64,000 nt of DNA, taken from Maribacter polysaccharolyticus. Its GTDB lineage: Bacteria; Bacteroidota; Bacteroidia; Flavobacteriales; Flavobacteriaceae. The stretch covers positions 260,328 through 324,327 of the forward strand of contig NZ_JARBUY010000004.1 in assembly GCF_028882255.1 (NCBI RefSeq), in the 5' to 3' direction. The translations under genes were made by a program, and so were the position numbers. Below the pieces are notes generated by a model that saw only the letters and a list, made by a program, of their open reading frames with translations, was not told where the DNA came from and ran no database searches. Numbering within the stretch: the first letter of the stretch is position 1; each line of letters opens with the position of its first letter. Shown here piece after piece: positions 1-64,000 of this stretch.

Positions 1-1
1 T

Positions 2-343
2 TCGAATGCGCTGACCGATGATTTCCGGAAAGCGATGGAAGAGGTTTCAGGCGAGCAACTCGAACCTTTTTTCCAACAATGGTTATTCACCAAGGGCCAC
101 CCCGAAATAAAATGGGATTGGAGCTATGAAAAAGGCAAAGTACGAATCGACCTGGAACAAATACAAAAACACCATCCATTCGACTTCCCATTGGAAATCG
201 GCATTGTTCAGGATGATGAGCTGAAAATCATGAAGGTAACCGTGAACAAAAAGTCGGAAGTCTTCGAGTTCGCTTTGGAAGCACGCCCCGACAATATTGT
301 CCTCGACCCAAATTACTGGCTTTTGTTCGAGGAGAAAATCTAA
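2..343 (+). CDS. C-terminal fragment of an M1-family (gluzincin) aminopeptidase
   Basis: The reading frame is open from base 2 (SNALTDDFRKAMEEVSG...) to the TAA at 341-343, so the start and the HExxH zinc site lie outside the window. The phrase LEPFFQQWLFTKGHPEIKWDW is typical of the end of the helical region of bacterial M1 aminopeptidases. The following strand-rich stretch resembles the C-terminal part that handles substrate access. The family removes N-terminal residues from peptides, usually in the periplasm in Bacteroidota. The stop codon overlaps the stop of the convergent pseudouridine synthase by 3 bases. The family call rests on this one motif and on the overall character of the tail. 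Confidence 0.7.
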   Translation, partial: SNALTDDFRKAMEEVSGEQLEPFFQQWLFTKGHPEIKWDWSYEKGKVRIDLEQIQKHHPFDFPLEIGIVQDDELKIMKVTVNKKSEVFEFALEARPDNIVLDPNYWLLFEEKI

Positions 344-1182
344 CGGATCATCCCAAGATTAATGACCTCTTGCTCGGTCAAATACCTCCAGTGTCCCCTA
401 GGAAGATCTTTTTTGGTGAGTCCGGCATAAGCAACCCGATCTATTTTGACGACTTCATATTCCAAGTGCTCAAAAATACGTTCAACGATCTTGTTTTTTG
501 AACTAAAGATCTCTACCCCGACTTCCCGTTTTGGGGCATCATCGATAAAACTGATGTCCTGCACACGAACGGGTTTTTCGTCGATTACGACGCCTTCCTG
601 GATTTTCTTCAAATCCGCACTTCGAAGATCGCGGTTCAATACCACATGATAGATTTTTCGAAGTCCGTTTTTAGGGCTTTTCAATCGTTTGGTCAAATCC
701 CCATCGTTGGTGAACAATAGAAGTCCGGTTGCTTCCTTACCCATTTTATCCACGGGCAACAATGTTGCCTTGGATGCATTGGATATGAGGCCATTGACAT
801 TTCGTTTTCCCTTATCATCACGTATGGTGGTCGAAAAATCCTTAGGCTTGTTCAACAATACATATTCTTTCTTTTCCGGATTAAGTACGCGTCCGTCAAA
901 CTTAACGACATCGGTTTTCTTAACCTTATACCCCATTTCGGTAATGGGCTTGCCGTTTACGGTAATATTGCCCGCTGCGATATAAATATCGGCATCACGT
1001 CGTGAACACACCCCCGAATTGGCCACATATTTATTTAAACGGATTAAATTAGGGTCTGAAGGTTTTTGGGGTTCGGTACGTTTCTTTATCGGAGCATTGC
1101 CACGGGCATAACTCTTCTTTCTGTATGTACCGCCCTGACGCCCTGATGCCTTTTTGTCTTTGTTTGAATCTGACCTTCCCAT
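340..1182 (-). CDS. RsuA/RluB-family pseudouridine synthase-like protein, catalytic Asp replaced
   Basis: This 280-residue protein has a Lys/Arg-rich tail (about 1-40), an S4 RNA-binding domain (RLNKYVANSGVCSRR, about 48-105) and an RsuA/RluB-type synthase domain (about 106-250). Members of the family isomerise uridine in rRNA. The expected GRLD motif, whose Asp is the nucleophile, reads DKMG here (residues 145-148, in PVDKMGKEATGLLLFTNDG), so Gly148 occupies the catalytic position and the nearest Asp is three residues upstream. The rest of the domain, including LLLFTNDGDL and KIYHV, is intact. I confirmed the substitution in the DNA at about 740-770. The protein may be an RNA-binding pseudoenzyme or may use another residue. 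It is transcribed away from the isoprenoid cluster. Confidence 0.85.
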   Translation of the reverse strand: MGRSDSNKDKKASGRQGGTYRKKSYARGNAPIKKRTEPQKPSDPNLIRLNKYVANSGVCSRRDADIYIAAGNITVNGKPITEMGYKVKKTDVVKFDGRVLNPEKKEYVLLNKPKDFSTTIRDDKGKRNVNGLISNASKATLLPVDKMGKEATGLLLFTNDGDLTKRLKSPKNGLRKIYHVVLNRDLRSADLKKIQEGVVIDEKPVRVQDISFIDDAPKREVGVEIFSSKNKIVERIFEHLEYEVVKIDRVAYAGLTKKDLPRGHWRYLTEQEVINLGMIR

Positions 1183-1237
1183 TATCTTCTAATTTTTCGC
1201 AAAGGTAATGAATTCAACAAGGATTGATTAAATAATA

Positions 1238-2188
1238 TCAATCTTCAAAATCAAGTGTGGATTGCCTTTCCCTATTGATCGTAAGTTTCGTAACATCGGG
1301 CCTGGCATAATGCCCTGCAGGGTCAAAATTCTGACGTTCTTCGTACACCCTGTTGAAATCCAACCACTGGTAAAGGAGCCCTTCTTTATCAAGTACCGGC
1401 TCCATTAGCCATTCCCCATCAGGGCCAGCTATGCAGGAACCGCCGTTCGCAAGTACTTCAGGAGCATTTTCAAGGATTTTATCCAGATGTGGCGTACCGA
1501 TCGGAAAATCTGTTTTTTTCATTAAAGAAGAAACCGATATAACATAACTTCTTGATTCCCGCGCAATGAAACGTGTAATGTCTTTGGTATTATAAGCGCT
1601 TCCGGGCCAAACCGCTATATGTAGATTCTCTCCCTGACCGTATAATGCAGCTCTTGGTAAGGGCATCCAGTTTTCCCAACAATTGAGTCCGCCAACCGTA
1701 AATTGCTTCAAGGAATGCACTTGCAATCCGTTGCCATCCCCTGGGGCCCAGGTCAATCTTTCGTCATAAGTAGGCTGTAATTTCCTATGCACCGATTTTA
1801 TAAGTCCGTTTTGATCAATATATACCAAAGAACAGTAAATACTGTGACCGCCCCTATCCTGAGGTCTTTCGATCACTCCCAAATAAATGGCGATTCGGTG
1901 CTCCTTTGCCAATTTACGAATGTTGTCCAATTCCCCGGATTCAATTTGCACCGCATTCCTAACATAATGGGCATGTAATTCTTTGTTGATTTTCGTATCC
2001 CAAGCCGCCCCATCGGTCAAAGCCAACCAAAAAGGATAACCCGGTAATAAGGCCTCACCGAATACCACCAATTCAGCTTTCTCTTTGGCCGCTGCCAAAA
2101 CGGATGCTTCGATTTTTTTTAAGGTCCCCGACTTATCCAGCCATACCGGTGCAATTTGTGCAAGGGCCACTTTCAACAGATTTTCCAT
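1238..2188 (-). CDS. Carbon-nitrogen hydrolase, nitrilase branch
   Basis: The 316-residue protein has the full nitrilase-superfamily triad: Glu45 (VVFGEALLPGYP), Lys136 (HRKLQPT) and Cys170 (GLNCWENWMP). The CWEN context and the length near 310-320 fit true nitrilases (nitrile to carboxylate plus ammonia) better than the amidase or ureidopropionase branches. No signal peptide is seen, so it is probably cytoplasmic. Its ATG overlaps the stop of the upstream prenyltransferase in a TAATG arrangement, implying co-translation with the isoprenoid genes, although no functional link is obvious. The natural substrate cannot be read from the sequence. Confidence 0.88.
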   Translation of the reverse strand: MENLLKVALAQIAPVWLDKSGTLKKIEASVLAAAKEKAELVVFGEALLPGYPFWLALTDGAAWDTKINKELHAHYVRNAVQIESGELDNIRKLAKEHRIAIYLGVIERPQDRGGHSIYCSLVYIDQNGLIKSVHRKLQPTYDERLTWAPGDGNGLQVHSLKQFTVGGLNCWENWMPLPRAALYGQGENLHIAVWPGSAYNTKDITRFIARESRSYVISVSSLMKKTDFPIGTPHLDKILENAPEVLANGGSCIAGPDGEWLMEPVLDKEGLLYQWLDFNRVYEERQNFDPAGHYARPDVTKLTINRERQSTLDFED

Positions 2189-3093
2189 TATAAAATTCGG
2201 TTCAATACAAGATCGATATCGATCAAAAGAATACTGAAAACCCCTAAAACTATGATGAGTTTTATGATATTATGTAACCAAACATAGTGAAACTTTGTTT
2301 TTGATTTCCATAAAAGGACCAGAAAAATGATAAGTAATAGGATACAGAGCATAAAATAGTAGTGCATATGCCCCACATCGAAATTAAGGATAAGCAATAG
2401 GGAGGGAATAAGCGTCATTACGATCAATATGGAAATGCCGACCTTGGAGACCCTTTCCCCGTATAATATGGGTATGGTCTTATAATTCTGGGCCAGATCA
2501 CCTGCAATATTCTCAAGATCCTTTATCATCTCACGTCCCAATATCAACAGGAACAAAAACAAGGCATGTACGAAAATCACCGTATCGAAATTCCTATAAT
2601 ACACAAAAACCACAAAGAATGGCGCAATGGCCAAAGTGGCCGAAATGAAATTGCCCAAGAAAGGGATCTTTTTCAATTTATGGGAATACAACCAAATACC
2701 GAAAATATACGCTGAAAAGAACAAAACGGCCCGGAAGGAAACATAACTCGCAAAAAACACGGAGAGCAAATTCAAGGTAAAATAGGCCGAAAGTTTAAAT
2801 CGTTGGCTTACCAAACGATCCAACATACTCTTCCCTGGTTTATTGATCAGGTCTTTTTCCGCATCGTAGAAACTATTGATGATATACCCGCCAGCGATGA
2901 CCAAGGCCGAAGAAAGTACGATGCAAAAAAGGTTAAGATCCAAAACGACCCTACGCAACGGCAAGTCGGGTGACAAAATATAAATCGAGGCCAAATACTG
3001 GGCCAAGACGATCATTAGGATATTATAACCCCGGACAATGGAAAACAGGCTCAATAACTTTAGTAGTAAGAGCTTGTTCTTTCTGCTAAGCAT
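2188..3093 (-). CDS. UbiA-family prenyltransferase (geranylgeranylglycerol-phosphate transferase-like)
   Basis: This is a 301-residue, strongly hydrophobic protein with about eight membrane spans. It carries both Asp-rich Mg/diphosphate motifs of UbiA enzymes: N73-SFYD77-AEKD81 in the first, and D192-LENIAGD199 in the second. UbiA enzymes move a prenyl chain from its diphosphate to an acceptor inside the inner membrane. Short flavobacterial members are often annotated as geranylgeranylglycerol-phosphate transferases, but the acceptor is not proven here. It lies 16 bases after the mevalonate kinase and overlaps the nitrilase start, so it belongs to the isoprenoid operon and probably consumes its product. 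Confidence 0.85.
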   Translation of the reverse strand: MLSRKNKLLLLKLLSLFSIVRGYNILMIVLAQYLASIYILSPDLPLRRVVLDLNLFCIVLSSALVIAGGYIINSFYDAEKDLINKPGKSMLDRLVSQRFKLSAYFTLNLLSVFFASYVSFRAVLFFSAYIFGIWLYSHKLKKIPFLGNFISATLAIAPFFVVFVYYRNFDTVIFVHALFLFLLILGREMIKDLENIAGDLAQNYKTIPILYGERVSKVGISILIVMTLIPSLLLILNFDVGHMHYYFMLCILLLIIFLVLLWKSKTKFHYVWLHNIIKLIIVLGVFSILLIDIDLVLNRIL

Positions 3094-3109
3094 TTTTGTG
3101 TTTGAATTA

Positions 3110-4048
3110 CTAGAAGGTATAAACCACCTCCAATTTATAATCCTTGAGTGCTTTTTTTGCTTTTTCCAAATCTTGTGTAAAACCTAAAATATAACCACCC
3201 CCACCAGAACCACAGAGTTTTAGATAGTAATCGTTGGTATCGATACCATGTCGCCATAATTGATGGAACTTAGCCGGTATCATCGGTTTAAAATTATCAA
3301 GGACCACATGTGACAGTTGTTTTAAATTGCCGAAAAGCGACTTCATATTGCCACTGATAAAATCCTCGACACAGGCATCGGTATGTTTGATGAATTGATC
3401 CTTCAACATTTGCCGAAAGCCTTCATGCTTCATTTGCTCCATGAACAGTTGCACCATGGGCGCAGTCTCCCCAGTGGCGCCACTATCCAATAAAAATACC
3501 GCTCCTTTACCCTCCTTGTTCTGGGAAGGTATGCTTGTCGATTCGATATTGTCCTTTGAATTGATCAGTATGGGTAGGCTCAAATAACTGTTCAAAGGAT
3601 CCAATCCTGATGACTTACCATGAAAAAAGGATTCCATCTTACCAAAGATGGCTTTTAGGCGCAATAGTTTTTCACGGGTCAGATTCTCAAGTACGGTAAT
3701 CTTGTCCAGTGCGTATTTATCATATATGGCAGCGACCAAAGCCCCGCTACTTCCCACGCCATATCCTTGTGGAATGGAACTGTCAAAATACATCCCATCC
3801 TCAACGTCGCCCTTTAAACTTTCAAAATCGAAAGCTACCAAATTGGGCTCTTGGGCAACAATACTTTCTAAATAAGCTACAAAATCCCTTAAATAGCCAT
3901 TCGATTTTAGTGCGGCTTCAGATGGATCGGTATCCTTTTTCAAAGCTCCCTTGAAAAAATTATAGGGAATGGAAAGTCCTTTGGAATCTTTAATGATCCC
4001 ATACTCCCCAAAAAGAAGGATTTTAGAATAAAATAATGGTCCTTTCAT
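3110..4048 (-). CDS. GHMP-family kinase, probable mevalonate kinase
   Basis: The 312-residue protein shows the GHMP kinase motifs: an N-terminal SKILLFGEYG, the ATP loop PQGYGVGSSGA (93-103), the catalytic-Asp segment FHGKSSGLDP (142-151) and the C-terminal glycine motif LCGSGGGG (about 278-285). GKSSGLDP is typical of mevalonate kinases, which phosphorylate mevalonate in isoprenoid synthesis. Diphosphomevalonate decarboxylase lies 230 bases upstream on the same strand and a UbiA prenyltransferase 16 bases downstream, which supports the pathway. Phosphomevalonate kinase activity cannot be ruled out from sequence alone. Confidence 0.85.
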   Translation of the reverse strand: MKGPLFYSKILLFGEYGIIKDSKGLSIPYNFFKGALKKDTDPSEAALKSNGYLRDFVAYLESIVAQEPNLVAFDFESLKGDVEDGMYFDSSIPQGYGVGSSGALVAAIYDKYALDKITVLENLTREKLLRLKAIFGKMESFFHGKSSGLDPLNSYLSLPILINSKDNIESTSIPSQNKEGKGAVFLLDSGATGETAPMVQLFMEQMKHEGFRQMLKDQFIKHTDACVEDFISGNMKSLFGNLKQLSHVVLDNFKPMIPAKFHQLWRHGIDTNDYYLKLCGSGGGGYILGFTQDLEKAKKALKDYKLEVVYTF

Positions 4049-4278
4049 GATAACAATTAAAAATCCATGGATCGGTATAAATCAACCTATCGCTCATCCC
4101 GGAATTATATGGTCTGTTTCATTACCTCAAAAATAATAATGACCCACCTTAACCATCAATTTTGTTTAAACTTATTTATTTAAATATAAACAAAATAATC
4201 GGGATATTCAAAAAACGCTTTGGCCAATTCCCTACTGCTTCCTTTACAAACGTTGTTTATCCTATTTAATTATTACTT

Positions 4279-5367
4279 CTAAGGTAATAATCTTTTGGCT
4301 CCAAAGCCTAATTTGTCGCAAATATACTGTCCGTTTTCGCAATATGCAACCAACTCATCCTTAATAAATTGCTGTACTTTTTCCTTTTCCCCTTTCGGAT
4401 ATAGGACATGTACATTCGCCCCGGCATCCAATGTAAAGCAAAGATGGGTGTTCGAGGAAGCCCTGAATGACCAGATTTTTTTAATGATCTTCAAGGTATT
4501 CGGTTTCATCAGGATGAAATAAGGCATGCTCGTCATCATCATGGCGTGTAAGGTAAGGGCCTCACTTTCCACAATGTGTATAAAAGCATTCAAATTCCCT
4601 TCTTTGAAAATCTCATTAAGCTTTTCAATATTTTCATGGGCTTGGTCAAAACGTTGTTCGGCATACGGATGCCCGTGCATTAAATTATGGCCTACGGTAC
4701 TGCTAACCTGCTTTTGTCCTTTATCTACCAACAAAATGGTATCCTGATATTCATGGAAGACCCCATGTACTTCAAACGGATATTTGATGGCATATAGATC
4801 CGAACTGCCAGGTATCCCCTTATGGCTTCCCCATTGTACCAGGTCACCTTCGATACTGCGACAAGCACTCCCTGAACCCAAACGGGCCAAAAAAGATGCC
4901 TTTTGAATGAAAAAATCCGCTTTGATGTCGGGATCCAATTGTTTTTCGATATGCATAAGACCCAGTGCCAATGCCGACATCCCACTTGCCGATGAAGCGA
5001 TCCCACTACTATGGGGGAATGAATTGGAAGTTTCGATCTTAAGGTGATACTCCTTTAAAAAAGGAAGATAATCTTCTACCCGATTGAAAAATGCTTCGAT
5101 TTTAGGTCTAAAATCAGGCTTCGGTTTTCCTTCGAACAACAATTCAAATGAGAAATCGTTACCTTTTTCCTCTACCCTCGAATAGGAGATCGTTGTGGTC
5201 GTGGCACAAGCATCCAAGGTAAAGCTGATGGACGGGTTCGCAGGTATCTGATTGGATTTCTTTCCCCAATATTTTACCAATGCAATATTACTGGGGGCTT
5301 TATAGGTCACCTTCCCATCGGTTACCGGTTTTGTATATACTGAAGGAAGGAATTCTTTATGCGTCAT
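4279..5367 (-). CDS. mvaD: Diphosphomevalonate decarboxylase
   Basis: This 362-residue GHMP-fold enzyme makes isopentenyl diphosphate by ATP-dependent decarboxylation of diphosphomevalonate. Characteristic motifs are present: APSNIALVKYWGKK near the N-terminus, the phosphate loop PHSSGIASSASG, GSGSACRSIEGDLVQW, and CFTLDAGANVHVL, which contains the conserved catalytic Asp. The length is slightly above the usual 320-340 residues. It is the first gene of the isoprenoid group (decarboxylase, kinase, UbiA, nitrilase) and is divergent from tspO across 92 bases. Confidence 0.93.
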   Translation of the reverse strand: MTHKEFLPSVYTKPVTDGKVTYKAPSNIALVKYWGKKSNQIPANPSISFTLDACATTTTISYSRVEEKGNDFSFELLFEGKPKPDFRPKIEAFFNRVEDYLPFLKEYHLKIETSNSFPHSSGIASSASGMSALALGLMHIEKQLDPDIKADFFIQKASFLARLGSGSACRSIEGDLVQWGSHKGIPGSSDLYAIKYPFEVHGVFHEYQDTILLVDKGQKQVSSTVGHNLMHGHPYAEQRFDQAHENIEKLNEIFKEGNLNAFIHIVESEALTLHAMMMTSMPYFILMKPNTLKIIKKIWSFRASSNTHLCFTLDAGANVHVLYPKGEKEKVQQFIKDELVAYCENGQYICDKLGFGAKRLLP

Positions 5368-5459
5368 TAAAAAACAATTTATGCAAAGATAGTTTTTAAG
5401 TGGATTCGTTGACTAAGCAACGGTTTTAATCCTTATTTTAGAGGTCAACAATCAACCAA

Positions 5460-5933
5460 GTGAAGAGAAAACTGACCTATATAACCATTGCTGTGGGCAT
5501 TTGCCTAACGGTCGGGATTTTATCCGGTTTTGCCACCCAAAGCTCGGTGAATGATTGGTATGTTTCCTTGAACAAGCCCGTTTTCAATCCGCCAAATTGG
5601 ATTTTCGCCCCAGTATGGACAATGCTTTATATCATGATGGGGATTGCGGCAGGTCTGGTATGGGCGAAAGGGTTTTACCATTTATGGGTTAAGACCGCTT
5701 TATATCATTTTGGGTTTCAATTGATCTTAAATGCCGCATGGAGTATCGTGTTCTTTGGTTTTAAACAGCCTTTTTGGGGCCTTGTGGTCATTATTACCCT
5801 ACTCTGCTTAGTTGTTTTGACCATACGTTGGTTCAGGATCGTCAGTAAACTTGCTTCTTGGTTACTGATCCCCTATTTGATATGGGTGGGTTTTGCCACT
5901 GTTTTAAACTATAAAATCTGGGAATTGAACTAA
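5460..5933 (+). CDS. tspO: TspO/MBR family tryptophan-rich sensory protein
   Basis: The 157-residue protein has five predicted membrane spans and the family pattern of Trp/Pro motifs (WYVSLNKP, NPPNWIFAPVWTMLY, LNAAWSIVFF). TspO proteins bind porphyrins and other hydrophobic ligands in the membrane and are linked to tetrapyrrole or stress physiology. No ATG precedes the first conserved segment; a GTG at 5460 gives the expected N-terminus (MKRKLTYI), so GTG is the likely start. It is divergent from mvaD and its stop overlaps the stop of the convergent DUF1697 gene. Confidence 0.9.
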   Translation: MKRKLTYITIAVGICLTVGILSGFATQSSVNDWYVSLNKPVFNPPNWIFAPVWTMLYIMMGIAAGLVWAKGFYHLWVKTALYHFGFQLILNAAWSIVFFGFKQPFWGLVVIITLLCLVVLTIRWFRIVSKLASWLLIPYLIWVGFATVLNYKIWELN

Positions 5934-6469
5934 GCTTTTGCCAGTTCCAACAATTTCACCATGGTCCTGTGGTTACGGGAGGTCGCTACGACCCCAAGTT
6001 TACGTTCGATCAGATTATTGGTACATTTGGCCTTACCCGCACCCAGAGCACATCTCAAATAAACACATGTAGGGGTTGCCAAAAGTTGCTCATTATCGAA
6101 ATGCATGGTGGACAAATCCTTAAGGGCCGCTGGGGATGGAATGGTTTTCAATAGGACAAAGTATATTTTATTGGCTTGTATATCCTCATCCCTAACAAAA
6201 GGATTTTGGGCTATGATCTGGTCTATTTCAGACTTCTTTTTTACAATTATGGGCACCCGGAAATCATAATGTTCCTCAATAGCACCGGATATACGATCCC
6301 CGATTTTCTCCGTATCCCTTACATCACTTTCAAAAACTACATTTCCACTTTGAATGTAGGTACGAACATCCCAAAATCCCGATTTTTCGAAAAGGTCCCG
6401 TAAGTCGGCCATTTTGATCTTTTTTTGCCCACTAACATTGATTCCCCGTAAAAATGCAACATAGACCAT
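5930..6469 (-). CDS. DUF1697 domain protein
   Basis: The 179-residue protein matches DUF1697 throughout, from the N-terminal VYVAFLRGINVSGQKKIKM and RTYIQSGNVVFES to the C-terminal RNHRTMVKLLELA. The family is widespread in bacteria and has no agreed function. No signal peptide or membrane segment is seen. It starts 1 base after the stop of the BaiN-like flavoprotein gene and is the last gene of that minus-strand run. Confidence 0.85.
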   Translation of the reverse strand: MVYVAFLRGINVSGQKKIKMADLRDLFEKSGFWDVRTYIQSGNVVFESDVRDTEKIGDRISGAIEEHYDFRVPIIVKKKSEIDQIIAQNPFVRDEDIQANKIYFVLLKTIPSPAALKDLSTMHFDNEQLLATPTCVYLRCALGAGKAKCTNNLIERKLGVVATSRNHRTMVKLLELAKA

Positions 6470-6470
6470 C

Positions 6471-7766
6471 TTACTTTTTCAATTCATCCGTTATGGCCAT
6501 GGCGGCTATATAGCCTCCCGTCCAGGCATTTTGAAAATTAAATCCTCCGGTAATGGCATCTACATTTATGATTTCCCCCGCAAAATATAGCCCTTTACAA
6601 AGCTTACTTTCATAGGTCTTAAAGTTGATTTCCTTCAAATCAACACCCCCGGCGGTCACGAATTCATCTTTGAAAGTACTTTTTCCTTCAACCATGAACC
6701 TACTGTTGGTCAATTGATCTGCAAGTTGCTGTAATTGCTCTCTGGTAGCATCGGCCCATTTCCCATCATTGGTTATTCCCGAAGCTTTTACCAGATTCGT
6801 CCAAAGTCGTTTGGGTATATCGACCACTTTCGTCCGCAATACCGTTTTTTTACCTTCGACCTCCTTTACTTCGAGCAATAAGGACAGCACCGAAGCCTGA
6901 TGATAATCAGGCAACCAATTGACACGAATCGGAAAACGATATGTACTATCGTGTAATTTTAAGGCGCCCCACGCGGATAAGCGCAATATGGCCGGGCCAC
7001 TTAATCCCCAATGGGTAATGAGTACCGGACCCTCGGCACTAAACAGGGTTTTAATGTTTTTCCTACTTTTTAGATCAACCGTTATTTTAGGGTTAAAGGC
7101 TTGCCTTGGAAGCACATCTACCTTGGCCGGTGTACTTACGCCCGGTATTCCCGAAATACGCTCGTCCTTGATATTGAACGTAAACAAAGAGGGTACGGGT
7201 TGTACAATGGAATGGCCCAAACCTTCCAATAACTTCCAGATTTTAGGATTGCTCCCCGCCGTTACCAATAGCTTTTTGCTTAAATACTGTTTTTTGACCG
7301 TAGTGATTTTCCAAACCGTATCGGTATTGTTTTCCGTTGCCGAAGCTTCAATGGAGGTCACCGCACTTTGCCGGTATATCTGGATCCCCAAGCGTTGCGT
7401 TTCATTTAAGAAACAATCGATGATCGTTTGGGACGAATTTGAAACGGGAAAAACCCTTCCATCTTCCTCTGTTTTTAAACGCACCCCCCTACTCTCGAAA
7501 AAATGCATGGTCTCCTGTGGACCATGGGTATAAAACGGACCAAGGAGTTCCTTGGCTCCCCGTGGGTAATTCTTCGTTAACACCATTGGATCAAATTCCC
7601 CATGGGTTACGTTACAGCGTCCGCCTCCAGAAACACTTACCTTCTTTAGGACGTTTTTTCCCTTCTCTAAAATCGCGACCTTAAGACCGGGGTCTGCCTC
7701 AGCGATATGAATGGCCGCATAGAAACCTGACGCCCCGCCCCCGATTATTATTACATCGAACATCAT
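6471..7766 (-). CDS. BaiN/HI0933-like FAD-dependent oxidoreductase
   Basis: This 431-residue flavoprotein has an N-terminal Rossmann dinucleotide motif (GGGASG, residues 9-14), the family signature SGGGRCNVTH (46-55) and the C-terminal FAD-binding segment GGFNFQNAWTGGYIA. These define the HI0933/YhiN/BaiN group, whose members reduce or oxidise diverse substrates; the physiological substrate here is unknown. Two in-frame ATGs (7766 and 7763) are possible starts. The first overlaps the stop of the upstream glycerophosphodiesterase as TAATG, so the two are probably co-translated. Confidence 0.88.
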   Translation of the reverse strand: MMFDVIIIGGGASGFYAAIHIAEADPGLKVAILEKGKNVLKKVSVSGGGRCNVTHGEFDPMVLTKNYPRGAKELLGPFYTHGPQETMHFFESRGVRLKTEEDGRVFPVSNSSQTIIDCFLNETQRLGIQIYRQSAVTSIEASATENNTDTVWKITTVKKQYLSKKLLVTAGSNPKIWKLLEGLGHSIVQPVPSLFTFNIKDERISGIPGVSTPAKVDVLPRQAFNPKITVDLKSRKNIKTLFSAEGPVLITHWGLSGPAILRLSAWGALKLHDSTYRFPIRVNWLPDYHQASVLSLLLEVKEVEGKKTVLRTKVVDIPKRLWTNLVKASGITNDGKWADATREQLQQLADQLTNSRFMVEGKSTFKDEFVTAGGVDLKEINFKTYESKLCKGLYFAGEIINVDAITGGFNFQNAWTGGYIAAMAITDELKK

Positions 7767-8518
7767 TAAATCCGCTCTGGGTAATTTGTAATGATTCCAT
7801 CCACACCATACGACTTGACCCTATCAATATCGCCTGGTTCATTCACCGTCCAAGGGTAGATCTTGAATCCTGCTTCCTTGATTTCTTTGGCGACATCCGC
7901 ATTTAAATCCTTAAAATCGGGATTAACGGCCTCTGCCCGTAATTCCTTTGCTATTTGTAAGGCTCCCAACGGATTATCCTCCGTTAATATCGCAATCCTC
8001 ACATCGGTGTTCAATCTTCTCATCTCTTCCAATTCACTCCAATTAAAACTGGATATGATAAAATTGCCCGGCGACCAACGGTGATCCTTAATATACTCTT
8101 GCATAATGGCATTCACTTGTTTGGAAGTATTGGCTCCTTTAAGCTCAATGTTCAAAGCTACTTTATTGTCGATAAGATCCAACACTTCCTTGAGGGTCGG
8201 GATTTTATGTCCCCCTTCAAGGTAGAGTGGTTTCAGGTCATCTAAAGTATACGCTTCGATGTTACCGGAACCCTGGGTAAGACGATCAACCGTATTGTCG
8301 TGAAAAACCACGATCTCCCCACTTTTTATTTTAAAAACATCGATCTCGACCATATCCACACCAAGTTCGATGGCCTTTTTTACCGATGCCAATGAATTTT
8401 CGGTTTCATGGCCCATTGCCCCACGATGTCCGATTACCAAGGGTTTATTTTCCATAGAACAACTTTGGGTTAGTACAAGGAGTACAATAATTAAAAAACA
8501 GTGGATTGATTTTTTCAT
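7766..8518 (-). CDS. Glycerophosphodiester phosphodiesterase, lipoprotein
   Basis: The GDPD TIM-barrel motifs are clear: VIGHRGAMGHETENS (catalytic His-Arg and metal-binding Glu), DMVEIDV and VVFHDNTVDRLT, ending with YPWTVNEP and the VDGIITNYP strand. The enzyme releases glycerol-3-phosphate from glycerophosphodiesters. I place the start at 8518 (MKKSIHCFLIIVLLVLTQSC) because it creates a lipoprotein signal peptide with Cys at about 20; a longer frame to 8599 adds residues that look like leader DNA and would overlap the GH13 gene. The product is therefore about 250 residues and probably a periplasm-facing lipoprotein. Confidence 0.9.
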   Translation of the reverse strand: MKKSIHCFLIIVLLVLTQSCSMENKPLVIGHRGAMGHETENSLASVKKAIELGVDMVEIDVFKIKSGEIVVFHDNTVDRLTQGSGNIEAYTLDDLKPLYLEGGHKIPTLKEVLDLIDNKVALNIELKGANTSKQVNAIMQEYIKDHRWSPGNFIISSFNWSELEEMRRLNTDVRIAILTEDNPLGALQIAKELRAEAVNPDFKDLNADVAKEIKEAGFKIYPWTVNEPGDIDRVKSYGVDGIITNYPERI

Positions 8519-8595
8519 TTGGTCAAAAAAATAGTTTGGGTATCCCTTTGCTGTCCAATATACAGGAAAGATACATTTTCTGAACAAAAAAGTAC

Positions 8596-10473
8596 TCAAT
8601 CACGCTTTAATTTGAATATAAAAGACTCCAAGGGACTTAAATTGATTTCCATTTTACCGATGCCCTCCTCAACGATCAACTTAGGGGCATTATCCGAAGT
8701 CAATTGATCTTCGGTATCGTAAACCCCATCCTTGAGCAGCCACATGGAAATAATTTCCTTTGGGATTTTCAACTCAAACCCATAGGATTCGTTGGCATCG
8801 AAATTAGCGACTACCACCAATTTTTCATGGGCAGCCCATCGCACATAGGACAACACCCTATGGTTATAATTTTCGGTATGGTCTCTATTATAGTAATGGA
8901 TATCCCTGTAATTCCCCATTAATGCCTCACTGTTAATGGTAAAATTCAACAAGGTTTTGTAAAATAGTCGAAGGTCTTTTTCCTCATCGGTCAATTGTGC
9001 ACCGTCGAAATTCTTGTTATTGACCCAGCGTTGATGATGGGGCACCCCGATATAGTCAAAAATCGAAGTACGGGTCGGTTGCCCGAATCCGGCATTTTCA
9101 TTTCCGGGTTCACCGACTTCCTGCCCAAAATAGATCAATGTCGGAGATGTACTTATGGTAGCCGATACCACCATGGCCGGTTTACCTTTTTTGGCATCAC
9201 CTGCAAAATCGGGACTTGCGATACGCTGTTCATCATGGTTTTCCAAAAAATGGAGCATATGATGTTCAATATCCTTCATGTTATCCTTTACGACGGGAAT
9301 ATGGTCCGTCCAACCATGGCCCTGCATAATATGCTTTAAAGAATCGTACATCTCTACCTTATCATAGAGGTAGTCCATCTTTCCTTTATGGATATAATCG
9401 CGATACAGGCCAGGGTTATAGACCTCGGCCAATAAAAACGCATCCGGATCACTCATTTTTATATGGGAATTCATATAACTCCAGAACTCCACCGGCACCA
9501 TTTCGGCCATATCATAACGGAACCCATCGACTCCCATTGACAACCAATACAAGGCAATATCCTTGAATTTGACCCAAGAATCGGGAACGTCTTTATTGGC
9601 CCAAAATTCATAATGCGCCTTATAATCGGTCAATCCGAAATTTTCCGGAAGCCTATCAAAATCATAGGAGCCATCGGGACGAACTCCATAATTGATCTTT
9701 ACGGTCTCGTACCAATCATTCATATGGGGCTGTGCCTTTCGCGATCCGTTTCCGGTCCATTTTGCCGGGTTCTCATCAAATTTCCCGTCTGCCAGTGGAT
9801 GTGCTTCCCCGCCCAATGGCAAATAACCGTTTTCCCATGTTGGTACTTTAAAAGCCTCTGAGGGAATGTAATAGAAGTTATTGTCCCTTTTATACTCCAT
9901 CGAGGTATCATCCGAAGCCCCGAAGGGTTCCAAGCCGTCAGGAGTGGAGCTGCCCTCATAATTACGGGCGACATGGTTCGGGACGATATCGATCAATACC
10001 TTAAGCCCGGCCCTATGGGTCCTGTTGACCAACGCTTTGAACTCTGCCAATCTATTGGCGGGATCATCGGCCAAATCGGGATTCACGTTATAATAATCCT
10101 TTACGGCATAAGGTGAACCGGCCCTACCTTTAACGATATCCGGATCGTCATTTGAAATGCCGTAGGCACTATAATCCGTGATCACGTCGTGATGTGGCAC
10201 TCCGGTATACCAGATATACGTTACCCCAAGATCCTTGATTTCTTGTAGTGCCTTATCCGAAAAATCGGAAAATTTGCCCACTCCATTCTCCTCAATGGTC
10301 CCCCAAGGTTTATTCGTGGTATTCGTATTGCCAAAAAGTCGGGTAAAAACCTGATAGACTACTTCTTTATGTACTTTTTTCTCGGATGCCATTTGTTTGT
10401 TTTCTTTTTTTACGGTACACGCTTTGACCAAAAGTATGACAAACATCAATAAAAAGGCCTTAGAACTCTTCAT
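8596..10473 (-). CDS. GH13 alpha-amylase family lipoprotein of the alpha-glucan locus
   Basis: The 625-residue protein starts with a lipoprotein signal (LLVKAC, Cys19). The GH13 barrel has region I (DIVPNH, 162-167), region II with nucleophile Asp321 (GVDGFRYDMAEM), region III with acid/base Glu350 (LLAEVYNPG) and region IV (ENHDEQR, Asp414). GH13 enzymes cut or transfer alpha-glucosidic bonds; the exact activity (amylase, maltogenic, transferase) is not decided by these motifs. Its ATG follows the GH65 stop directly (TAAATG), tying it to the maltodextrin catabolic operon. It is likely anchored in the periplasm or at the surface. Confidence 0.9.
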   Translation of the reverse strand: MKSSKAFLLMFVILLVKACTVKKENKQMASEKKVHKEVVYQVFTRLFGNTNTTNKPWGTIEENGVGKFSDFSDKALQEIKDLGVTYIWYTGVPHHDVITDYSAYGISNDDPDIVKGRAGSPYAVKDYYNVNPDLADDPANRLAEFKALVNRTHRAGLKVLIDIVPNHVARNYEGSSTPDGLEPFGASDDTSMEYKRDNNFYYIPSEAFKVPTWENGYLPLGGEAHPLADGKFDENPAKWTGNGSRKAQPHMNDWYETVKINYGVRPDGSYDFDRLPENFGLTDYKAHYEFWANKDVPDSWVKFKDIALYWLSMGVDGFRYDMAEMVPVEFWSYMNSHIKMSDPDAFLLAEVYNPGLYRDYIHKGKMDYLYDKVEMYDSLKHIMQGHGWTDHIPVVKDNMKDIEHHMLHFLENHDEQRIASPDFAGDAKKGKPAMVVSATISTSPTLIYFGQEVGEPGNENAGFGQPTRTSIFDYIGVPHHQRWVNNKNFDGAQLTDEEKDLRLFYKTLLNFTINSEALMGNYRDIHYYNRDHTENYNHRVLSYVRWAAHEKLVVVANFDANESYGFELKIPKEIISMWLLKDGVYDTEDQLTSDNAPKLIVEEGIGKMEINLSPLESFIFKLKRD

Positions 10474-12780
10474 TTAGACCGAAATTTCCTCATGCGGATT
10501 CAACTCGATCCGTTTACCCTTACATCGGATCGACATTTGTTCGTTTCCTTCCAATATGAATTTGGTGCTGCTTTCCGAAACCGTGACCTTGATTATGCGA
10601 TTCCTGAAATTGATCTTAAAGGAATAGGATTTCCATTTTTTCGGAATTCTCGGTGTAAACGACAATTTATCATCAATGACCCTTAATCCCCCAAATCCTT
10701 CAACAATGCTCATCCAAGTACCGGCCATAGAGGTTATGTGAAGTCCTTCTTCGACCTCCTTGTTATAATCGTCAAGATCCAACCTTGAAGTGCGCAAATA
10801 AAACCGGTAGGCTTGATCCATACGATCTAATTTTGCCGCCTGTATGCTATGCACACAGGGTGAAAGTGACGATTCATGTACCGTAAAAGGCTCATAAAAG
10901 TCAAAATGTTTTTCCAACATTTCCTGTGAAAAATGGTCTTCGAAGAAATAAAAACACTGCAGAACATCGGCCTGTTTTATATAGGGTGATCGTAGGATAC
11001 GGTCCCAACTCCATTTTTGGTTGATGGGCCTTTCCATCTTATCCAACTTATCAACGGTTATGAGTTCTTTGTCCAAGAAGCCATCTTGTTGAAGGTAAAC
11101 TTCATATTTTTCGGAGTATGGGAAGTACATGCCTTTGGCGACCTCTTCCCATTTATCCGTTTCGTTCGACGTTAATCGGGTATGACCTATGATCCTTTTG
11201 TAATCATCGGGATAGCCGTCCTTAACTTTTTGCAACTGCTTTATGGTATATTCGATACACCACTTGGCCAAATAGTTGGTATACCAATTATTGTTCACGT
11301 TATTCTCATACTCGTTCGGACCTGTCACCCCCAGAATGACAAACTTCTGCTTGTCCTCCGAAAAATTCGCCCGCTGGTACCAGAAACGGGCAATACCGAT
11401 CAATACCTCCAAGCCCATTTCAGGGATATAGGAATAATCGCCCGTAAAACGATAGTAATTATAGATGGCAAAGGCAATGGCCCCATTCCTATGGATTTCC
11501 TCAAAAGTGATTTCCCATTCGTTATGGCACTCTTCCCCGTTCATAGTTACCATGGGATAAAGTGCCGCCCCGTTATTGAATCCCAATTTGTGGGCATTCG
11601 CTATCGCCTTTTCCAAATGGTCGTACCGGTATTTCAATAAGTTCCTGGCTACTTCCTGGTTCTTGGTAGCCATATAAAACGGGATACAATAGGCCTCGGT
11701 ATCCCAATAGGTACTTCCACCATATTTTTCGCCCGTAAACCCTTTCGGACCAATATTCAATCTAGAGTCGGTACCTAAGTAGGTCTGGTTCAACTGGAAA
11801 ATATTGAAACGTATACCTTGCTGGGCCTTTACATCGCCCTCAATGGTAATATCACTCATTTGCCAAATGGCCTCCCACGCTTTTTTCTGATTTTGCAACA
11901 AGGCATCAAAGCCTAAGGCAAAAGCTTTATCCAAAGCGGAATCCGCAGCTGCGACCAAAGTACCTGTCTTGTGGTTACGGGAAACCGTGTACCCTCCAAA
12001 CTTGATCAAGGAGAAGGCCGTGCCTTGCTTTACCTTTTGGGTGTAGGAATGCCCGACCCAAGTTTCCTTTTGGGAGACTTCAGGGGTCATTTCCATTTTT
12101 TTCCCATCAAGATGTACTTCGACCCCCATGAAAGTACAGGTCTTAAAATTGGTCTTCATGGTATGGGCTTCTATATAGGCCCTGGAATCCTTGGAATCCA
12201 CAGAAGTGGTGTTCCAAAATTTATCGTCCCAATTACTGTCCACATTGGTGATACCGCTATCGAGGTAAGGTACGAAGGTGATTTCCGCATCTTGGTCCAT
12301 TGGGACCACACTATAGTCAATGGCACCGATTTCGTCTAGATCAAGGCTCAAAAACCGGGTTATGGCCACCTGTACCTTTGCGTTATTGGGTAGGGTCGCC
12401 TTAAAGGTACGTTTGTACCATCCCTCTTTCATGTTCAATTCCCTCCTGAAACCATCGACCGAAATACAGGTAGACAGATCCAAAGGCTCCTTATTGACAA
12501 GGACATCCATCCCTATCCAATTCGGGGCGTTCAATACCTTGGCAAAATACTCGGGGTAGCCATTTTTCCACCATCCTACCCGGGTTTTATCAGGATAATA
12601 TACCCCGGCAATATAACTTCCCTGAAAGGTGGGGCCCGTATATCGCTCTTCAAAGTTGGCCCTTTGTCCCATCGCTCCGTTGCCTAAACTAAAGAGACTT
12701 TCTGAGGACATTACCGTTTCCTGGTCGAAACCTTCCTCGATGATCGACCACTTGTCCGCTTTTATGTATTCTTGATTCAT
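10474..12780 (-). CDS. GH65 family disaccharide phosphorylase, probable maltose phosphorylase
   Basis: The 768-residue protein follows GH65 phosphorylases: an N-terminal domain (SLGNGAMGQRANFEE), the substrate-binding segment GGSTYWDTEAY (about 354-364), the acidic catalytic segment NEWEITFEEIHRNGA (about 420-434) and the phosphate-loop region after SWDRILRSPYIKQADV. Maltose phosphorylase converts maltose and phosphate to beta-glucose-1-phosphate and glucose. The adjacent beta-phosphoglucomutase, which uses exactly that product, supports maltose or another alpha-glucobiose as substrate; trehalose or kojibiose cannot be excluded. No signal peptide, so cytoplasmic. Its ATG overlaps the stop of the mutase gene (ATGA). 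Confidence 0.92.
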   Translation of the reverse strand: MNQEYIKADKWSIIEEGFDQETVMSSESLFSLGNGAMGQRANFEERYTGPTFQGSYIAGVYYPDKTRVGWWKNGYPEYFAKVLNAPNWIGMDVLVNKEPLDLSTCISVDGFRRELNMKEGWYKRTFKATLPNNAKVQVAITRFLSLDLDEIGAIDYSVVPMDQDAEITFVPYLDSGITNVDSNWDDKFWNTTSVDSKDSRAYIEAHTMKTNFKTCTFMGVEVHLDGKKMEMTPEVSQKETWVGHSYTQKVKQGTAFSLIKFGGYTVSRNHKTGTLVAAADSALDKAFALGFDALLQNQKKAWEAIWQMSDITIEGDVKAQQGIRFNIFQLNQTYLGTDSRLNIGPKGFTGEKYGGSTYWDTEAYCIPFYMATKNQEVARNLLKYRYDHLEKAIANAHKLGFNNGAALYPMVTMNGEECHNEWEITFEEIHRNGAIAFAIYNYYRFTGDYSYIPEMGLEVLIGIARFWYQRANFSEDKQKFVILGVTGPNEYENNVNNNWYTNYLAKWCIEYTIKQLQKVKDGYPDDYKRIIGHTRLTSNETDKWEEVAKGMYFPYSEKYEVYLQQDGFLDKELITVDKLDKMERPINQKWSWDRILRSPYIKQADVLQCFYFFEDHFSQEMLEKHFDFYEPFTVHESSLSPCVHSIQAAKLDRMDQAYRFYLRTSRLDLDDYNKEVEEGLHITSMAGTWMSIVEGFGGLRVIDDKLSFTPRIPKKWKSYSFKINFRNRIIKVTVSESSTKFILEGNEQMSIRCKGKRIELNPHEEISV

Positions 12781-13436
12781 CTACTTTCCAATAAATTTTT
12801 AATAAAACCCAAATCGATTTCAGTGAAATCCTTAAAATTATGGTCGGCTGCCGAAAGTACACTGGCATCACCGATTCCTATACTTGTCATTTTTGCATTG
12901 TTCGCGGCTTCAATGCCCGCAACCGCATCTTCGAAAACGATGCAATCTTCGGCATTTACCCCTAATTTTTGTGCTGCAATCAAGAAGACCTCCGGATCAG
13001 GCTTGGCTTTTGTAACACTGTTGCCATCAACGAGGTAATCGAAATAATCCAATAACCCCACCTTTTCCAAAATAGGTTTGGCATTTTTGCTTGCAGAACC
13101 CAATGCAATGGGAACGTCTTTTGATTTCAGATATTCCAGGACTTTCGTGACGTCCGGTAAGATTTCGGAGGCATCCATTTGCGCTATATACGCCAAATAA
13201 TCCTCGTTCTTTTCGACCATCCATTGGTCGAATTGTTCTTGGGTAGCTTTTACCTGTCCGATATCCAACAGAATTTCGAGACAACGTTTGCGGCTTACCC
13301 CCTTGAACATTTCGTTTTGCTCTTCGGTAAATTCGAACCCCAATTCGTTGGCAAGTTTCTTCCATGCCAAATAGTGGTATTTTGCGGTATCTACAATAAC
13401 ACCGTCCAAATCGAATATTATTCCTTTTTTCTTCAT
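12777..13436 (-). CDS. pgmB: Beta-phosphoglucomutase (HAD superfamily)
   Basis: From the ATG at 13436 the protein has 219 residues, the usual size for beta-phosphoglucomutase. HAD motifs are present: GIIFDLDGVIVDT with Asp9 and Asp11, IALGSASKN (motif II), the KAKPDPEVFL lysine, and VFEDAVAGIEAA (motif IV). The enzyme converts beta-glucose-1-phosphate to glucose-6-phosphate, completing the phosphorolytic route opened by the GH65 enzyme whose ATG overlaps its stop. A longer frame to 13562 adds 42 residues of non-family character and is rejected. Confidence 0.94.
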   Translation of the reverse strand: MKKKGIIFDLDGVIVDTAKYHYLAWKKLANELGFEFTEEQNEMFKGVSRKRCLEILLDIGQVKATQEQFDQWMVEKNEDYLAYIAQMDASEILPDVTKVLEYLKSKDVPIALGSASKNAKPILEKVGLLDYFDYLVDGNSVTKAKPDPEVFLIAAQKLGVNAEDCIVFEDAVAGIEAANNAKMTSIGIGDASVLSAADHNFKDFTEIDLGFIKNLLESR

Positions 13437-13471
13437 TTTTATTTTATTGCGAATTGAAATGGACAAATGCA

Positions 13472-13492
13472 TTCGTTGTATACATACACGAA
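13472..13492. promoter_or_regulatory. Imperfect inverted repeat upstream of pgmB
   Basis: The half-sites TTCGTTGTAT and ATACACGAA face each other 36-56 bases upstream of the pgmB start, matching except for one inserted T. It could be an operator for the neighbouring LacI regulator, but it does not resemble the CGAAAACGTT element at the SusC promoters. It may be incidental in this AT-rich leader. Confidence 0.3.
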
Positions 13493-13663
13493 ATGTACAA
13501 TAATGTCCTAATATTGAATAATTTACCGGAAATTTTTTTAACTTAATGGGCCTAGAATCCACCCATTAAAATCGCCAAAAGTCTATTCAAAACTTATCAT
13601 TGAGAAGTAAAACCAAGTTTTGATGGGTTCAAAAATATAAAGTTTTTTTTAATTTTCAACATC

Positions 13664-14704
13664 CTATCTGGTTGAATCTCTATCAATAAGCGCAGTTTTT
13701 ATAATCCGGGTTTCAAATTCCTTGTCCTCATCCTCATTGTTCAACCTATCTATTAGGAGTGTTGCTGCCAGTTCCCCCATCTGGAAACCATGTTGGCTAA
13801 TGGTCGTAAGGCTCGGCCATGAATGCTGGGAGAGTATTCCGTTTGAAAAACCGACCACCGAAAGATCCTCGGGTACCCGAAGCCCCCTTTGGCGGGCTAC
13901 ATTCAATGCCGTTATCGCATAAATTTCATTTACGGCAAAAATACCGTCAATATCAGGCGTCTTATCGAATATTTTATTGATATCATTCTCAAGATCCTCT
14001 TGTTTTCGCTCAAGATTACCCATATCATTGATTTTTAGGATAATATTCGGATCAGGGGCCACACCGTTCTCTTTTAGCACCTCTAAGTACCCTTGTGTCC
14101 TTAAATTCCCGATATTGATGAAGTCTTCGGTCGTAAGCAGTAGTATTTTTTCACAACCCGTATCGATAAGCTTCTGCGTGGCTATCCGTGCGCCTTCCTT
14201 ATCATCCACGATAACCTTGTCACAGTCGATATCGGGGTGTACCCGATCGAACATGACAATGGGCACACCTTGGTTAATGGTTTCCTGAAGGTGATGTTTG
14301 TCCTGGTTCAGGAGGGTTTCCTTGGATAAAGACATGATAAAACCATCGATATTACTATGCACCAACAACTCCATATTGATCACCTCATTATCAAAGGATT
14401 CATTGGTTACGGCAATTATGACATGGTACCCTTTTAATTTGGCCACATGTTCGATACCCCCTATGACCTTCGCAAAGAAATTATGTACGATTTCCGGAAT
14501 GATCAAACCTATGGTCTTTGTTTTTTTATTCTTAAGACTCAGTGCGATATTATTGGGACGATAGTTATAGAATTTTGCAAAAGCCTGGATTTTATCCCGG
14601 TTCTCCTGACTTATTTCCTTATTGTCATGCAGTGCCTTGGAAACGGTGGAAATCGACACCCCCAACTCTTTGGCAATTCTCTTCAAGGTCATTTTCGGCT
14701 TCAT
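13664..14704 (-). CDS. LacI family transcriptional regulator of the alpha-glucan locus
   Basis: The 346-residue protein has an N-terminal LacI helix-turn-helix (TLKRIAKELGVSISTVSKAL, residues about 6-25), the hinge segment YRPNNIALSLKNKKTKTIG and a periplasmic-binding-protein-like sensor domain (about 62-340). It presumably binds maltose or maltodextrin and controls the flanking genes. It is divergent from susC across 231 bases that carry the CGAAAACGTT element, and 227 bases upstream of pgmB on the same strand. Its DNA-binding domain is nearly the same as that of the second LacI protein at 26994-28019, so the two may recognise similar operators. Confidence 0.93.
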   Translation of the reverse strand: MKPKMTLKRIAKELGVSISTVSKALHDNKEISQENRDKIQAFAKFYNYRPNNIALSLKNKKTKTIGLIIPEIVHNFFAKVIGGIEHVAKLKGYHVIIAVTNESFDNEVINMELLVHSNIDGFIMSLSKETLLNQDKHHLQETINQGVPIVMFDRVHPDIDCDKVIVDDKEGARIATQKLIDTGCEKILLLTTEDFINIGNLRTQGYLEVLKENGVAPDPNIILKINDMGNLERKQEDLENDINKIFDKTPDIDGIFAVNEIYAITALNVARQRGLRVPEDLSVVGFSNGILSQHSWPSLTTISQHGFQMGELAATLLIDRLNNEDEDKEFETRIIKTALIDRDSTR

Positions 14705-14789
14705 AAAATGTATGGGTCTGATAATATTTTAAAGTAAAAAATAAAAATTCATCTTTCGATGGGTCTTGTTTTTGTCATTATCACAATGA

Positions 14790-14820
14790 AACTTTAAAAG
14801 TTATCAACCCGAAAACGTTG
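14790..14820. promoter_or_regulatory. Putative LacI operator upstream of the first susC
   Basis: An AACTT-TAA-AAGTT palindrome (14790-14802) runs into TTATCAACCCGAAAACGTTG (14801-14820). Bases 14798-14819 match 28235-28256, upstream of the other susC, at 21 of 22 positions. The core CGAAAACGTT resembles LacI-family operators with a central CG. It lies about 116 bases before the susC ATG and between divergent lacI and susC genes. Confidence 0.55.
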
Positions 14821-14935
14821 TAATCCCCTGTAAACATTGGCGTGACTGAATATTAACATAAAATTTACATAATTTAGTTGATGAGGAGTAAAATTACAGT
14901 TCAAAACTAATTAAAACTAATTTAAGAAACGTTCT

Positions 14936-17935
14936 ATGAAAAAAATCAAACAGTGCCTCTTACTGGCCGTGTTTATGATTCCAATAGGGATTTTTGCACA
15001 GACCACGGTAAATGGTACCGTGACCGACCAGTTGACTGGAGGTCCCTTACCTGGTGTCAGTATCGTAGTTATAGGCACATCTACAGGAACCACTACCGAT
15101 TTTGATGGTTATTATACCTTAAGCGTGGACGATGGCGCAGTATTGCAATTTTCCTATATCGGATACAAAACCTTGGAGGTTGCCGTTACAGGTCCTAATC
15201 TAGACCTTGTAATGGAAGAGGACAGGGCGCAGTTGGATGAAGTGGTGGTCATTGGATACGGTACCACAACCGTAAAAGATGCCACGGGATCCGTAGAGGC
15301 GATCACATCCGAGGATTTCAACAAAGGTGCCATTGTTTCTACAGACCAGTTGTTGACCGGTAAAGCAGCCGGGGTTCGGATCACCAATTCCGGTGGAGCC
15401 CCCGATGCCGCTCCGAACATCCGGATTAGGGGTGGGGCGTCATTAAGCGCCAGTAACAACCCATTGATCGTTATCGATGGTGTACCACTCGATATTTCCA
15501 ACCCTGCCGGGGTAAACAACCCATTGTCATTGGTCAACCCAAATGACGTGGATAGCTTTTCCATATTGAAAGATGCCTCTGCAACTGCCATATATGGTTC
15601 CAGGGCATCCAATGGTGTCATTATCATTACCACCAAAAAAGGTACATCGGGAAAACCACAATTCAACCTCTCGGTTACCTCAACCATTAGCGAGGCGGGC
15701 AATACGATCGACGTTATGGATGGCCCTACATTTGAGAGGTTCATCAACGAATACCATCCAACATATTCGAATCTGTTGGGAGTGGATGGTGTTACTTACA
15801 ATACGGATTGGCAAGATGCCATTTTAAGGACCGCTGTTTCCCAAGACGTCAGTTTCAGTGCCAGGGCCAATCTTTTCGAGAAACTTCCCATACGGTTCTC
15901 CTTAGGATATAACAATACGGAAGGACTGGTAAAAAGAAATGATTACGAACGTTTTACGACTTCATTGAAATTAACCCCAACTTTCTTTGATGAGCATTTA
16001 AAAGTAGATGTCAATGCAAAGGGTATTAAGGCTACTAAGTATACCGTAGATGAAAGTGGAGCTCTGGGAGGTGCCATAAGTATGGACCCCACGAAACCCA
16101 TTTATGACGATGCTTCCATTTTTGGGGGTTATTACCAAAGCATTACGGATGATGGCCTGTTAGATGGGCAATGGAACCCCGTTGCCTTATTGATGCAACG
16201 CTCCAGACCGGAAAACGTGGCCAAATTCTTGGGTAATGTAGAGCTGGATTACAAAATGCATTTCCTGCCCGAATTAAGGGCGGTATTGAACCTTGGGCTG
16301 GAATATTCCGAATCCGATATTGAAGAAGTCTATTCCGATAATGCCATTGCTACCTATGAGCTTAATTCGGACAATGAAGCCGTCTTCAACCCCGGTGTCA
16401 ATTACAGGGAAGATCAAGTCATCCGAAACCATACTATGGATGCCTATCTGGTTTATGCCAAGGAGTTAGAGGAAGGGCCGATCACGAGATTTGATGTACA
16501 GGGTGGTTATTCGTATCAAAACTTTGTAAACGATGGCACTAAAGAAGAGTATGATTACAATGATGCTACAGGGCTAAGATATCTCGTAGTAGATGAAAGC
16601 AACCCTGACAATAGGTACTATACGATCCTTAACCTGCAATCGTTCTTTGGCCGTACCAATATCAACATTGCAGATAAGTATCTTTTGACCGCTTCGATTA
16701 GAGCGGATGGTTCTTCATTGTTCAGTGAAGATAACCGATGGGGCTACTTCCCAGCTGTGGCACTGGCTTGGAAAATCAATGAAGAGAACTTCTTAAAAGA
16801 CGTTCATTTCGTAAACGACTTAAAACTTCGTTTAGGCTGGGGAAAAACCGGTCAACAAGATGTTACCGGGGTAGCGGGATATTTCCCATACCGACCCTTA
16901 TTCATAGCAGGTTCCGTTTCCAGTCAATATTTGGAAGGAACCACACTCTACTCGGCTGCAGCCTTCAATGAAGATCTTACCTGGGAGAAGACAACGACCT
17001 ACAATGCCGGACTCGACTTCGGATTCTTCCCCGGTAGAAGAATAAGCGGTACGTTTGATGTATTCTACAGGGAGACTACCGACCTATTGGCCGAAGTACC
17101 GGTTGCTCCCGGACAAGCATTGGCCAGTAGCTTTATTGACAATGTAGGAACAACGGAGAGCAAAGGTTTTGAATTGAGCTTGAATTTCACCCCTGTTCAA
17201 ACCAGGGATGTCAATCTTGAGTTCAATACCAACATTGCTTATTCAGAAGCGGAGGTGACCGATTTGGAAGATGTGACCACCATTTCTGCCACCGAGTCTA
17301 GCTTACCAACAGGTACAGGGGTTTATTTAGCCGATCATGCCGTTGGGGAACAGCCATACTCTGCCTTGGTATTCAAGCAGTTGTACGATGAAGACGGAAA
17401 TCCGATCCACGACGCCTTTGCAGATTTTACCGGTGACGGTGTCGTTGACGACGACGATATGTATTACAGGCCTTTAAGACCTAACTGGACCTTTGGTTTC
17501 GGGTTCAATTTCAATTATAAAAAATTCGATTTCAGTTCGAGCTTTAGAGGGCAAATCGGGGGAGAAGTCTATAATGCCGTACGATTGTCCAATGGGTATA
17601 CCGATAATGCCATTCCAAACAACTCCCAAAGTCTAAGCAATGTACTTGACTTTTACTCAGGAGCGGCCGATTCGAACTTTGTGGACGTTAGTGGCAACGT
17701 ACCTTTCTCCGATTATTACTTGGAAGATGCCTCCTTCTTACGATGTGAGAGTATTGTTTTGGGATATACTATCGATCAGTTCAAAAATATGAGATTAAGG
17801 CTATTCGGCGTTGTGAACAACCCGTTCATCATTACGAATTATAGTGGCCAGGATCCTGAGAATTTCAATGCTATTGATAATAATTTCTATCCACGACCAA
17901 GGTCTATATCGTTAGGTTTAAATCTTGATTTTTAA
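14936..17935 (+). CDS. SusC/RagA TonB-dependent outer-membrane transporter (alpha-glucan)
   Basis: This 999-residue protein begins with a signal peptide (about 1-22, ending IGIFAQ), then a carboxypeptidase-regulatory-like domain (VNGTVTD...LPGVSIVV...TTDFDGYYTL, about 24-100), the junction DEVVVIGYGT, a plug domain (about 115-235, with IRIRGGAS and AIYGSRASNG) and a large beta-barrel ending in LGLNLDF. SusC proteins import oligosaccharides using TonB energy, capped by a SusD lid. SusD follows 8 bases downstream. The GH13, GH65 and pgmB neighbours point to maltodextrin as cargo. A TonB protein is encoded at 54271-54996, although others may serve. Confidence 0.95.
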   Translation: MKKIKQCLLLAVFMIPIGIFAQTTVNGTVTDQLTGGPLPGVSIVVIGTSTGTTTDFDGYYTLSVDDGAVLQFSYIGYKTLEVAVTGPNLDLVMEEDRAQLDEVVVIGYGTTTVKDATGSVEAITSEDFNKGAIVSTDQLLTGKAAGVRITNSGGAPDAAPNIRIRGGASLSASNNPLIVIDGVPLDISNPAGVNNPLSLVNPNDVDSFSILKDASATAIYGSRASNGVIIITTKKGTSGKPQFNLSVTSTISEAGNTIDVMDGPTFERFINEYHPTYSNLLGVDGVTYNTDWQDAILRTAVSQDVSFSARANLFEKLPIRFSLGYNNTEGLVKRNDYERFTTSLKLTPTFFDEHLKVDVNAKGIKATKYTVDESGALGGAISMDPTKPIYDDASIFGGYYQSITDDGLLDGQWNPVALLMQRSRPENVAKFLGNVELDYKMHFLPELRAVLNLGLEYSESDIEEVYSDNAIATYELNSDNEAVFNPGVNYREDQVIRNHTMDAYLVYAKELEEGPITRFDVQGGYSYQNFVNDGTKEEYDYNDATGLRYLVVDESNPDNRYYTILNLQSFFGRTNINIADKYLLTASIRADGSSLFSEDNRWGYFPAVALAWKINEENFLKDVHFVNDLKLRLGWGKTGQQDVTGVAGYFPYRPLFIAGSVSSQYLEGTTLYSAAAFNEDLTWEKTTTYNAGLDFGFFPGRRISGTFDVFYRETTDLLAEVPVAPGQALASSFIDNVGTTESKGFELSLNFTPVQTRDVNLEFNTNIAYSEAEVTDLEDVTTISATESSLPTGTGVYLADHAVGEQPYSALVFKQLYDEDGNPIHDAFADFTGDGVVDDDDMYYRPLRPNWTFGFGFNFNYKKFDFSSSFRGQIGGEVYNAVRLSNGYTDNAIPNNSQSLSNVLDFYSGAADSNFVDVSGNVPFSDYYLEDASFLRCESIVLGYTIDQFKNMRLRLFGVVNNPFIITNYSGQDPENFNAIDNNFYPRPRSISLGLNLDF

Positions 17936-17943
17936 TAAAAAAA

Positions 17944-19470
17944 ATGATGAAAAAAATAATTATCCTTTTATGCTGTACGCTATTTGTATTTACAAATTGT
18001 ACGGATGATCTCAATACGGAACCCCAAGTTGAACAAACCTTGGAAGACTTACTGGAAAGTGATCCGGATGCCATTACCGGTCTATTATCCCGATTGTATG
18101 CATCCTTTGCGCTTTCTGGACCTGACGGACCCGGTAGTTCCGATATCGATGATGATGCCGGGGAATCCCCTTTCTTAAGAGGGATCGTGAACCTTCAGGA
18201 CTTCACCGCCGACGGAATGAAAAACCGATGGGGAGACGACGGTTTGGATCAATTGACCACATCCACCGATTGGACCCAAAACAATAAGTTCTTTAGATAC
18301 TTGTACAACAGGATCTACTATACCGTCCCTACGGCGAACAACCTATTACTCATCCTGGAAGCCGAAGATGTGGAAAATGAAGACCAAGTGGTTGCGGAAG
18401 TGCGTTTCTTAAGGGCTTTGGCCTACTACTATCTTATCGATTGTTTTGGTAAGGGTGTGCTTGCCACGGAAGACAACTATGGTACCTCTGCACCTTTGGA
18501 AGAAGTCTCTAGGACCGAATTGTTCGAATATGTCGAAACCGAATTGATTGCTGCCGAAGCGGACCTACCCACGACCAATGGGTACGGACAGGCAACGAAA
18601 GCAGCTGCCCAGATGTTATTGGCAAAACTCTATTTGAACGCCGAGGTGTATACGGGAACTTCACGGTTCGACGATGCCGTGCCGTATATCAACAGTGTAA
18701 TCAATGATGGGGGGTATACTTTGGCTACTGATTTTGTAAGTCTGTTTTCCGGGGACAACTACACTTCCACGGAAATCATTCTTCCTTTAATAGCGGATGC
18801 CATATCCAGTCAAAGTTATGGAAATACGACCTACATTGTCAATGGGAGCATGAGTTCGGAAACCATGACCATCACCGATTTCGGGACGGATGATCCATGG
18901 TCTGGACATCGGGCTACGAAAGCTTGGTACGGGTTGTACGAGGAAGGTGATGATAGGGGGGAGCTCTTCTGGACCGAAGGCCATAATTATGAAATGACCG
19001 ACTATAAAGAATGGACCGATGGATATCCCTCTATAAAATTCAGGAATACAGGGTATAGTACAACATTGGACGCAACCTCATTCTCGAGCACCGATTTTCC
19101 TTTATTTAGATTGGCCGATGCCTATTTGATGTATGCCGAATGTGCGATACGGGGAGCCTCCGGAACCGATATGAGTACTGCGAGGAATTATGTGAATCTT
19201 GTGCGAACCCGTTCCAATGCCTCCAGCATATCCCTATCCGACCTCACCTTGGATTTCATCCTTGATGAACGTGCAAGGGAACTGAACCTGGAAGGCCACA
19301 GACGTTCCGACTTGATCCGTTTTGGTAAATTCACCGGAGGATCTTACATCTGGCCATGGAAAGGAAATACGGCACAGGGAACGTCTATCCCAAGTACCTA
19401 CGAACTTTTCCCGATTCCTTCATCAGCACTGGAAGCCAATACGAACTTAAGTCAAAATCCTGGATATTAA
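17944..19470 (+). CDS. SusD/RagB outer-membrane lipoprotein (alpha-glucan)
   Basis: The 508-residue protein has a lipoprotein signal with Cys19 (FTNC, followed by the acidic TDDLN, which fits surface export of Bacteroidota lipoproteins). The SusD fold is seen in the N-terminal helices, the VAEVRFLRALAYYYLIDCFG helix, YLNAEVYTGTSRFDDA and the C-terminal FLDERAR-like helix (LDERARELNLEGHRRSDLIRF), closing with the family ending NPGY. It forms the substrate-binding lid over the adjacent SusC. ATGs at 17944 and 17947 are both possible starts. Confidence 0.95.
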   Translation: MMKKIIILLCCTLFVFTNCTDDLNTEPQVEQTLEDLLESDPDAITGLLSRLYASFALSGPDGPGSSDIDDDAGESPFLRGIVNLQDFTADGMKNRWGDDGLDQLTTSTDWTQNNKFFRYLYNRIYYTVPTANNLLLILEAEDVENEDQVVAEVRFLRALAYYYLIDCFGKGVLATEDNYGTSAPLEEVSRTELFEYVETELIAAEADLPTTNGYGQATKAAAQMLLAKLYLNAEVYTGTSRFDDAVPYINSVINDGGYTLATDFVSLFSGDNYTSTEIILPLIADAISSQSYGNTTYIVNGSMSSETMTITDFGTDDPWSGHRATKAWYGLYEEGDDRGELFWTEGHNYEMTDYKEWTDGYPSIKFRNTGYSTTLDATSFSSTDFPLFRLADAYLMYAECAIRGASGTDMSTARNYVNLVRTRSNASSISLSDLTLDFILDERARELNLEGHRRSDLIRFGKFTGGSYIWPWKGNTAQGTSIPSTYELFPIPSSALEANTNLSQNPGY

Positions 19471-19486
19471 ACTAAACTTAGAAAAG

Positions 19487-20833
19487 ATGAAAAATACGAT
19501 TATAAACTATTTGAAATTTGTGCCCTTATTGCTGGTGATGGTTTTCACCTCCTGCGATAATGATGACGTTACCCCCGAGTTCACCTTATTGGAAGCCTCT
19601 GAAGACCTTGCGTTTTCGTTCACCGCTGCCGATGAATACCTGATTTCTACCGGCACCTTGTCCAATGTGGCGGAAAGATTCGTCTGGAATGAAGTCGATT
19701 TCGGCGTAGCCACCGAAATTAGCTACCAATTACAGGGCTCTATAGACAGTTCATTTGACGCTTATGATTCGGCCACCGAATACGATTCAGGAACCTTAAG
19801 TGTGACCAATGCCGAAGTTAAAGTCTCCGATTTAAATAACCTTGCCGCTCTTTTAGGTTTGGAAGCCGGTGACAGTGGACAAGTGTATTTTAGGGCCAGG
19901 GCCTTTGCCGGTAGTGGGGAAGGTGGTGATGCTGTTGATACCTATTCCGAAGTCATGACCTTGAACATTACGATTTTGGAAGAAAGCAGCGATGGTTCCG
20001 GTATTTCAATTTCCACTTGGGGTATTGTGGGTTCTGGATATAACAATTGGGGAGCTTATGATGACGCACCCTTCTACACTACGGATACAGATGGCATTTT
20101 TGTGTCTTATGCCACTTTAGTGGATGGCGAAATCAAATTCAGGGAAAATAACGATTGGTCACTTAATTACGGTGACACTGGTGTTGATGGCACATTGGAT
20201 CAAGATGGAGACAACATTGCGGTAACCGCAGGGGATTATAAAATTACATTGAACCTTAACGACAACACTTACACTATTGAGGAATACTCATGGGGTGTAG
20301 TTGGATCTGGTTACAATAACTGGGGAGAAACCCCAGATGCCAAGTTCTACTATGACTATACTACCGATACTTTTACCGTAGGTGTCAAACTTGTAGAAGG
20401 AGAGATCAAATTCAGGATGAACAACGAATGGAGTGTTGATTTCGGTGACACCGGTGCCGATGGTACCTTGGATAGTGGCGGTGATAACATTGCGGTAACC
20501 GAAGGACATTACACGATCAGAATGAACCTTAACGACAACACCTATACTATTGAAGCTGCCGATCTTTGGGGAGTTGTAGGTTCTGGCTATAATGATTGGG
20601 GATCCACTCCCGATTTTACATTTACCGAAGTGAACCCGGATATTTGGATCGCTGAAATCGTTCCTCTTATCGATGGGGAAATCAAATTCCGTATAAATAA
20701 TGCATGGGACACGGATTTCGGTGATGATGGTGCGGATGGCACATTGGATGCCGGAGGTGCCAATATCACTGTAACTGCGGGAAGCTACAGAATTACCCTT
20801 GACACTGCAAATGGCACCTATGCCATTAACTAA
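19487..20833 (+). CDS. SusE-like starch-binding outer-membrane lipoprotein with three tandem repeats
   Basis: This 448-residue lipoprotein (VFTSC followed by DNDD) starts with a SusE-type immunoglobulin-like domain (about 30-165) and continues as three tandem modules of about 90 residues (from residues 178, 269 and 361). Each starts WG[IV]VGSGYN[ND]WG and contains GEIKFR(E/M/I)N(N) and DFGDTGADGTLD-like segments. SusE/SusF proteins hold starch at the cell surface. The position directly after susCD and before amylase genes supports that role. The modules resemble the SusE/F C-terminal starch-binding modules, but the ligand is inferred. A strong terminator follows. Confidence 0.88.
   Translation: MKNTIINYLKFVPLLLVMVFTSCDNDDVTPEFTLLEASEDLAFSFTAADEYLISTGTLSNVAERFVWNEVDFGVATEISYQLQGSIDSSFDAYDSATEYDSGTLSVTNAEVKVSDLNNLAALLGLEAGDSGQVYFRARAFAGSGEGGDAVDTYSEVMTLNITILEESSDGSGISISTWGIVGSGYNNWGAYDDAPFYTTDTDGIFVSYATLVDGEIKFRENNDWSLNYGDTGVDGTLDQDGDNIAVTAGDYKITLNLNDNTYTIEEYSWGVVGSGYNNWGETPDAKFYYDYTTDTFTVGVKLVEGEIKFRMNNEWSVDFGDTGADGTLDSGGDNIAVTEGHYTIRMNLNDNTYTIEAADLWGVVGSGYNDWGSTPDFTFTEVNPDIWIAEIVPLIDGEIKFRINNAWDTDFGDDGADGTLDAGGANITVTAGSYRITLDTANGTYAIN
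20018..20830 (+). repeat. Three tandem coding repeats in the SusE-like gene
   Basis: Unit boundaries set at the TGG codon of each WGxVGSGYN motif are 20018-20290 (91 codons), 20291-20566 (92 codons) and 20567-20830 (88 codons). Units 1 and 2 share long near-identical DNA, for example AACCTTAACGACAACAC in both at their 3' ends, indicating recent duplication. Unit 3 is more diverged. Confidence 0.85.
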
Positions 20834-20851
20834 CCATTAAAGACCATTTAA

Positions 20852-20880
20852 AAAAAGGGCTGCTCAACACAGCCCTTTTT
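20852..20880 (+). terminator. Rho-independent terminator after the SusE-like gene
   Basis: An 11-bp stem (AAAAAGGGCTG / CAGCCCTTTTT) with a 7-base loop is followed by more T-rich sequence. It lies 18 bases after the stop and separates susCDE from the downstream amylase genes, which may use readthrough or their own promoter in 20881-20946. Confidence 0.85.
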
Positions 20881-20946
20881 ACCTTATATTCATAAGGTCA
20901 TATATAGTTTGGGTTTCTAAAACCACTAAACCATTAACCAATAAAC

Positions 20947-23900
20947 ATGAAAAAGTTATTAGTACCCTTCTTACTACTTTTCATTAGCTTAACTTATGCT
21001 CAACAGCAGACCGGTGTTTTCTCCACCACTCCCACAACGTTTACCGAAAACGATGAAATAACCATCACGGTTTCCGGTTTAGACCTTACGGCGTGGAGCG
21101 TGTCGGAAGTTTATTTATGGGCATGGTATGAAGATAGTAACGGCGCCCAGGCCGACTCCCCAACCAATGGCACGTGGACAAGTTCTGACGAAAGCCAAAA
21201 AATGACCGATAATGGGGATGGCACCTATAGTTACACCATGACCCCTTCCACTTTTTATGGGGCTACCGGCATAACCGAAATCGGTATGCTCGTAAAGGCC
21301 AAAGACGGTACGGGGGACAAAAAAACACAGGACCATACCATCGCTGTCGGTGGGTATCAATTGGTTCTTACTTCGCCTTCCCAAAGTACGACCATCGTTT
21401 CCAGCGGTACCAGTTATACCATTGCAGCCACAGCTTCGGCCAACTCAAGCTTCACCTTGACGGCCAACGGTTCGGTTATCGATGATTCCGTAACCTCAGC
21501 AACGGATTACTCTTACGATTATGTAGTCAATACCACCACGAATTTTGAACTTCTAGCCAGCGATGGTTCTGAATCGCTCACCGAAGCGTTTACGCTGGCC
21601 GTAAGCCCAACAGTGACCGAAGAAGCCGTTCCGGACGGACTTCTGGACGGAATCAATTTTGACGATACAGATCCTACCAAAGTGACTTTGGTGCTATATG
21701 CACCCCTAAAAGAATTCGTACATGTCATCGGCGATTTCAACAATTGGGAGATAGATGACGACTATTTAATGAAAAAGGACCCTTCCCAGGATCGATTCTG
21801 GATTGAATTGACCGATCTTACTCCAGGCTACGACCACCTTTATCAATATTTGGTAGAATTTGACATCAATATTGCCGACCCCTACTCCACCCTGATCTTG
21901 GACGGGTATGGCAATGACGATTATATAGACGACACTACTTATCCCGACCTCCCTTCCTACCCAACCGGACAATCGGATGCGATAACCGTTTTAAGAACAA
22001 ACGAACCGGACTATGCCTGGCAGATAACGGATTTTGCCCCACCCGCAAAAGAAGATTTGGTCGTTTATGAAATTTTGATCCGTGATTTTGATGCCCTCCA
22101 TTCCTTTGATGCCGTTAAAAACAGGTTGGACTATTTGGAGGAACTTGGCGTAAATGCCATTGAGCTTATGCCGGTCAGTGAATTTGACGGTAACGAAAGT
22201 TGGGGCTACAATCCGTCCTTTCATATGGCGTTGGATAAATATTATGGTACCAAGGATGCCTTAAAATCCCTTATAGACGAATGCCACACCAGGGGAATGG
22301 CCGTGATTTTGGATGTGGTCTACAATCATGCCACCGGCCAAAATCCGTATTACCGTTTGTGGAACACCGATGATGGAGGTACCGGTGGGGTCGCCAGTGA
22401 CGACAACCCGTTTTTCAATGCCACGGCAACCCACTCCTACAGTGTTTTCAATGATTTCAACCATCAACAACAGGCCACTAAAGATTATGTAAACCGTACG
22501 GTAACCTATTGGATCGAGGAATTCAAGATTGATGGCATGCGCTGGGACCTCACCAAAGGATTTACACAAAATTGCACCTCATCGGACGACAGTTGCACCA
22601 ATAGCCCCCAAACGGATAGGGTTGAAGTTTTAAAGGGCTATGCGGACAACCAATGGGCTTCCGATGCCGATTTTTATGTGATTTTCGAGCATTTGGGAGA
22701 GATAGCGGAAGAAGAACAATGGGCCAATTATAGGGTAGATGAAGACAAAGGCATCCTTTTATGGAACAAAATGTCCGACCCCTATAACGAAGCTACCATG
22801 GGCTACAACGATAGCAGCAAATCCGATTTTTCGAATGTTTCCTATAGCTCCAAAGGATTTGACCAACCGTCTGCAGTATCTTATATGGAAAGCCATGATG
22901 AGGAACGTTTGATGTACAAAAATCTGACCTATGGCAATGCCGAGGGCGACTACGATGTTACCGATTCAGACACCGCCTTAAGTAGAATGCAAACTGCTGG
23001 GGCGTTCTTTTTCACCGTGCCAGGACCTAAAATGATCTGGCAATTCGGGGAATTGGGATATGATATTTCGATCGATTATAACGACCGAACCGGCAATAAA
23101 CCCATCTTATGGGAATACGCCGACGATGAAAATCGCTTTGCGATTTATGAAACTTGGTCAGATTTGATCAAACTCAAATTGGAAGAGCCCATTTTTAAAA
23201 CCACTGATTTTACGATGGACCTAAGTGCTTCCACAGGTTTGAAAACCATTCATATGACAGATAATTCGGCTACTGGGGACGGGATAAAATACATTACCGT
23301 ACTGGGGAACTTTGGATTGACAACCCAAGAAATCACTCCGGATTTCCAGGAAACCGGCACATGGTACGATCTTTTGGAAACCAATGCCCCCTATGAGGTT
23401 TCCAGCACTACGGCTACCATTTCATTGGCCCCAGGGGAATTCAGGGTTTATGCAGACCAACCCAGTGAAGCCCTAATAGACCCAGATGATTTGGATGGTG
23501 ACGGGGTAATCAATGCTGATGACCTTTGTCCGGACACCCCCTATGGGAGTACTGTGGATGTGGATGGTTGTGCACTGTTCTCTTTGCCGACAGATAACTT
23601 CGGGCTTAAATCGAGCAGCGAAACCTGTCGCTCCAGTAACAACGGAAGCATTTCGATCACAGCCAACGAAAGTCACAACTATTCAGCGACCCTTTCAGGG
23701 GTAACGAATGCCACGAATGCGTTTACATCCGAAACCGAATTCACCGGACTCTTGGCAGGCGATTATACGGTATGTATCACCGTAGAAGGGCAGAGCGATT
23801 ATGAACTTTGTTACGACCTAACCATTACCGAACCTGAAGACCTATCGGTAACTTCCAAAGTGGATACTACCACAGGCAAGCTTTCCTTGAACTTACAAGG

Positions 23901-24294
23901 GGGCAACCTGTATATCATCGACCTTAACGGGAATGTGTTTACCACAACACAAAATGAAATTACCTTGGATTTAGAAGCACAAACAAACACCCTAAGCGTA
24001 ACTACCGATAAGGATTGTCAAGGAACTTATGAAGAAACCTTTGTTTTGGTAAGTCCAATTTCGGTATATCCCAATCCGGTAACTGACAACCTGTTATATT
24101 TGGAACTGGGGTATTTAAACGATCCTTCGGTAAATGTGGAAATCTATACCCTTACGGGCCAACAGCTTTCCACATCGGATCATGAGGCAAACAATGGCCA
24201 GGTACAGATCGACGTTTCGAACATTCCGAGCGGTTTGTTCGTATTGAAAATTCATACAGCACAAAAAACCTATCACTATAAAATCGTAAAATGA
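20947..24294 (+). CDS. T9SS-secreted multidomain GH13 alpha-amylase
   Basis: The 1115-residue protein has a signal peptide (ending LTYAQ), an N-terminal beta domain (about 22-130), an Ig-like segment (about 135-220), a CBM48/E-set-like domain (VTLVLYAPLKEFVHVIGDFNNW, about 245-340), a GH13 barrel with DVVYNH, nucleophile Asp534 (GMRWDLTKGF), likely acid/base Glu581 (VIFEHLGE) and Asp651 (ESHDEERLM), a thrombospondin-3-like calcium loop (DLDGDGVINADDLCPDTP, about 848-865), and a T9SS type A sorting domain (VYPNPVTDN, then LKIHTAQKTYHYKIVK at the end). It would be exported across the outer membrane and cut starch outside the cell. Its stop overlaps the next gene's start. Confidence 0.92.
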   Translation: MKKLLVPFLLLFISLTYAQQQTGVFSTTPTTFTENDEITITVSGLDLTAWSVSEVYLWAWYEDSNGAQADSPTNGTWTSSDESQKMTDNGDGTYSYTMTPSTFYGATGITEIGMLVKAKDGTGDKKTQDHTIAVGGYQLVLTSPSQSTTIVSSGTSYTIAATASANSSFTLTANGSVIDDSVTSATDYSYDYVVNTTTNFELLASDGSESLTEAFTLAVSPTVTEEAVPDGLLDGINFDDTDPTKVTLVLYAPLKEFVHVIGDFNNWEIDDDYLMKKDPSQDRFWIELTDLTPGYDHLYQYLVEFDINIADPYSTLILDGYGNDDYIDDTTYPDLPSYPTGQSDAITVLRTNEPDYAWQITDFAPPAKEDLVVYEILIRDFDALHSFDAVKNRLDYLEELGVNAIELMPVSEFDGNESWGYNPSFHMALDKYYGTKDALKSLIDECHTRGMAVILDVVYNHATGQNPYYRLWNTDDGGTGGVASDDNPFFNATATHSYSVFNDFNHQQQATKDYVNRTVTYWIEEFKIDGMRWDLTKGFTQNCTSSDDSCTNSPQTDRVEVLKGYADNQWASDADFYVIFEHLGEIAEEEQWANYRVDEDKGILLWNKMSDPYNEATMGYNDSSKSDFSNVSYSSKGFDQPSAVSYMESHDEERLMYKNLTYGNAEGDYDVTDSDTALSRMQTAGAFFFTVPGPKMIWQFGELGYDISIDYNDRTGNKPILWEYADDENRFAIYETWSDLIKLKLEEPIFKTTDFTMDLSASTGLKTIHMTDNSATGDGIKYITVLGNFGLTTQEITPDFQETGTWYDLLETNAPYEVSSTTATISLAPGEFRVYADQPSEALIDPDDLDGDGVINADDLCPDTPYGSTVDVDGCALFSLPTDNFGLKSSSETCRSSNNGSISITANESHNYSATLSGVTNATNAFTSETEFTGLLAGDYTVCITVEGQSDYELCYDLTITEPEDLSVTSKVDTTTGKLSLNLQGGNLYIIDLNGNVFTTTQNEITLDLEAQTNTLSVTTDKDCQGTYEETFVLVSPISVYPNPVTDNLLYLELGYLNDPSVNVEIYTLTGQQLSTSDHEANNGQVQIDVSNIPSGLFVLKIHTAQKTYHYKIVK

Positions 24295-24992
24295 TGGATA
24301 TCTTAAAATACATCCTTCCCACAATGCTCATCGGCATTTTATTTTCCTGCGGAGGAGATGGCGACAATGACCCGGATCCGATAACCGTAACACCTCCCGA
24401 TGCGGCCACATTGGTTTTCCCGGAAGCCGATTCGGAGTGTCTCGAAGGCACCATAATTTCGGATACGGAGAGCAATGTCACATTCTTATGGACCGCCTCT
24501 GACCATACGGACTCCTATACCGTGAACCTCACTAATTTGGACGCCAATTCCTCCCAATCCTATAATGCAAGCACCAACGAACTCGAAATCACCCTGTTAA
24601 GGGCTACTCCGTATGCTTGGACGGTAACCTCCAAAGCCGACGATACCGATGAAACTGCGGAAAGCGACCAATGGAAATTTTACAATGCGGGATCTGCTAT
24701 AGAAAATTACGCCCCATTCCCTGCTGCGGCGATCTACCCTACCGTAGGATCGAGCATTGCTTCCGGAACGGTTACCCTACGTTGGGAAGGTAGCGATGTG
24801 GATGATGATATCGCTTCCTATGACCTAATTATTGATGAAAACACCCTCCCATCAACGGTATTGGGAAACACAACCACCGAATCCATCGATTTTAATGCTG
24901 TTTCCGGATCGGTATATTATTGGAAAGTAATAACCTATGATACGGCGGGCAATACATCGAACTCGGAAATTTTTCAGTTTAAGGTGAACTGA
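24291..24992 (+). CDS. Surface lipoprotein with two fibronectin-III-like domains
   Basis: The 233-residue protein has a lipoprotein signal with Cys20 (LFSC) followed by the acidic GGDGDNDPDP, which suits surface localisation in Bacteroidota. Two beta-sandwich repeats follow (about 38-125 and 140-233), with FLWTASDHTDSYTV...YAWTV and LRWEGSDVDDDIASYDL...YYWKVITYD patterns typical of Fn3-like folds. There is no catalytic motif. It overlaps the amylase gene by 4 bases (ATGA), so it may act as a glycan-binding or docking partner of that enzyme; this role is inferred from position. Confidence 0.75.
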   Translation: MMDILKYILPTMLIGILFSCGGDGDNDPDPITVTPPDAATLVFPEADSECLEGTIISDTESNVTFLWTASDHTDSYTVNLTNLDANSSQSYNASTNELEITLLRATPYAWTVTSKADDTDETAESDQWKFYNAGSAIENYAPFPAAAIYPTVGSSIASGTVTLRWEGSDVDDDIASYDLIIDENTLPSTVLGNTTTESIDFNAVSGSVYYWKVITYDTAGNTSNSEIFQFKVN

Positions 24993-25038
24993 GTTTAGGA
25001 GGTTTTAAAAACGCCACTTAAAGTCCATAAACCATCAC

Positions 25039-26922
25039 ATGATCGAACAATTTAAATCAAATCGGATGAAAAGGGTTCTATTTTTTATTCCAATGGTCCT
25101 CCTACAGTTAGCATTTAGCTATGGGCAACAAACCATAAATAGGGTTGAACCACCCAATTGGTGGGTCGGAATGCACTATAACGAAATAGAATTAATGGTT
25201 TATGAAAAGGATATTGCTTCCTATTCGGTTTCCATGGATGCCTATGAAGGGGTCAGATTAAAACAGATCAAACAAGTTCCGAATAAGAATTATCTGTTTC
25301 TCGATATTGAGATCGCCGGGGACACCCGACCCGGTAATCTTACCCTAAGGTTCACGAAAAATGGAAGCACATCCATTGTTCACTCTTATCCCCTATTGCC
25401 AAGAGACCCGGAAAGCAAAAATGTGGAAGGTTTCGACACTGCTGATGCCATTTACCTGATCACTCCGGATAGGTTTGTCAATGGTGACGTTGAAAATGAC
25501 AATGTAGCCGGATTAAAAGAAAAAGCAAACCGCTCTTTTAAAGGCGGACGGCACGGTGGAGACGTAAAGGGAATCGTCAATAGTTTGGACTATATCAAGG
25601 ACTTGGGCTTCACCGCTATCTGGATCAATCCCATCCTGGAAAACGATATGGAAACCTACAGCTACCACGGTTATTCCACTACCGATTTTTATAAGGTAGA
25701 CCCAAGATACGGTAGCAATGAATCCTTTAAGGCATTGTGCAAAAAAGCCGGTGACAAAGGAATGAAAGTGATCATGGACATGATTGCCAACCACTGTGGT
25801 CTGGATCACTGGTGGATGCAAGATCTGCCCTCGGAAGACTGGATCAACCAATGGCCTGAGTATACCGAGACCAATCATAAAAAAACGGTGATATTGGACC
25901 CCTATGCCTCAAAGATAGATTACAAACAATTCTTTGATGGATGGTTCGTACCCAGTATGCCCGATTTGAACCAACGCAATGGATCTATGGCCAAATACTT
26001 GATTCAAAATACCTTATGGTGGATCGAGTACTCGGGAATTTCCGGCATTCGCATGGATACCTACCCCTATCCCGATATGTACTTTATGAGCGACTGGACC
26101 AAAGCCGTTATGGATGAATACCCCAATTTCAATATCGTAGGGGAAGAATGGGTAACTCGGCCCACCATTGTTTCCTATTGGCAAAAAGGAAAGAAAAACC
26201 ACAATGGATATGATTCTTATCTGAAAAGTTTAATGGACTTTCCGTTGCAAAACGCCTTGGTCACTTCATTGAACAAAGAGAAAACATGGGCTTCATCCTG
26301 GACAGACCTCTATGAAACCCTAGGTCAGGATTACCTATACCCAGATCCCAACAATCTGGTAGTCTTCCCCGACAACCATGATATGAGCAGGATCTATACC
26401 CAAGTAAATGAGGATTTCGAGAAATACAAATTAGCCTTGACCTATATCGCAACGATTCGCGGCATTCCCCAAATATACTACGGTACCGAAATTTTGATGA
26501 AAAACCCCGGTACCGAGGACCATGGAATCATCAGGTCGGATTTTCCCGGTGGATGGAAAAATGACAAAATCAATGCCTTTACGGGTAAAGGGCTATCCGC
26601 AAAAGAGAAAGAAGCCCAACAGTTTGTCAAAAAGTTAATGAATTGGCGAAAGGATTCCCCCGTAATACATCATGGTAAATTGATGCATTTTGCCCCAAAA
26701 AACCAAGATGAGATCTATGTCCTTTTCCGATATGACGATAGTGGAAAGATTATGGTGATCCTTAATAAGAATGACAAGGACATGGTCGTGGACTTAAAAC
26801 CCTATCAGGAAATTTTGGGAAATTCACTGACCGGTAAAGACATATTATATGGCACCGAATTCAACGCGGTTAAAAAAATATCGATCAAGGCCATGAGCTC
26901 CATGATCATAGAAGTCCATTAA
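25039..26922 (+). CDS. Periplasmic GH13 cyclomaltodextrinase/neopullulanase-like enzyme
   Basis: The 627-residue protein has a signal peptide without lipobox (ending FSYGQQ), a cyclomaltodextrinase-type N-terminal domain (INRVEPPNWWVGM, about 34-130) and a GH13 barrel with DMIANHCG, nucleophile Asp340 (GIRMDTYPYPD), acid/base Glu369 (NIVGEEWV) and Asp448 (FPDNHDMSRI), then a C-terminal beta domain. SusA-like enzymes of this type open cyclodextrins or shorten maltodextrins in the periplasm. An ATG at 25066 (MKRVLFFIP) gives a more conventional signal peptide and may be the true start. It is the last plus-strand gene of the alpha-glucan locus. Confidence 0.92.
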   Translation: MIEQFKSNRMKRVLFFIPMVLLQLAFSYGQQTINRVEPPNWWVGMHYNEIELMVYEKDIASYSVSMDAYEGVRLKQIKQVPNKNYLFLDIEIAGDTRPGNLTLRFTKNGSTSIVHSYPLLPRDPESKNVEGFDTADAIYLITPDRFVNGDVENDNVAGLKEKANRSFKGGRHGGDVKGIVNSLDYIKDLGFTAIWINPILENDMETYSYHGYSTTDFYKVDPRYGSNESFKALCKKAGDKGMKVIMDMIANHCGLDHWWMQDLPSEDWINQWPEYTETNHKKTVILDPYASKIDYKQFFDGWFVPSMPDLNQRNGSMAKYLIQNTLWWIEYSGISGIRMDTYPYPDMYFMSDWTKAVMDEYPNFNIVGEEWVTRPTIVSYWQKGKKNHNGYDSYLKSLMDFPLQNALVTSLNKEKTWASSWTDLYETLGQDYLYPDPNNLVVFPDNHDMSRIYTQVNEDFEKYKLALTYIATIRGIPQIYYGTEILMKNPGTEDHGIIRSDFPGGWKNDKINAFTGKGLSAKEKEAQQFVKKLMNWRKDSPVIHHGKLMHFAPKNQDEIYVLFRYDDSGKIMVILNKNDKDMVVDLKPYQEILGNSLTGKDILYGTEFNAVKKISIKAMSSMIIEVH

Positions 26923-26993
26923 TTTGTAAGGATCAGGTTCCCCGATTTGATCCAGGGTTATGAAACTAAGGTTTGGCCGATCATCAAGGGAAG

Positions 26994-28019
26994 TCAATTT
27001 AAGGTTGACTCCCTTTCGACTAGGGTAGATGCTATGATTTCGGTCTGGAAGGGTTTCTCTACTTTCCTAAGATTACTTTCTATCCTATCGATCAGCAATC
27101 TTGCGGCCATCACTCCCATTTCAAAACCGTGTTGTGACATGGAGGTAAGTCCCGGTTTGGCATATTTTGACAAAATTCCATCGGTAAAGCCGATAAACTC
27201 CATTTCTTCGGGCACTTTGACACCTCTTTGTTGAACAAGATTCATCCCATAAACTGCAAAAACCTCATTGACACACAACACGGCGTCAATGTCATTTTTA
27301 TCGAAAAATGTATGGATGACTTCCGCATCCAAATCCGTAATGGGTAATCTTAATATAAGATCCTCCTGTATGGGCAACCCATAAGACCTAAGCGCCTGTC
27401 TATACCCCTTCTCACGCCCATGACTCACACTAAAATATTCCGCTGTAGTGATCAGGGCTATCTTTTTCCTCCCATTGTCCAAAAACTTCGTAACTGCCAT
27501 ATAGGCCGCTTCTTGATCATTGATCAATACCTTGTCACAATCAATTTCATCGGTAACACGATCAAAAAGAACAAAGGGGATTTGCAGGTTCTCTATACGT
27601 CTTAAATGTTCAAAATCGTTCGCTTTTTGGGTTTCGGCCGACAAAGCCATAATAAAACCATCCACACTTCCATTGGACAACAGCTCCATGTTGATGACCT
27701 CCTTAGTAAGGGATTCATCCGAAACATAGGTTATAACCTTGTATCCCTTCATTTTGGCATACTGTTCAATACCCCTGAAGACCGTAGTAAAAAAGTAATG
27801 GACAATATCCGGTATGATCACCCCGATGTTCTTGGTACGATTACTTTTTAAACTTATGGCAAGATTATTGGGCCTGTAATTATAAAGTTTGGCAAAGGCC
27901 TGTACCTTCTGTATGGTATCCTCACTTATTTCTTTGCTGTTGTTAAGTGCTTTTGAGACCGTGGAAATCGAAACCCCCAATTCCCTTGCAATCTGTTTTA
28001 AAGTTATTTTCCGTCTCAT
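26994..28019 (-). CDS. LacI family transcriptional regulator of the second SusCD locus
   Basis: From the ATG at 28019 (MRRKITLKQIARELGVS) the protein has 341 residues: a LacI helix-turn-helix (ELGVSISTVSKALNNSKEIS), the hinge YRPNNLAISLKSNRTKNIG and a sensor domain. An upstream extension to 28106 would add 29 unrelated residues and is rejected. It is divergent from the second susC across 334 bases holding several palindromes. The helix-turn-helix is almost the same as in the LacI protein at 13664-14704, while the sensor domains differ more, suggesting duplication followed by change of inducer. Confidence 0.92.
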   Translation of the reverse strand: MRRKITLKQIARELGVSISTVSKALNNSKEISEDTIQKVQAFAKLYNYRPNNLAISLKSNRTKNIGVIIPDIVHYFFTTVFRGIEQYAKMKGYKVITYVSDESLTKEVINMELLSNGSVDGFIMALSAETQKANDFEHLRRIENLQIPFVLFDRVTDEIDCDKVLINDQEAAYMAVTKFLDNGRKKIALITTAEYFSVSHGREKGYRQALRSYGLPIQEDLILRLPITDLDAEVIHTFFDKNDIDAVLCVNEVFAVYGMNLVQQRGVKVPEEMEFIGFTDGILSKYAKPGLTSMSQHGFEMGVMAARLLIDRIESNLRKVEKPFQTEIIASTLVERESTLN

Positions 28020-28221
28020 GGTGTAATGCCAAATACATATATAAATACTCCAGATCTTAGGCAGGATGCCGTCTAATAAAGTTAAGATTTTATTAGGAAA
28101 AATCAAGGTATATGCACTATATTAAAAAATTTGTATATATTTAAGCCAACGTATCAATCCCCCATATTTTTAGCAATAATATTATATTATCTTAAACACA
28201 TAGGATGTATATATAAAAATA

Positions 28222-28260
28222 TTCCAATTTTTGGAAGTTATCAACACGAAAACGTTTTCG
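28222..28260. promoter_or_regulatory. Putative LacI operator cluster upstream of the second susC
   Basis: Two palindromes lie side by side: TTCCAA-TTT-TTGGAA (28222-28236) and the perfect 14-bp CGAAAACGTTTTCG (28247-28260). Bases 28235-28256 share 21 of 22 positions with 14798-14819 at the first susC. The perfect central-CG palindrome is the classic form of a LacI-family operator. It lies about 94 bases before the susC ATG. Confidence 0.65.
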
Positions 28261-28280
28261 CAAGGTGTTGAATGATGTTT

Positions 28281-28306
28281 ATCCAAATTTTAACAAAAAT
28301 TTGGAT
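28281..28306. promoter_or_regulatory. Perfect 11-bp inverted repeat in the second susC leader
   Basis: ATCCAAATTTT is repeated in inverted form as AAAATTTGGAT with a 4-base AACA spacer, ending 47 bases before the susC ATG. It could be an operator or an RNA hairpin in the 5' leader. No counterpart is seen at the first susC. Confidence 0.5.
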
Positions 28307-28353
28307 ATTTTTAGAAACTAGAACAAAATTAACTCAACTTAAATCAATTCTTT

Positions 28354-31317
28354 ATGAAGATTAAATTACTGCGTAGCTTTATGCTTGTCGGAGCTTTTAT
28401 ATGCTTTGGATGGGCACAGGCCCAAGAGGTATCGGGAACGGTTTCCGATGCCAATGGTCCCTTACCCGGGGCGAGTGTTGTCGAAAAAGGGACAACCAAT
28501 GGAACACAAACCGATTTCGATGGCAACTTTACGATCAACGTAGGCGAAAATGCCACATTGGTATTTAGTTATGTTGGGTTCAGTACCCAAGAAATTGCCG
28601 TTAATGGCCAAACCAATATTGATGTGCTGTTGACTGAAGATGCCCAAGCCTTGGATGAGGTGGTCATTGTTGGTTATGGTTCCTCTACCAAAAAGGAGAT
28701 TACCTCTGCGGTAGCAGTAGTTGATGAAGAGGCGTTCAACAAAGGTACGGTCAACGACGCTTCCCAACTACTCCAGGGAAAGGTCGCTGGTTTAAGTATT
28801 TATAACAAAGGCGGTAACCCCAATGAGGATGCCGTAATTCGTTTAAGGGGTATTTCCACCGTTGGAGCCAATTCGGAACCTTTAGTGGTCATCGATGGTG
28901 TTGTAGGGGCATCCCTGAATAACGTTGACCCCAATGACATTGCCAGTGTCAACGTTTTAAAAGACGGTTCCGCCGCAGCCATATACGGAACAAGGGGTTC
29001 CAGTGGGGTAATTCTTGTGACCACAAAACGTGGTACTGCGGGCGTTACAAGCGTGGATTACAATGGTTCCTTGGCCGTATCCACGATCGCCAACCATGTG
29101 GATGTGATGTCGGCCAATGAGTTCGCCGCCGCCGGTGGTGTGGATCTGGGGCAAAGAAACGACTGGTTGGATCTGGTAACCATGGATGGGACGACCAAGA
29201 TAAACAACGTGGCCATTTCGGGTGGTGATGGGAATACCTCCTACCGCATATCAGGAAACTTCAGAAATGCCCAAGGGATACTTAGAAACTCAGGGTTCAA
29301 ACAGTACAATACCCGGGCAAGCGTAACCACTTTCACATTGAACGATCGCCTGAAAATAGATTTCAACATGTCGTATACCAAAAGAAAGAGCAGATACGGT
29401 TTCAACGAAGCCTTACGCTACGCCTTGCTTTACAACCCAACTGCACCCGTTTTTGGCGCAGACTCCCCCTATGATTTCGACGCCGCTACTTACGGTGGGT
29501 ATTTTGAGACCTTGGGATTGTTCGATAGTTTCAATCCGGTTTCCATCATCCAACAAAATACCAATAATGGTGAAAAGAGTGAATTTACCTATAGTGCCAA
29601 TTTCAATTTCAAAATCATCGACAATTGGGATTTGAACGCCATGATCTCCCAACAATCAAGTAAATTGCTCAATAAAGAATACTATAGAACCACTTCACTA
29701 TGGAGGGGTAACGCCTCAAGTCCGATAAGAAAGGGGCTGGCACGATTGTACAATGAAGATCAAGAATTCAAATTGTTCGAATTGTACTCTACCTATAGAA
29801 CCAGTATTGGGCGGGCCGATATCACCTTTACCGGTGGTTACTCATGGCAGGAAACCACCCAATACGACTACTTTTTGTCAATGGGCGATTTTCCCAATGA
29901 CGATCTGCAGTATATCAATGCCTTGGAATGGTCACAAGATCTGGAGAATGCCGGGTTTATCGATATAAACAGCAACGCCTCACCAGAAGACCGTATCATT
30001 GCCTTTTTCGGAAGGGCCAGTGCCACATTTGACAACGCCATTTTCTTTAATGCTTCCATACGTCGTGAAGGTTCCACAAAATTTGGCGCAAATAATAGAT
30101 GGGCCACTTTCCCGGCCGTGGGTATAGGTGCCGACCTCAACAACTATTTGAATTTGAACAAAATAGATCTATTGAAAGTCCGTATCGGATATGGGGTAAC
30201 AGGGGCCTTACCTTCCAACAATGGCCTTTCCAAGTCATTGTATGAACCTGCCGATGGACGTTTGAGCAGTAACCAACTTACGGATGCGAACCCGGATTTA
30301 AAATGGGAAGAAAAGGCGGAAACCAACTATGGTATTGAATTTGCCGCCGGAAGACTGGGTGCGACATTGGATATTTATACGAGGAATGTAAGCGATTTCA
30401 TTTTGGAAAGGGACGTGGATGTCACCATTTACCCCACAGGAAGAAGATGGGAAAATGCAGGGGAATTAAAATCCCAAGGGTTTGAACTTGCCGTAAATTA
30501 CGATATTTTGAAATCCGAAGAATTGAATTACAATTCCGGTATCGTACTATCCAGAAACAAGACCACCTTGGAAAAATACACCATACCCCAAGAAATGAGA
30601 GGTTCTTTGGGGGCACCTGGCCAAAATGATACCGATATGATCCGGATAAAGGAAGGAGAGGAAATAGGTCAGATATGGGGACCTGTTTTCACGGGTGAAG
30701 TCGTTGACGGAAATCAAGTCCTTGAGGACGTCAATAACGATGGCCAACTACTGACAGCCCAGAATAACGCCTTGGACCCAGACGGTGATTTTAAGGTATT
30801 GGGTAAGGGTACTCCCGATTTTGAGATAGGATGGACCAACCAACTTAGTTACAAAAACTGGGACCTGAATGCTTTCTTTAGGGGAGCTTTCGGCCACAGT
30901 TTGATCAATACCTATAGGGCCTTTTACGAGCCGCGGGTAGGTAGCCAAGGGTCTTACAACTTCGTCAATACGGAATTGGCCAATCCTGAAATCACAAATG
31001 CCAAATTCAGCTCCTTATATGTTGAAAAAGCCGACTTCTTCAAATTGGATAACCTATCTATAGGCTATACTTTCGATATCAAGGAAAACGATTATGTTAA
31101 AGGGGTACGTATTACGGCCAGCGCCCAGAACCTCTTTACCATTACCAACTATACAGGTTCAGATCCCGAACCGGCATTACAGGACAGGGGTTCGGAAGCC
31201 GATAATGGCGGCTTTACCTCTACTGCTGCTTTTGACCCTCTTATTCCCGGTATTGACCGTAGGAGCAATTACTTTGCCGCACGCACTTTTACTTTGGGAC
31301 TAAACGTAAACTTTTAA
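28354..31317 (+). CDS. SusC/RagA TonB-dependent outer-membrane transporter, second locus
   Basis: The 987-residue protein has a signal peptide (ending WAQAQ), a carboxypeptidase-regulatory-like domain (VSGTVSD...LPGASVVEKG...TDFDGNFTI, about 27-100), the junction DEVVIVGYGS, a plug domain (IRLRGISTVG, AIYGTRGSSG) and a beta-barrel ending LGLNVNF. It is a nutrient importer working with the SusD encoded 10 bases downstream. No glycoside hydrolase, sulfatase, lyase or peptidase accompanies it, so the cargo is unknown and need not be a polysaccharide. It is preceded by LacI-type operator sequences. Confidence 0.94.
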   Translation: MKIKLLRSFMLVGAFICFGWAQAQEVSGTVSDANGPLPGASVVEKGTTNGTQTDFDGNFTINVGENATLVFSYVGFSTQEIAVNGQTNIDVLLTEDAQALDEVVIVGYGSSTKKEITSAVAVVDEEAFNKGTVNDASQLLQGKVAGLSIYNKGGNPNEDAVIRLRGISTVGANSEPLVVIDGVVGASLNNVDPNDIASVNVLKDGSAAAIYGTRGSSGVILVTTKRGTAGVTSVDYNGSLAVSTIANHVDVMSANEFAAAGGVDLGQRNDWLDLVTMDGTTKINNVAISGGDGNTSYRISGNFRNAQGILRNSGFKQYNTRASVTTFTLNDRLKIDFNMSYTKRKSRYGFNEALRYALLYNPTAPVFGADSPYDFDAATYGGYFETLGLFDSFNPVSIIQQNTNNGEKSEFTYSANFNFKIIDNWDLNAMISQQSSKLLNKEYYRTTSLWRGNASSPIRKGLARLYNEDQEFKLFELYSTYRTSIGRADITFTGGYSWQETTQYDYFLSMGDFPNDDLQYINALEWSQDLENAGFIDINSNASPEDRIIAFFGRASATFDNAIFFNASIRREGSTKFGANNRWATFPAVGIGADLNNYLNLNKIDLLKVRIGYGVTGALPSNNGLSKSLYEPADGRLSSNQLTDANPDLKWEEKAETNYGIEFAAGRLGATLDIYTRNVSDFILERDVDVTIYPTGRRWENAGELKSQGFELAVNYDILKSEELNYNSGIVLSRNKTTLEKYTIPQEMRGSLGAPGQNDTDMIRIKEGEEIGQIWGPVFTGEVVDGNQVLEDVNNDGQLLTAQNNALDPDGDFKVLGKGTPDFEIGWTNQLSYKNWDLNAFFRGAFGHSLINTYRAFYEPRVGSQGSYNFVNTELANPEITNAKFSSLYVEKADFFKLDNLSIGYTFDIKENDYVKGVRITASAQNLFTITNYTGSDPEPALQDRGSEADNGGFTSTAAFDPLIPGIDRRSNYFAARTFTLGLNVNF

Positions 31318-31327
31318 AAAATAAGCA

Positions 31328-32932
31328 ATGAAAAAAAATATATTCAAAATATTATTGATGTGCAGTGGGGCGTTCTTTGCTTCCTGTACGGATTTGGAAG
31401 AAGACCTGATTGGTGAGATCGACAATGCAGTGAGTATTGTGGAGGCCAGCAGCGATTTTGAAGGTGGTGGTAACGGGGGTAATGATGCCCTTAGTGTGGC
31501 CTACAGCCAATTGCGTAGTTCAGGTAGTGCCAATCATGGCGGCTATTGGTCCATACAATCCGTATCGACCGATGAAATGGCAGTGACCCAAAAAGGGGGC
31601 GACTGGTACGATGGGGGTATCTGGATCGATATGCATCGCCATACCTATGGGCCTTCCAATGGTCCTATCGATGGTACCTGGTCACAAACCTACACGGCAA
31701 TCGCAGCCTGTAACGATTTATTGGCAACCTCCTTGGATGCCAATCAGACGGCACAAATAAGGGTATTGCGGGCGTTGTTCTATTTTAGGTTATTGGATCT
31801 CTATGGTCGTGTTAAAATTATAACCTCCACAGGTACGGATGCTCCACAATCGACACGGTTGCAAGTGTTCAATTTTGTTGAAAGCGAACTGTTGGCTGCC
31901 ATAGGGATTCCTTCCGTAACCGCCTCAATGGACTTGTCCAATAGCCCACTCGGTGTTGATGTGAACCCATATCGTGTCAACCAATATGCCGCTCTTGGAT
32001 TATTGTCAAAACTCTATTTGAATGCCGAGGTCTATACCGGGACACCCCGATATACCGAAGCGGCCAATGCGGCCTCTTATGTCATAGACAATTCAGGATA
32101 CATTCTTTGTGGGGAAGGTTGTAGTGTTCCCAACCCAGGTAAAAGACCTGCGGTGGACACCGACCCCGATGAATTGGAAGGGTATGCCGCTGTTTTTGCC
32201 CCCAACAATCAAGACAATCCGGAAATCATCTGGTCAATTGCCTACGATGCCGCGACAGGTGGGGGAATGAATTTCCACGTCATGTCGCTTCACTACTCCA
32301 GTCAATTTACATGGAATTTCGAAAATCAACCCTGGAACGGGTATTCGGCCTTGGAAGATTTCTACAATTCCTATGACGATGACGATGCCCGTAAAGCGGC
32401 CAGTTTTATAGTGGGGCAACAGTATGACTACAATGGGTCCGCTATATTGGACTATGCGGCCACCGATGGGGAATTGGAATTGAATTACACCCCTGACATC
32501 AATGAATTGGAGCCTAACGCCTCTAGAAAAGGGGGAGCCCGTTTGGGTAAATTCAGTAACCGCCTTTTCCAAAGACAGGAAATGGACAATGACATGCCCA
32601 TTATCCGCTTGGGTGAACTTTATTTGATCCGGGCCGAAGGTATGGCACGAGCGACCGGGGATTGGTCTATGGCGGCGGCCGATGTAAATACGATCCGGGC
32701 AAGGGCAGGTCTAGACGCCATGACCACCATAGACGCAGATTCCTTTTTAGCGGAACGGGGACGTGAAATGTTCATGGAAGCTACAAGAAGGCAGGATCTG
32801 ATCCGTTTTGGCAAATATGATGACCCATGGTGGGAAAAAACAAACAGCGATGCATACAAATCCCTGTTCCCTATTCCGCAACCTCAAATTGATGCGGCAC
32901 AAGGCACATTAACTCAAAATCCAGGATACTAA
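31328..32932 (+). CDS. SusD/RagB outer-membrane lipoprotein, second locus
   Basis: This 534-residue protein has a lipoprotein signal with Cys20 (FFASC, followed by TDLEED), the SusD helix IRVLRALFYFRLLDLYGRV, the KLYLNAEVYTGTPRYTEA segment shared with the first SusD and the C-terminal helix EATRRQDLIRFGKYDDPWW before the terminal NPGY. It would cap the adjacent SusC and bind its cargo. A strong terminator starts 18 bases after the stop. Confidence 0.95.
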   Translation: MKKNIFKILLMCSGAFFASCTDLEEDLIGEIDNAVSIVEASSDFEGGGNGGNDALSVAYSQLRSSGSANHGGYWSIQSVSTDEMAVTQKGGDWYDGGIWIDMHRHTYGPSNGPIDGTWSQTYTAIAACNDLLATSLDANQTAQIRVLRALFYFRLLDLYGRVKIITSTGTDAPQSTRLQVFNFVESELLAAIGIPSVTASMDLSNSPLGVDVNPYRVNQYAALGLLSKLYLNAEVYTGTPRYTEAANAASYVIDNSGYILCGEGCSVPNPGKRPAVDTDPDELEGYAAVFAPNNQDNPEIIWSIAYDAATGGGMNFHVMSLHYSSQFTWNFENQPWNGYSALEDFYNSYDDDDARKAASFIVGQQYDYNGSAILDYAATDGELELNYTPDINELEPNASRKGGARLGKFSNRLFQRQEMDNDMPIIRLGELYLIRAEGMARATGDWSMAAADVNTIRARAGLDAMTTIDADSFLAERGREMFMEATRRQDLIRFGKYDDPWWEKTNSDAYKSLFPIPQPQIDAAQGTLTQNPGY

Positions 32933-32950
32933 TACATAGTTTTATTGAAT

Positions 32951-32980
32951 AAAAAGGGTTACATTGAGTAACCCTTTTTT
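32951..32980 (+). terminator. Rho-independent terminator after the second susD
   Basis: The 11-bp stem AAAAAGGGTTA / TAACCCTTTTT has a 7-base loop and a T tail. It separates susCD from the ASPIC lipoprotein genes that start 17 bases later, so those are expressed by readthrough or from a promoter inside this short gap. Confidence 0.85.
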
Positions 32981-32997
32981 CTATTCAACCAACCCAA

Positions 32998-35900
32998 ATG
33001 AGAACCTGTTTTTTATTGGTCATCAGCCTGTTTTTTTCACTATCATGCTCACGGGATGGTAAGCAACGACCCATTACCCAAGAACACCCCCTTTTTGAAC
33101 TCAGGGAGAACCGTGGCATTGATTTCCAGAATACACTGACCTATACCGAGGATTTTAACCCATATACCTACCGTAACTTCTATAATGGAGGTGGCATAGC
33201 CATAGGGGACATCAACAATGACGGTCTTCCCGATCTTTATTTCACAGGAAATATTGTCGATAACCGCCTGTATTTGAACAAAGGCGATTGGCAATTTGAA
33301 GACATCACCGATACTGCCGGGGTGGCTTGTAAGGACATTTGGTCCTCAGGGGCGACATTCGTGGACATTAACCATGATGGTCTTGTGGATATTTACGTCT
33401 GTAAATCGGGCAAACCCAATGGTACCAATCGGCACAACGAACTTTTTATCAATAACGGGGACCTGACATTTTCCGAACAATCCAAAAAATACGGACTGGA
33501 TATAACCGGATTATCGGTACAAGCCGCATTTTTCGATTATGACAAGGATGGGGATTTAGACTGTTACTTATTGAACAATTCCATAAAATCGGTTGGAGGA
33601 TACGATTTGATCAAGGATCAACGCAAAATACCCAGCGATACCGGCAATAAATTCCTGAAGAATGAAAACGGAAAATTTGTCGATTATTCCAGTGAGGCCG
33701 GGATTTATACCAGTAGTATCGGGTTTGGACTGGGCATTACCCTTAGTGATTTTAATGGGGATTCATGGCCCGATCTCTTTATTTCAAATGATTTTTTCGA
33801 AAGGGACTACCTCTACCTGAACAATAAAAATGGCGGCTTTGACGAGATGGCCGAAAATGCCATATCCTCATTTTCAATGGGTTCAATGGGTGCCGATGCC
33901 GCAGATCTGGATAACGATCTGCTACCCGACCTTATGGTCACCGAAATGTTGCCTAAAAACATAGAGCGCCAACGCACTAAAGCAATTTATGAATCCTGGG
34001 ACAAATTCAGCCTTGGGGTAAAACAAGGTTATGCACACCAATTTCCGAGAAATGTATTACAGAGGAACATGGGCCCCAACGGTTTTTATGAAGTAGGACG
34101 CTTTTCCGGGGTTCATGCCACGGAATGGAGTTGGGCCTCTTTGATTTTCGATATGGACAATGATGGCCTACGTGATATATTCATTAGCAACGGTATTTAC
34201 AAAGACCTTCTGGACAGGGATTATCTAACCTATATGGCCAATGAGGAAAAGGTAAGGAATATGATGAAAACACAAAACGAGGTGATAATGAAGCTTATCG
34301 ACCTTATGCCTTCCCAAGCCATTTCCAATACTTCCTATAAAAATATGGGAGGGTTTAAATTCGAGGACAAATCGGAAGACTTTGGGCTGGCAACACCCAG
34401 TTTCAGTAACGGAAGTGCTTATGCCGACCTTGATAATGACGGCGATCTTGACCTTGTGGTAAACAATGTCAATATGCCCTCTTTCGTTTACGAAAACAAG
34501 ACCGATACCCTAAAGAACCGAAGTATCCATCTTAAGTTTTCCTCTTCTTCGGAAAATACCCAAGCCATAGGTACGAAGGCCATCATTTATTATAGTGACG
34601 GTCAAAAGGCCATGGCAGAGAATTATCCCAGTAGGGGATTCCAAAGTTCTGTCGATACCGGCATCCATTTTGGATTGGGCGCATCAAAATTGGTCGACAG
34701 CCTGACCATAGTTTGGCCGAATGAAACGATTACCAAAGCATATAATTTACCATCGAATAAATCTTTTGTGTATCAGGAACCCCTTAATACACCAAAAAAC
34801 CCCATGTTCAAAACCCCAGATAAGCCCCTTATTACCCTTGCGAAGACCGATCCCTTGTTCCATTTTAAACACAAAGAAAATACCTTTATCGATTTTAACC
34901 GGGAACGCCTTTTACCCCATATGTCGAATAATGAAGGTCCGGCTTTGGCTACAGCGGATATCAACGGGGACGGCATTTTGGATATTTATATGGGAGGGGC
35001 CAAAAACCAAAAAGGAAGCCTATTCCTCTCCCAAGGTTCGACATACAAAGAAATCGACAAGCCCTTTGAGACCGATAAAAGGTCGGAGGATACCGACGCA
35101 CTTTTTTTTGACAGCGATTATGATGGGGACCTAGACCTATACGTTTGCAGCGGAGGTAAAGCTTTCTCAAAATATGATGCCCTGCTCAATGATCGATTGT
35201 ATATAAATGAACATGGTGTATTTTCAAAAGCCAAAAACCCCCTTCCCTTTCCCTTTCCGCTCAGTACGTCAACGGTAGTAGCCAATGACTTTGATAAAGA
35301 CGGGGATTGGGATCTATTTGTCGGGGGCAGGTTCGACCCCGAAACCTATGGTGCGGATGTATCTAGCTATATCCTAAAGAATAATGGGGATAATCATTTT
35401 GAAATCGCGGAACATAAGGACCTTAAAATCCTCGGGATGGTAACCAACGCTGCCTGGGGCGATATAAACGCCGATGGATGGGACGATCTTATTGTCGCGG
35501 GGGAATGGATGCCCATTAAAATATTCATCAATAAAAAAGGTGTCCTGACCGATGAAACCTCCAGCTACGGGTTCGAAAATTCAAATGGGATGTGGACATC
35601 ACTTAAGCTGACCGACATAGACGATGATGGGGATCTGGATATTATCGGTGGTAACATCGGAACTAACACCTTTTATAAACCCGGCAACCGAATGTTCATC
35701 AAGGATTTTGATGGCAACGGATTTTCAGAACAGATAATTTGCCATAAAATAGGGCAAAAGTATTTTCCGATTGTCGACCGGGATGAACTCATATCACAAT
35801 TACCTTACCTAAAATCGAAATTTTTGTATTTTAAGGATTACGCCACAGCGGCCATGAATGACATTTTTTCCGATGAAGACCTGAAAGATGCCAAAATACT

Positions 35901-36276
35901 GGATATCAACATCGTTGAATCCACTATATTCCTGAATTCGGAAGGCACCTTTATCAAAAATGCCCTACCCCCTGAGGCACAATACTCCAATATCGCTGCA
36001 ATTGAAATTGTGGATGCAGATCGGAATGGAATAAAAGATATACTTCTAGGTGGTAACCAATATTTGGTAAAACCCCAATTTGGAAGACAGGATGCTTCGA
36101 AGGGATGGTTGCTTTTAGGACAATTGAACAAAGAAAAGACCTATAACACCGTAAAAATCGAAAGCTTGGGAATACCGGGACAGATCAGGAATTTTGCCAT
36201 CCTTCCCTATAAAGACAAAACATTAGTATTAACCGCTTTAAACAATGATGAAATACAATTTCATGAAATACCGTAA
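32998..36276 (+). CDS. FG-GAP/VCBS repeat lipoprotein with ASPIC/UnbV domain, copy 1
   Basis: The 1092-residue lipoprotein (SLSC, Cys17) is a chain of at least 13 calcium-binding FG-GAP-type loops, such as GDINNDGLPDLYF, FFDYDKDGDLDCYL and YADLDNDGDLDLVV, which form beta-propeller blades. An ASPIC/UnbV domain (about 505-590, with RGFQSSVDTGIHFGLG) sits between two propeller halves. Proteins of this CRTAC1-like type are surface or periplasmic binding and adhesion proteins; no enzyme activity is known for them. The N-terminal block YRNFYNGGGIAIGDINNDG is conserved in the next two paralogues. It overlaps the next gene slightly. Confidence 0.9.
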   Translation: MRTCFLLVISLFFSLSCSRDGKQRPITQEHPLFELRENRGIDFQNTLTYTEDFNPYTYRNFYNGGGIAIGDINNDGLPDLYFTGNIVDNRLYLNKGDWQFEDITDTAGVACKDIWSSGATFVDINHDGLVDIYVCKSGKPNGTNRHNELFINNGDLTFSEQSKKYGLDITGLSVQAAFFDYDKDGDLDCYLLNNSIKSVGGYDLIKDQRKIPSDTGNKFLKNENGKFVDYSSEAGIYTSSIGFGLGITLSDFNGDSWPDLFISNDFFERDYLYLNNKNGGFDEMAENAISSFSMGSMGADAADLDNDLLPDLMVTEMLPKNIERQRTKAIYESWDKFSLGVKQGYAHQFPRNVLQRNMGPNGFYEVGRFSGVHATEWSWASLIFDMDNDGLRDIFISNGIYKDLLDRDYLTYMANEEKVRNMMKTQNEVIMKLIDLMPSQAISNTSYKNMGGFKFEDKSEDFGLATPSFSNGSAYADLDNDGDLDLVVNNVNMPSFVYENKTDTLKNRSIHLKFSSSSENTQAIGTKAIIYYSDGQKAMAENYPSRGFQSSVDTGIHFGLGASKLVDSLTIVWPNETITKAYNLPSNKSFVYQEPLNTPKNPMFKTPDKPLITLAKTDPLFHFKHKENTFIDFNRERLLPHMSNNEGPALATADINGDGILDIYMGGAKNQKGSLFLSQGSTYKEIDKPFETDKRSEDTDALFFDSDYDGDLDLYVCSGGKAFSKYDALLNDRLYINEHGVFSKAKNPLPFPFPLSTSTVVANDFDKDGDWDLFVGGRFDPETYGADVSSYILKNNGDNHFEIAEHKDLKILGMVTNAAWGDINADGWDDLIVAGEWMPIKIFINKKGVLTDETSSYGFENSNGMWTSLKLTDIDDDGDLDIIGGNIGTNTFYKPGNRMFIKDFDGNGFSEQIICHKIGQKYFPIVDRDELISQLPYLKSKFLYFKDYATAAMNDIFSDEDLKDAKILDINIVESTIFLNSEGTFIKNALPPEAQYSNIAAIEIVDADRNGIKDILLGGNQYLVKPQFGRQDASKGWLLLGQLNKEKTYNTVKIESLGIPGQIRNFAILPYKDKTLVLTALNNDEIQFHEIP

Positions 36277-36865
36277 GTTAATTTTACTTTCAAGTTTTTT
36301 GCTGGGTATCGCCTCGCTTATTTCCTGTGAGTCGGAATATACGAAAACGGTCAACCGGGAGGCCGATAAAGGGGTCCTGAAGGATAGTTTGGTTTTGGGA
36401 ATGTCGTTTGGTTACACCAAACAGGATTTCTTCGACCACTGTTGGAAACTGAACAATAAAGGATTGGTAACCCAAGGTCCGAACAATCGATCCGTTCAAT
36501 ACCAATTAAGCTCCAATGACAATAACCAAAACCTAACTGCCATTTTGATGCTTTTTTATGGGAACTTCAACGAAAATAATATCATGACAGGAATGGACAT
36601 GGAATTCTCCTATAAAGCCTGGGCACCGTGGAACGATGACCTATACAGCGATAAATTGGTCCCGGTCTTAATCGACACCCTATTGAGATGGTTTCCCGGA
36701 AACAGGTTCATGTCCATAAAATCGGATAAATTGGATTCGGACACCTATGTAAAAGTCGATGGTAACCGACAAATCATGGTGTACCCCAAAGGGATAAAGA
36801 ACGTGGTCGTCAAAATCGAAGATCTGAAATACAAATACCCCGAAAAGTTCAAACAATCAAAATGA
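36263..36865 (+). CDS. Small lipoprotein of unknown function between ASPIC paralogues
   Basis: From the ATG at 36263 the protein has 200 residues: a lipoprotein signal (LLGIASLISC, Cys22) and a mixed alpha/beta body with Trp/Tyr-rich stretches (YKAWAPWNDDLY, LLRWFPGNRF). I recognise no family. ATGs at 36245 and 36248 are alternative starts that lengthen the overlap with the upstream gene. The stop overlaps the next ASPIC gene's start as ATGATG, so it is translated as part of this lipoprotein operon and may be a partner of the large propeller proteins. Confidence 0.75.
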   Translation: MKYRKLILLSSFLLGIASLISCESEYTKTVNREADKGVLKDSLVLGMSFGYTKQDFFDHCWKLNNKGLVTQGPNNRSVQYQLSSNDNNQNLTAILMLFYGNFNENNIMTGMDMEFSYKAWAPWNDDLYSDKLVPVLIDTLLRWFPGNRFMSIKSDKLDSDTYVKVDGNRQIMVYPKGIKNVVVKIEDLKYKYPEKFKQSK

Positions 36866-39800
36866 TGAAAAAAATATTTTTCGTAGTTACTATTTTAGCC
36901 TGCATCCTTATTTTTTCCTGCACGCAAAAAGATAATGCCAACCAAGATCCCCAAACCTTGTTCCAATTAATGGACAGTACGGATACAGGTATAAATTTTG
37001 TGAATGACCTAAATTATGACCACGACTTCAATGTTTATAAATACCGTAATTTCTATAACGGAGGCGGGGTCGCTCTTGGCGATGTCAACAACGATGGACT
37101 CTTGGATATTTATTTCACCTCGAACTTGAAATCAAACCGCCTTTACCTGAACAAAGGTGGGTTTAAATTCGAGGACATTACCGATAAAGCCCATGTTGGG
37201 GGAACAAAAGCTTGGTCTACCGGGGTCACCATGGTAGATATAAATGCCGATGGGTATTTGGATATTTATGTCTGTAATTCCGGTGACATAGTCGGTGACA
37301 ACAAAGAAAACGAGCTGTTCATAAACAATGGCCCCAATACCGAAACGGGTCAGGTGACTTTTACCGAAGCCGCCAAAAAATACGGACTCGATGACAGGGG
37401 GTTCTCGACCCACGCTTCGTTTTTTGATTATGACCGGGATGGCGACCTTGATGTTTACCTCCTTAACAATTCTTACCGTTCCATAGGAAGTTTTAACCTG
37501 CAACGTAATGAACGCTTTGAACGCGATGTTCTCGGAGGGGATAAATTATTGCGAAACGATGGGGATACTTTTACCGATGTAAGTGAAGCATCGGGGATAT
37601 ACGGAAGTGTTATCGGTTTTGGACTGGGAGTTACGGTCGGTGACCTCAACAATGATGATTGGGAAGACATATACGTTTCCAATGACTTTTTTGAACGGGA
37701 TTACATTTACATCAATCAAAAAGACGGCACCTTTAAGGAAACGTTGACCGAACAGATCCAATCCCTGAGCAGTGCTTCGATGGGGGCCGATGCGGCCGAC
37801 ATCAATAATGACGGCAATATCGATTTATTTGTCACCGAAATGCTCCCTTCGGAATACGATAGGCTTAAAACCGTTACAACATTTGAAGATTGGAACAAAT
37901 ACCAACACAACCTTAAAAATGGGTATTACCATCAATTTACACGAAACACCTTACAGCTGAACAATGGGAATTCGACCTTTAGTGAAATCGGCAGGTTCAG
38001 CGGTGTCGAGGCTTCCGATTGGAGTTGGGGAGCCTTGTTTTTCGACATGGACAATGACGGTCTTAAAGATCTTTTCATCGCCAATGGCATTTATAAAGAT
38101 TTGACCGACCAAGACTATCTTCAATACATATCGAGTGATGCGGCGATCCAAACCATTGTTTCGGGCAATGAAGTCGATTATGACCGGTTGATCGAGATAA
38201 TTCCTTCGAACAAGGTCCCCAATCACGCCTATAAAAATTTAGGGAATCTGAAATTCGAAAGAAATTGGGAATCGGGTCTGAATACCCCCAGCTTTTCCAA
38301 TGGTTCGGCCTATGGAGACCTGGATAATGATGGGGATTACGACCTTGTGGTGAACAATGTGAACATGCAGTCGTTCGTTTACAGGAACCACGCCGATAAA
38401 GAACAGGGGACCAACTATCTTAAAATGATACTTCATGGCGAGGGAAAGAACACCAATGCCATTGGTGCAAAGATCAAAGTTGAAACCAAGGACGAAACCC
38501 TTTATCAAGAACAACAACCTATCCGTGGTTTTCAATCAAGTATGGACCTTCGCCCGAATTTTGGGCTAAATGCCAACGATTCGGTAAGTGTACAAGTGGT
38601 ATGGCCTTCCGGTAAAATTACCGTTCTCAAGCACGTAGCGGCCAATCAAACCATAGAATTATTTGAACATCAAGGTGTCGCACCCGACAAAAAAACCGAT
38701 GCCACACCCCAGGGGATATTTGTACGTAGTGCCATGAACCTCCCGTTTAAACATACCGAAAACCGTTTTGTGGATTTTGACAGAGATCGGTTACTGCCCC
38801 ATATGTTAAGTACCGAAGGTCCAAAAATGGCCATAGCCGATGTAAATAACGACGGACTCGATGATCTTTTCATCGGAGGGGCAAAAGGTAGTTTATCTAC
38901 CCTATTGATCGGTAATGGCAACGGTTTTATCGAAAGTAAAATCCCGGATTTCAATAAGAACATCAATGCTGAAGATGGGGGCAGTCTCTTTTTCGATGCC
39001 GACAACGATGGCGATCAAGACTTATATGTTTGCAGTGGTGGCGTGGAATTCTCCAAGTTTTCCAGCTACCTAAAAGACCGTCTTTATTTTAATGACGGAC
39101 GCGGCAATTTTTCACTTTCCCCCCAACTCCTACCCAACATTAATGGGAATCATAGTACTTCGACCGTAATTAGCGATGATATCGACAATGATGGTGATTT
39201 GGATCTTTTTGTTGGGGAACGCAGCATACCCACCCAATACGGCATGCCGGGATCCGGGTTTATTTTGCAGAATGATGGAAAGGGGAATTTCAAGGATATC
39301 ACTGCCGAAATAGCGCCCGAACTGCAAAACTTGGGAATGATAACGGATGCCCTGTTCATAGATCTTGATGCCGATGCCAAAAATGAGCTCCTTATCATAG
39401 GGGAGTATATGGGTATCGAAATCTTCAAAAACGAAGGGGGCCATTTCGTAAAGGCCCCTAATAATCAATTGGCCGCTTTACACGGTTGGTGGAGAACCGT
39501 CCATCCGGTAGACTTGGATAATGATGGCGATATTGATTTGGTTTTGGGCAACCATGGGGAGAATTCCCGATTTAAAGCAAGTCGGGACAAACCCATAAAC
39601 CTTTATATCAGTGATTTTGACCAAAATGGATTTATAGACCCCATAATGACCTTTACCGCGGATAACGGCAAAGAATATCCGTACAATCTAAGGCATAATC
39701 TTATAGAACAATTAAAAGACCTTAAAAAGAAATATCCCGACTTTGCTTCTTTCAAAGATGCCAGTATAAAGGACATACTCTCCGAATCCCAATTGGAGGG

Positions 39801-40179
39801 GGCGGTAAAATTACAGGCCAATAAGCTGACCTCAACACTCCTCATCAATGAAGGGAATATGGAATTCAATGTAGTACCATTACCTATTGAAGCGCAGCTA
39901 TCCCCCATTTATGCCATCGCTTCAGCCGATTTTGACAATGATGGCGACCAGGACGTGCTTTTAGGGGGAAACCTTTATAATACCAAACCCGAAGTAGGCC
40001 GTTATGATGCCTCTTTCGGATTATACCTTGAAAACATTGATGGCACCTTAAAGGCCCATAACAAAGGACAAGGATTTTCACTTTTGGGAGAAATCCGTGA
40101 TATCAAAATAAGTGACCATAAAGTAATCGTGTCTAGGAACAATGACTCCTTGGCCATATTCAAGTACAACATTAGATGA
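36862..40179 (+). CDS. FG-GAP/VCBS repeat lipoprotein with ASPIC/UnbV domain, copy 2
   Basis: The 1105-residue lipoprotein (LIFSC, Cys20) has about 13 FG-GAP loops (GDVNNDGLLDIYF, MVDINADGYLDIYV, FFDADNDGDQDLYV, SADFDNDGDQDVLL) and a central ASPIC/UnbV domain (about 517-593, with RGFQSSMDLRPNFGLN). It is collinear with copies 1 and 3 over its length, including YNGGGVALGDVNNDG and WSWGALFFDMDNDGLKDLFI. Start and stop both overlap neighbours (ATGATG at the front, ATGA at the back), so the three copies are a single translational unit with the small lipoprotein. Confidence 0.9.
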   Translation: MMKKIFFVVTILACILIFSCTQKDNANQDPQTLFQLMDSTDTGINFVNDLNYDHDFNVYKYRNFYNGGGVALGDVNNDGLLDIYFTSNLKSNRLYLNKGGFKFEDITDKAHVGGTKAWSTGVTMVDINADGYLDIYVCNSGDIVGDNKENELFINNGPNTETGQVTFTEAAKKYGLDDRGFSTHASFFDYDRDGDLDVYLLNNSYRSIGSFNLQRNERFERDVLGGDKLLRNDGDTFTDVSEASGIYGSVIGFGLGVTVGDLNNDDWEDIYVSNDFFERDYIYINQKDGTFKETLTEQIQSLSSASMGADAADINNDGNIDLFVTEMLPSEYDRLKTVTTFEDWNKYQHNLKNGYYHQFTRNTLQLNNGNSTFSEIGRFSGVEASDWSWGALFFDMDNDGLKDLFIANGIYKDLTDQDYLQYISSDAAIQTIVSGNEVDYDRLIEIIPSNKVPNHAYKNLGNLKFERNWESGLNTPSFSNGSAYGDLDNDGDYDLVVNNVNMQSFVYRNHADKEQGTNYLKMILHGEGKNTNAIGAKIKVETKDETLYQEQQPIRGFQSSMDLRPNFGLNANDSVSVQVVWPSGKITVLKHVAANQTIELFEHQGVAPDKKTDATPQGIFVRSAMNLPFKHTENRFVDFDRDRLLPHMLSTEGPKMAIADVNNDGLDDLFIGGAKGSLSTLLIGNGNGFIESKIPDFNKNINAEDGGSLFFDADNDGDQDLYVCSGGVEFSKFSSYLKDRLYFNDGRGNFSLSPQLLPNINGNHSTSTVISDDIDNDGDLDLFVGERSIPTQYGMPGSGFILQNDGKGNFKDITAEIAPELQNLGMITDALFIDLDADAKNELLIIGEYMGIEIFKNEGGHFVKAPNNQLAALHGWWRTVHPVDLDNDGDIDLVLGNHGENSRFKASRDKPINLYISDFDQNGFIDPIMTFTADNGKEYPYNLRHNLIEQLKDLKKKYPDFASFKDASIKDILSESQLEGAVKLQANKLTSTLLINEGNMEFNVVPLPIEAQLSPIYAIASADFDNDGDQDVLLGGNLYNTKPEVGRYDASFGLYLENIDGTLKAHNKGQGFSLLGEIRDIKISDHKVIVSRNNDSLAIFKYNIR

Positions 40180-43100
40180 CATACCGAAAAGGCATACTAG
40201 CACTGTTGGCAATTATCCTGGTAAGTTGCTCAAAGAAAAATGAGGAACTTGCTGAAAAAAGACCAACCCTATATTTTAAATCGATACCTGCAGAACTCAG
40301 TGGGTTGAACTTTACCAATACCCTATCCCCAAAAAATGACCTCAATATCATTGAATATCTTTATTATTATAACGGCGGAGGGGTCGCCCTTGGGGATATC
40401 AACAATGACGGATTGGACGATATCTATTTAACGGCGAACCAATCGCCCGATAAATTATTTCTGAATCTCGGGAACCTAAGGTTTAAGGATATAACCGCAA
40501 CGGCAGGTATTGCCATAGACTCCACCTGGTCTTCCGGAGCGACCATGGAAGATGTGAACAACGATGGCCTATTGGATATTTATGTCTCGAAAGTGGGGAA
40601 TTACAAAGGGTTGAAAGCCCATAACCTTTTGTATTTGAATAAAGGCAACGAGACCTTTGAAGAGGTTTCCGAACAGGTTGGTCTTGACTTTTCGGGCTTT
40701 TCGACACAAGCGGCTTTTATGGATTATGACAACGATGGGGACATGGACATGTACCTTATGAACTGTTCCATCCATACACCGCGTAGTTATGGAAAAGCCC
40801 ATAAACGAAAGGAGAAAGACTCCCTTGCCGGGGATCGTTTTTATGAGAACAAATTAAATGAAGGTGTCCTTTCTTTTGAAAATGTAACCCATACTTCAGG
40901 AATTTATTCGAGCGCTTTGGGCTACGGCCTTGCCTTGGTCGCCGCTGATATCAATCAAGATGGCCTCTTGGATATTTATGTGGGCAACGATTTTCATGAA
41001 AATGATTATCTCTATATAAATCAAGGGGACAAAACGTTCAAGGAAATGGGGGCAGCATGGTTAAACCATACCACACGCTTTACCATGGGTGCCGATATCG
41101 GGGACATGAACAATGATGGCCTACAGGATATTTTCACCTTGGACATGATGCCCTTCGACCATGAGGTTTTCATGAAATCGGGGGGGGAAGATTCTGATAA
41201 GGTAAGTCAAATAAAGTCCGATTTCGGATTTGGCAAACAGTATGCACGTAATAATTTTCAATTGAATACAGGAGAAGCCTCCTTTTCGGACATCGCCCCG
41301 ATGACCAACACCCATGCGACCGACTGGAGTTGGTCGGTATTGATAGAGGATTACGACAATGATGGCCTGAACGATCTCTATATCACAAATGGCATTTATA
41401 AAAGACCCAACGATTTGGATTATATCAATTACCTGAGCAATACCGATTTTAGCAATTATTCCCAGAGTCAGGCTTACGAAATAGAAAAAAAATTGATCCA
41501 ACAAATGCCGACTTTGAAACTGTCGAACATCCTTTTCAAAAACAAGGGAAATCTTGATTTTGAACGTTTGACCACCGATGCCGGCCTAGTCCCTTCCTTT
41601 TCCAATGGAGCGGCCTATAGTGATCTGGACCTTGATGGGGATTTGGATCTGGTCGTAAACAACATCAACGAAAATGTATTTCTTTTAGAGAATGAAACCC
41701 AAGGCCATAATTTCATGGTAGTTGACCTTGCCGATAGCTTGCAAAGTACCACGGGGGCCAAAGTAAGGGTCCATTCCGGTACAAAGGTCCTTGCCAAGGA
41801 ATTAACGGTTACCCGGGGATTTCAATCCGCATCGTCCCGAAAATTGCATTTTGGCCTTGGTGCGATGACCAAAATAGACTCCGTGCAGATCATTTGGCCC
41901 GATGGAAGTGTCCAAACCGAAAAAGATCTTTTGGCAAACTCCTTTAAAACGATAACAAAAAAAACAGGTTTGCCCCAGTATACCTATACGCCGGCCATCA
42001 AGCCCAAATCCTATACAAAATTCGAATATACCCACATTGAAAACAAGTATTTCGATTATGAACGTGAATCCCTGATACCTGAAAAGTTATCGGTTGAAGG
42101 ACCGGCCAGTATCAGGGCCGATTTTAATGGGGACGGCCTTCAAGACATCTTTATCGGGGGAGCCAAATACCAAGCAGCAAGCCTGTTCCTACAAGATGAA
42201 AATGGCGGCTATCAACTTAAAAAGACCCCGCAATTCGCTAAGGATAAAATTTTTGAGGATGTAGACGCGGAAGTATTTGACCTTGAAAATGACGGCGATC
42301 TTGACCTTTACGTCATCAGTGGTGGAAACGACCTTATGGAAGGCAATCAAAATCTAGAGGACCGGGTGTACCTTAATGATGGCCATGGTAATTTTGAGCG
42401 ATTGAACGCCATATTACCCAGGATCAACGGCGGAAGCATTTCAGCCGGGGATTTCAATGCCGACGGTTATACCGATTTGTTCCTAGGAGGTCGATCTATC
42501 CCCGGAGCATACGGCCTACCGCCAACAAGTATGATTTTAAAGAATACCTCAGAAGGGAATTTTGAGGCCGTCATGAACGGAAGATATGGGATGGTAACCG
42601 ACAGCCAATGGTCAGATCTTAATGATGATGGCCTGCTAGACTTGGTCATCATTGGTGATTGGATGCCCATTACGGTGATGATAAACAAAGGCAATGACCG
42701 TTTTGAGGACCAAACCCTTGCCTACGGACTGGAAAATACCAATGGGATGTGGAATACCATTAGTATTGAAGATTTGGATAATAATGGCCATAAAGATATA
42801 ATAGTGGGAAACGCGGGGCTCAACCTAAAATGGAAAGCTTCCCAGGAGAAACCCGTTAAACTCTATCTTGATGATTATGACGAAAATGGGCAACTAGATC
42901 CGTTGATTTTCTACGATTTCTTTGGCCACTATGTTCCTTTTGCCTCAAAGGATAACTTAATGGCACAATTGCCTTATTTAAAAAAACGATTTTTAAGTTA
43001 CACCGACTTCTCCAAAATAAAGGGTATCGAAGACCTTACCGGTGTTCCCGAGAAAGATATTGCATTACAACTGCAGATCCACGAATTACGATCTATGGTA

Positions 43101-43427
43101 TATTTTAACAATGGCACATCCTTTATAGGTACCCCATTGCCTAAAGAAGCCCAAATGAGTACTATTGAAGATATGCTCGTCAATACCGATGGGACGGATA
43201 AACAGCTCTATTTTGTAGGCAATTATCTCGACTATGTAAATGAGTTGGGGGTTAGCGATGCCAATCCCGGAGGAGTGCTTTACAATTTCAATGGAACAAA
43301 CTTTCAAAGTTATCGCCCTTTAGGGTTACCCAAGGAAACAAGTGCCCGTAAATTGATAAAGATATCGGATGGCAAGCTATTGGTCGTAACCAATAACAGT
43401 GATGCTTTGGTCATTGACGGGCTTTAG
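40176..43427 (+). CDS. FG-GAP/VCBS repeat lipoprotein with ASPIC/UnbV domain, copy 3
   Basis: The 1083-residue lipoprotein (ILVSC, Cys18) has about 12 FG-GAP loops (GDINNDGLDDIYL, MEDVNNDGLLDIYV, YSDLDLDGDLDLVV, AGDFNADGYTDLFL) and an ASPIC/UnbV domain (about 510-586, with RGFQSASSRKLHFGLG). It is a paralogue of the two preceding proteins but more diverged, for example YLYYYNGGGVALGD replaces YRNFYNGGGVALGD. It overlaps copy 2 by 4 bases. A 199-base gap without an obvious hairpin follows before the haloperoxidase-like gene. Confidence 0.9.
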   Translation: MTYRKGILALLAIILVSCSKKNEELAEKRPTLYFKSIPAELSGLNFTNTLSPKNDLNIIEYLYYYNGGGVALGDINNDGLDDIYLTANQSPDKLFLNLGNLRFKDITATAGIAIDSTWSSGATMEDVNNDGLLDIYVSKVGNYKGLKAHNLLYLNKGNETFEEVSEQVGLDFSGFSTQAAFMDYDNDGDMDMYLMNCSIHTPRSYGKAHKRKEKDSLAGDRFYENKLNEGVLSFENVTHTSGIYSSALGYGLALVAADINQDGLLDIYVGNDFHENDYLYINQGDKTFKEMGAAWLNHTTRFTMGADIGDMNNDGLQDIFTLDMMPFDHEVFMKSGGEDSDKVSQIKSDFGFGKQYARNNFQLNTGEASFSDIAPMTNTHATDWSWSVLIEDYDNDGLNDLYITNGIYKRPNDLDYINYLSNTDFSNYSQSQAYEIEKKLIQQMPTLKLSNILFKNKGNLDFERLTTDAGLVPSFSNGAAYSDLDLDGDLDLVVNNINENVFLLENETQGHNFMVVDLADSLQSTTGAKVRVHSGTKVLAKELTVTRGFQSASSRKLHFGLGAMTKIDSVQIIWPDGSVQTEKDLLANSFKTITKKTGLPQYTYTPAIKPKSYTKFEYTHIENKYFDYERESLIPEKLSVEGPASIRADFNGDGLQDIFIGGAKYQAASLFLQDENGGYQLKKTPQFAKDKIFEDVDAEVFDLENDGDLDLYVISGGNDLMEGNQNLEDRVYLNDGHGNFERLNAILPRINGGSISAGDFNADGYTDLFLGGRSIPGAYGLPPTSMILKNTSEGNFEAVMNGRYGMVTDSQWSDLNDDGLLDLVIIGDWMPITVMINKGNDRFEDQTLAYGLENTNGMWNTISIEDLDNNGHKDIIVGNAGLNLKWKASQEKPVKLYLDDYDENGQLDPLIFYDFFGHYVPFASKDNLMAQLPYLKKRFLSYTDFSKIKGIEDLTGVPEKDIALQLQIHELRSMVYFNNGTSFIGTPLPKEAQMSTIEDMLVNTDGTDKQLYFVGNYLDYVNELGVSDANPGGVLYNFNGTNFQSYRPLGLPKETSARKLIKISDGKLLVVTNNSDALVIDGL

Positions 43428-43626
43428 ATCACCTGTACGGTCCATTTAAAAATAAAATTATCCTGATAAAACGGAAAATTCAAGAAAGCTATTGACCACC
43501 AAGAACATACCATACAAATATTAACATTTTCTAATGTACCCAAGCCCTTTCGTTTTTTTAAATTGCTTACTAATATTACCCAACATTGATAATTATACGA
43601 CATACCGATTGAAAAATTAAGTGCAA

Positions 43627-44979
43627 ATGAAAAAAACAATATCATTGATATTCGCCATCGCCCTACTCACCTCGTGTGGCAGGAATAAAATGGAAGAACC
43701 TTTGGCCATTGGTCCCGATGAGTTCCATGCTTCCATAAAGAAAGTCACCGAAATCATGATCCATGATATTTTTTCGCCCCCAGTGGCAAGCCGGGTATTT
43801 GCTTACCCCAATATAGCGGCCTATGAAATCGTTGCAGTGAACAATGATGACTACCTATCCTTGTCTGGTCAGGTACACGGACTTTCGCCCATACCCCAAC
43901 CCGATTCCACGAAAGCCATAAACTACCAGGCAGCAGCCCTTGTGGCCCATTTGGAACTGAGCAAAAAATTGATTTTTTCTGAAAATAAACTTGAAAGCTT
44001 CAGGGATAGCCTCTACCAAAAATGGAGCACCAGCAACCCAGAAACATTCGAGGCTTCAAAAGAGTATGGTCTTAAGGTAGCGAAGCATATCGGTGATTGG
44101 ATGAACAAGGATAATTACAATCAGACCCGGACCATGCCCAAATTCACCGTGGATACCTATGAACCGGGAAGATGGCAACCAACACCTCCGGCCTATATGG
44201 ATGGCATAGAGCCGCATTGGGATAAAATACGTCCGTTCGTCATAGATTCTGCCAATCAATTCAGACCTCAACCACACCCGACCTTCTCGTTAGAAAAGGA
44301 CTCCCCCTTTTATAAGGAACTGAAGGAAGTTTACGATATCAGCAATGAGATTACCCAAAAAGGGGATACTTCGGAGGAAGTCAAAATTGCCCAGTTTTGG
44401 GATTGCAACCCTTATGTCTCGGTAACGCGGGGACATTTGATGTTCGCTACGAAAAAAATAAGTCCGGGGGCCCATTGGATCGGTATCGCCCAAGTAGCCA
44501 GTAGAAAGGCGAACCTTGATTTTGACACAACGGTATATGCCTTGACAAAAACGTCAATGGCCATTGCCGATGCCTTTATCAGTTGTTGGGCCGAGAAATA
44601 CCGCAGTAATTTGATTCGTCCCGAAACTTTGATCAACCAGCATATCGATGAGGATTGGCTACCGGTTTTACAGACCCCTCCGTTTCCCGAATATACGAGT
44701 GGCCATAGTGTGGTTTCAGGAGCTGCGGCCATTGCCCTTACCGATATTTTCGGGGACAATTTCGCCTTTGACGATGATGTGGAAGTACCATATGGTCTTC
44801 CGATCAGAAGTTTCAATTCCTTCAATGAAGCCGCCCAAGAAGCGGCATTAAGTAGGATTTATGGGGGGATCCACTATAGATCGGCGATAGAAGTTGGAAT
44901 AAAACAGGGGCGTGACCTCGGTACCTATCACCTGAACAAACTAAAAATGACCAAAGCAAAGGAATTAGCCTCTAATTGA
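43627..44979 (+). CDS. Vanadium-dependent haloperoxidase/PAP2-like lipoprotein
   Basis: From the ATG at 43627 the protein has 450 residues and a lipoprotein signal (ALLTSC, Cys17). It carries the three-part active site of the vanadium haloperoxidase / PAP2 acid phosphatase superfamily: K-x6-RP at Lys324-Arg331 (KYRSNLIRP), xSGH at 358-360 (YTSGHS) and SR-x5-H at Arg410-His416 (SRIYGGIHYRSA). The Asp normally found four residues after the last His in phosphatases is Ala here. Whether it oxidises halide or removes phosphate cannot be settled by eye. It shares the plus-strand run with SusCD and ASPIC proteins and is followed 5 bases later by another lipoprotein gene. Confidence 0.85.
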   Translation: MKKTISLIFAIALLTSCGRNKMEEPLAIGPDEFHASIKKVTEIMIHDIFSPPVASRVFAYPNIAAYEIVAVNNDDYLSLSGQVHGLSPIPQPDSTKAINYQAAALVAHLELSKKLIFSENKLESFRDSLYQKWSTSNPETFEASKEYGLKVAKHIGDWMNKDNYNQTRTMPKFTVDTYEPGRWQPTPPAYMDGIEPHWDKIRPFVIDSANQFRPQPHPTFSLEKDSPFYKELKEVYDISNEITQKGDTSEEVKIAQFWDCNPYVSVTRGHLMFATKKISPGAHWIGIAQVASRKANLDFDTTVYALTKTSMAIADAFISCWAEKYRSNLIRPETLINQHIDEDWLPVLQTPPFPEYTSGHSVVSGAAAIALTDIFGDNFAFDDDVEVPYGLPIRSFNSFNEAAQEAALSRIYGGIHYRSAIEVGIKQGRDLGTYHLNKLKMTKAKELASN

Positions 44980-44984
44980 TTCGA

Positions 44985-45842
44985 ATGCCAAAGATCTCCG
45001 CCACCCTACTCGTTTTATTGCTGTTGACAAGCTGTTCAAATTATGCCCAACTTACCTACTTGACCGAACTTCCAAAAAAAATAAAGGAAAATTCAGGTAT
45101 GACCATCTTGGACAAGAATACCGTTTGGTTCATCGAAGACCATGGTAATCCCGACGAAATATATCAGGTTGACCTAAATGGAACACTGCTTAAAGCATTG
45201 AAGGTGAAAAATGCAAAAAATAAGGATTGGGAAGATTTGACCAAGGATACCGAGAATAATATTTATATAGGTGATTTCGGCAATAACGACAACAAAAGAA
45301 AGAACCTTACCATTTACAAAATCCCGGATCCGAGCAGTGAAAAAAGCGAAACCAAAGCGGCCGATAAAATTACTTTTGAATATCCCGGACAAAAGGATTT
45401 TCCCCCATCAAAGGCCGAAATGAATTTTGATGCCGAAGCCTTTTTCCATCATGACAATGCCCTTTACATTATCACCAAGAACCGGACCGAACCTTTTACG
45501 GGTATTGCTTCGATTTACAAAGTACCTGCAACCCCCGGAGCGTATAAGGCCGAATTCATAGGGGAATTCAGTACCTGTAAAGATGATGGTCATTGCCGGG
45601 TGACCGCGGCCGATATTTCCCCTGATAACTCAACGGTCGCTTTATTGGGGTACGGTCAAATATGGTTGTTCACCAATTTTGAATGGGATGATTTCTCTAA
45701 AGGGGATATTGAAACCATCGACCTGGGAATATCGACCCAATTGGAATCACTTAACTTCCTGGATGACAACACCCTTTTACTTTCTGATGAAAAAAACGGG
45801 GAAAAGGGTGGTAACCTCTACTCCTTCAAAATATCAAAATGA
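44985..45842 (+). CDS. Lipoprotein of unknown function, beta-propeller-like
   Basis: From the ATG at 44985 the protein has 285 residues; a TTG at 44976 is a less likely start. The signal peptide ends in a lipobox (LLLLTSC, Cys17). The body has recurring strand patterns (NTVWFIEDHGN, NNIYIGDFGNND, DAEAFFHHDNALYIITKN, NTLLLSDEKNG) that suggest a six-bladed or similar propeller, like phytase-like or SdiA-regulated-type folds, but I cannot assign a family with confidence. It follows the haloperoxidase-like gene by 5 bases and is the last gene of the second locus. Confidence 0.7.
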   Translation: MPKISATLLVLLLLTSCSNYAQLTYLTELPKKIKENSGMTILDKNTVWFIEDHGNPDEIYQVDLNGTLLKALKVKNAKNKDWEDLTKDTENNIYIGDFGNNDNKRKNLTIYKIPDPSSEKSETKAADKITFEYPGQKDFPPSKAEMNFDAEAFFHHDNALYIITKNRTEPFTGIASIYKVPATPGAYKAEFIGEFSTCKDDGHCRVTAADISPDNSTVALLGYGQIWLFTNFEWDDFSKGDIETIDLGISTQLESLNFLDDNTLLLSDEKNGEKGGNLYSFKISK

Positions 45843-45879
45843 TACGTCCAAAAAACCTGACTTGCCCCATGTGATGGCG

Positions 45880-48800
45880 TTAAAACCCAAAGCCCATCCC
45901 AAAAGTAAAACGGGTACCGTCATCACCATTGAACAAGGCAAATGTAAAGGATAAAACGTCTGCTGCATTCAAGAAAAACCCACCCCCATAAGAGGTATGC
46001 CATACATTTGAATCAAATTCAGGGGTCCAGACACGACCATAGTCAAATCCCCCATAAACCCCCATATTAACAGGGAGAAGTCCGGTTTTCATCCGCTTAA
46101 AGCCGTACCTTATATCGGTGTTCTGATAAAATGATTTCTTTCCCGAAAACCTTTGGTTCCTATATCCTCTCAAACCATCCAATCCCCCGATACTCGCGGC
46201 TTGATAAAACTCGTAGGAATCACCGATATTAAAATGGGCCTTCCATTTCGTACCTAGCACCAATTTGCCGTTAGGCACCAATTTATAATCAAAGGATAGG
46301 CTGGGAACAATATATCCAAAGTGTTTATCTTCACCTCCGATCTCGGACTTATAGCCTATCGATAATGAGGTGGCCATGCCCATAGTGGGGAAAGCATTAT
46401 TATCGGCATTTGAAAAAGAATAGGTCACATCGGCCCCAATAAAGTTTTTATGGCTTTCTTCCCCACTCTCTACGTAAAACGTATTGATATATCTATCGAT
46501 GGTCTCTTCCACTTCGATGTTTTCATAATTCACCCCAACCTTTAATAGTGCCCCCAAATCACTGCGCCAGACCAATGAAGGGAACAATTGTACGGTCTGC
46601 AATTTTACACGATTATAATCCATTCCCAAATCATCATCAAAATTTTCGGTCTCATTGCCCCATCCAAAGAAATTGATACTGTAATTGGGACTGGTGAACT
46701 TAGCCTCGACCTCAAAATTTGCTTTGCCCATAGCACGTGCGAATTCGCCTTTATACCCCAAATCATATCCATTGGTAGCAAAGTAAAAAGCGGCTTTGAA
46801 AGTATGCTGACTGGTGAATGGATTTTGTTGGAATCCATTAAATGTATAAATGTCCGTAAACCCGATTTTTAGACCATCATCCGGATTCGACCCAATGGAC
46901 GGGATGATCATGTTGGAACTCTTCTTATAATTTATGGGTTGGTACGTATTGGTATCATAATCATTGGCCAATCGTAATTTTGCATCTTTTACCTTTTTTA
47001 AGGTGTTCTTTTTCGACTTTTGGTCATATACATATACACCCTGGCTATCGATTACCTCATATACATCGTTATTTTGGCCTCCTACCAGACGTAATTTTAT
47101 CGTTCCTTTTTTACCGAGAACTTCAAATTGGTCATCATCGTCCAAACCATAGACCCAAATTTCCCTTGTTTTTTCAGGGTTAAATGCCTTTTTAAAGAAA
47201 ACCTCACCCTTATTCCCTTTTATTATACGTTGACCGACCACTTGGACATCCCCATTGGACAGTTGGGTTATCGTAAAATAATCATCCTTGTCGGTACCCG
47301 TTACCATGGCATACCTGTTCAATAACCCAAAATATTCATCTGCGGTTTCGATCAAGTTGGCCTTACGGGCCAATAATACTTTTTTGATCCTTATAAGATC
47401 GGTATTGCGTACCGCTTCGGGAAAAGCCAAAAAAGCCTTATCGATGACCTCAGGGGTTATATTATCCTGGATAAAACGGGCCTGCTCGATCCATTGTTCC
47501 CTAGTGGTCCCTGTCAATACCGTCATATCAAGGGCATAGGCCTTAGGGGATCCATTAAATCCTTTTACACTTCTTATTTTCTCATTAAACCCTTCCATAA
47601 GTGTAAGACCTGGAACAATGCGGGTAAGTAGGTTCATTAGGGCACCATCGCCCATAATGGAAAAAACCTGATCACGATCCCTGGGCACCGGCCTATAGAT
47701 GATCTTGCCTTTTTCAACATCCTTAAAACGTGCCCAACGCCATTGATCGGTATGCCGATCCCAATCCCCGATCATCATATCGAACAATCTAGCCTTTATA
47801 TAGGCTGTTTGGTCTACCTTATATTTTTCATCCTTCCTCAGGTTTTTAAGCATATCGTCGGTACTATCCATTGCGTTGGAGTACCCAAAACTTTTTTGAT
47901 CGCCATGCCCGTCATCGGTTCGTTCCTCGATCATATAAAGTTCATCACCAAATTCATCGGCATACCCTTTTAAGGCCTTTTGTTTGGGAACATAGTACAG
48001 TTTCGGATTGGTGTGGTAGATCCCGACGGCATCGGACAATTCCCCTACGGTAAAAGGGGCATAAGGATGGGCTCCCGTATAAAAATCCTCCAAAATACTT
48101 TCGGTAAAGGTGCCTTCAAATTCCCCTACGACATATTGGTCTTTGAAGGCCATGGCCTGTAGATAGATCTCGGCACTTTTACGCAAGGCACGCATAACAT
48201 ATTCCCTACCATCCTTATCGACCAACCTAAGGGACCTGGATTGGTGCCCTCCTCCTTTCCGCTTCACTTTCAACCCACCGAAAAGTGTATCAAGATCCAC
48301 CGTAGGGGCGGTAACTTTCTTCGCATATATATCTCGGTACCGTTCACCCCAAAGGTATTTGAACAACTTACTTTTATCTACTTCCTCTTCGGTGTAGATC
48401 GAAGCTTCAACTGCTGCGGGAAAGGATTCGGGATAAGTCTCCGTAATTTCTTCTTTCTCTGGCGGCAACACCTCTGAAGTGAACAGAAACTCCTCTTCCC
48501 CATTATCCCCGACCCCATAATATCTGATTCGTGAGGAACCATCAACATATACCTCAAGTATGGCATAGCCCATTCTTCCTGTTGAGAACCTACTGCCGTT
48601 CATCAATCTCGTAGCGCCTTCTTTGGCCCCCGCCCCACTGACTATCTGAGGGGTGTTATCCTCTACGATATATTGAAGTGTATGCTCATGACCTGAGGCT
48701 AAAATGACCTTTTCCGAGTATTGGGCCAAAGTCATGATCCGTTTTCTTAGCTCGCGATAATCCTTATTATTCAAGTCTTCGGGGGAAGCACCGGTCGTTT

Positions 48801-49587
48801 TCCTCAAGACATTGATTACCGTACCGATTATCGGCAGGGGTAATTTGGTACCTGTAGGGTACAATTGTCTTTTTAACGAAAACTGACCCCCGTGTTGCCC
48901 ATAACTTGACATCGGATGGTGCAAGGCGATGAGTGTCGTCTTATCCGCATTTTTTTTGATCAATCCTTCGAGCTCCTCAAAAAACTTCTCCCTATCCTTA
49001 ATTTCACAATCATCGTTTATGGTGGGGTTCTTATCCCAATTGGCCAAGTACCATTCGGTATCAATGGCTATGACAACGACCTTATCATCAATATCCACTT
49101 TTTGGATGGCACAACCATCCTCCGGAAAAAATACCTTCTTACTATCCAGTACTTTCTCTATAAACTTTTGCTCCCTGGCCAACCCTTTAATCCCTTCATT
49201 GTACCAATCATGGTTACCGGGTATAAATATAGGATTCCCCTTAAATCTCTCAAGGGTATTCAATTGGGCCATGATATTGTTTTTGGCAACGAGGTAATCG
49301 TCCGAGGCATCTTTTTTATGGGGCATGCCTGCCGGATAAATATTATCCCCTAAAAAAATAGCCGTACTATTGGGATTCGCACGATCCAACCTATTCTTGA
49401 AAAGTTTGAGAGCGGGGTTCATGTCGCCCATAGGCGATTTACCGGCGTCCCCGATTAAATAAAACGTATGGGAAACCTCTTTGGTCACAGGAACATCCAA
49501 CTTTCCTGCCTCATCGGCATATTTGGGCTTATAGGTAGCGCAACTGCCCAACAATAACAAGATAGTCAAAAGGTAATATTTATGCAT
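45880..49587 (-). CDS. Metallophosphoesterase / kinase-like / outer-membrane barrel fusion lipoprotein
   Basis: This is a 1235-residue protein with a lipoprotein signal (LLLLGSC, Cys16). Residues 40-375 form a calcineurin-like phosphoesterase with GDAG (46-49), GDN (80-82), GNHD (124-127), HH (223-224) and GHEH (299-302). Residues about 440-760 contain REYVMRALRK (461-470), GDWDRHTDQW (607-616) and RDRDQ (636-640), whose order and spacing recall HipA/Fam20-type kinase lysine, catalytic-loop and metal motifs; this reading is my inference. Residues about 895-1235 are a beta-barrel with alternating strands ending FGMGFGF, like BamA/TamA-family surface proteins. It is convergent with the second SusCD locus and divergent from the HD/Pycsar-like gene. 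Confidence 0.82.
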   Translation of the reverse strand: MHKYYLLTILLLLGSCATYKPKYADEAGKLDVPVTKEVSHTFYLIGDAGKSPMGDMNPALKLFKNRLDRANPNSTAIFLGDNIYPAGMPHKKDASDDYLVAKNNIMAQLNTLERFKGNPIFIPGNHDWYNEGIKGLAREQKFIEKVLDSKKVFFPEDGCAIQKVDIDDKVVVIAIDTEWYLANWDKNPTINDDCEIKDREKFFEELEGLIKKNADKTTLIALHHPMSSYGQHGGQFSLKRQLYPTGTKLPLPIIGTVINVLRKTTGASPEDLNNKDYRELRKRIMTLAQYSEKVILASGHEHTLQYIVEDNTPQIVSGAGAKEGATRLMNGSRFSTGRMGYAILEVYVDGSSRIRYYGVGDNGEEEFLFTSEVLPPEKEEITETYPESFPAAVEASIYTEEEVDKSKLFKYLWGERYRDIYAKKVTAPTVDLDTLFGGLKVKRKGGGHQSRSLRLVDKDGREYVMRALRKSAEIYLQAMAFKDQYVVGEFEGTFTESILEDFYTGAHPYAPFTVGELSDAVGIYHTNPKLYYVPKQKALKGYADEFGDELYMIEERTDDGHGDQKSFGYSNAMDSTDDMLKNLRKDEKYKVDQTAYIKARLFDMMIGDWDRHTDQWRWARFKDVEKGKIIYRPVPRDRDQVFSIMGDGALMNLLTRIVPGLTLMEGFNEKIRSVKGFNGSPKAYALDMTVLTGTTREQWIEQARFIQDNITPEVIDKAFLAFPEAVRNTDLIRIKKVLLARKANLIETADEYFGLLNRYAMVTGTDKDDYFTITQLSNGDVQVVGQRIIKGNKGEVFFKKAFNPEKTREIWVYGLDDDDQFEVLGKKGTIKLRLVGGQNNDVYEVIDSQGVYVYDQKSKKNTLKKVKDAKLRLANDYDTNTYQPINYKKSSNMIIPSIGSNPDDGLKIGFTDIYTFNGFQQNPFTSQHTFKAAFYFATNGYDLGYKGEFARAMGKANFEVEAKFTSPNYSINFFGWGNETENFDDDLGMDYNRVKLQTVQLFPSLVWRSDLGALLKVGVNYENIEVEETIDRYINTFYVESGEESHKNFIGADVTYSFSNADNNAFPTMGMATSLSIGYKSEIGGEDKHFGYIVPSLSFDYKLVPNGKLVLGTKWKAHFNIGDSYEFYQAASIGGLDGLRGYRNQRFSGKKSFYQNTDIRYGFKRMKTGLLPVNMGVYGGFDYGRVWTPEFDSNVWHTSYGGGFFLNAADVLSFTFALFNGDDGTRFTFGMGFGF

Positions 49588-49641
49588 ATGGGATCAAGTA
49601 ATACTAAATTTTGTAATTTGGCTTAATATTAAATACTAAAT

Positions 49642-50823
49642 ATGTCGGATATAATCGAGAAAACTAAATCTTTTGCGACAGATTTATTGACTAGGGACTT
49701 GGACCCCAACTATTTGTACCATAACCTCACCCATACCCAACGCGTGGTTAAAAGTACTAAAGAAATACTGGAATCGCTCCATCTTGCGGACAAAGAAAAT
49801 GAGCTGCTCATCTTGGCCGCATGGCTACATGATACCGGCTATACCCATGGCAGTGGGAACCATGAGGAAACCAGTGCAAAAATAGCCCGTGAATTCCTGG
49901 AAAAAGAAGGCTATGACAAAGACGGCATTCGGGAAATACAGCGTATTATCCTGGCCACCCAAAGGGAACATTCCCCTACCAACCTTAAAGAAGAAATCAT
50001 AAGGGACGCAGATGCCTCACATTTTGCCCAGAACAGTTATTTGGAAACCTGTGAGTTATTGCGGGAAGAACTGTCACTATTGGGAATAGCCGAATATGGC
50101 CAAAAAGAGTGGTTAAGGACCAACCTCGAGGTACTGGGTAAAGAACATCGTTACTATACCGAATATGCCAAGGAAAATTGGCAGCCCGGCAAGGACAAAA
50201 ACTTAAAGCGACTTAGAAAAGAATATAAATCGATAAAAAATATTGCTAAAAAGGAAGCCTTAAAAGTGAAATATAAGAGCGAAAGCCCCGATCGAGGCAT
50301 TCAAACCTTATTTCGGGTGACCTTAAGAAACCATTTGACCCTAAGTGATATCGCCGACACCAAGGCCAATATCCTATTATCCGTCAATGCCATCATCATT
50401 TCTTTGGCCCTTTCCAACCTTATTCCCAAACTAGACAACCCATCAAACCATTATCTGATCGTGCCTACGGTCATTTTCATTCTTTTCTCGGTAATATCGA
50501 TGACTTTAGCGGTATTGGCTACCCGGCCCAAGGTGACCAGCGGGGAATTCACCAAAGAAGATGTAAAGAACAAAAAAGTAAATCTGTTGTTCTTCGGGAA
50601 TTTTCATAAAATGAAATTATCGGAATATGAATGGGCCATCAATGAATTGGTAAAGGACAAGGATTACATCTATTCAAGTTTGACCAAGGATCTCTATTTT
50701 CTTGGCTTGGTACTCAACCGTAAATACAAGATATTACGGTGGACCTATACCATCTTTATGATCGGCACCGTAATTTCGGTCATAGCTTTTGCGGTTTCCT
50801 TTCAACTTTATGGCACTAAATAA
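49642..50823 (+). CDS. HD phosphohydrolase fused to a Pycsar-effector-like transmembrane domain
   Basis: The 393-residue protein begins with an HD domain (about 20-180): His31 (YHNLTHT), His63-Asp64 (WLHDTGY), His74 and Asp122 (RDADASH) are the metal/nucleotide-hydrolase ligands. A basic linker (about 185-215) leads to a membrane module with TLSDIADTKANILLSVNA entering span 1 (243-262), span 2 (271-293) and span 3 (367-390). This module matches the layout of the Pycsar TM effectors (PycTM), which disrupt the inner membrane when cyclic pyrimidine nucleotides accumulate in phage defence. I see no adjacent nucleotide cyclase. The HD domain could sense or degrade a nucleotide signal. Confidence 0.82.
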   Translation: MSDIIEKTKSFATDLLTRDLDPNYLYHNLTHTQRVVKSTKEILESLHLADKENELLILAAWLHDTGYTHGSGNHEETSAKIAREFLEKEGYDKDGIREIQRIILATQREHSPTNLKEEIIRDADASHFAQNSYLETCELLREELSLLGIAEYGQKEWLRTNLEVLGKEHRYYTEYAKENWQPGKDKNLKRLRKEYKSIKNIAKKEALKVKYKSESPDRGIQTLFRVTLRNHLTLSDIADTKANILLSVNAIIISLALSNLIPKLDNPSNHYLIVPTVIFILFSVISMTLAVLATRPKVTSGEFTKEDVKNKKVNLLFFGNFHKMKLSEYEWAINELVKDKDYIYSSLTKDLYFLGLVLNRKYKILRWTYTIFMIGTVISVIAFAVSFQLYGTK

Positions 50824-50844
50824 AGGAAGCTGACAAATAATCCT

Positions 50845-53223
50845 TTACGCCTTCAGTTCATCCATTAAATCATCGAAAGTATACGTCCTTTCCGTTTCGT
50901 TCCCCTTATTATAAAGGATTTCGGCCCGAATGGCCTTAAGTCCGCTAACCCCTTGCAACCCTTCAAGCTCCACAATTTCAATGTGGTTGGTAAAATATCC
51001 TTTTGCCTTTAGGAACGCTAAATAGCGCAAATATTCCAACTCTTCTTTTTTCTGTGAATAAACGATGGTCAATTTACCGGTTTGGGTCAAACGTTCGCTG
51101 GTTCCTTTAATAAATGCTTTATCTATTCGTTTTTTAATGACCTCATAACGGGCATTGTAGGTGCCATCCACGTCAAAACGTTTCTCATCCATACGGAAAC
51201 GTATGGAAAGGGAGGTACTATGTACCAATAAAAGGGATGCTACATCCAAGGCAACCGGCAATTCCGGTTTAAGCCTATAGTGTCTATTTTCCATTTCGCA
51301 CATCACCTGTAATTGCCACAATCGTAAGTTGTGCAGATAAAGGCTATCATAGGGTATTGTCCCCGCAATCGATTGGCCTATGTACATATTGTGCTCGACC
51401 CCATCGGTCTTATAGCGTTCGAAATAATGGGGGAACATCCGTTGCGCGTCTTCCTGCCTTTTATCAATGATCGATGTCAATTTCTTATTGATGGTCATAA
51501 CGCTCTCATCATATTTCTTACGATGATCGTAATATGATTCGGTTTCCACATCAATCTCTTCCTCATAGGCTGAAATCATTTTTCGCAAATGCCCATCGGA
51601 ATTTTTTAGATATTCAAAAACAGGGATTACTTCTTCTTTGATGAAATCAAAAATGACCTGTTCGCTATTGGTGTTCAAGGCTTCCTCAATTTCTTCAAGC
51701 AGATTGCCCACTCGAAAAATCAATTCTTCATAAATGGGCAATTTTTTGTCTTCCCAAGCTGCCATCAATATGGTGTTTATTTTGGAAAGTTGTATGGCCA
51801 GGTCTTTCTGAATGGCCAGGTTCCTTGCTTTGGAAGAACCTTTAATATCTATTTGGCCATAAAGCGGATAAACTTCCTGGAATACAATATCATTGAAAGA
51901 AGGTTGTTTCCCCTTGCTGGCATCAACGATAAAATGTTTCGCTTCCTCCTTGAATTTCCAATAGACCGACGAATGTACCGTAGTACATTCATTCTGTATT
52001 ATCGCATCTATCAAATTGGCTTCTTCGGTAGCGGAACGCAAAACGGCCGTTTCGATAAAGGGCATAATATCCTCTAACTTTTGGGCATTCACACTATTAA
52101 GGGCATTGACCTTGCCAGAAACCAACTCCAAAACTCCCAAAAGTTCACCATCATTCGAAATTGGTGCAAAAATGGCACTTTTGATCCCTTGCTCCATTAA
52201 ATTATTATAGGGTGGTACCCTATCACACAGTTCAAAAAACTTATCTACATCGGCAATGGCAAAATAATCTTGCTCATCCAGTAATTTACCATAAGACTCC
52301 TTACATAGGGTAGCACTACAGGTTTCGGTTTCCTTTCCATTAAGTAGGTAACTGACCTTTTCCTTGCCATGTGGTTTCTCGAACCTTTGCTTTCCACTGT
52401 TATAAGTGGCAAAACCGACTTTTATATCCTTGGTATTGAAAAATGATCTAAAAATATCCTGAAAATCCTCTATAATGTTCGTAGTATCCTCTTTTCCCCC
52501 TGAGATAAGTTTTGATTTTATCTCGGAAATCGAATGTTCTGTTGTGGCATCGAACATATTCGATATGACAAATCCCTTGGCTATAAAACTCATTGGTGGG
52601 ATCTTTTCTTTCCATACTTCAATATTATCGAAGTTCTCCAACAGTTCATCAACGTCTTTCTGTGTCAGATCCTTGGCCTTATCGGTAGGGATCAACTCCA
52701 TAAAATCGGCATTGTACAGAATACGGTAATGTTTCATCACCCCGTTTTCATCGGGAATATCGTAAAAGAGCGGACGTTTAATGTCTAAATTAAAACCATA
52801 ATAGAAACTTAGGATTATGGTACATCCCATGATATATGTAAGGTCTTCCGGTATGCCTCTGACCTTCAATTGGAAATCTTCCCCCGCCGCGGAGAGTATT
52901 TTCTTGAATCTTTGGGATCCATTAAAAATCACATCGTAATAGGGCAACGAAGCAACTTTGATTTCGTTCTCGGTCAGCACTTCAGAGAAGGAATCCTGCA
53001 AAATAATTTCAATGACCTCCTCATATTTCTTTAAAAGGGAAAGATCTTTAAAACCTTCTCGCAATTCAGGATAAGGTGCTTGGGCATCCAGGACATACCT
53101 AGCCCTTTGTGCCTTATACACATCCTTACTTGTGAGCATCCGATCATATTTTTTCAATAATTTATTGAAACTGACCAGACGGTCTAAAGGAAATTCTTCT
53201 GGGTAAATTTGCTCCATACGCAC
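50845..53223 (-). CDS. Large GAF-domain protein of unknown function
   Basis: The 792-residue soluble protein has a GAF-like domain at about 250-420 (FRSFFNTKDIKVGFATYNS...GIKSAIFAPISNDGELLGVLELVSG), flanked by an N-terminal helical region and a long C-terminal region with helical and mixed segments and no catalytic motif that I recognise. GAF domains bind cyclic nucleotides or other small ligands. It is convergent with the HD/Pycsar-like gene across 21 bases and divergent from a metallophosphoesterase. The start at MRMEQIYPEEFP could also be the second ATG at 53217. Confidence 0.75.
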   Translation of the reverse strand: MRMEQIYPEEFPLDRLVSFNKLLKKYDRMLTSKDVYKAQRARYVLDAQAPYPELREGFKDLSLLKKYEEVIEIILQDSFSEVLTENEIKVASLPYYDVIFNGSQRFKKILSAAGEDFQLKVRGIPEDLTYIMGCTIILSFYYGFNLDIKRPLFYDIPDENGVMKHYRILYNADFMELIPTDKAKDLTQKDVDELLENFDNIEVWKEKIPPMSFIAKGFVISNMFDATTEHSISEIKSKLISGGKEDTTNIIEDFQDIFRSFFNTKDIKVGFATYNSGKQRFEKPHGKEKVSYLLNGKETETCSATLCKESYGKLLDEQDYFAIADVDKFFELCDRVPPYNNLMEQGIKSAIFAPISNDGELLGVLELVSGKVNALNSVNAQKLEDIMPFIETAVLRSATEEANLIDAIIQNECTTVHSSVYWKFKEEAKHFIVDASKGKQPSFNDIVFQEVYPLYGQIDIKGSSKARNLAIQKDLAIQLSKINTILMAAWEDKKLPIYEELIFRVGNLLEEIEEALNTNSEQVIFDFIKEEVIPVFEYLKNSDGHLRKMISAYEEEIDVETESYYDHRKKYDESVMTINKKLTSIIDKRQEDAQRMFPHYFERYKTDGVEHNMYIGQSIAGTIPYDSLYLHNLRLWQLQVMCEMENRHYRLKPELPVALDVASLLLVHSTSLSIRFRMDEKRFDVDGTYNARYEVIKKRIDKAFIKGTSERLTQTGKLTIVYSQKKEELEYLRYLAFLKAKGYFTNHIEIVELEGLQGVSGLKAIRAEILYNKGNETERTYTFDDLMDELKA

Positions 53224-53328
53224 CTTTAGTCTTTACATGACCGATAAAATTACAAAAACTTGATGATTTTAAGCTTTAAGCCCTCCAGGTATTCCCTGTT
53301 TTTTAAGATATTTATGCAAATTTCAGGT

Positions 53329-54219
53329 ATGTCATCGAATTTAAGGTTGTCAAGGGCCTATAAGAATGCCAAAATCGTTCCTTTTGACGACACATCAAAG
53401 TTTATACTCTTTAGTGATTGCCATAGGGGGGACAATAGTTTTGCCGATGAATTCGCGAACAACCGGAACATCTATTACCACGCATTAAAACATTACTATA
53501 ATAACGATTTTCAATATTGTGAGATCGGGGATGGGGACGAACTTTGGGAAAATCGTTCCTTTGAGCCCATTTTTGAAGCCCATAAGAACATTTATCGTTT
53601 ATTGCGTCAATTTCATTTGCATAACCGATTGCATATGATTTGGGGTAACCACGATATGGTCTATAAGGACGAAGCTTACGTAAAAAAACACCTTTCCAGT
53701 TATTTTGAGCCCATCGACAATAAGGACAAGGAGCTTTTTGAGGGCATTACCTATAATGAAGGGGTTATCTTAAAACATAAAGACACCAAGCAAGAGCTAT
53801 TCATGACCCACGGTCATCAAGCAGATTGGTGGAACTACACCTTTTGGCGATGGGGACGTTTTTTGGTGCGTGTATTATGGAAACCCCTACAGGTCTGGGG
53901 CATTGCTGATCCTACGAGTCCGGCCAAAAACTATAAGGAACTGATCAAGGTCGAACGACGGATTAAAAGGTGGATGGTACAAAACCAGTTGAGGGTGACT
54001 ATCGTAGGGCATACGCACAGACCACGATTTCCGGAGCCCGGTGATATTCCTTTTTTCAATGATGGAAGCTGTGTCCATCCCAGAAGTATTACGGGTATTG
54101 AAATAGAGAACGGGAACATATCCCTTATAAAATGGCAAATTGCCACCAAGGATGATGGCACTTTGCAAATAGTACGTATACTGCTGGAGGGACCTCAGAA
54201 ATTAATCGATTACGAATAA
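53329..54219 (+). CDS. Calcineurin-like metallophosphoesterase
   Basis: The protein has about 296 residues from the ATG at 53329 (MSSNLRLSRAYKNAK). A frame to 53260 would add 23 residues (MMILSFKPSR...) of leader-like character, so I prefer the internal start. The phosphoesterase motifs are FSDCHRGD, IGDGDELWE, WGNHDMVY, THGHQAD and VGHTHRPRFP, giving the full two-metal centre. The layout resembles LpxH-like and UDP-diacylglucosamine-hydrolase-related enzymes, but the substrate is unknown. It is divergent from the GAF protein gene. Confidence 0.85.
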   Translation: MSSNLRLSRAYKNAKIVPFDDTSKFILFSDCHRGDNSFADEFANNRNIYYHALKHYYNNDFQYCEIGDGDELWENRSFEPIFEAHKNIYRLLRQFHLHNRLHMIWGNHDMVYKDEAYVKKHLSSYFEPIDNKDKELFEGITYNEGVILKHKDTKQELFMTHGHQADWWNYTFWRWGRFLVRVLWKPLQVWGIADPTSPAKNYKELIKVERRIKRWMVQNQLRVTIVGHTHRPRFPEPGDIPFFNDGSCVHPRSITGIEIENGNISLIKWQIATKDDGTLQIVRILLEGPQKLIDYE

Positions 54220-54270
54220 CCATCGACCCCCCCAACAGTTCCGCCGTCATTAGAGGAACTCTTTATATTG

Positions 54271-54996
54271 TTATTGGTCCGCCAATTTAAAGTTCACTGG
54301 AATACTGTAGGGTACGGTTACCGCTCTACCTCTCTGCATTCCTGGAGTCATTTTTGGTAAGGAAGACACAATCCTACTAGCTTCTTTCTCTAACCCTGGG
54401 TCTGGACCCCTGGTTCTGATACCATCGATATATCCTTTGGAATTAATGGCGAACTGAACGAACACCCTTCCTTGAATACCCATCTCTGCAGCAATTTGTG
54501 GATATCTGAATTCCTTTTTGATATGCTCTTGGATCATTTTTTGGAAACATGCCTTACGTTCCGCATTTCCTTGGGCACTTTCACAACCGGGAAAAACCGG
54601 TACGTTTTCGATAATGGCAAAAGGCACTGAAATTTCCTCTTCTTCCTCGCCTACCTCAACATCATCTACCTCAACCGCTTCAACAACTTGGTCTTCACTT
54701 GATTCGGTACTTTCGATGATCGTTTCTTCGATTTCCGCAGCATCTTCAACGATTTCGATAATCTCCGGTGCAGATGGTGGTGGTGGTGGTGGTGGAGTTT
54801 TTATCTGCTCCGTAATGGGAACATCCTCCTTCAGATCTTCAACCACGTTCAACATTTCAACAATCTTATCCTGTTTTGTGTATGATTTAAATTCCAATGC
54901 CCTCCAGGTAAGGAAAAGGACAAGGGTTAAGCCTATTACAAAGTAGAGGCCGCTGTTACGATTTAAATCAGCTTTAGGGTTTTTCTTTACTTCCAT
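54271..54996 (-). CDS. tonB: TonB family energy transducer
   Basis: The 241-residue protein has one N-terminal membrane anchor (about 15-33), a Pro-rich run (TPPPPPPPSAPE, about 67-78), a long acidic linker (about 78-125) and a C-terminal TonB domain (about 155-241, with FRYPQIAAEMGIQGRVFVQF and PVNFKL). TonB carries proton-motive energy from ExbBD to outer-membrane receptors such as the SusC proteins in this window. No exbB or exbD neighbours are seen, so it is an orphan tonB gene. Confidence 0.93.
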   Translation of the reverse strand: MEVKKNPKADLNRNSGLYFVIGLTLVLFLTWRALEFKSYTKQDKIVEMLNVVEDLKEDVPITEQIKTPPPPPPPSAPEIIEIVEDAAEIEETIIESTESSEDQVVEAVEVDDVEVGEEEEEISVPFAIIENVPVFPGCESAQGNAERKACFQKMIQEHIKKEFRYPQIAAEMGIQGRVFVQFAINSKGYIDGIRTRGPDPGLEKEASRIVSSLPKMTPGMQRGRAVTVPYSIPVNFKLADQ

Positions 54997-55211
54997 GACG
55001 ATTAAATTATATGGGTCAAAAATACATTTGATTAACCACTCCTAACATGATAATTATCAGTTTTTCATGATAATTTTTAATAATTCACAAAATAATTCCA
55101 ATTTTTTAAGGATGTGGAAATTTCAAAGTCGAAAAAACAAGAATTTTCCACATTAAAATATTCCCAAGGGATCAAAATAACATCAGTGAGCCCCGTAAAT
55201 ACGGTACTTGA

Positions 55212-55328
55212 CACCTACCTGACCACTTAAATGAAGGATTTAACGAGCATGGACTAAAAAAGAATACCCCACTTTCTAAGGAAGAAAATGAAGAATACCA
55301 TGAGCTCGAATACGGGTCGGAACAATGA
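55212..55328 (+). pseudogene. Possible 3' remnant of a decayed gene
   Basis: One frame reads HLPDHLNEGFNEHGLKKN and continues with a Glu-rich stretch (SKEENEEYHELEYGSEQ) to a TGA at 55326-55328. It is protein-like in composition, opens just after a TGA at 55209, has no start codon and ends 12 bases before a strong hairpin terminator. I recognise no family, and chance is possible. Confidence 0.25.
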
Positions 55329-55340
55329 TTTTACCGGTAC

Positions 55341-55368
55341 AAAAAAAGCCCTAATGGGCTTTTTTTTT
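55341..55368. terminator. Bidirectional rho-independent terminator
   Basis: The near-symmetric hairpin AAAAAAAGCCC-TAAT-GGGCTTTTTTT has T runs in both directions. On the minus strand it lies 37 bases after the Gfo/Idh oxidoreductase stop; on the plus strand it would end the possible remnant. Confidence 0.8.
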
Positions 55369-55404
55369 AAATAATTGATGTGCTTTCATAGGGCTATTAC
55401 CATC

Positions 55405-56991
55405 CTACAAGGAAGCTAACAACGCCTTGTCAAAATCGATTCCTTCGATAGGTTTAAGCCTTCCTTGTTCTTTGTCCCATTCAATACGTTGTCCTAATTT
55501 ATAGGATAGTCCGGCCATATGGGATGAAATCGCTTCTTCGAAGCCTTCCTTGATTCCGCAACTTACTTTTCCCCCATTCCGGGTACAGCTCAACCATTCC
55601 CTCATATGCAAGAAGGTAGAATCTACCCTGGCACCATTGATATAGGTCCACATCAATCCTTTATCGGCAAAATATTGTGAAGTGGCAGAAGCAACACCAT
55701 CAGGAACCGAAGCCCCTGGATTGTATTGATAAATAGGCACCCTTGGGTTCATTTTTCCATTTTCGATCATATCCGCATAACGGGTAGACTGTCCGTCGGG
55801 CCAAATGGTCAACTGATTCCCCAGTTCCAAGGTGCCATCATGGCCCATTAAAATGGTCGGGCGGCTAAAACCATTGCCCAAGGTGGCACTATACACAAAG
55901 GTCATCCCCTTTTCCTTTCCTTTGGGCTGACTACTTCCCGTACTAAACTCGGGATACTCCATATTCACCTGCAGGACATCGGGAACATTTCGGCCATCCC
56001 TATGGGTATAAATACCCCCCGAAGTCATTACCGAATCCGGAATTCCCATATTCAAAACACAGTTCAACCGGTCAAAATCATGCGACAACAGGTCCCCGGA
56101 AAGTCCGGAACCATAAGCCCACCATTTCCGCCATCTGAAAAAATGGTTCTTATTGAAAGGTATTTTAGGGGCGGAACCCAAAAACATGTCCCAATCAATG
56201 GTTTGTGGACTGGCATCTGGATGGATTTCGTACATCCAAGCCCCATTATCGTCGTTTCGGTTCGTATTGGTCTGGATCAATGATACATGCCCGATCGTTC
56301 CCTTAAGGATGATATCCTTGGCAGTTTGGAAACTCAACGTTTGCCGATGTTGATGTCCGACTTGTAAAACCGCCTTTGAGTTTAGGGCAGCCTCCTGCAA
56401 ACGATAGGTTTCCTCAACGGTATGCGTCATCGGCTTTTCAACATAAACATGTATATCATTTTCCAAGGCATCTATGGTCATCGGAGCGTGCCAGTGATCC
56501 GGGGTGGCGATCACGACGGCATCAACCTTTCCTGAACGTATCATCTCCTTATAGGTACGAAATCGCTCCATCTTACTATCGGGCGTATTGAAGGAATTCA
56601 AGGCCTTGTTCGCCCGATAATCGAAAATATCGCAGATTCCGGCCAAATGCACATTCAATTTGTCCTGTGCCTCAAAATCGGCCAAGGCGGTATTGTCCGG
56701 ATTTTCCTTGGCTGCCAACCGCATTTCTTCTTTCCATTCATTGGTAGCGAACCCCAAGGCCCGGCAAAGCTGTTCGCCTCGAATCCCGAATCCTATGATC
56801 CCAATACGAATGGGATCGCCTCCGATGCCCGGAACGGCCGTTGGTAATGAAGGTTGTATGTTCAATTGTTCCAATATGGCGGAACGTTCTTTTTTCTTGG
56901 CTACGGAACTGGCTGCACCAGCCCACCATACTGCGCCCATAAGAGGAATACCACCTAAACCTTTTAAAGCGTCTCTTCTTGTAAATTTCAT
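55405..56991 (-). CDS. Exported Gfo/Idh/MocA family oxidoreductase (TAT signal)
   Basis: The 528-residue protein starts with a twin-arginine signal (KFTRRDALKGLGG), so it is folded with its cofactor before export. The Rossmann motif GIIGFGIRG (64-72) binds NAD(P), VEKPMTHTVEE carries the family EKP lysine, and WWAYGSGLSGDLLSHDFD belongs to the C-terminal substrate domain. Exported members in Bacteroidota act on sugars or sugar derivatives with a retained cofactor; the substrate here is unknown. It lies downstream of the DoxX-like gene (30-base gap) on the same strand. Confidence 0.9.
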   Translation of the reverse strand: MKFTRRDALKGLGGIPLMGAVWWAGAASSVAKKKERSAILEQLNIQPSLPTAVPGIGGDPIRIGIIGFGIRGEQLCRALGFATNEWKEEMRLAAKENPDNTALADFEAQDKLNVHLAGICDIFDYRANKALNSFNTPDSKMERFRTYKEMIRSGKVDAVVIATPDHWHAPMTIDALENDIHVYVEKPMTHTVEETYRLQEAALNSKAVLQVGHQHRQTLSFQTAKDIILKGTIGHVSLIQTNTNRNDDNGAWMYEIHPDASPQTIDWDMFLGSAPKIPFNKNHFFRWRKWWAYGSGLSGDLLSHDFDRLNCVLNMGIPDSVMTSGGIYTHRDGRNVPDVLQVNMEYPEFSTGSSQPKGKEKGMTFVYSATLGNGFSRPTILMGHDGTLELGNQLTIWPDGQSTRYADMIENGKMNPRVPIYQYNPGASVPDGVASATSQYFADKGLMWTYINGARVDSTFLHMREWLSCTRNGGKVSCGIKEGFEEAISSHMAGLSYKLGQRIEWDKEQGRLKPIEGIDFDKALLASL

Positions 56992-57021
56992 TTGTAGCTA
57001 TAATTATTTTAAGGATCGGAA

Positions 57022-57513
57022 TCAATTGGTCTGGGTCAGTACTTCTTTTTTCTTATCGAAGAGTCGTTGAAGTCCAAAATTATGGGAAGTCGGCAATTGG
57101 TAGATGACCACACAGACCATGAATTCAATCAAGTTTTTATTGACGAACCAATAATTACCCTCAACGTTTACCTCGGTCAACCAAGGAAAGGAAGGATGCG
57201 CCAAATAGTACAAGGCCAATAACAAAGCTCCGACAAGAGCTCCCCATTTCTCAAAAACCCCCAATAAAAGGGTCATTCCCACAAAGATCAAAGCCATCTT
57301 ATTTCCCCAGTCGGCGATACCGATCATTGAATCGCTGGTCAACGAAATAAAAAAGGAACGAAAAGGACCTTGGGCAGAAGCCAGATACCCCAAGGAGGTC
57401 CAATCTGGATTGTATAGTTTAATAATACCCTCATAAAGAAAGTGCCAACCTATAAACAGTCTCAAAATTACCATACTGTTTGTCAACAATCTCTCATTTC
57501 TAATTGTAAGCAT
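57022..57513 (-). CDS. DoxX family membrane protein
   Basis: From the ATG at 57513 (MLTIRNERLLTNSMV) the protein has 163 residues with four hydrophobic spans and the DoxX-type opening LRLFIGWHFLYEGIIKLYNP, then WGNKMALIFVGMTLLLGVFEKWGALVGALLLALYYLAHP. DoxX-like proteins are linked to quinone or thiol redox chemistry, mostly without proof. The longer frame to 57600 adds leader-like residues and is rejected. It is probably co-transcribed with the exported Gfo/Idh oxidoreductase, which might pass electrons to or from it; that link is inference. Confidence 0.85.
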   Translation of the reverse strand: MLTIRNERLLTNSMVILRLFIGWHFLYEGIIKLYNPDWTSLGYLASAQGPFRSFFISLTSDSMIGIADWGNKMALIFVGMTLLLGVFEKWGALVGALLLALYYLAHPSFPWLTEVNVEGNYWFVNKNLIEFMVCVVIYQLPTSHNFGLQRLFDKKKEVLTQTN

Positions 57514-57733
57514 ACCCGGAAATTCTATTTGATTATACAATCGGTTAGTGCCTGAAGTACATCGGGACTTTAAAAATATTGAAAATACCCCATAAATCAA
57601 GTGTTAAATATGCTTTTTATCCAATTTAATGGAAGGCCACACTTCCCATGAAAAACAGACCCGCCTAAAATCGTTTAAAATCGTTGCTTTATACCTAGAC
57701 CCAATAAAACCTACTTCCAAAATGTAACATGGA

Positions 57734-57952
57734 TTATGCCATTTTAGCTTTGTTCTTTTTAGTGATAAAAGACAACGCTTTTTTAACCCTTGAGTTTTTG
57801 AATTTGTATAACCGGGCCACCGTGTTCCCATTGTTTGAAGTAGTAGTCATGGTCATTTCAACAGTTTCAACCTGAACATCGACCTTAGCGTCCTGTGCTT
57901 GTGCAGTGATTGTGATCGTAAGTACAAATAGTAGGGTTAAGATGATTTTCAT
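57734..57952 (-). CDS. Small secreted protein of unknown function
   Basis: The 72-residue protein has a clear signal peptide (MKIILTLLFVLTITITAQAQ) and a mature part of about 52 residues: an acidic, Thr-rich first half (VETVEMTMTTTSNNGN) and a basic tail (KNSRVKKALSFITKKNKAK). I recognise no family. It stands alone between the DoxX gene and a 452-base gap. The signal peptide is the main evidence that this is a real gene. Confidence 0.65.
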   Translation of the reverse strand: MKIILTLLFVLTITITAQAQDAKVDVQVETVEMTMTTTSNNGNTVARLYKFKNSRVKKALSFITKKNKAKMA

Positions 57953-58404
57953 GACTTGCGTTTTTATAATATAAAAACGCAGCAGAGGGCATCCAAGAAG
58001 GTTACAAAACGTTCAAAACCCCTTATTTTTCGGTAACTGACAAGAATCGGGATAAACTGTAAAAAAAGCTCGATAAACGTCAGGGCCTTTCAAATCACCT
58101 TACCGAACGTTTGTGCATTTCATCGGGTCGGATTGTTATTCATCTCCTTATCACTGCATGACAAACAGGAATACAAGCCTTTGAATCGCACCTTGAAGAA
58201 GGTGTATTCACTTTTGGGAAGTTCAATTGGTGACGGGCGGATAACAATGAAACATTATCATATCATTTATGGCACCCTATTTACTGTAAACACCCTGCGC
58301 ATAAGCGGCCACAATGCTACTGTTGGGGGTTTTGCAATTGGATGGAAAATCAAAGATCATTTAGACTACCATGGCCTGCACCGTTTTCTTTGTACTTACA
58401 ACAG
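57953..58404. other. 452-base gap with no recognised feature
   Basis: I see no tRNA, convincing gene or strong hairpin. A 91-codon open frame with a TTG start (58133-58408) runs through it into the thioredoxin gene but has no signal peptide or recognisable motif, and I treat it as chance. Confidence 0.5.
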
Positions 58405-58971
58405 CTAATGTGCCAGAAGTGTATCCAATATAGTTCGCATTTTTTTGCTGTTCCAATCTGTTGCCCCCTGCTCCTTAACAACGATATTCCCTTTCTTATC
58501 AAGAACATAATTAGTGGGTATTGTACGTTCCTTAAGGGCTTCGGGAGTATTCATCCGTGGGAGGTAAACCGGTAGGTCAAACTGTTTCTTATCCAAAAAG
58601 GACTGTATGGCTTTGGGGTCTTCATGGGTGATCAGCACAAAATCCATCCGATCCCCATAGTCGGCATACAGCTGCTGAATACTGGGAAGTTCGGCCCTAC
58701 ACGGGGGACACCAAGTTGCCCAATAACTGAGAAAAGTCACTTTGCCCTTACCAATTTCCACATGGGCGGGCGCTCCTTGCAAATCGGTCAATTCATAGGT
58801 AAAAGGTTGTAATTGGGTTTGGTCCTCGTTCTTCAGGGTAGAAGGGGAGAACAAGAACATCCGAATCTTACTTATACCCTCTTGGATGGGCGTTCGCGTT
58901 TGGGGTATGATCATCAACAGGATCACCAAGGCGAAAATGATGGTGCTTAAATCCGGCTTTTTCTTTTTCAT
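58405..58971 (-). CDS. TlpA-family thioredoxin-like protein, membrane-anchored
   Basis: The 188-residue protein has one N-terminal anchor (DLSTIIFALVILLMIIP) and a periplasmic thioredoxin fold (about 55-188) with the redox site WATWCPPCRAE, the cis-Pro loop ERTIPTNYVLDKKG and the strand VTFLSYWA. TlpA/ResA-like proteins reduce disulfides in the periplasm, for example during cytochrome c maturation or repair. No cytochrome genes are adjacent, so the partner is unknown. Confidence 0.9.
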   Translation of the reverse strand: MKKKKPDLSTIIFALVILLMIIPQTRTPIQEGISKIRMFLFSPSTLKNEDQTQLQPFTYELTDLQGAPAHVEIGKGKVTFLSYWATWCPPCRAELPSIQQLYADYGDRMDFVLITHEDPKAIQSFLDKKQFDLPVYLPRMNTPEALKERTIPTNYVLDKKGNIVVKEQGATDWNSKKMRTILDTLLAH

Positions 58972-59418
58972 GAAAACAAATGTAAAGAATGTTGGTTAGT
59001 AATGGCAACGTAAATAGGCCCCAATGATCCCTATCTATCCAATACTTTACAAAATTCTGATTGTCGGGAATGAATTCCCCAACAATAAATTGAACCATAC
59101 TAAAAATATAATACTGTTGCGCTACGGAAATTGCCGTCAGTCACCAAAATCATCAAACTTCGATAAGTCCATCAATCAGGTGCCTCCCATGAATGTCCAC
59201 AAGCAATACTAAGAGCGGCCATTGCTTTTTAAAAAACAAGTGCCGTATTAAGTTCCGAATGGAAAAATCACAACAATGGCCAAACCGACCGGGATACGAA
59301 CCGTTGCCTACTGCTTCTTGCCATGTAATAATATTTTACGGATTACCATTTTATAATCTGCAATATCTTTTGATTGGAACAAAGAAATCATTAAATTAAA
59401 TCATTGATTTCATTGAAA
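58972..59418. other. 447-base gap, no gene seen
   Basis: The region separates divergent tlpA-like and transporter genes and must hold both promoters. A short tRNA T-arm-like sequence at about 59287-59302 was examined and not accepted as a tRNA. Confidence 0.5.
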
Positions 59419-61596
59419 ATGACCAAGAAAACATTCGGGACTTTTGCAGGGGTTTTTACACCGACAACATTGACCATACTAGGTGTGATCATGTATATTC
59501 GGCAGCCATGGGTTGTTGGAAATGCGGGTGTAGTTGGGGCCTTGTCGATCTTGTTGGTTTCAGTGGCCATAACGTTTACGACGGCATTGAGTTTATCTTC
59601 GATTACCACCAATGTCCGTATTGGGGCCGGTGGGGCTTTTAGTATCATTTCAAAATCCTTGGGTCTTGAAATCGGTGGTGCCATAGGCATTCCGTTTTAT
59701 ATTGCCCAGGCCTTGGCGGTGGCCATGTATGTTTTTGGATTTAGGGAAGGTTTGGTTTCCATATTGCCCGGTCTAAACGCTTTGATTGCCGACATCGTTA
59801 TTTTTTCCCTGGTCATGGGCATCGCCTTTATAAGTACAAGTTTTGCCTTTAAGATACAGTATGTCATTTTGGGTATTATCATCCTTTCTTTGGTTTCGAT
59901 CTATGGGGCACTCTTTGTCAGTGAATTGAATTACGACTTCGAATGGTTCGGCAAATACCCTGGATCTATAGAGAATAATTTCAGCGGCACCTCGTATTGG
60001 GTTGTATTTGCCGTATTTTTTCCCGCCGTGACCGGGGTAATGGCAGGGGCCAACATGTCCGGTGATTTAACCAGTCCACGAAAAAGCATTCCCAAGGGGA
60101 CCATTTCGGCAGTGATCTTAACGACCATAATCTATGCGAGTCTCATATTCGTTGCCTCACTTTTAGCCACTCCGGATGAACTGGCATCAAACTATAATTT
60201 ATTTATAGACAAGGCGCTTTTTAGCCCTATTGTACTTGCCGGTTTGTTAGGGGCGACCCTTTCATCGGCCTTGGGCTCGTTTATAGGGGCACCACGCATT
60301 ATGCTTGCGCTGGCCGAAAAGGGCATTTTACCCAAAAGTAGGGAGCTCGCGAAAATCTCAAAAAAAGGGGAGCCTGTCAATTCCATGCTCATTACCGCTA
60401 TTATCGTGTTCATTGGCATTTCTTTACGCGATTTGAATACTATAGCCCCTATACTTACGATGTTTTTCATGATTACCTATGCCATGGTCAATATCGTTGT
60501 GCTCGTTGAGCAATCGTTGAGCTTACCAAGTTATCGGCCCACCCTAAAAGTACCCATGATCGTACCTGCCATGGGAGCCTTCGGATCGATTGCCATCATG
60601 TTTGTCATTAACGTCATCGTTGCCTTGACCTCCTTGATCCTGATTTTTATTTTTTACTTCTATTTGGTGAACTTGAAATTGAAATCTGAGGTTGGTGATT
60701 CGCGAAGTGGACTTTTTACCGCATTGGCAGAATGGGCCACAAAAAAATCGAGCAACCTGAGTCCCCAGAAGGAAGTAAGATCCTGGCGACCCGACCTTTT
60801 GATACCGATGACCATGCCAAAGGATATTCGAAGTTCGTATAAACTCATCCATTCGATAATCAATCCCAATGGGTCTATTAAAATATTATCCTTGCTGAAT
60901 GAGAATCCGGAAGAACAAAAGAACATAGAACAGTTTTTGAGCAATGCTTCCAAAAAATACAAGGAAAGCGGCATTTCTGTTTCCTACGCCTTTGTCGAGA
61001 ATAGGGAACTCAATACCACGATCAACATCAGTATGCAATCGCTCAATGCGGCCTTTTTTAAACCCAATGTAATCTTCGTCAGTATCGACACCGGGAATGT
61101 CAACTTGCAATTTTACGATAAACTGATAGCCGATGTAAAAAAGAACAATTTTGGAATGATCATCTATATTCCTTTTTCAACGGCAAGTTTGGCCATCGAA
61201 AAAAACATTAATCTCTGGTTGACGGATATCCCCACAAATTGGAAAGAAACCTTCAATATAGGGAACAATGATCTTTCGACCCTATTGGCCCTACTGATTT
61301 GCAATAACTGGAAGGGTGAGATCGATGCCCTAATAGTTGATGACAATCCCGGTTCCAAATTTACAGCATCGGATATCGAAGACTTACATACCATGGTCAG
61401 GTTTCCGAAAAAAACCCATATCAGCGTAAAACAAGGCAATCTCCTGGAGAATGTTAAAAAATATCGAAATGCCGATGTAAATGTATTCAGCGTGGATGAC
61501 CATATGATGACCTCCGACATGATCCAAATCGTTAACGAATCCCGAATATCAGGCATATTCTGCGTAGATTCCAATTTGGAAAACGTTCTGGTATAG
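59419..61596 (+). CDS. APC-superfamily permease, cation-chloride-cotransporter-like
   Basis: From the ATG at 59419 (MTKKTFGTFAGVFTPT) the protein has 725 residues; a TTG at 59404 is a less likely start. Residues about 5-435 form about 12 membrane spans with the CCC-type opening GTFAGVFTPTTLTILGVIMY, the FFPAVTGVMAGANMSGDL segment and GAPRIMLALAEKGILP. Residues about 440-725 are a soluble domain with repeated alpha/beta units, as in eukaryotic NKCC/KCC cotransporters. It could move chloride with Na or K, or amino acids; the substrate is not evident. It is divergent from tlpA and convergent with the DUF481 gene. Confidence 0.85.
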   Translation: MTKKTFGTFAGVFTPTTLTILGVIMYIRQPWVVGNAGVVGALSILLVSVAITFTTALSLSSITTNVRIGAGGAFSIISKSLGLEIGGAIGIPFYIAQALAVAMYVFGFREGLVSILPGLNALIADIVIFSLVMGIAFISTSFAFKIQYVILGIIILSLVSIYGALFVSELNYDFEWFGKYPGSIENNFSGTSYWVVFAVFFPAVTGVMAGANMSGDLTSPRKSIPKGTISAVILTTIIYASLIFVASLLATPDELASNYNLFIDKALFSPIVLAGLLGATLSSALGSFIGAPRIMLALAEKGILPKSRELAKISKKGEPVNSMLITAIIVFIGISLRDLNTIAPILTMFFMITYAMVNIVVLVEQSLSLPSYRPTLKVPMIVPAMGAFGSIAIMFVINVIVALTSLILIFIFYFYLVNLKLKSEVGDSRSGLFTALAEWATKKSSNLSPQKEVRSWRPDLLIPMTMPKDIRSSYKLIHSIINPNGSIKILSLLNENPEEQKNIEQFLSNASKKYKESGISVSYAFVENRELNTTINISMQSLNAAFFKPNVIFVSIDTGNVNLQFYDKLIADVKKNNFGMIIYIPFSTASLAIEKNINLWLTDIPTNWKETFNIGNNDLSTLLALLICNNWKGEIDALIVDDNPGSKFTASDIEDLHTMVRFPKKTHISVKQGNLLENVKKYRNADVNVFSVDDHMMTSDMIQIVNESRISGIFCVDSNLENVLV

Positions 61597-61647
61597 TATG
61601 GTTGTATGATTATGGTGTCCTAAAATACAAAACACGTAACTTTCATT

Positions 61648-62412
61648 TCATATATTGAACGTAAACCCCACTTTGATTGTTGAGGAACGGTCATCTTGCA
61701 GGGCCGATGAAAAATTGGTAAGAAAGTAGTTATACAATGCAGAAAGGCTCATATGATCGGTTAAAGGTATCTCTGCCTTAAGCTGACCCAATACCCTATG
61801 GTTGCCGATATCCCTGTAAAGGGGCTGAAAATACACTGTGGCCACAAGATCAAGATGCATCTTATCAAAGGATTGGGTCAAGGACAAATAGCTGCTGTTC
61901 CTATGGTTGTAAAACCTCTGGTCAATACCGTTCAACTTTTCTATTTCATACATATACGAATTTCCGAAATATACTCTGGAATTTTCCTTGTCGACAACTT
62001 TAAGGCGCACCCCGGCCCCGACCAGATTTCTGTTGATGATGGTCAACTGGGTATTGTTCTGGTTCTGTATAAAGGCTTCCAGCCTAAGAAAGTCGGTAAA
62101 TTCATGATTGTAGCGGGCGTGTAAAAACCAGGCATTCTGAACATCTTTTTCATCGGTACGGACCAAATTATAATTCAATACCAAAAAATAGATGTCGTTA
62201 AGATCCCTGGATTTGAATTGGGTAGAAATATTGGAACCGAACTGCATTACGTAATCCCCATTATTATCGGCATAGTTGAAAAGTAAATCGCTCTTGAGCA
62301 CAAAACGGGTAGAATCGGTTTGCATACGCTTTGCCTCTATATTTACCAATTGTGCCTTGGCCGATAGTACCGAGAACAATACGACTAAAGGTATGATACG
62401 CTTTAATTCCAT
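61648..62412 (-). CDS. DUF481 family outer-membrane protein
   Basis: The 254-residue protein has a signal peptide (ending LSAKAQ) and a body of alternating strands with aromatic girdles (DIYFLVLNYNLVRTDEK, NAWFLHARYNHEFTDFLRLEAF, RVYFGNSYMYEIEKL), ending VGFTFNI. This is the DUF481 pattern of salt-induced outer-membrane barrels; the function is unknown. It is convergent with the permease gene. Confidence 0.85.
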   Translation of the reverse strand: MELKRIIPLVVLFSVLSAKAQLVNIEAKRMQTDSTRFVLKSDLLFNYADNNGDYVMQFGSNISTQFKSRDLNDIYFLVLNYNLVRTDEKDVQNAWFLHARYNHEFTDFLRLEAFIQNQNNTQLTIINRNLVGAGVRLKVVDKENSRVYFGNSYMYEIEKLNGIDQRFYNHRNSSYLSLTQSFDKMHLDLVATVYFQPLYRDIGNHRVLGQLKAEIPLTDHMSLSALYNYFLTNFSSALQDDRSSTIKVGFTFNI

Positions 62413-62624
62413 AGGCTTGCTTTTATGACGGAAAGATATTCAAATTACCCAAGAAGGGGTTATTTACCCGACAAATTCGGCCCGAAAATATACTTTTGAA
62501 TTTAATCGGGTCTTGAATTCAATCCATTATTTTGTGGCCATCTTGAAGGTACCGCGTACAACCCCAAGTCACATTCATGATCCTTGCCATAAAAATGCTT
62601 GTAAACCCACAACCAAGTAACCTT

Positions 62625-63884
62625 TTATATCCTACCCGCCAAAGTTTTCATGGCGCTGACGAACCGATCCAACTCCTCCGTGGTCGTATAAACGTTGGGG
62701 GTAATCCTACAGCCTTGCACATTGACATGATCGATGGCTACGGTGAAAATATTGAATTCTTCCAATAGGGTGTTGGCCAAATCTGCCGGTTTTATATGCC
62801 TTACCCCCACATTGGCTATACCACAAGATCGATGTTCTTCCAAGGGAGTGTTCACCACAATATGCCGTACTTCACGTAATTGGTCACTCCAATACCGCTG
62901 TAAATAACGCATTCTTTTTTCTTTACGCTGAATACCGATCATCTCGAGATAGTCGATAGCGTCATTGATTGCCAAATCGGTATGCACCGGATGGGTTCCG
63001 GTATGGTTTAGTCGTTTTATTTTAGTTTCGTCCTTACTGTAATCGGCCATTAAAGGCCAAATTTTCGGTATTTTATCCTCGGCGACATACAGCAACCCTG
63101 CCCCCAGTGGGGTACTCAACCACTTATGAAGACTTGACCCATAATAATCACAGTGCAGTGCTGAAATATCCACACCAAAATGACCAATGCAATGTGCCCC
63201 ATCGACCAAGACCTCAACGCCATGTTTATGGGCCATATCACAGATTTTTCGAACAGGAAGTATATGCCCCGTGATATTGATCATATGACTCACCATCAAC
63301 AATTTGGTTTTTAAGGTTATCTGCTCTTCGTACAGTTTCACCAATGCTTCATCACTCTCGGGATAATTGGGCACAGAGACTACCTTATTGACGATACCGA
63401 ACCGTTTTGCAATTTGATTGAAGTGATCTTGCATCGATCCGTAATCCTGTATGGCAAAAATGGCCTCATCCCCTGCTTTCCAAGGAAAACCCCCGATTAT
63501 CATATCCAATGATTCCGTTGCATTTCGGGTTATGATCAGTTCTTCCGCCTTCACGCCCACCATATTTGCCAACCGATCCGCTACTTTTTGTTTATTCTCC
63601 CACTGTACGGTACGCATATAATACGATCCTTCGTAATTGACCATTTCCATATGCGCAATGTATTTCGCAAGCGTTGGCTGTGGTATGAAATTATAATATC
63701 CGTTCTCAAGATTTATATAATCCGGTTTTAAGGAATAATCCTTCCTAATACGTTTCCAAAACCCCTCTTCATCCTTGGGATATGGCGCTTCACACATTGA
63801 ATATTGGGCTTGCAGTCCCATTGGTAAAAATGGGGTCAATACGGCCGCCTGCCCCATTCGCTTTAAAAACTGTCTTTTCTCCAT
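62625..63884 (-). CDS. Exported class-V aminotransferase-fold PLP enzyme
   Basis: From the ATG at 63884 (MEKRQFLKRMGQAAVLTPF) the protein has 419 residues. The N-terminus is a TAT-like signal with KR in place of RR, then a fold-type I PLP domain: TRNATESLDMI, VLVDGAHCIGH with the pyridine-binding Asp228, and YGSSLHKWLSTPLGAG with the Schiff-base Lys254. Related exported enzymes are annotated isopenicillin-N-epimerase-like or cysteine-desulfurase-like; the substrate here is unknown. A longer start at 63914 is possible but adds ten residues ahead of the signal. Confidence 0.88.
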   Translation of the reverse strand: MEKRQFLKRMGQAAVLTPFLPMGLQAQYSMCEAPYPKDEEGFWKRIRKDYSLKPDYINLENGYYNFIPQPTLAKYIAHMEMVNYEGSYYMRTVQWENKQKVADRLANMVGVKAEELIITRNATESLDMIIGGFPWKAGDEAIFAIQDYGSMQDHFNQIAKRFGIVNKVVSVPNYPESDEALVKLYEEQITLKTKLLMVSHMINITGHILPVRKICDMAHKHGVEVLVDGAHCIGHFGVDISALHCDYYGSSLHKWLSTPLGAGLLYVAEDKIPKIWPLMADYSKDETKIKRLNHTGTHPVHTDLAINDAIDYLEMIGIQRKEKRMRYLQRYWSDQLREVRHIVVNTPLEEHRSCGIANVGVRHIKPADLANTLLEEFNIFTVAIDHVNVQGCRITPNVYTTTEELDRFVSAMKTLAGRI

Positions 63885-64000
63885 GGTTTTAATTCTATAG
63901 TTTGATGGATTCACATCGCCGGATCCCTGTTCTTATTTATATAGCAAAGCTTTCCTTTAGCATAAAAACCCAAGTAAAAACAGCGCAATTTGCCTCATAT

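Follow-up and report, generated by a model that had tools for sequence, protein, structure and literature searches.

The Sus operon and PULs in general combine a SusC-SusD pair with lipoproteins such as SusE/F, glycan-active enzymes and a local regulator gene. For iodide chemistry, the nearest characterized protein is zgVIPO1 of Zobellia galactanivorans (4CIT/4USZ), whose iodide specificity was reportedly shown on the isolated enzyme; no description of its operon was found in the literature searched. To our knowledge, bacterial iodoperoxidases have structures and activities, yet no settled physiological role. A third point of comparison is CRTAC1 (cartilage acidic protein 1, 9ETN), the top PDB hit for the ASPIC profile (E 1e-25).

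The locus described here, from Maribacter polysaccharolyticus, resembles the Sus operon and PULs in its SusC-SusD pair, lipoproteins and local regulator gene, but has ASPIC propellers instead of SusE/F, no glycosidase, and a peroxidase. It lies in a window (the whole stretch of DNA analysed) of 64,000 nucleotides with the following features:

7766-8599: GDPD, a phosphate-ester enzyme
8596..13562, minus strand: cluster of GH13, GH65 and HAD hydrolase genes, the directly upstream sugar context
13664..26922: second LacI gene (minus strand), then a starch-type sus operon with SusC, SusD, SusE and two GH13 genes
26994..28106, minus strand: LacI-family repressor (PF00356 and PF13377), divergent from SusC
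28238..28260, plus strand: putative LacI operator TTATCAACACGAAAACGTTTTCG, 23 bases, 94-116 bases 5' of the SusC start
28354..31317, plus strand: SusC-type TonB-dependent transporter (TIGR04056, E 5e-188)
31328..32932, plus strand: SusD-type lipoprotein (PF07980/PF14322)
32998..36276, plus strand: ASPIC-1, FG-GAP/ASPIC lipoprotein, 1092 aa (PF13517 and PF07593)
36245..36865 (start may be 36263), plus strand: small orphan lipoprotein, 206 aa, without a Pfam match
36862..40179, plus strand: ASPIC-2, FG-GAP/ASPIC lipoprotein, 1105 aa (FG-GAP and PF07593)
40176..43427, plus strand: ASPIC-3, FG-GAP/ASPIC lipoprotein, 1083 aa (FG-GAP and PF07593)
43621..44979, plus strand: homologue of vanadium-dependent iodoperoxidases (VIPO), lipoprotein, named by homology to zgVIPO1
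44976..45842, plus strand: SdiA-regulated-like lipoprotein, 288 aa (weak PF06977 match)
45880-49587: metallophosphoesterase, a phosphate-ester enzyme

The preliminary description had recognized a LacI gene, a SusCD pair and six following lipoprotein genes, three of them encoding giant ASPIC proteins. Profile matches uphold these coordinates and identities, and all six proteins after SusD carry a lipobox-like Cys as judged by eye. The gene overlaps that it reported stand for orphan/ASPIC-2 and ASPIC-2/ASPIC-3 (4 bases each), but the ASPIC-1/orphan overlap is 32 or 14 bases depending on the orphan start (36245 or 36263), and the 4-base overlap of VIPO with the SdiA-like gene exists only if TTG at 44976, and not ATG at 44985, is the start. 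VIPO, which probably starts at the ATG at 43627, is separated from ASPIC-3 by 193 bases. The further statement that there are no carbohydrate enzymes is correct for the operon, where Pfam and TIGR profiles match no glycan-active enzyme between 28354 and 45842, so that this component of a PUL is absent from it. It fails for the surroundings, with the starch sus operon proper (14936-26922) and the GH13/GH65 cluster directly upstream, and it misleads because, in relatives, the cassette often lies close to alpha-glucosidase, GH65, trehalase or GH32 genes. Searches for other regulatory signals gave 36 promoter-like sites (41.3 in shuffles), 27 terminator-like sites (22.0, sd 4.5) and one match to the TTTG/TAnnTTTG pattern (2.99).

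VIPO is 71.6% identical to zgVIPO1 over 450 residues, with full-length homology. The residues K, R, P, S, G, H, R and H, at positions that we take to form the vanadate-site motifs, are all kept and are invariant in 162/162 aligned sequences (160 from loci, the window VIPO and zgVIPO1). What had been called a haloperoxidase-like enzyme is thus expected by homology to be a halide-oxidising peroxidase, with iodide as its expected substrate. It also matches PF01569 (PAP2); PAP2 phosphatases and vanadate haloperoxidases have a common active site. The enzyme of Zobellia uliginosa, 98.4% identical to zgVIPO1, likewise sits inside an ASPIC cassette. No second VIPO was found in the genome, the sole match being the query itself. 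Coupling to a glucose oxidase, with a GMC oxidase beside VIPO supplying peroxide, was considered and rejected, since the genome contains no PF05199 match; no obvious peroxide source was seen. Two suspect genes 5' of ASPIC-VIPO in one relative (L139) proved to be an ACP phosphodiesterase and a gamma-glutamyltranspeptidase, and that candidate peroxide source was likewise dropped.

The three ASPIC proteins score above cut-offs for both FG-GAP repeats and PF07593, and are the only PF07593 proteins found in the genome. ASPIC-2, the sole ASPIC modelled, gives a confident AlphaFold prediction (pLDDT 89.1, pTM 0.90) whose best PDB match is again CRTAC1 (E 5e-25; TM 0.69 by target, 0.36 by query), and the predicted fold agrees with a CRTAC1-like family. 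The bacterial proteins differ from CRTAC1 in being about twice as long, in being lipoproteins and, in the window, in forming a triplet. Of 299 sampled genomes of the host's bacterial family, 231 contain such proteins, and this wide distribution led us to reject the idea of a protein dedicated to VIPO. SusD is distantly related to the SusD structures 3jys and 3ck7. The small orphan lipoprotein was detected in 11 of 26 genomes tested, each carrying the cassette variant termed A below, and so marks that variant. Its AlphaFold model, built from 3 sequences, has a pLDDT of 71.7, and nothing in the PDB matches it at E 0.001 (the top hit is YjgB 4ygt, E 0.006). The SdiA-regulated-like gene adjoins VIPO in many close relatives and was not seen in trehalase-type loci.

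The gene set is a conserved cassette. The preliminary description would have been abandoned had these genes not stayed together; in fact, SusC-SusD lies upstream in 20/20 cassettes picked for that test, and VIPO has an ASPIC gene directly beside it on the same strand in 112 of 149 loci of the family. An ASPIC gene lies within the examined stretch in 130 of these loci and is absent from it in 19. VIPO loci of other families have ASPIC adjacent in 8/20 and at a distance of one or two genes in another 5, while 7/20 show none within the examined stretch, one of them through gene-calling loss.

The divergent LacI gene and the site before SusC would together supply local regulation of the PUL type. 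At up to 3 mismatches, the 23-base putative operator has one site in the 4.76-Mb genome, and a reversed-pattern control gave 0. The operator-like site is kept 5' of SusC in relatives, and 25 of the 27 genomes that have any such site have exactly one. The 16-base palindrome alone is unremarkable, with 3 matches in the window, a number reached by 22/100 shuffles. In relatives, LacI genes divergent from SusC and located beside a GH65/HAD cluster are 56-71% identical to the window LacI.

Sugar genes recur around the cassette. In the window cluster, GH65 is a maltose phosphorylase by homology (1h54, E 2e-217), and the HAD hydrolase is presumably a beta-phosphoglucomutase, judging from gene context. 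Among relatives, GH65 lies within 40 kb in 40/86 genomes and trehalase within 20 kb in 25/65; there are also loci in which GH13, GH97, two MFS and trehalase genes follow VIPO, or in which sugar MFS, GH32 and PfkB genes (L189) or GH32 (L193) lie 5' of LacI. An alpha-glucosidase-type GH65 gene stands directly 5' of VIPO in a same-strand run in L217 and L219 (by Pfam) and L226 (by phmmer only). The L219 enzyme matches 7FE3 (E 6e-238) and the GH97 of L150 matches 8WG0 (E 9e-193); both are absent from the window operon. We take 7FE3, presumably an alpha-1,2-glucosidase, and 8WG0 to be proteins of a Flavobacterium johnsoniae dextran locus. The association is far from universal: 122 of 160 loci have no GH65, HAD/PGM, GH97, trehalase or second MFS in the examined stretch (mostly ~20 kb), and 56 of 128 VIPO genomes have none of three marker enzymes near VIPO among the matches listed.

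We favor, at a probability of roughly 0.5, a LacI-controlled PUL-type outer-membrane system for alpha-glucoside uptake with ASPIC partners and a co-expressed, hypoiodite-making VIPO. In the presence of the sugar, the presumed inducer, LacI would leave its single operator, and SusC-SusD, the three ASPIC propellers, the small lipoprotein and probably VIPO would be made together. SusC-SusD would then import an alpha-glucoside of the maltose, sucrose, trehalose or isomalto-oligosaccharide class, with the ASPIC propellers as accessory lipoproteins in the place that SusE takes in the neighbouring starch operon. At the cell envelope, VIPO would use H2O2 to convert iodide to hypoiodite, a reaction that may remove peroxide or deter competitors during sugar uptake. 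The alpha-glucoside assignment draws on neighbour evidence: both the kind of regulator and the enzymes encoded next to or inside related cassettes point that way. The recurrence of these gene sets near genes for the breakdown of glucose-based sugars suggests a link between iodide chemistry and sugar uptake. Against this reading, the window operon is without a glycosidase, the genome shows no obvious peroxide source, and the neighbours suggest disaccharides, whereas SusC-SusD systems usually import larger oligosaccharides.

Sugar operons, SusCD-ASPIC and VIPO might lie side by side in a chromosomal hotspot by inherited order, with no functional link, an explanation that we consider unlikely. 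Along the VIPO tree the sugar label switches just 4 times, so inherited gene order could explain much of the sugar association. Long-range synteny is strong: of the 89 genomes that have both GH32 and VIPO among the matches listed, 51 have the two no more than 100 kb apart. In the window genome, GH32 is a lone gene among unrelated genes, 72 kb away, and was rejected as a functional partner. Xylose genes also occur in the region, lying between cassette A and VIPO in many relatives, which means that VIPO need not share the cassette transcript. However, ASPIC-VIPO adjacency is kept at ~41% VIPO identity (L113, L114, L180) as well as in other families, a single operator-like site precedes SusC, and two alternative SusCD-ASPIC cassettes, A and B, alternate beside VIPO with 13 changes on its tree, 6 of which are forced by starred branches.

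Iodine acquisition, in which VIPO makes HOI/I2 and the SusCD-ASPIC machine or cell-surface organics collect it, appears quite unlikely. Arenibacter C-21, which has at least 5 zgVIPO homologues, accumulates iodine when glucose, oxygen and calcium are present; it can do without the glucose if given peroxide or oxidised iodide (PMC5064120). Other Arenibacter strains carry ASPIC-ASPIC-VIPO (L027, L035, L037, L039-L041), and each window ASPIC protein has 12 DxDxDG-like, calcium-type loops. Iodine acquisition nevertheless leaves the sugar-type regulator and sugar neighbours unexplained, and the accumulation proposal reported by PMC5064120 involves a membrane glucose oxidase, whereas the window genome has no GMC oxidoreductase match. 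The preliminary description's own suggestion, that a halogenated or phosphorylated algal compound is captured and modified by the peroxidase/PAP2 enzyme before import, is very unlikely: VIPO is a real haloperoxidase homologue with a site common to both classes, GDPD and metallophosphoesterase genes are nearby, and one Zobellia iodoperoxidase, vIPO3, is up-regulated on Ascophyllum versus alginate (PMC9296495), but alpha-glucosides are the substrates of the enzymes encoded next to or inside related cassettes, and the annotated neighbour genes (many neighbours are without annotation) include no dehalogenase, save HAD-superfamily phosphatase-type genes.

As supposed at the outset, no description of the SusCD-ASPIC-VIPO combination, or of a function for it, was found in the literature searched, and the accessible portions of PMC12419801, PMC2668756 and PMC3174227 do not describe it. 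Returning to alpha-glucoside uptake with a co-expressed VIPO, its boldest form is doubtful: a single LacI switch would couple SusCD-ASPIC uptake to cell-surface iodide oxidation, such that, throughout marine Bacteroidota, growth on algal sugars might trigger an oxidative defence or the capture of iodine. Their place in a conserved SusCD-ASPIC cassette behind a LacI-type operator provides zgVIPO1-type enzymes with a candidate class of inducers, candidate partners and a promoter region. This setting would join sugar uptake by Bacteroidota with iodine cycling, two marine subjects usually studied separately, and would point to a first function for the large ASPIC lipoproteins.

The locus is real: all genes of the SusCD pair, the three giant FG-GAP/ASPIC (PF13517 and PF07593) proteins and the haloperoxidase-like enzyme named in the preliminary description were recovered at 28354-45842, next to a LacI gene.

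26994-28106, divergent from SusC: LacI gene
within 28354-45842, +: SusC and SusD
within 28354-45842, +: three FG-GAP/ASPIC lipoproteins of 1092, 1105 and 1083 aa
within 28354-45842, +: orphan protein of 206 aa
within 28354-45842, +: PAP2/haloperoxidase protein
within 28354-45842, +: 288-aa protein with a weak PF06977 match

The three ASPIC proteins account for every PF07593 match in the whole 4.76-Mb genome, and the peroxidase, searched against the same genome, matches only itself. Among solved structures, a sequence search aligns this enzyme over its full length with 4CIT/4USZ (E 3.8e-232; next match E 0.0019). These entries are zgVIPO1, the vanadium haloperoxidase of Zobellia galactanivorans, which is reportedly iodide-specific and is 71.6% identical to the window enzyme over 450 residues. 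Eight vanadate-site residues, located through motifs that we take to define the site, do not vary in any of the 162 sequences of the alignment, which comprises 160 taken from loci of such VIPO homologs plus the window's and zgVIPO1. The Zobellia uliginosa enzyme (L012; L-handles denote stretches around VIPO loci of relatives) is 98.4% identical to zgVIPO1, and its gene closes the order ASPIC-ASPIC-ASPIC-VIPO. Given this arrangement, the crystallized zgVIPO1 is itself very likely part of such an ASPIC cassette.

Conservation of the set, proposed earlier as a check, was evaluated across 160 unique VIPO loci, drawn from the best 80 of 484 relatives in a named-genome scan plus stretches from sampled genomes, and biased towards close relatives. 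The 149 loci with at least 4 kb upstream and at least 2 kb downstream were used, and 11 were dropped. The genes are indeed kept together: an ASPIC gene lies directly beside VIPO on the same strand in 112 of the 149 (108 upstream, 4 downstream) and somewhere in the stretch in 130. We estimate the probability of such adjacency by chance, at about five ASPIC copies per genome, as well under 1%. ASPIC is absent from the stretch in 19 of the 149, four of which (L002, L021, L024 and L081) carry ASPIC genes farther upstream. Twenty loci chosen because three ASPIC genes were visible, and extended upstream, contain SusC-SusD in 20/20 cases and a LacI gene in 15/20 (counted by eye). Outside the Flavobacteriaceae, 51 genomes were found among 247 searched, 41 of them with VIPO matches at E 1e-50. 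In 20 of these 41 taken for neighborhood analysis, ASPIC adjoins VIPO in eight, is one or two genes off in five (L217, L219, L226, L231, L232) and is absent from the stretch in seven; in one of these, L218, gene calling had dropped VIPO itself. Both SusC and SusD are recognized in five of the 20, the labels having missed at least one SusD-like protein (L228). Two tandem TPR-like proteins at L113:6637-13199, whose C-terminal part we take by eye to resemble CHAT, lie near a VIPO-ASPIC pair, and L169:13099-17816, in another VIPO stretch, holds DUF1501 and PSCyt1/PSD1 (planctomycete-type cytochrome) genes.

Two cassette types alternate beside VIPO. Cassette A, that of the window, has the order SusC-SusD-ASPIC-small-ASPIC-ASPIC. 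Cassette B has another SusC/SusD (about 30% identity to those of A), two or three ASPIC genes and a protein of about 304 aa, presumably GyrI-like, that has no Pfam match at 1e-6. On a quickly searched VIPO tree, some of whose branches are long (26 A, 98 B and 37 unlabeled rows), the A/B label requires 13 changes, six of them forced by starred branches, against a mean of 23.9 for shuffled labels; the label is therefore also clustered. The pairing of cassette and VIPO has been re-formed repeatedly, whichever of the two moved, and this argues for a functional link between them.

In relatives, TTATYAACACGAAAMCGTTTTCG is common to the intergenic regions between LacI and SusC. At up to three mismatches the window genome has one such site, at 28238-28260, and the reversed-pattern control has 0. 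The 16-base palindrome by itself is unremarkable, with three window matches, a number reached in 22 of 100 shuffles; the case for an operator rests on the longer site and on how well that site is conserved. At up to two mismatches, 27 of 32 handles of relatives carry the putative operator (exactly one site in 25 of the 27) and five have none; two of the handles, G108 and G319 (G-handles are relatives' genomes), are one genome. The site is less than 30 kb from VIPO in 24 of the 27, as worked out by hand, a shared contig being assumed from coordinates for G307, G308, G310, G311, G318, G320 and G321. It lies about 800 kb away in G108/G319 and apparently on another contig in G316. Cassette-B SusC genes also carry it (L095-L097, L184, L186, L199). 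Where GH32 lies upstream, the locus has another LacI (about 35% identity), and the core CGAAAACGTTTTCG precedes SusC in L195, L196, L200, L201 and L202 and is absent there in L189, L190, L191, L193, L194 and L198. With a single putative operator in the genome, the LacI regulon looks like this one operon.

The counterpart of the window LacI in relatives adjoins a GH65-HAD pair. By homology, the GH65 of the window belongs to the maltose phosphorylases, matching 1h54 at E 2e-217 and the kojibiose phosphorylase 6w0p at 8e-131. Among the matches listed, GH65 lies within 40 kb of VIPO in 40 of 86 VIPO genomes with GH65 (about 2% expected at random, by estimate), and a full-length trehalase within 20 kb in 25 of 65 (about 1% expected, likewise estimated). 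Downstream of VIPO, L144 has a GH13 (oligo-1,6-glucosidase/sucrose isomerase-like), GH97, two MFS transporters and a trehalase; L150 has the same without GH13. Upstream of LacI are a sugar MFS transporter, GH32 and PfkB kinase in L189, and GH32 in L193. In another family, GH65 directly precedes VIPO within a run of genes on one strand, as identified by Pfam in L217 and L219 and by phmmer alone in L226; the L219 protein matches 7FE3 at E 6e-238, and a ROK-family gene lies downstream in L217 and L219. L231 and L232 have another large gene in that place, which Pfam, run on the L231 copy, marks as glycosidase-like. GH32 occurs in 89 of 128 VIPO genomes vs 15 of 171 others among the matches listed, as raw counts ignoring kinship. 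Other observations speak against the sugar link. The maltose/trehalose label changes only four times on the VIPO tree, so most of these co-occurrences were inherited together. No sugar marker is present in the stretch examined at 122 of 160 VIPO loci. GH65, trehalase and GH32 all go unseen near VIPO, among the matches listed, in 56 of 128 VIPO genomes, the window genome being counted there although its GH65 sits about 31 kb from VIPO. By eye, xylose isomerase and xylulokinase genes separate cassette from VIPO in many relatives, indicating that the region collects sugar genes in general. These genes, together with a sodium-solute symporter that was likewise labeled by eye, separate cassette A from VIPO in L010, L015, L029, L038, L047 and others, and are absent from the window's cassette.

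At 13664-26922 a starch-type sus operon, including a LacI of its own, separates the GH65 cluster from the cassette's LacI; this operon is missing in same-genus L094 and L103, where the cassette abuts the GH65 cluster directly. On the other side is a calcineurin-like phosphoesterase fused to an Omp85-type barrel (45880-49587, -), its order with the next genes kept in about 60 loci. An HD-domain protein with a PycTM (Pycsar effector) region (49642-50823, +) keeps its position in about 60 loci, which suggests a resident rather than a mobile defense gene. Proteins of 792 aa (50845-53223, -) and 319 aa (53260-54219, +) have no Pfam match at 1e-6, and each is syntenic in more than 50 loci.

The second ASPIC protein is predicted with high confidence (pLDDT 89.1, pTM 0.90). 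Its model best matches CRTAC1 (9ETN; TM 0.69 on target, 0.36 on query), in agreement with the ASPIC profile search. The small protein yields a weak model from three sequences and no PDB match at E 0.001.

The favored reading of the operon is an alpha-glucoside uptake system, its ASPIC propellers perhaps occupying the place held by SusE in the neighboring starch operon. SusC-SusD systems usually take substrates larger than disaccharides, which counts against this reading. The iodide peroxidase would be made together with the uptake proteins under a sugar-type repressor, and iodide oxidation could serve peroxide removal, hypoiodite production against competitors or iodine capture. A GMC oxidoreductase, a candidate peroxide source, has no match in the window genome. 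The VIPO enzyme and the SusCD pair are each of already known kinds; what appears new, being absent from the literature searched, which covered few subscription papers, is the SusCD-ASPIC-VIPO combination, its conservation, the single putative operator and the sugar context. Iodine uptake by Arenibacter C-21 requires glucose, oxygen and calcium or, without glucose, peroxide or an iodide-oxidizing system instead (PMC5064120). ASPIC-ASPIC-VIPO is present in other Arenibacter strains, and a sugar-induced VIPO would be one explanation for the glucose need of C-21.
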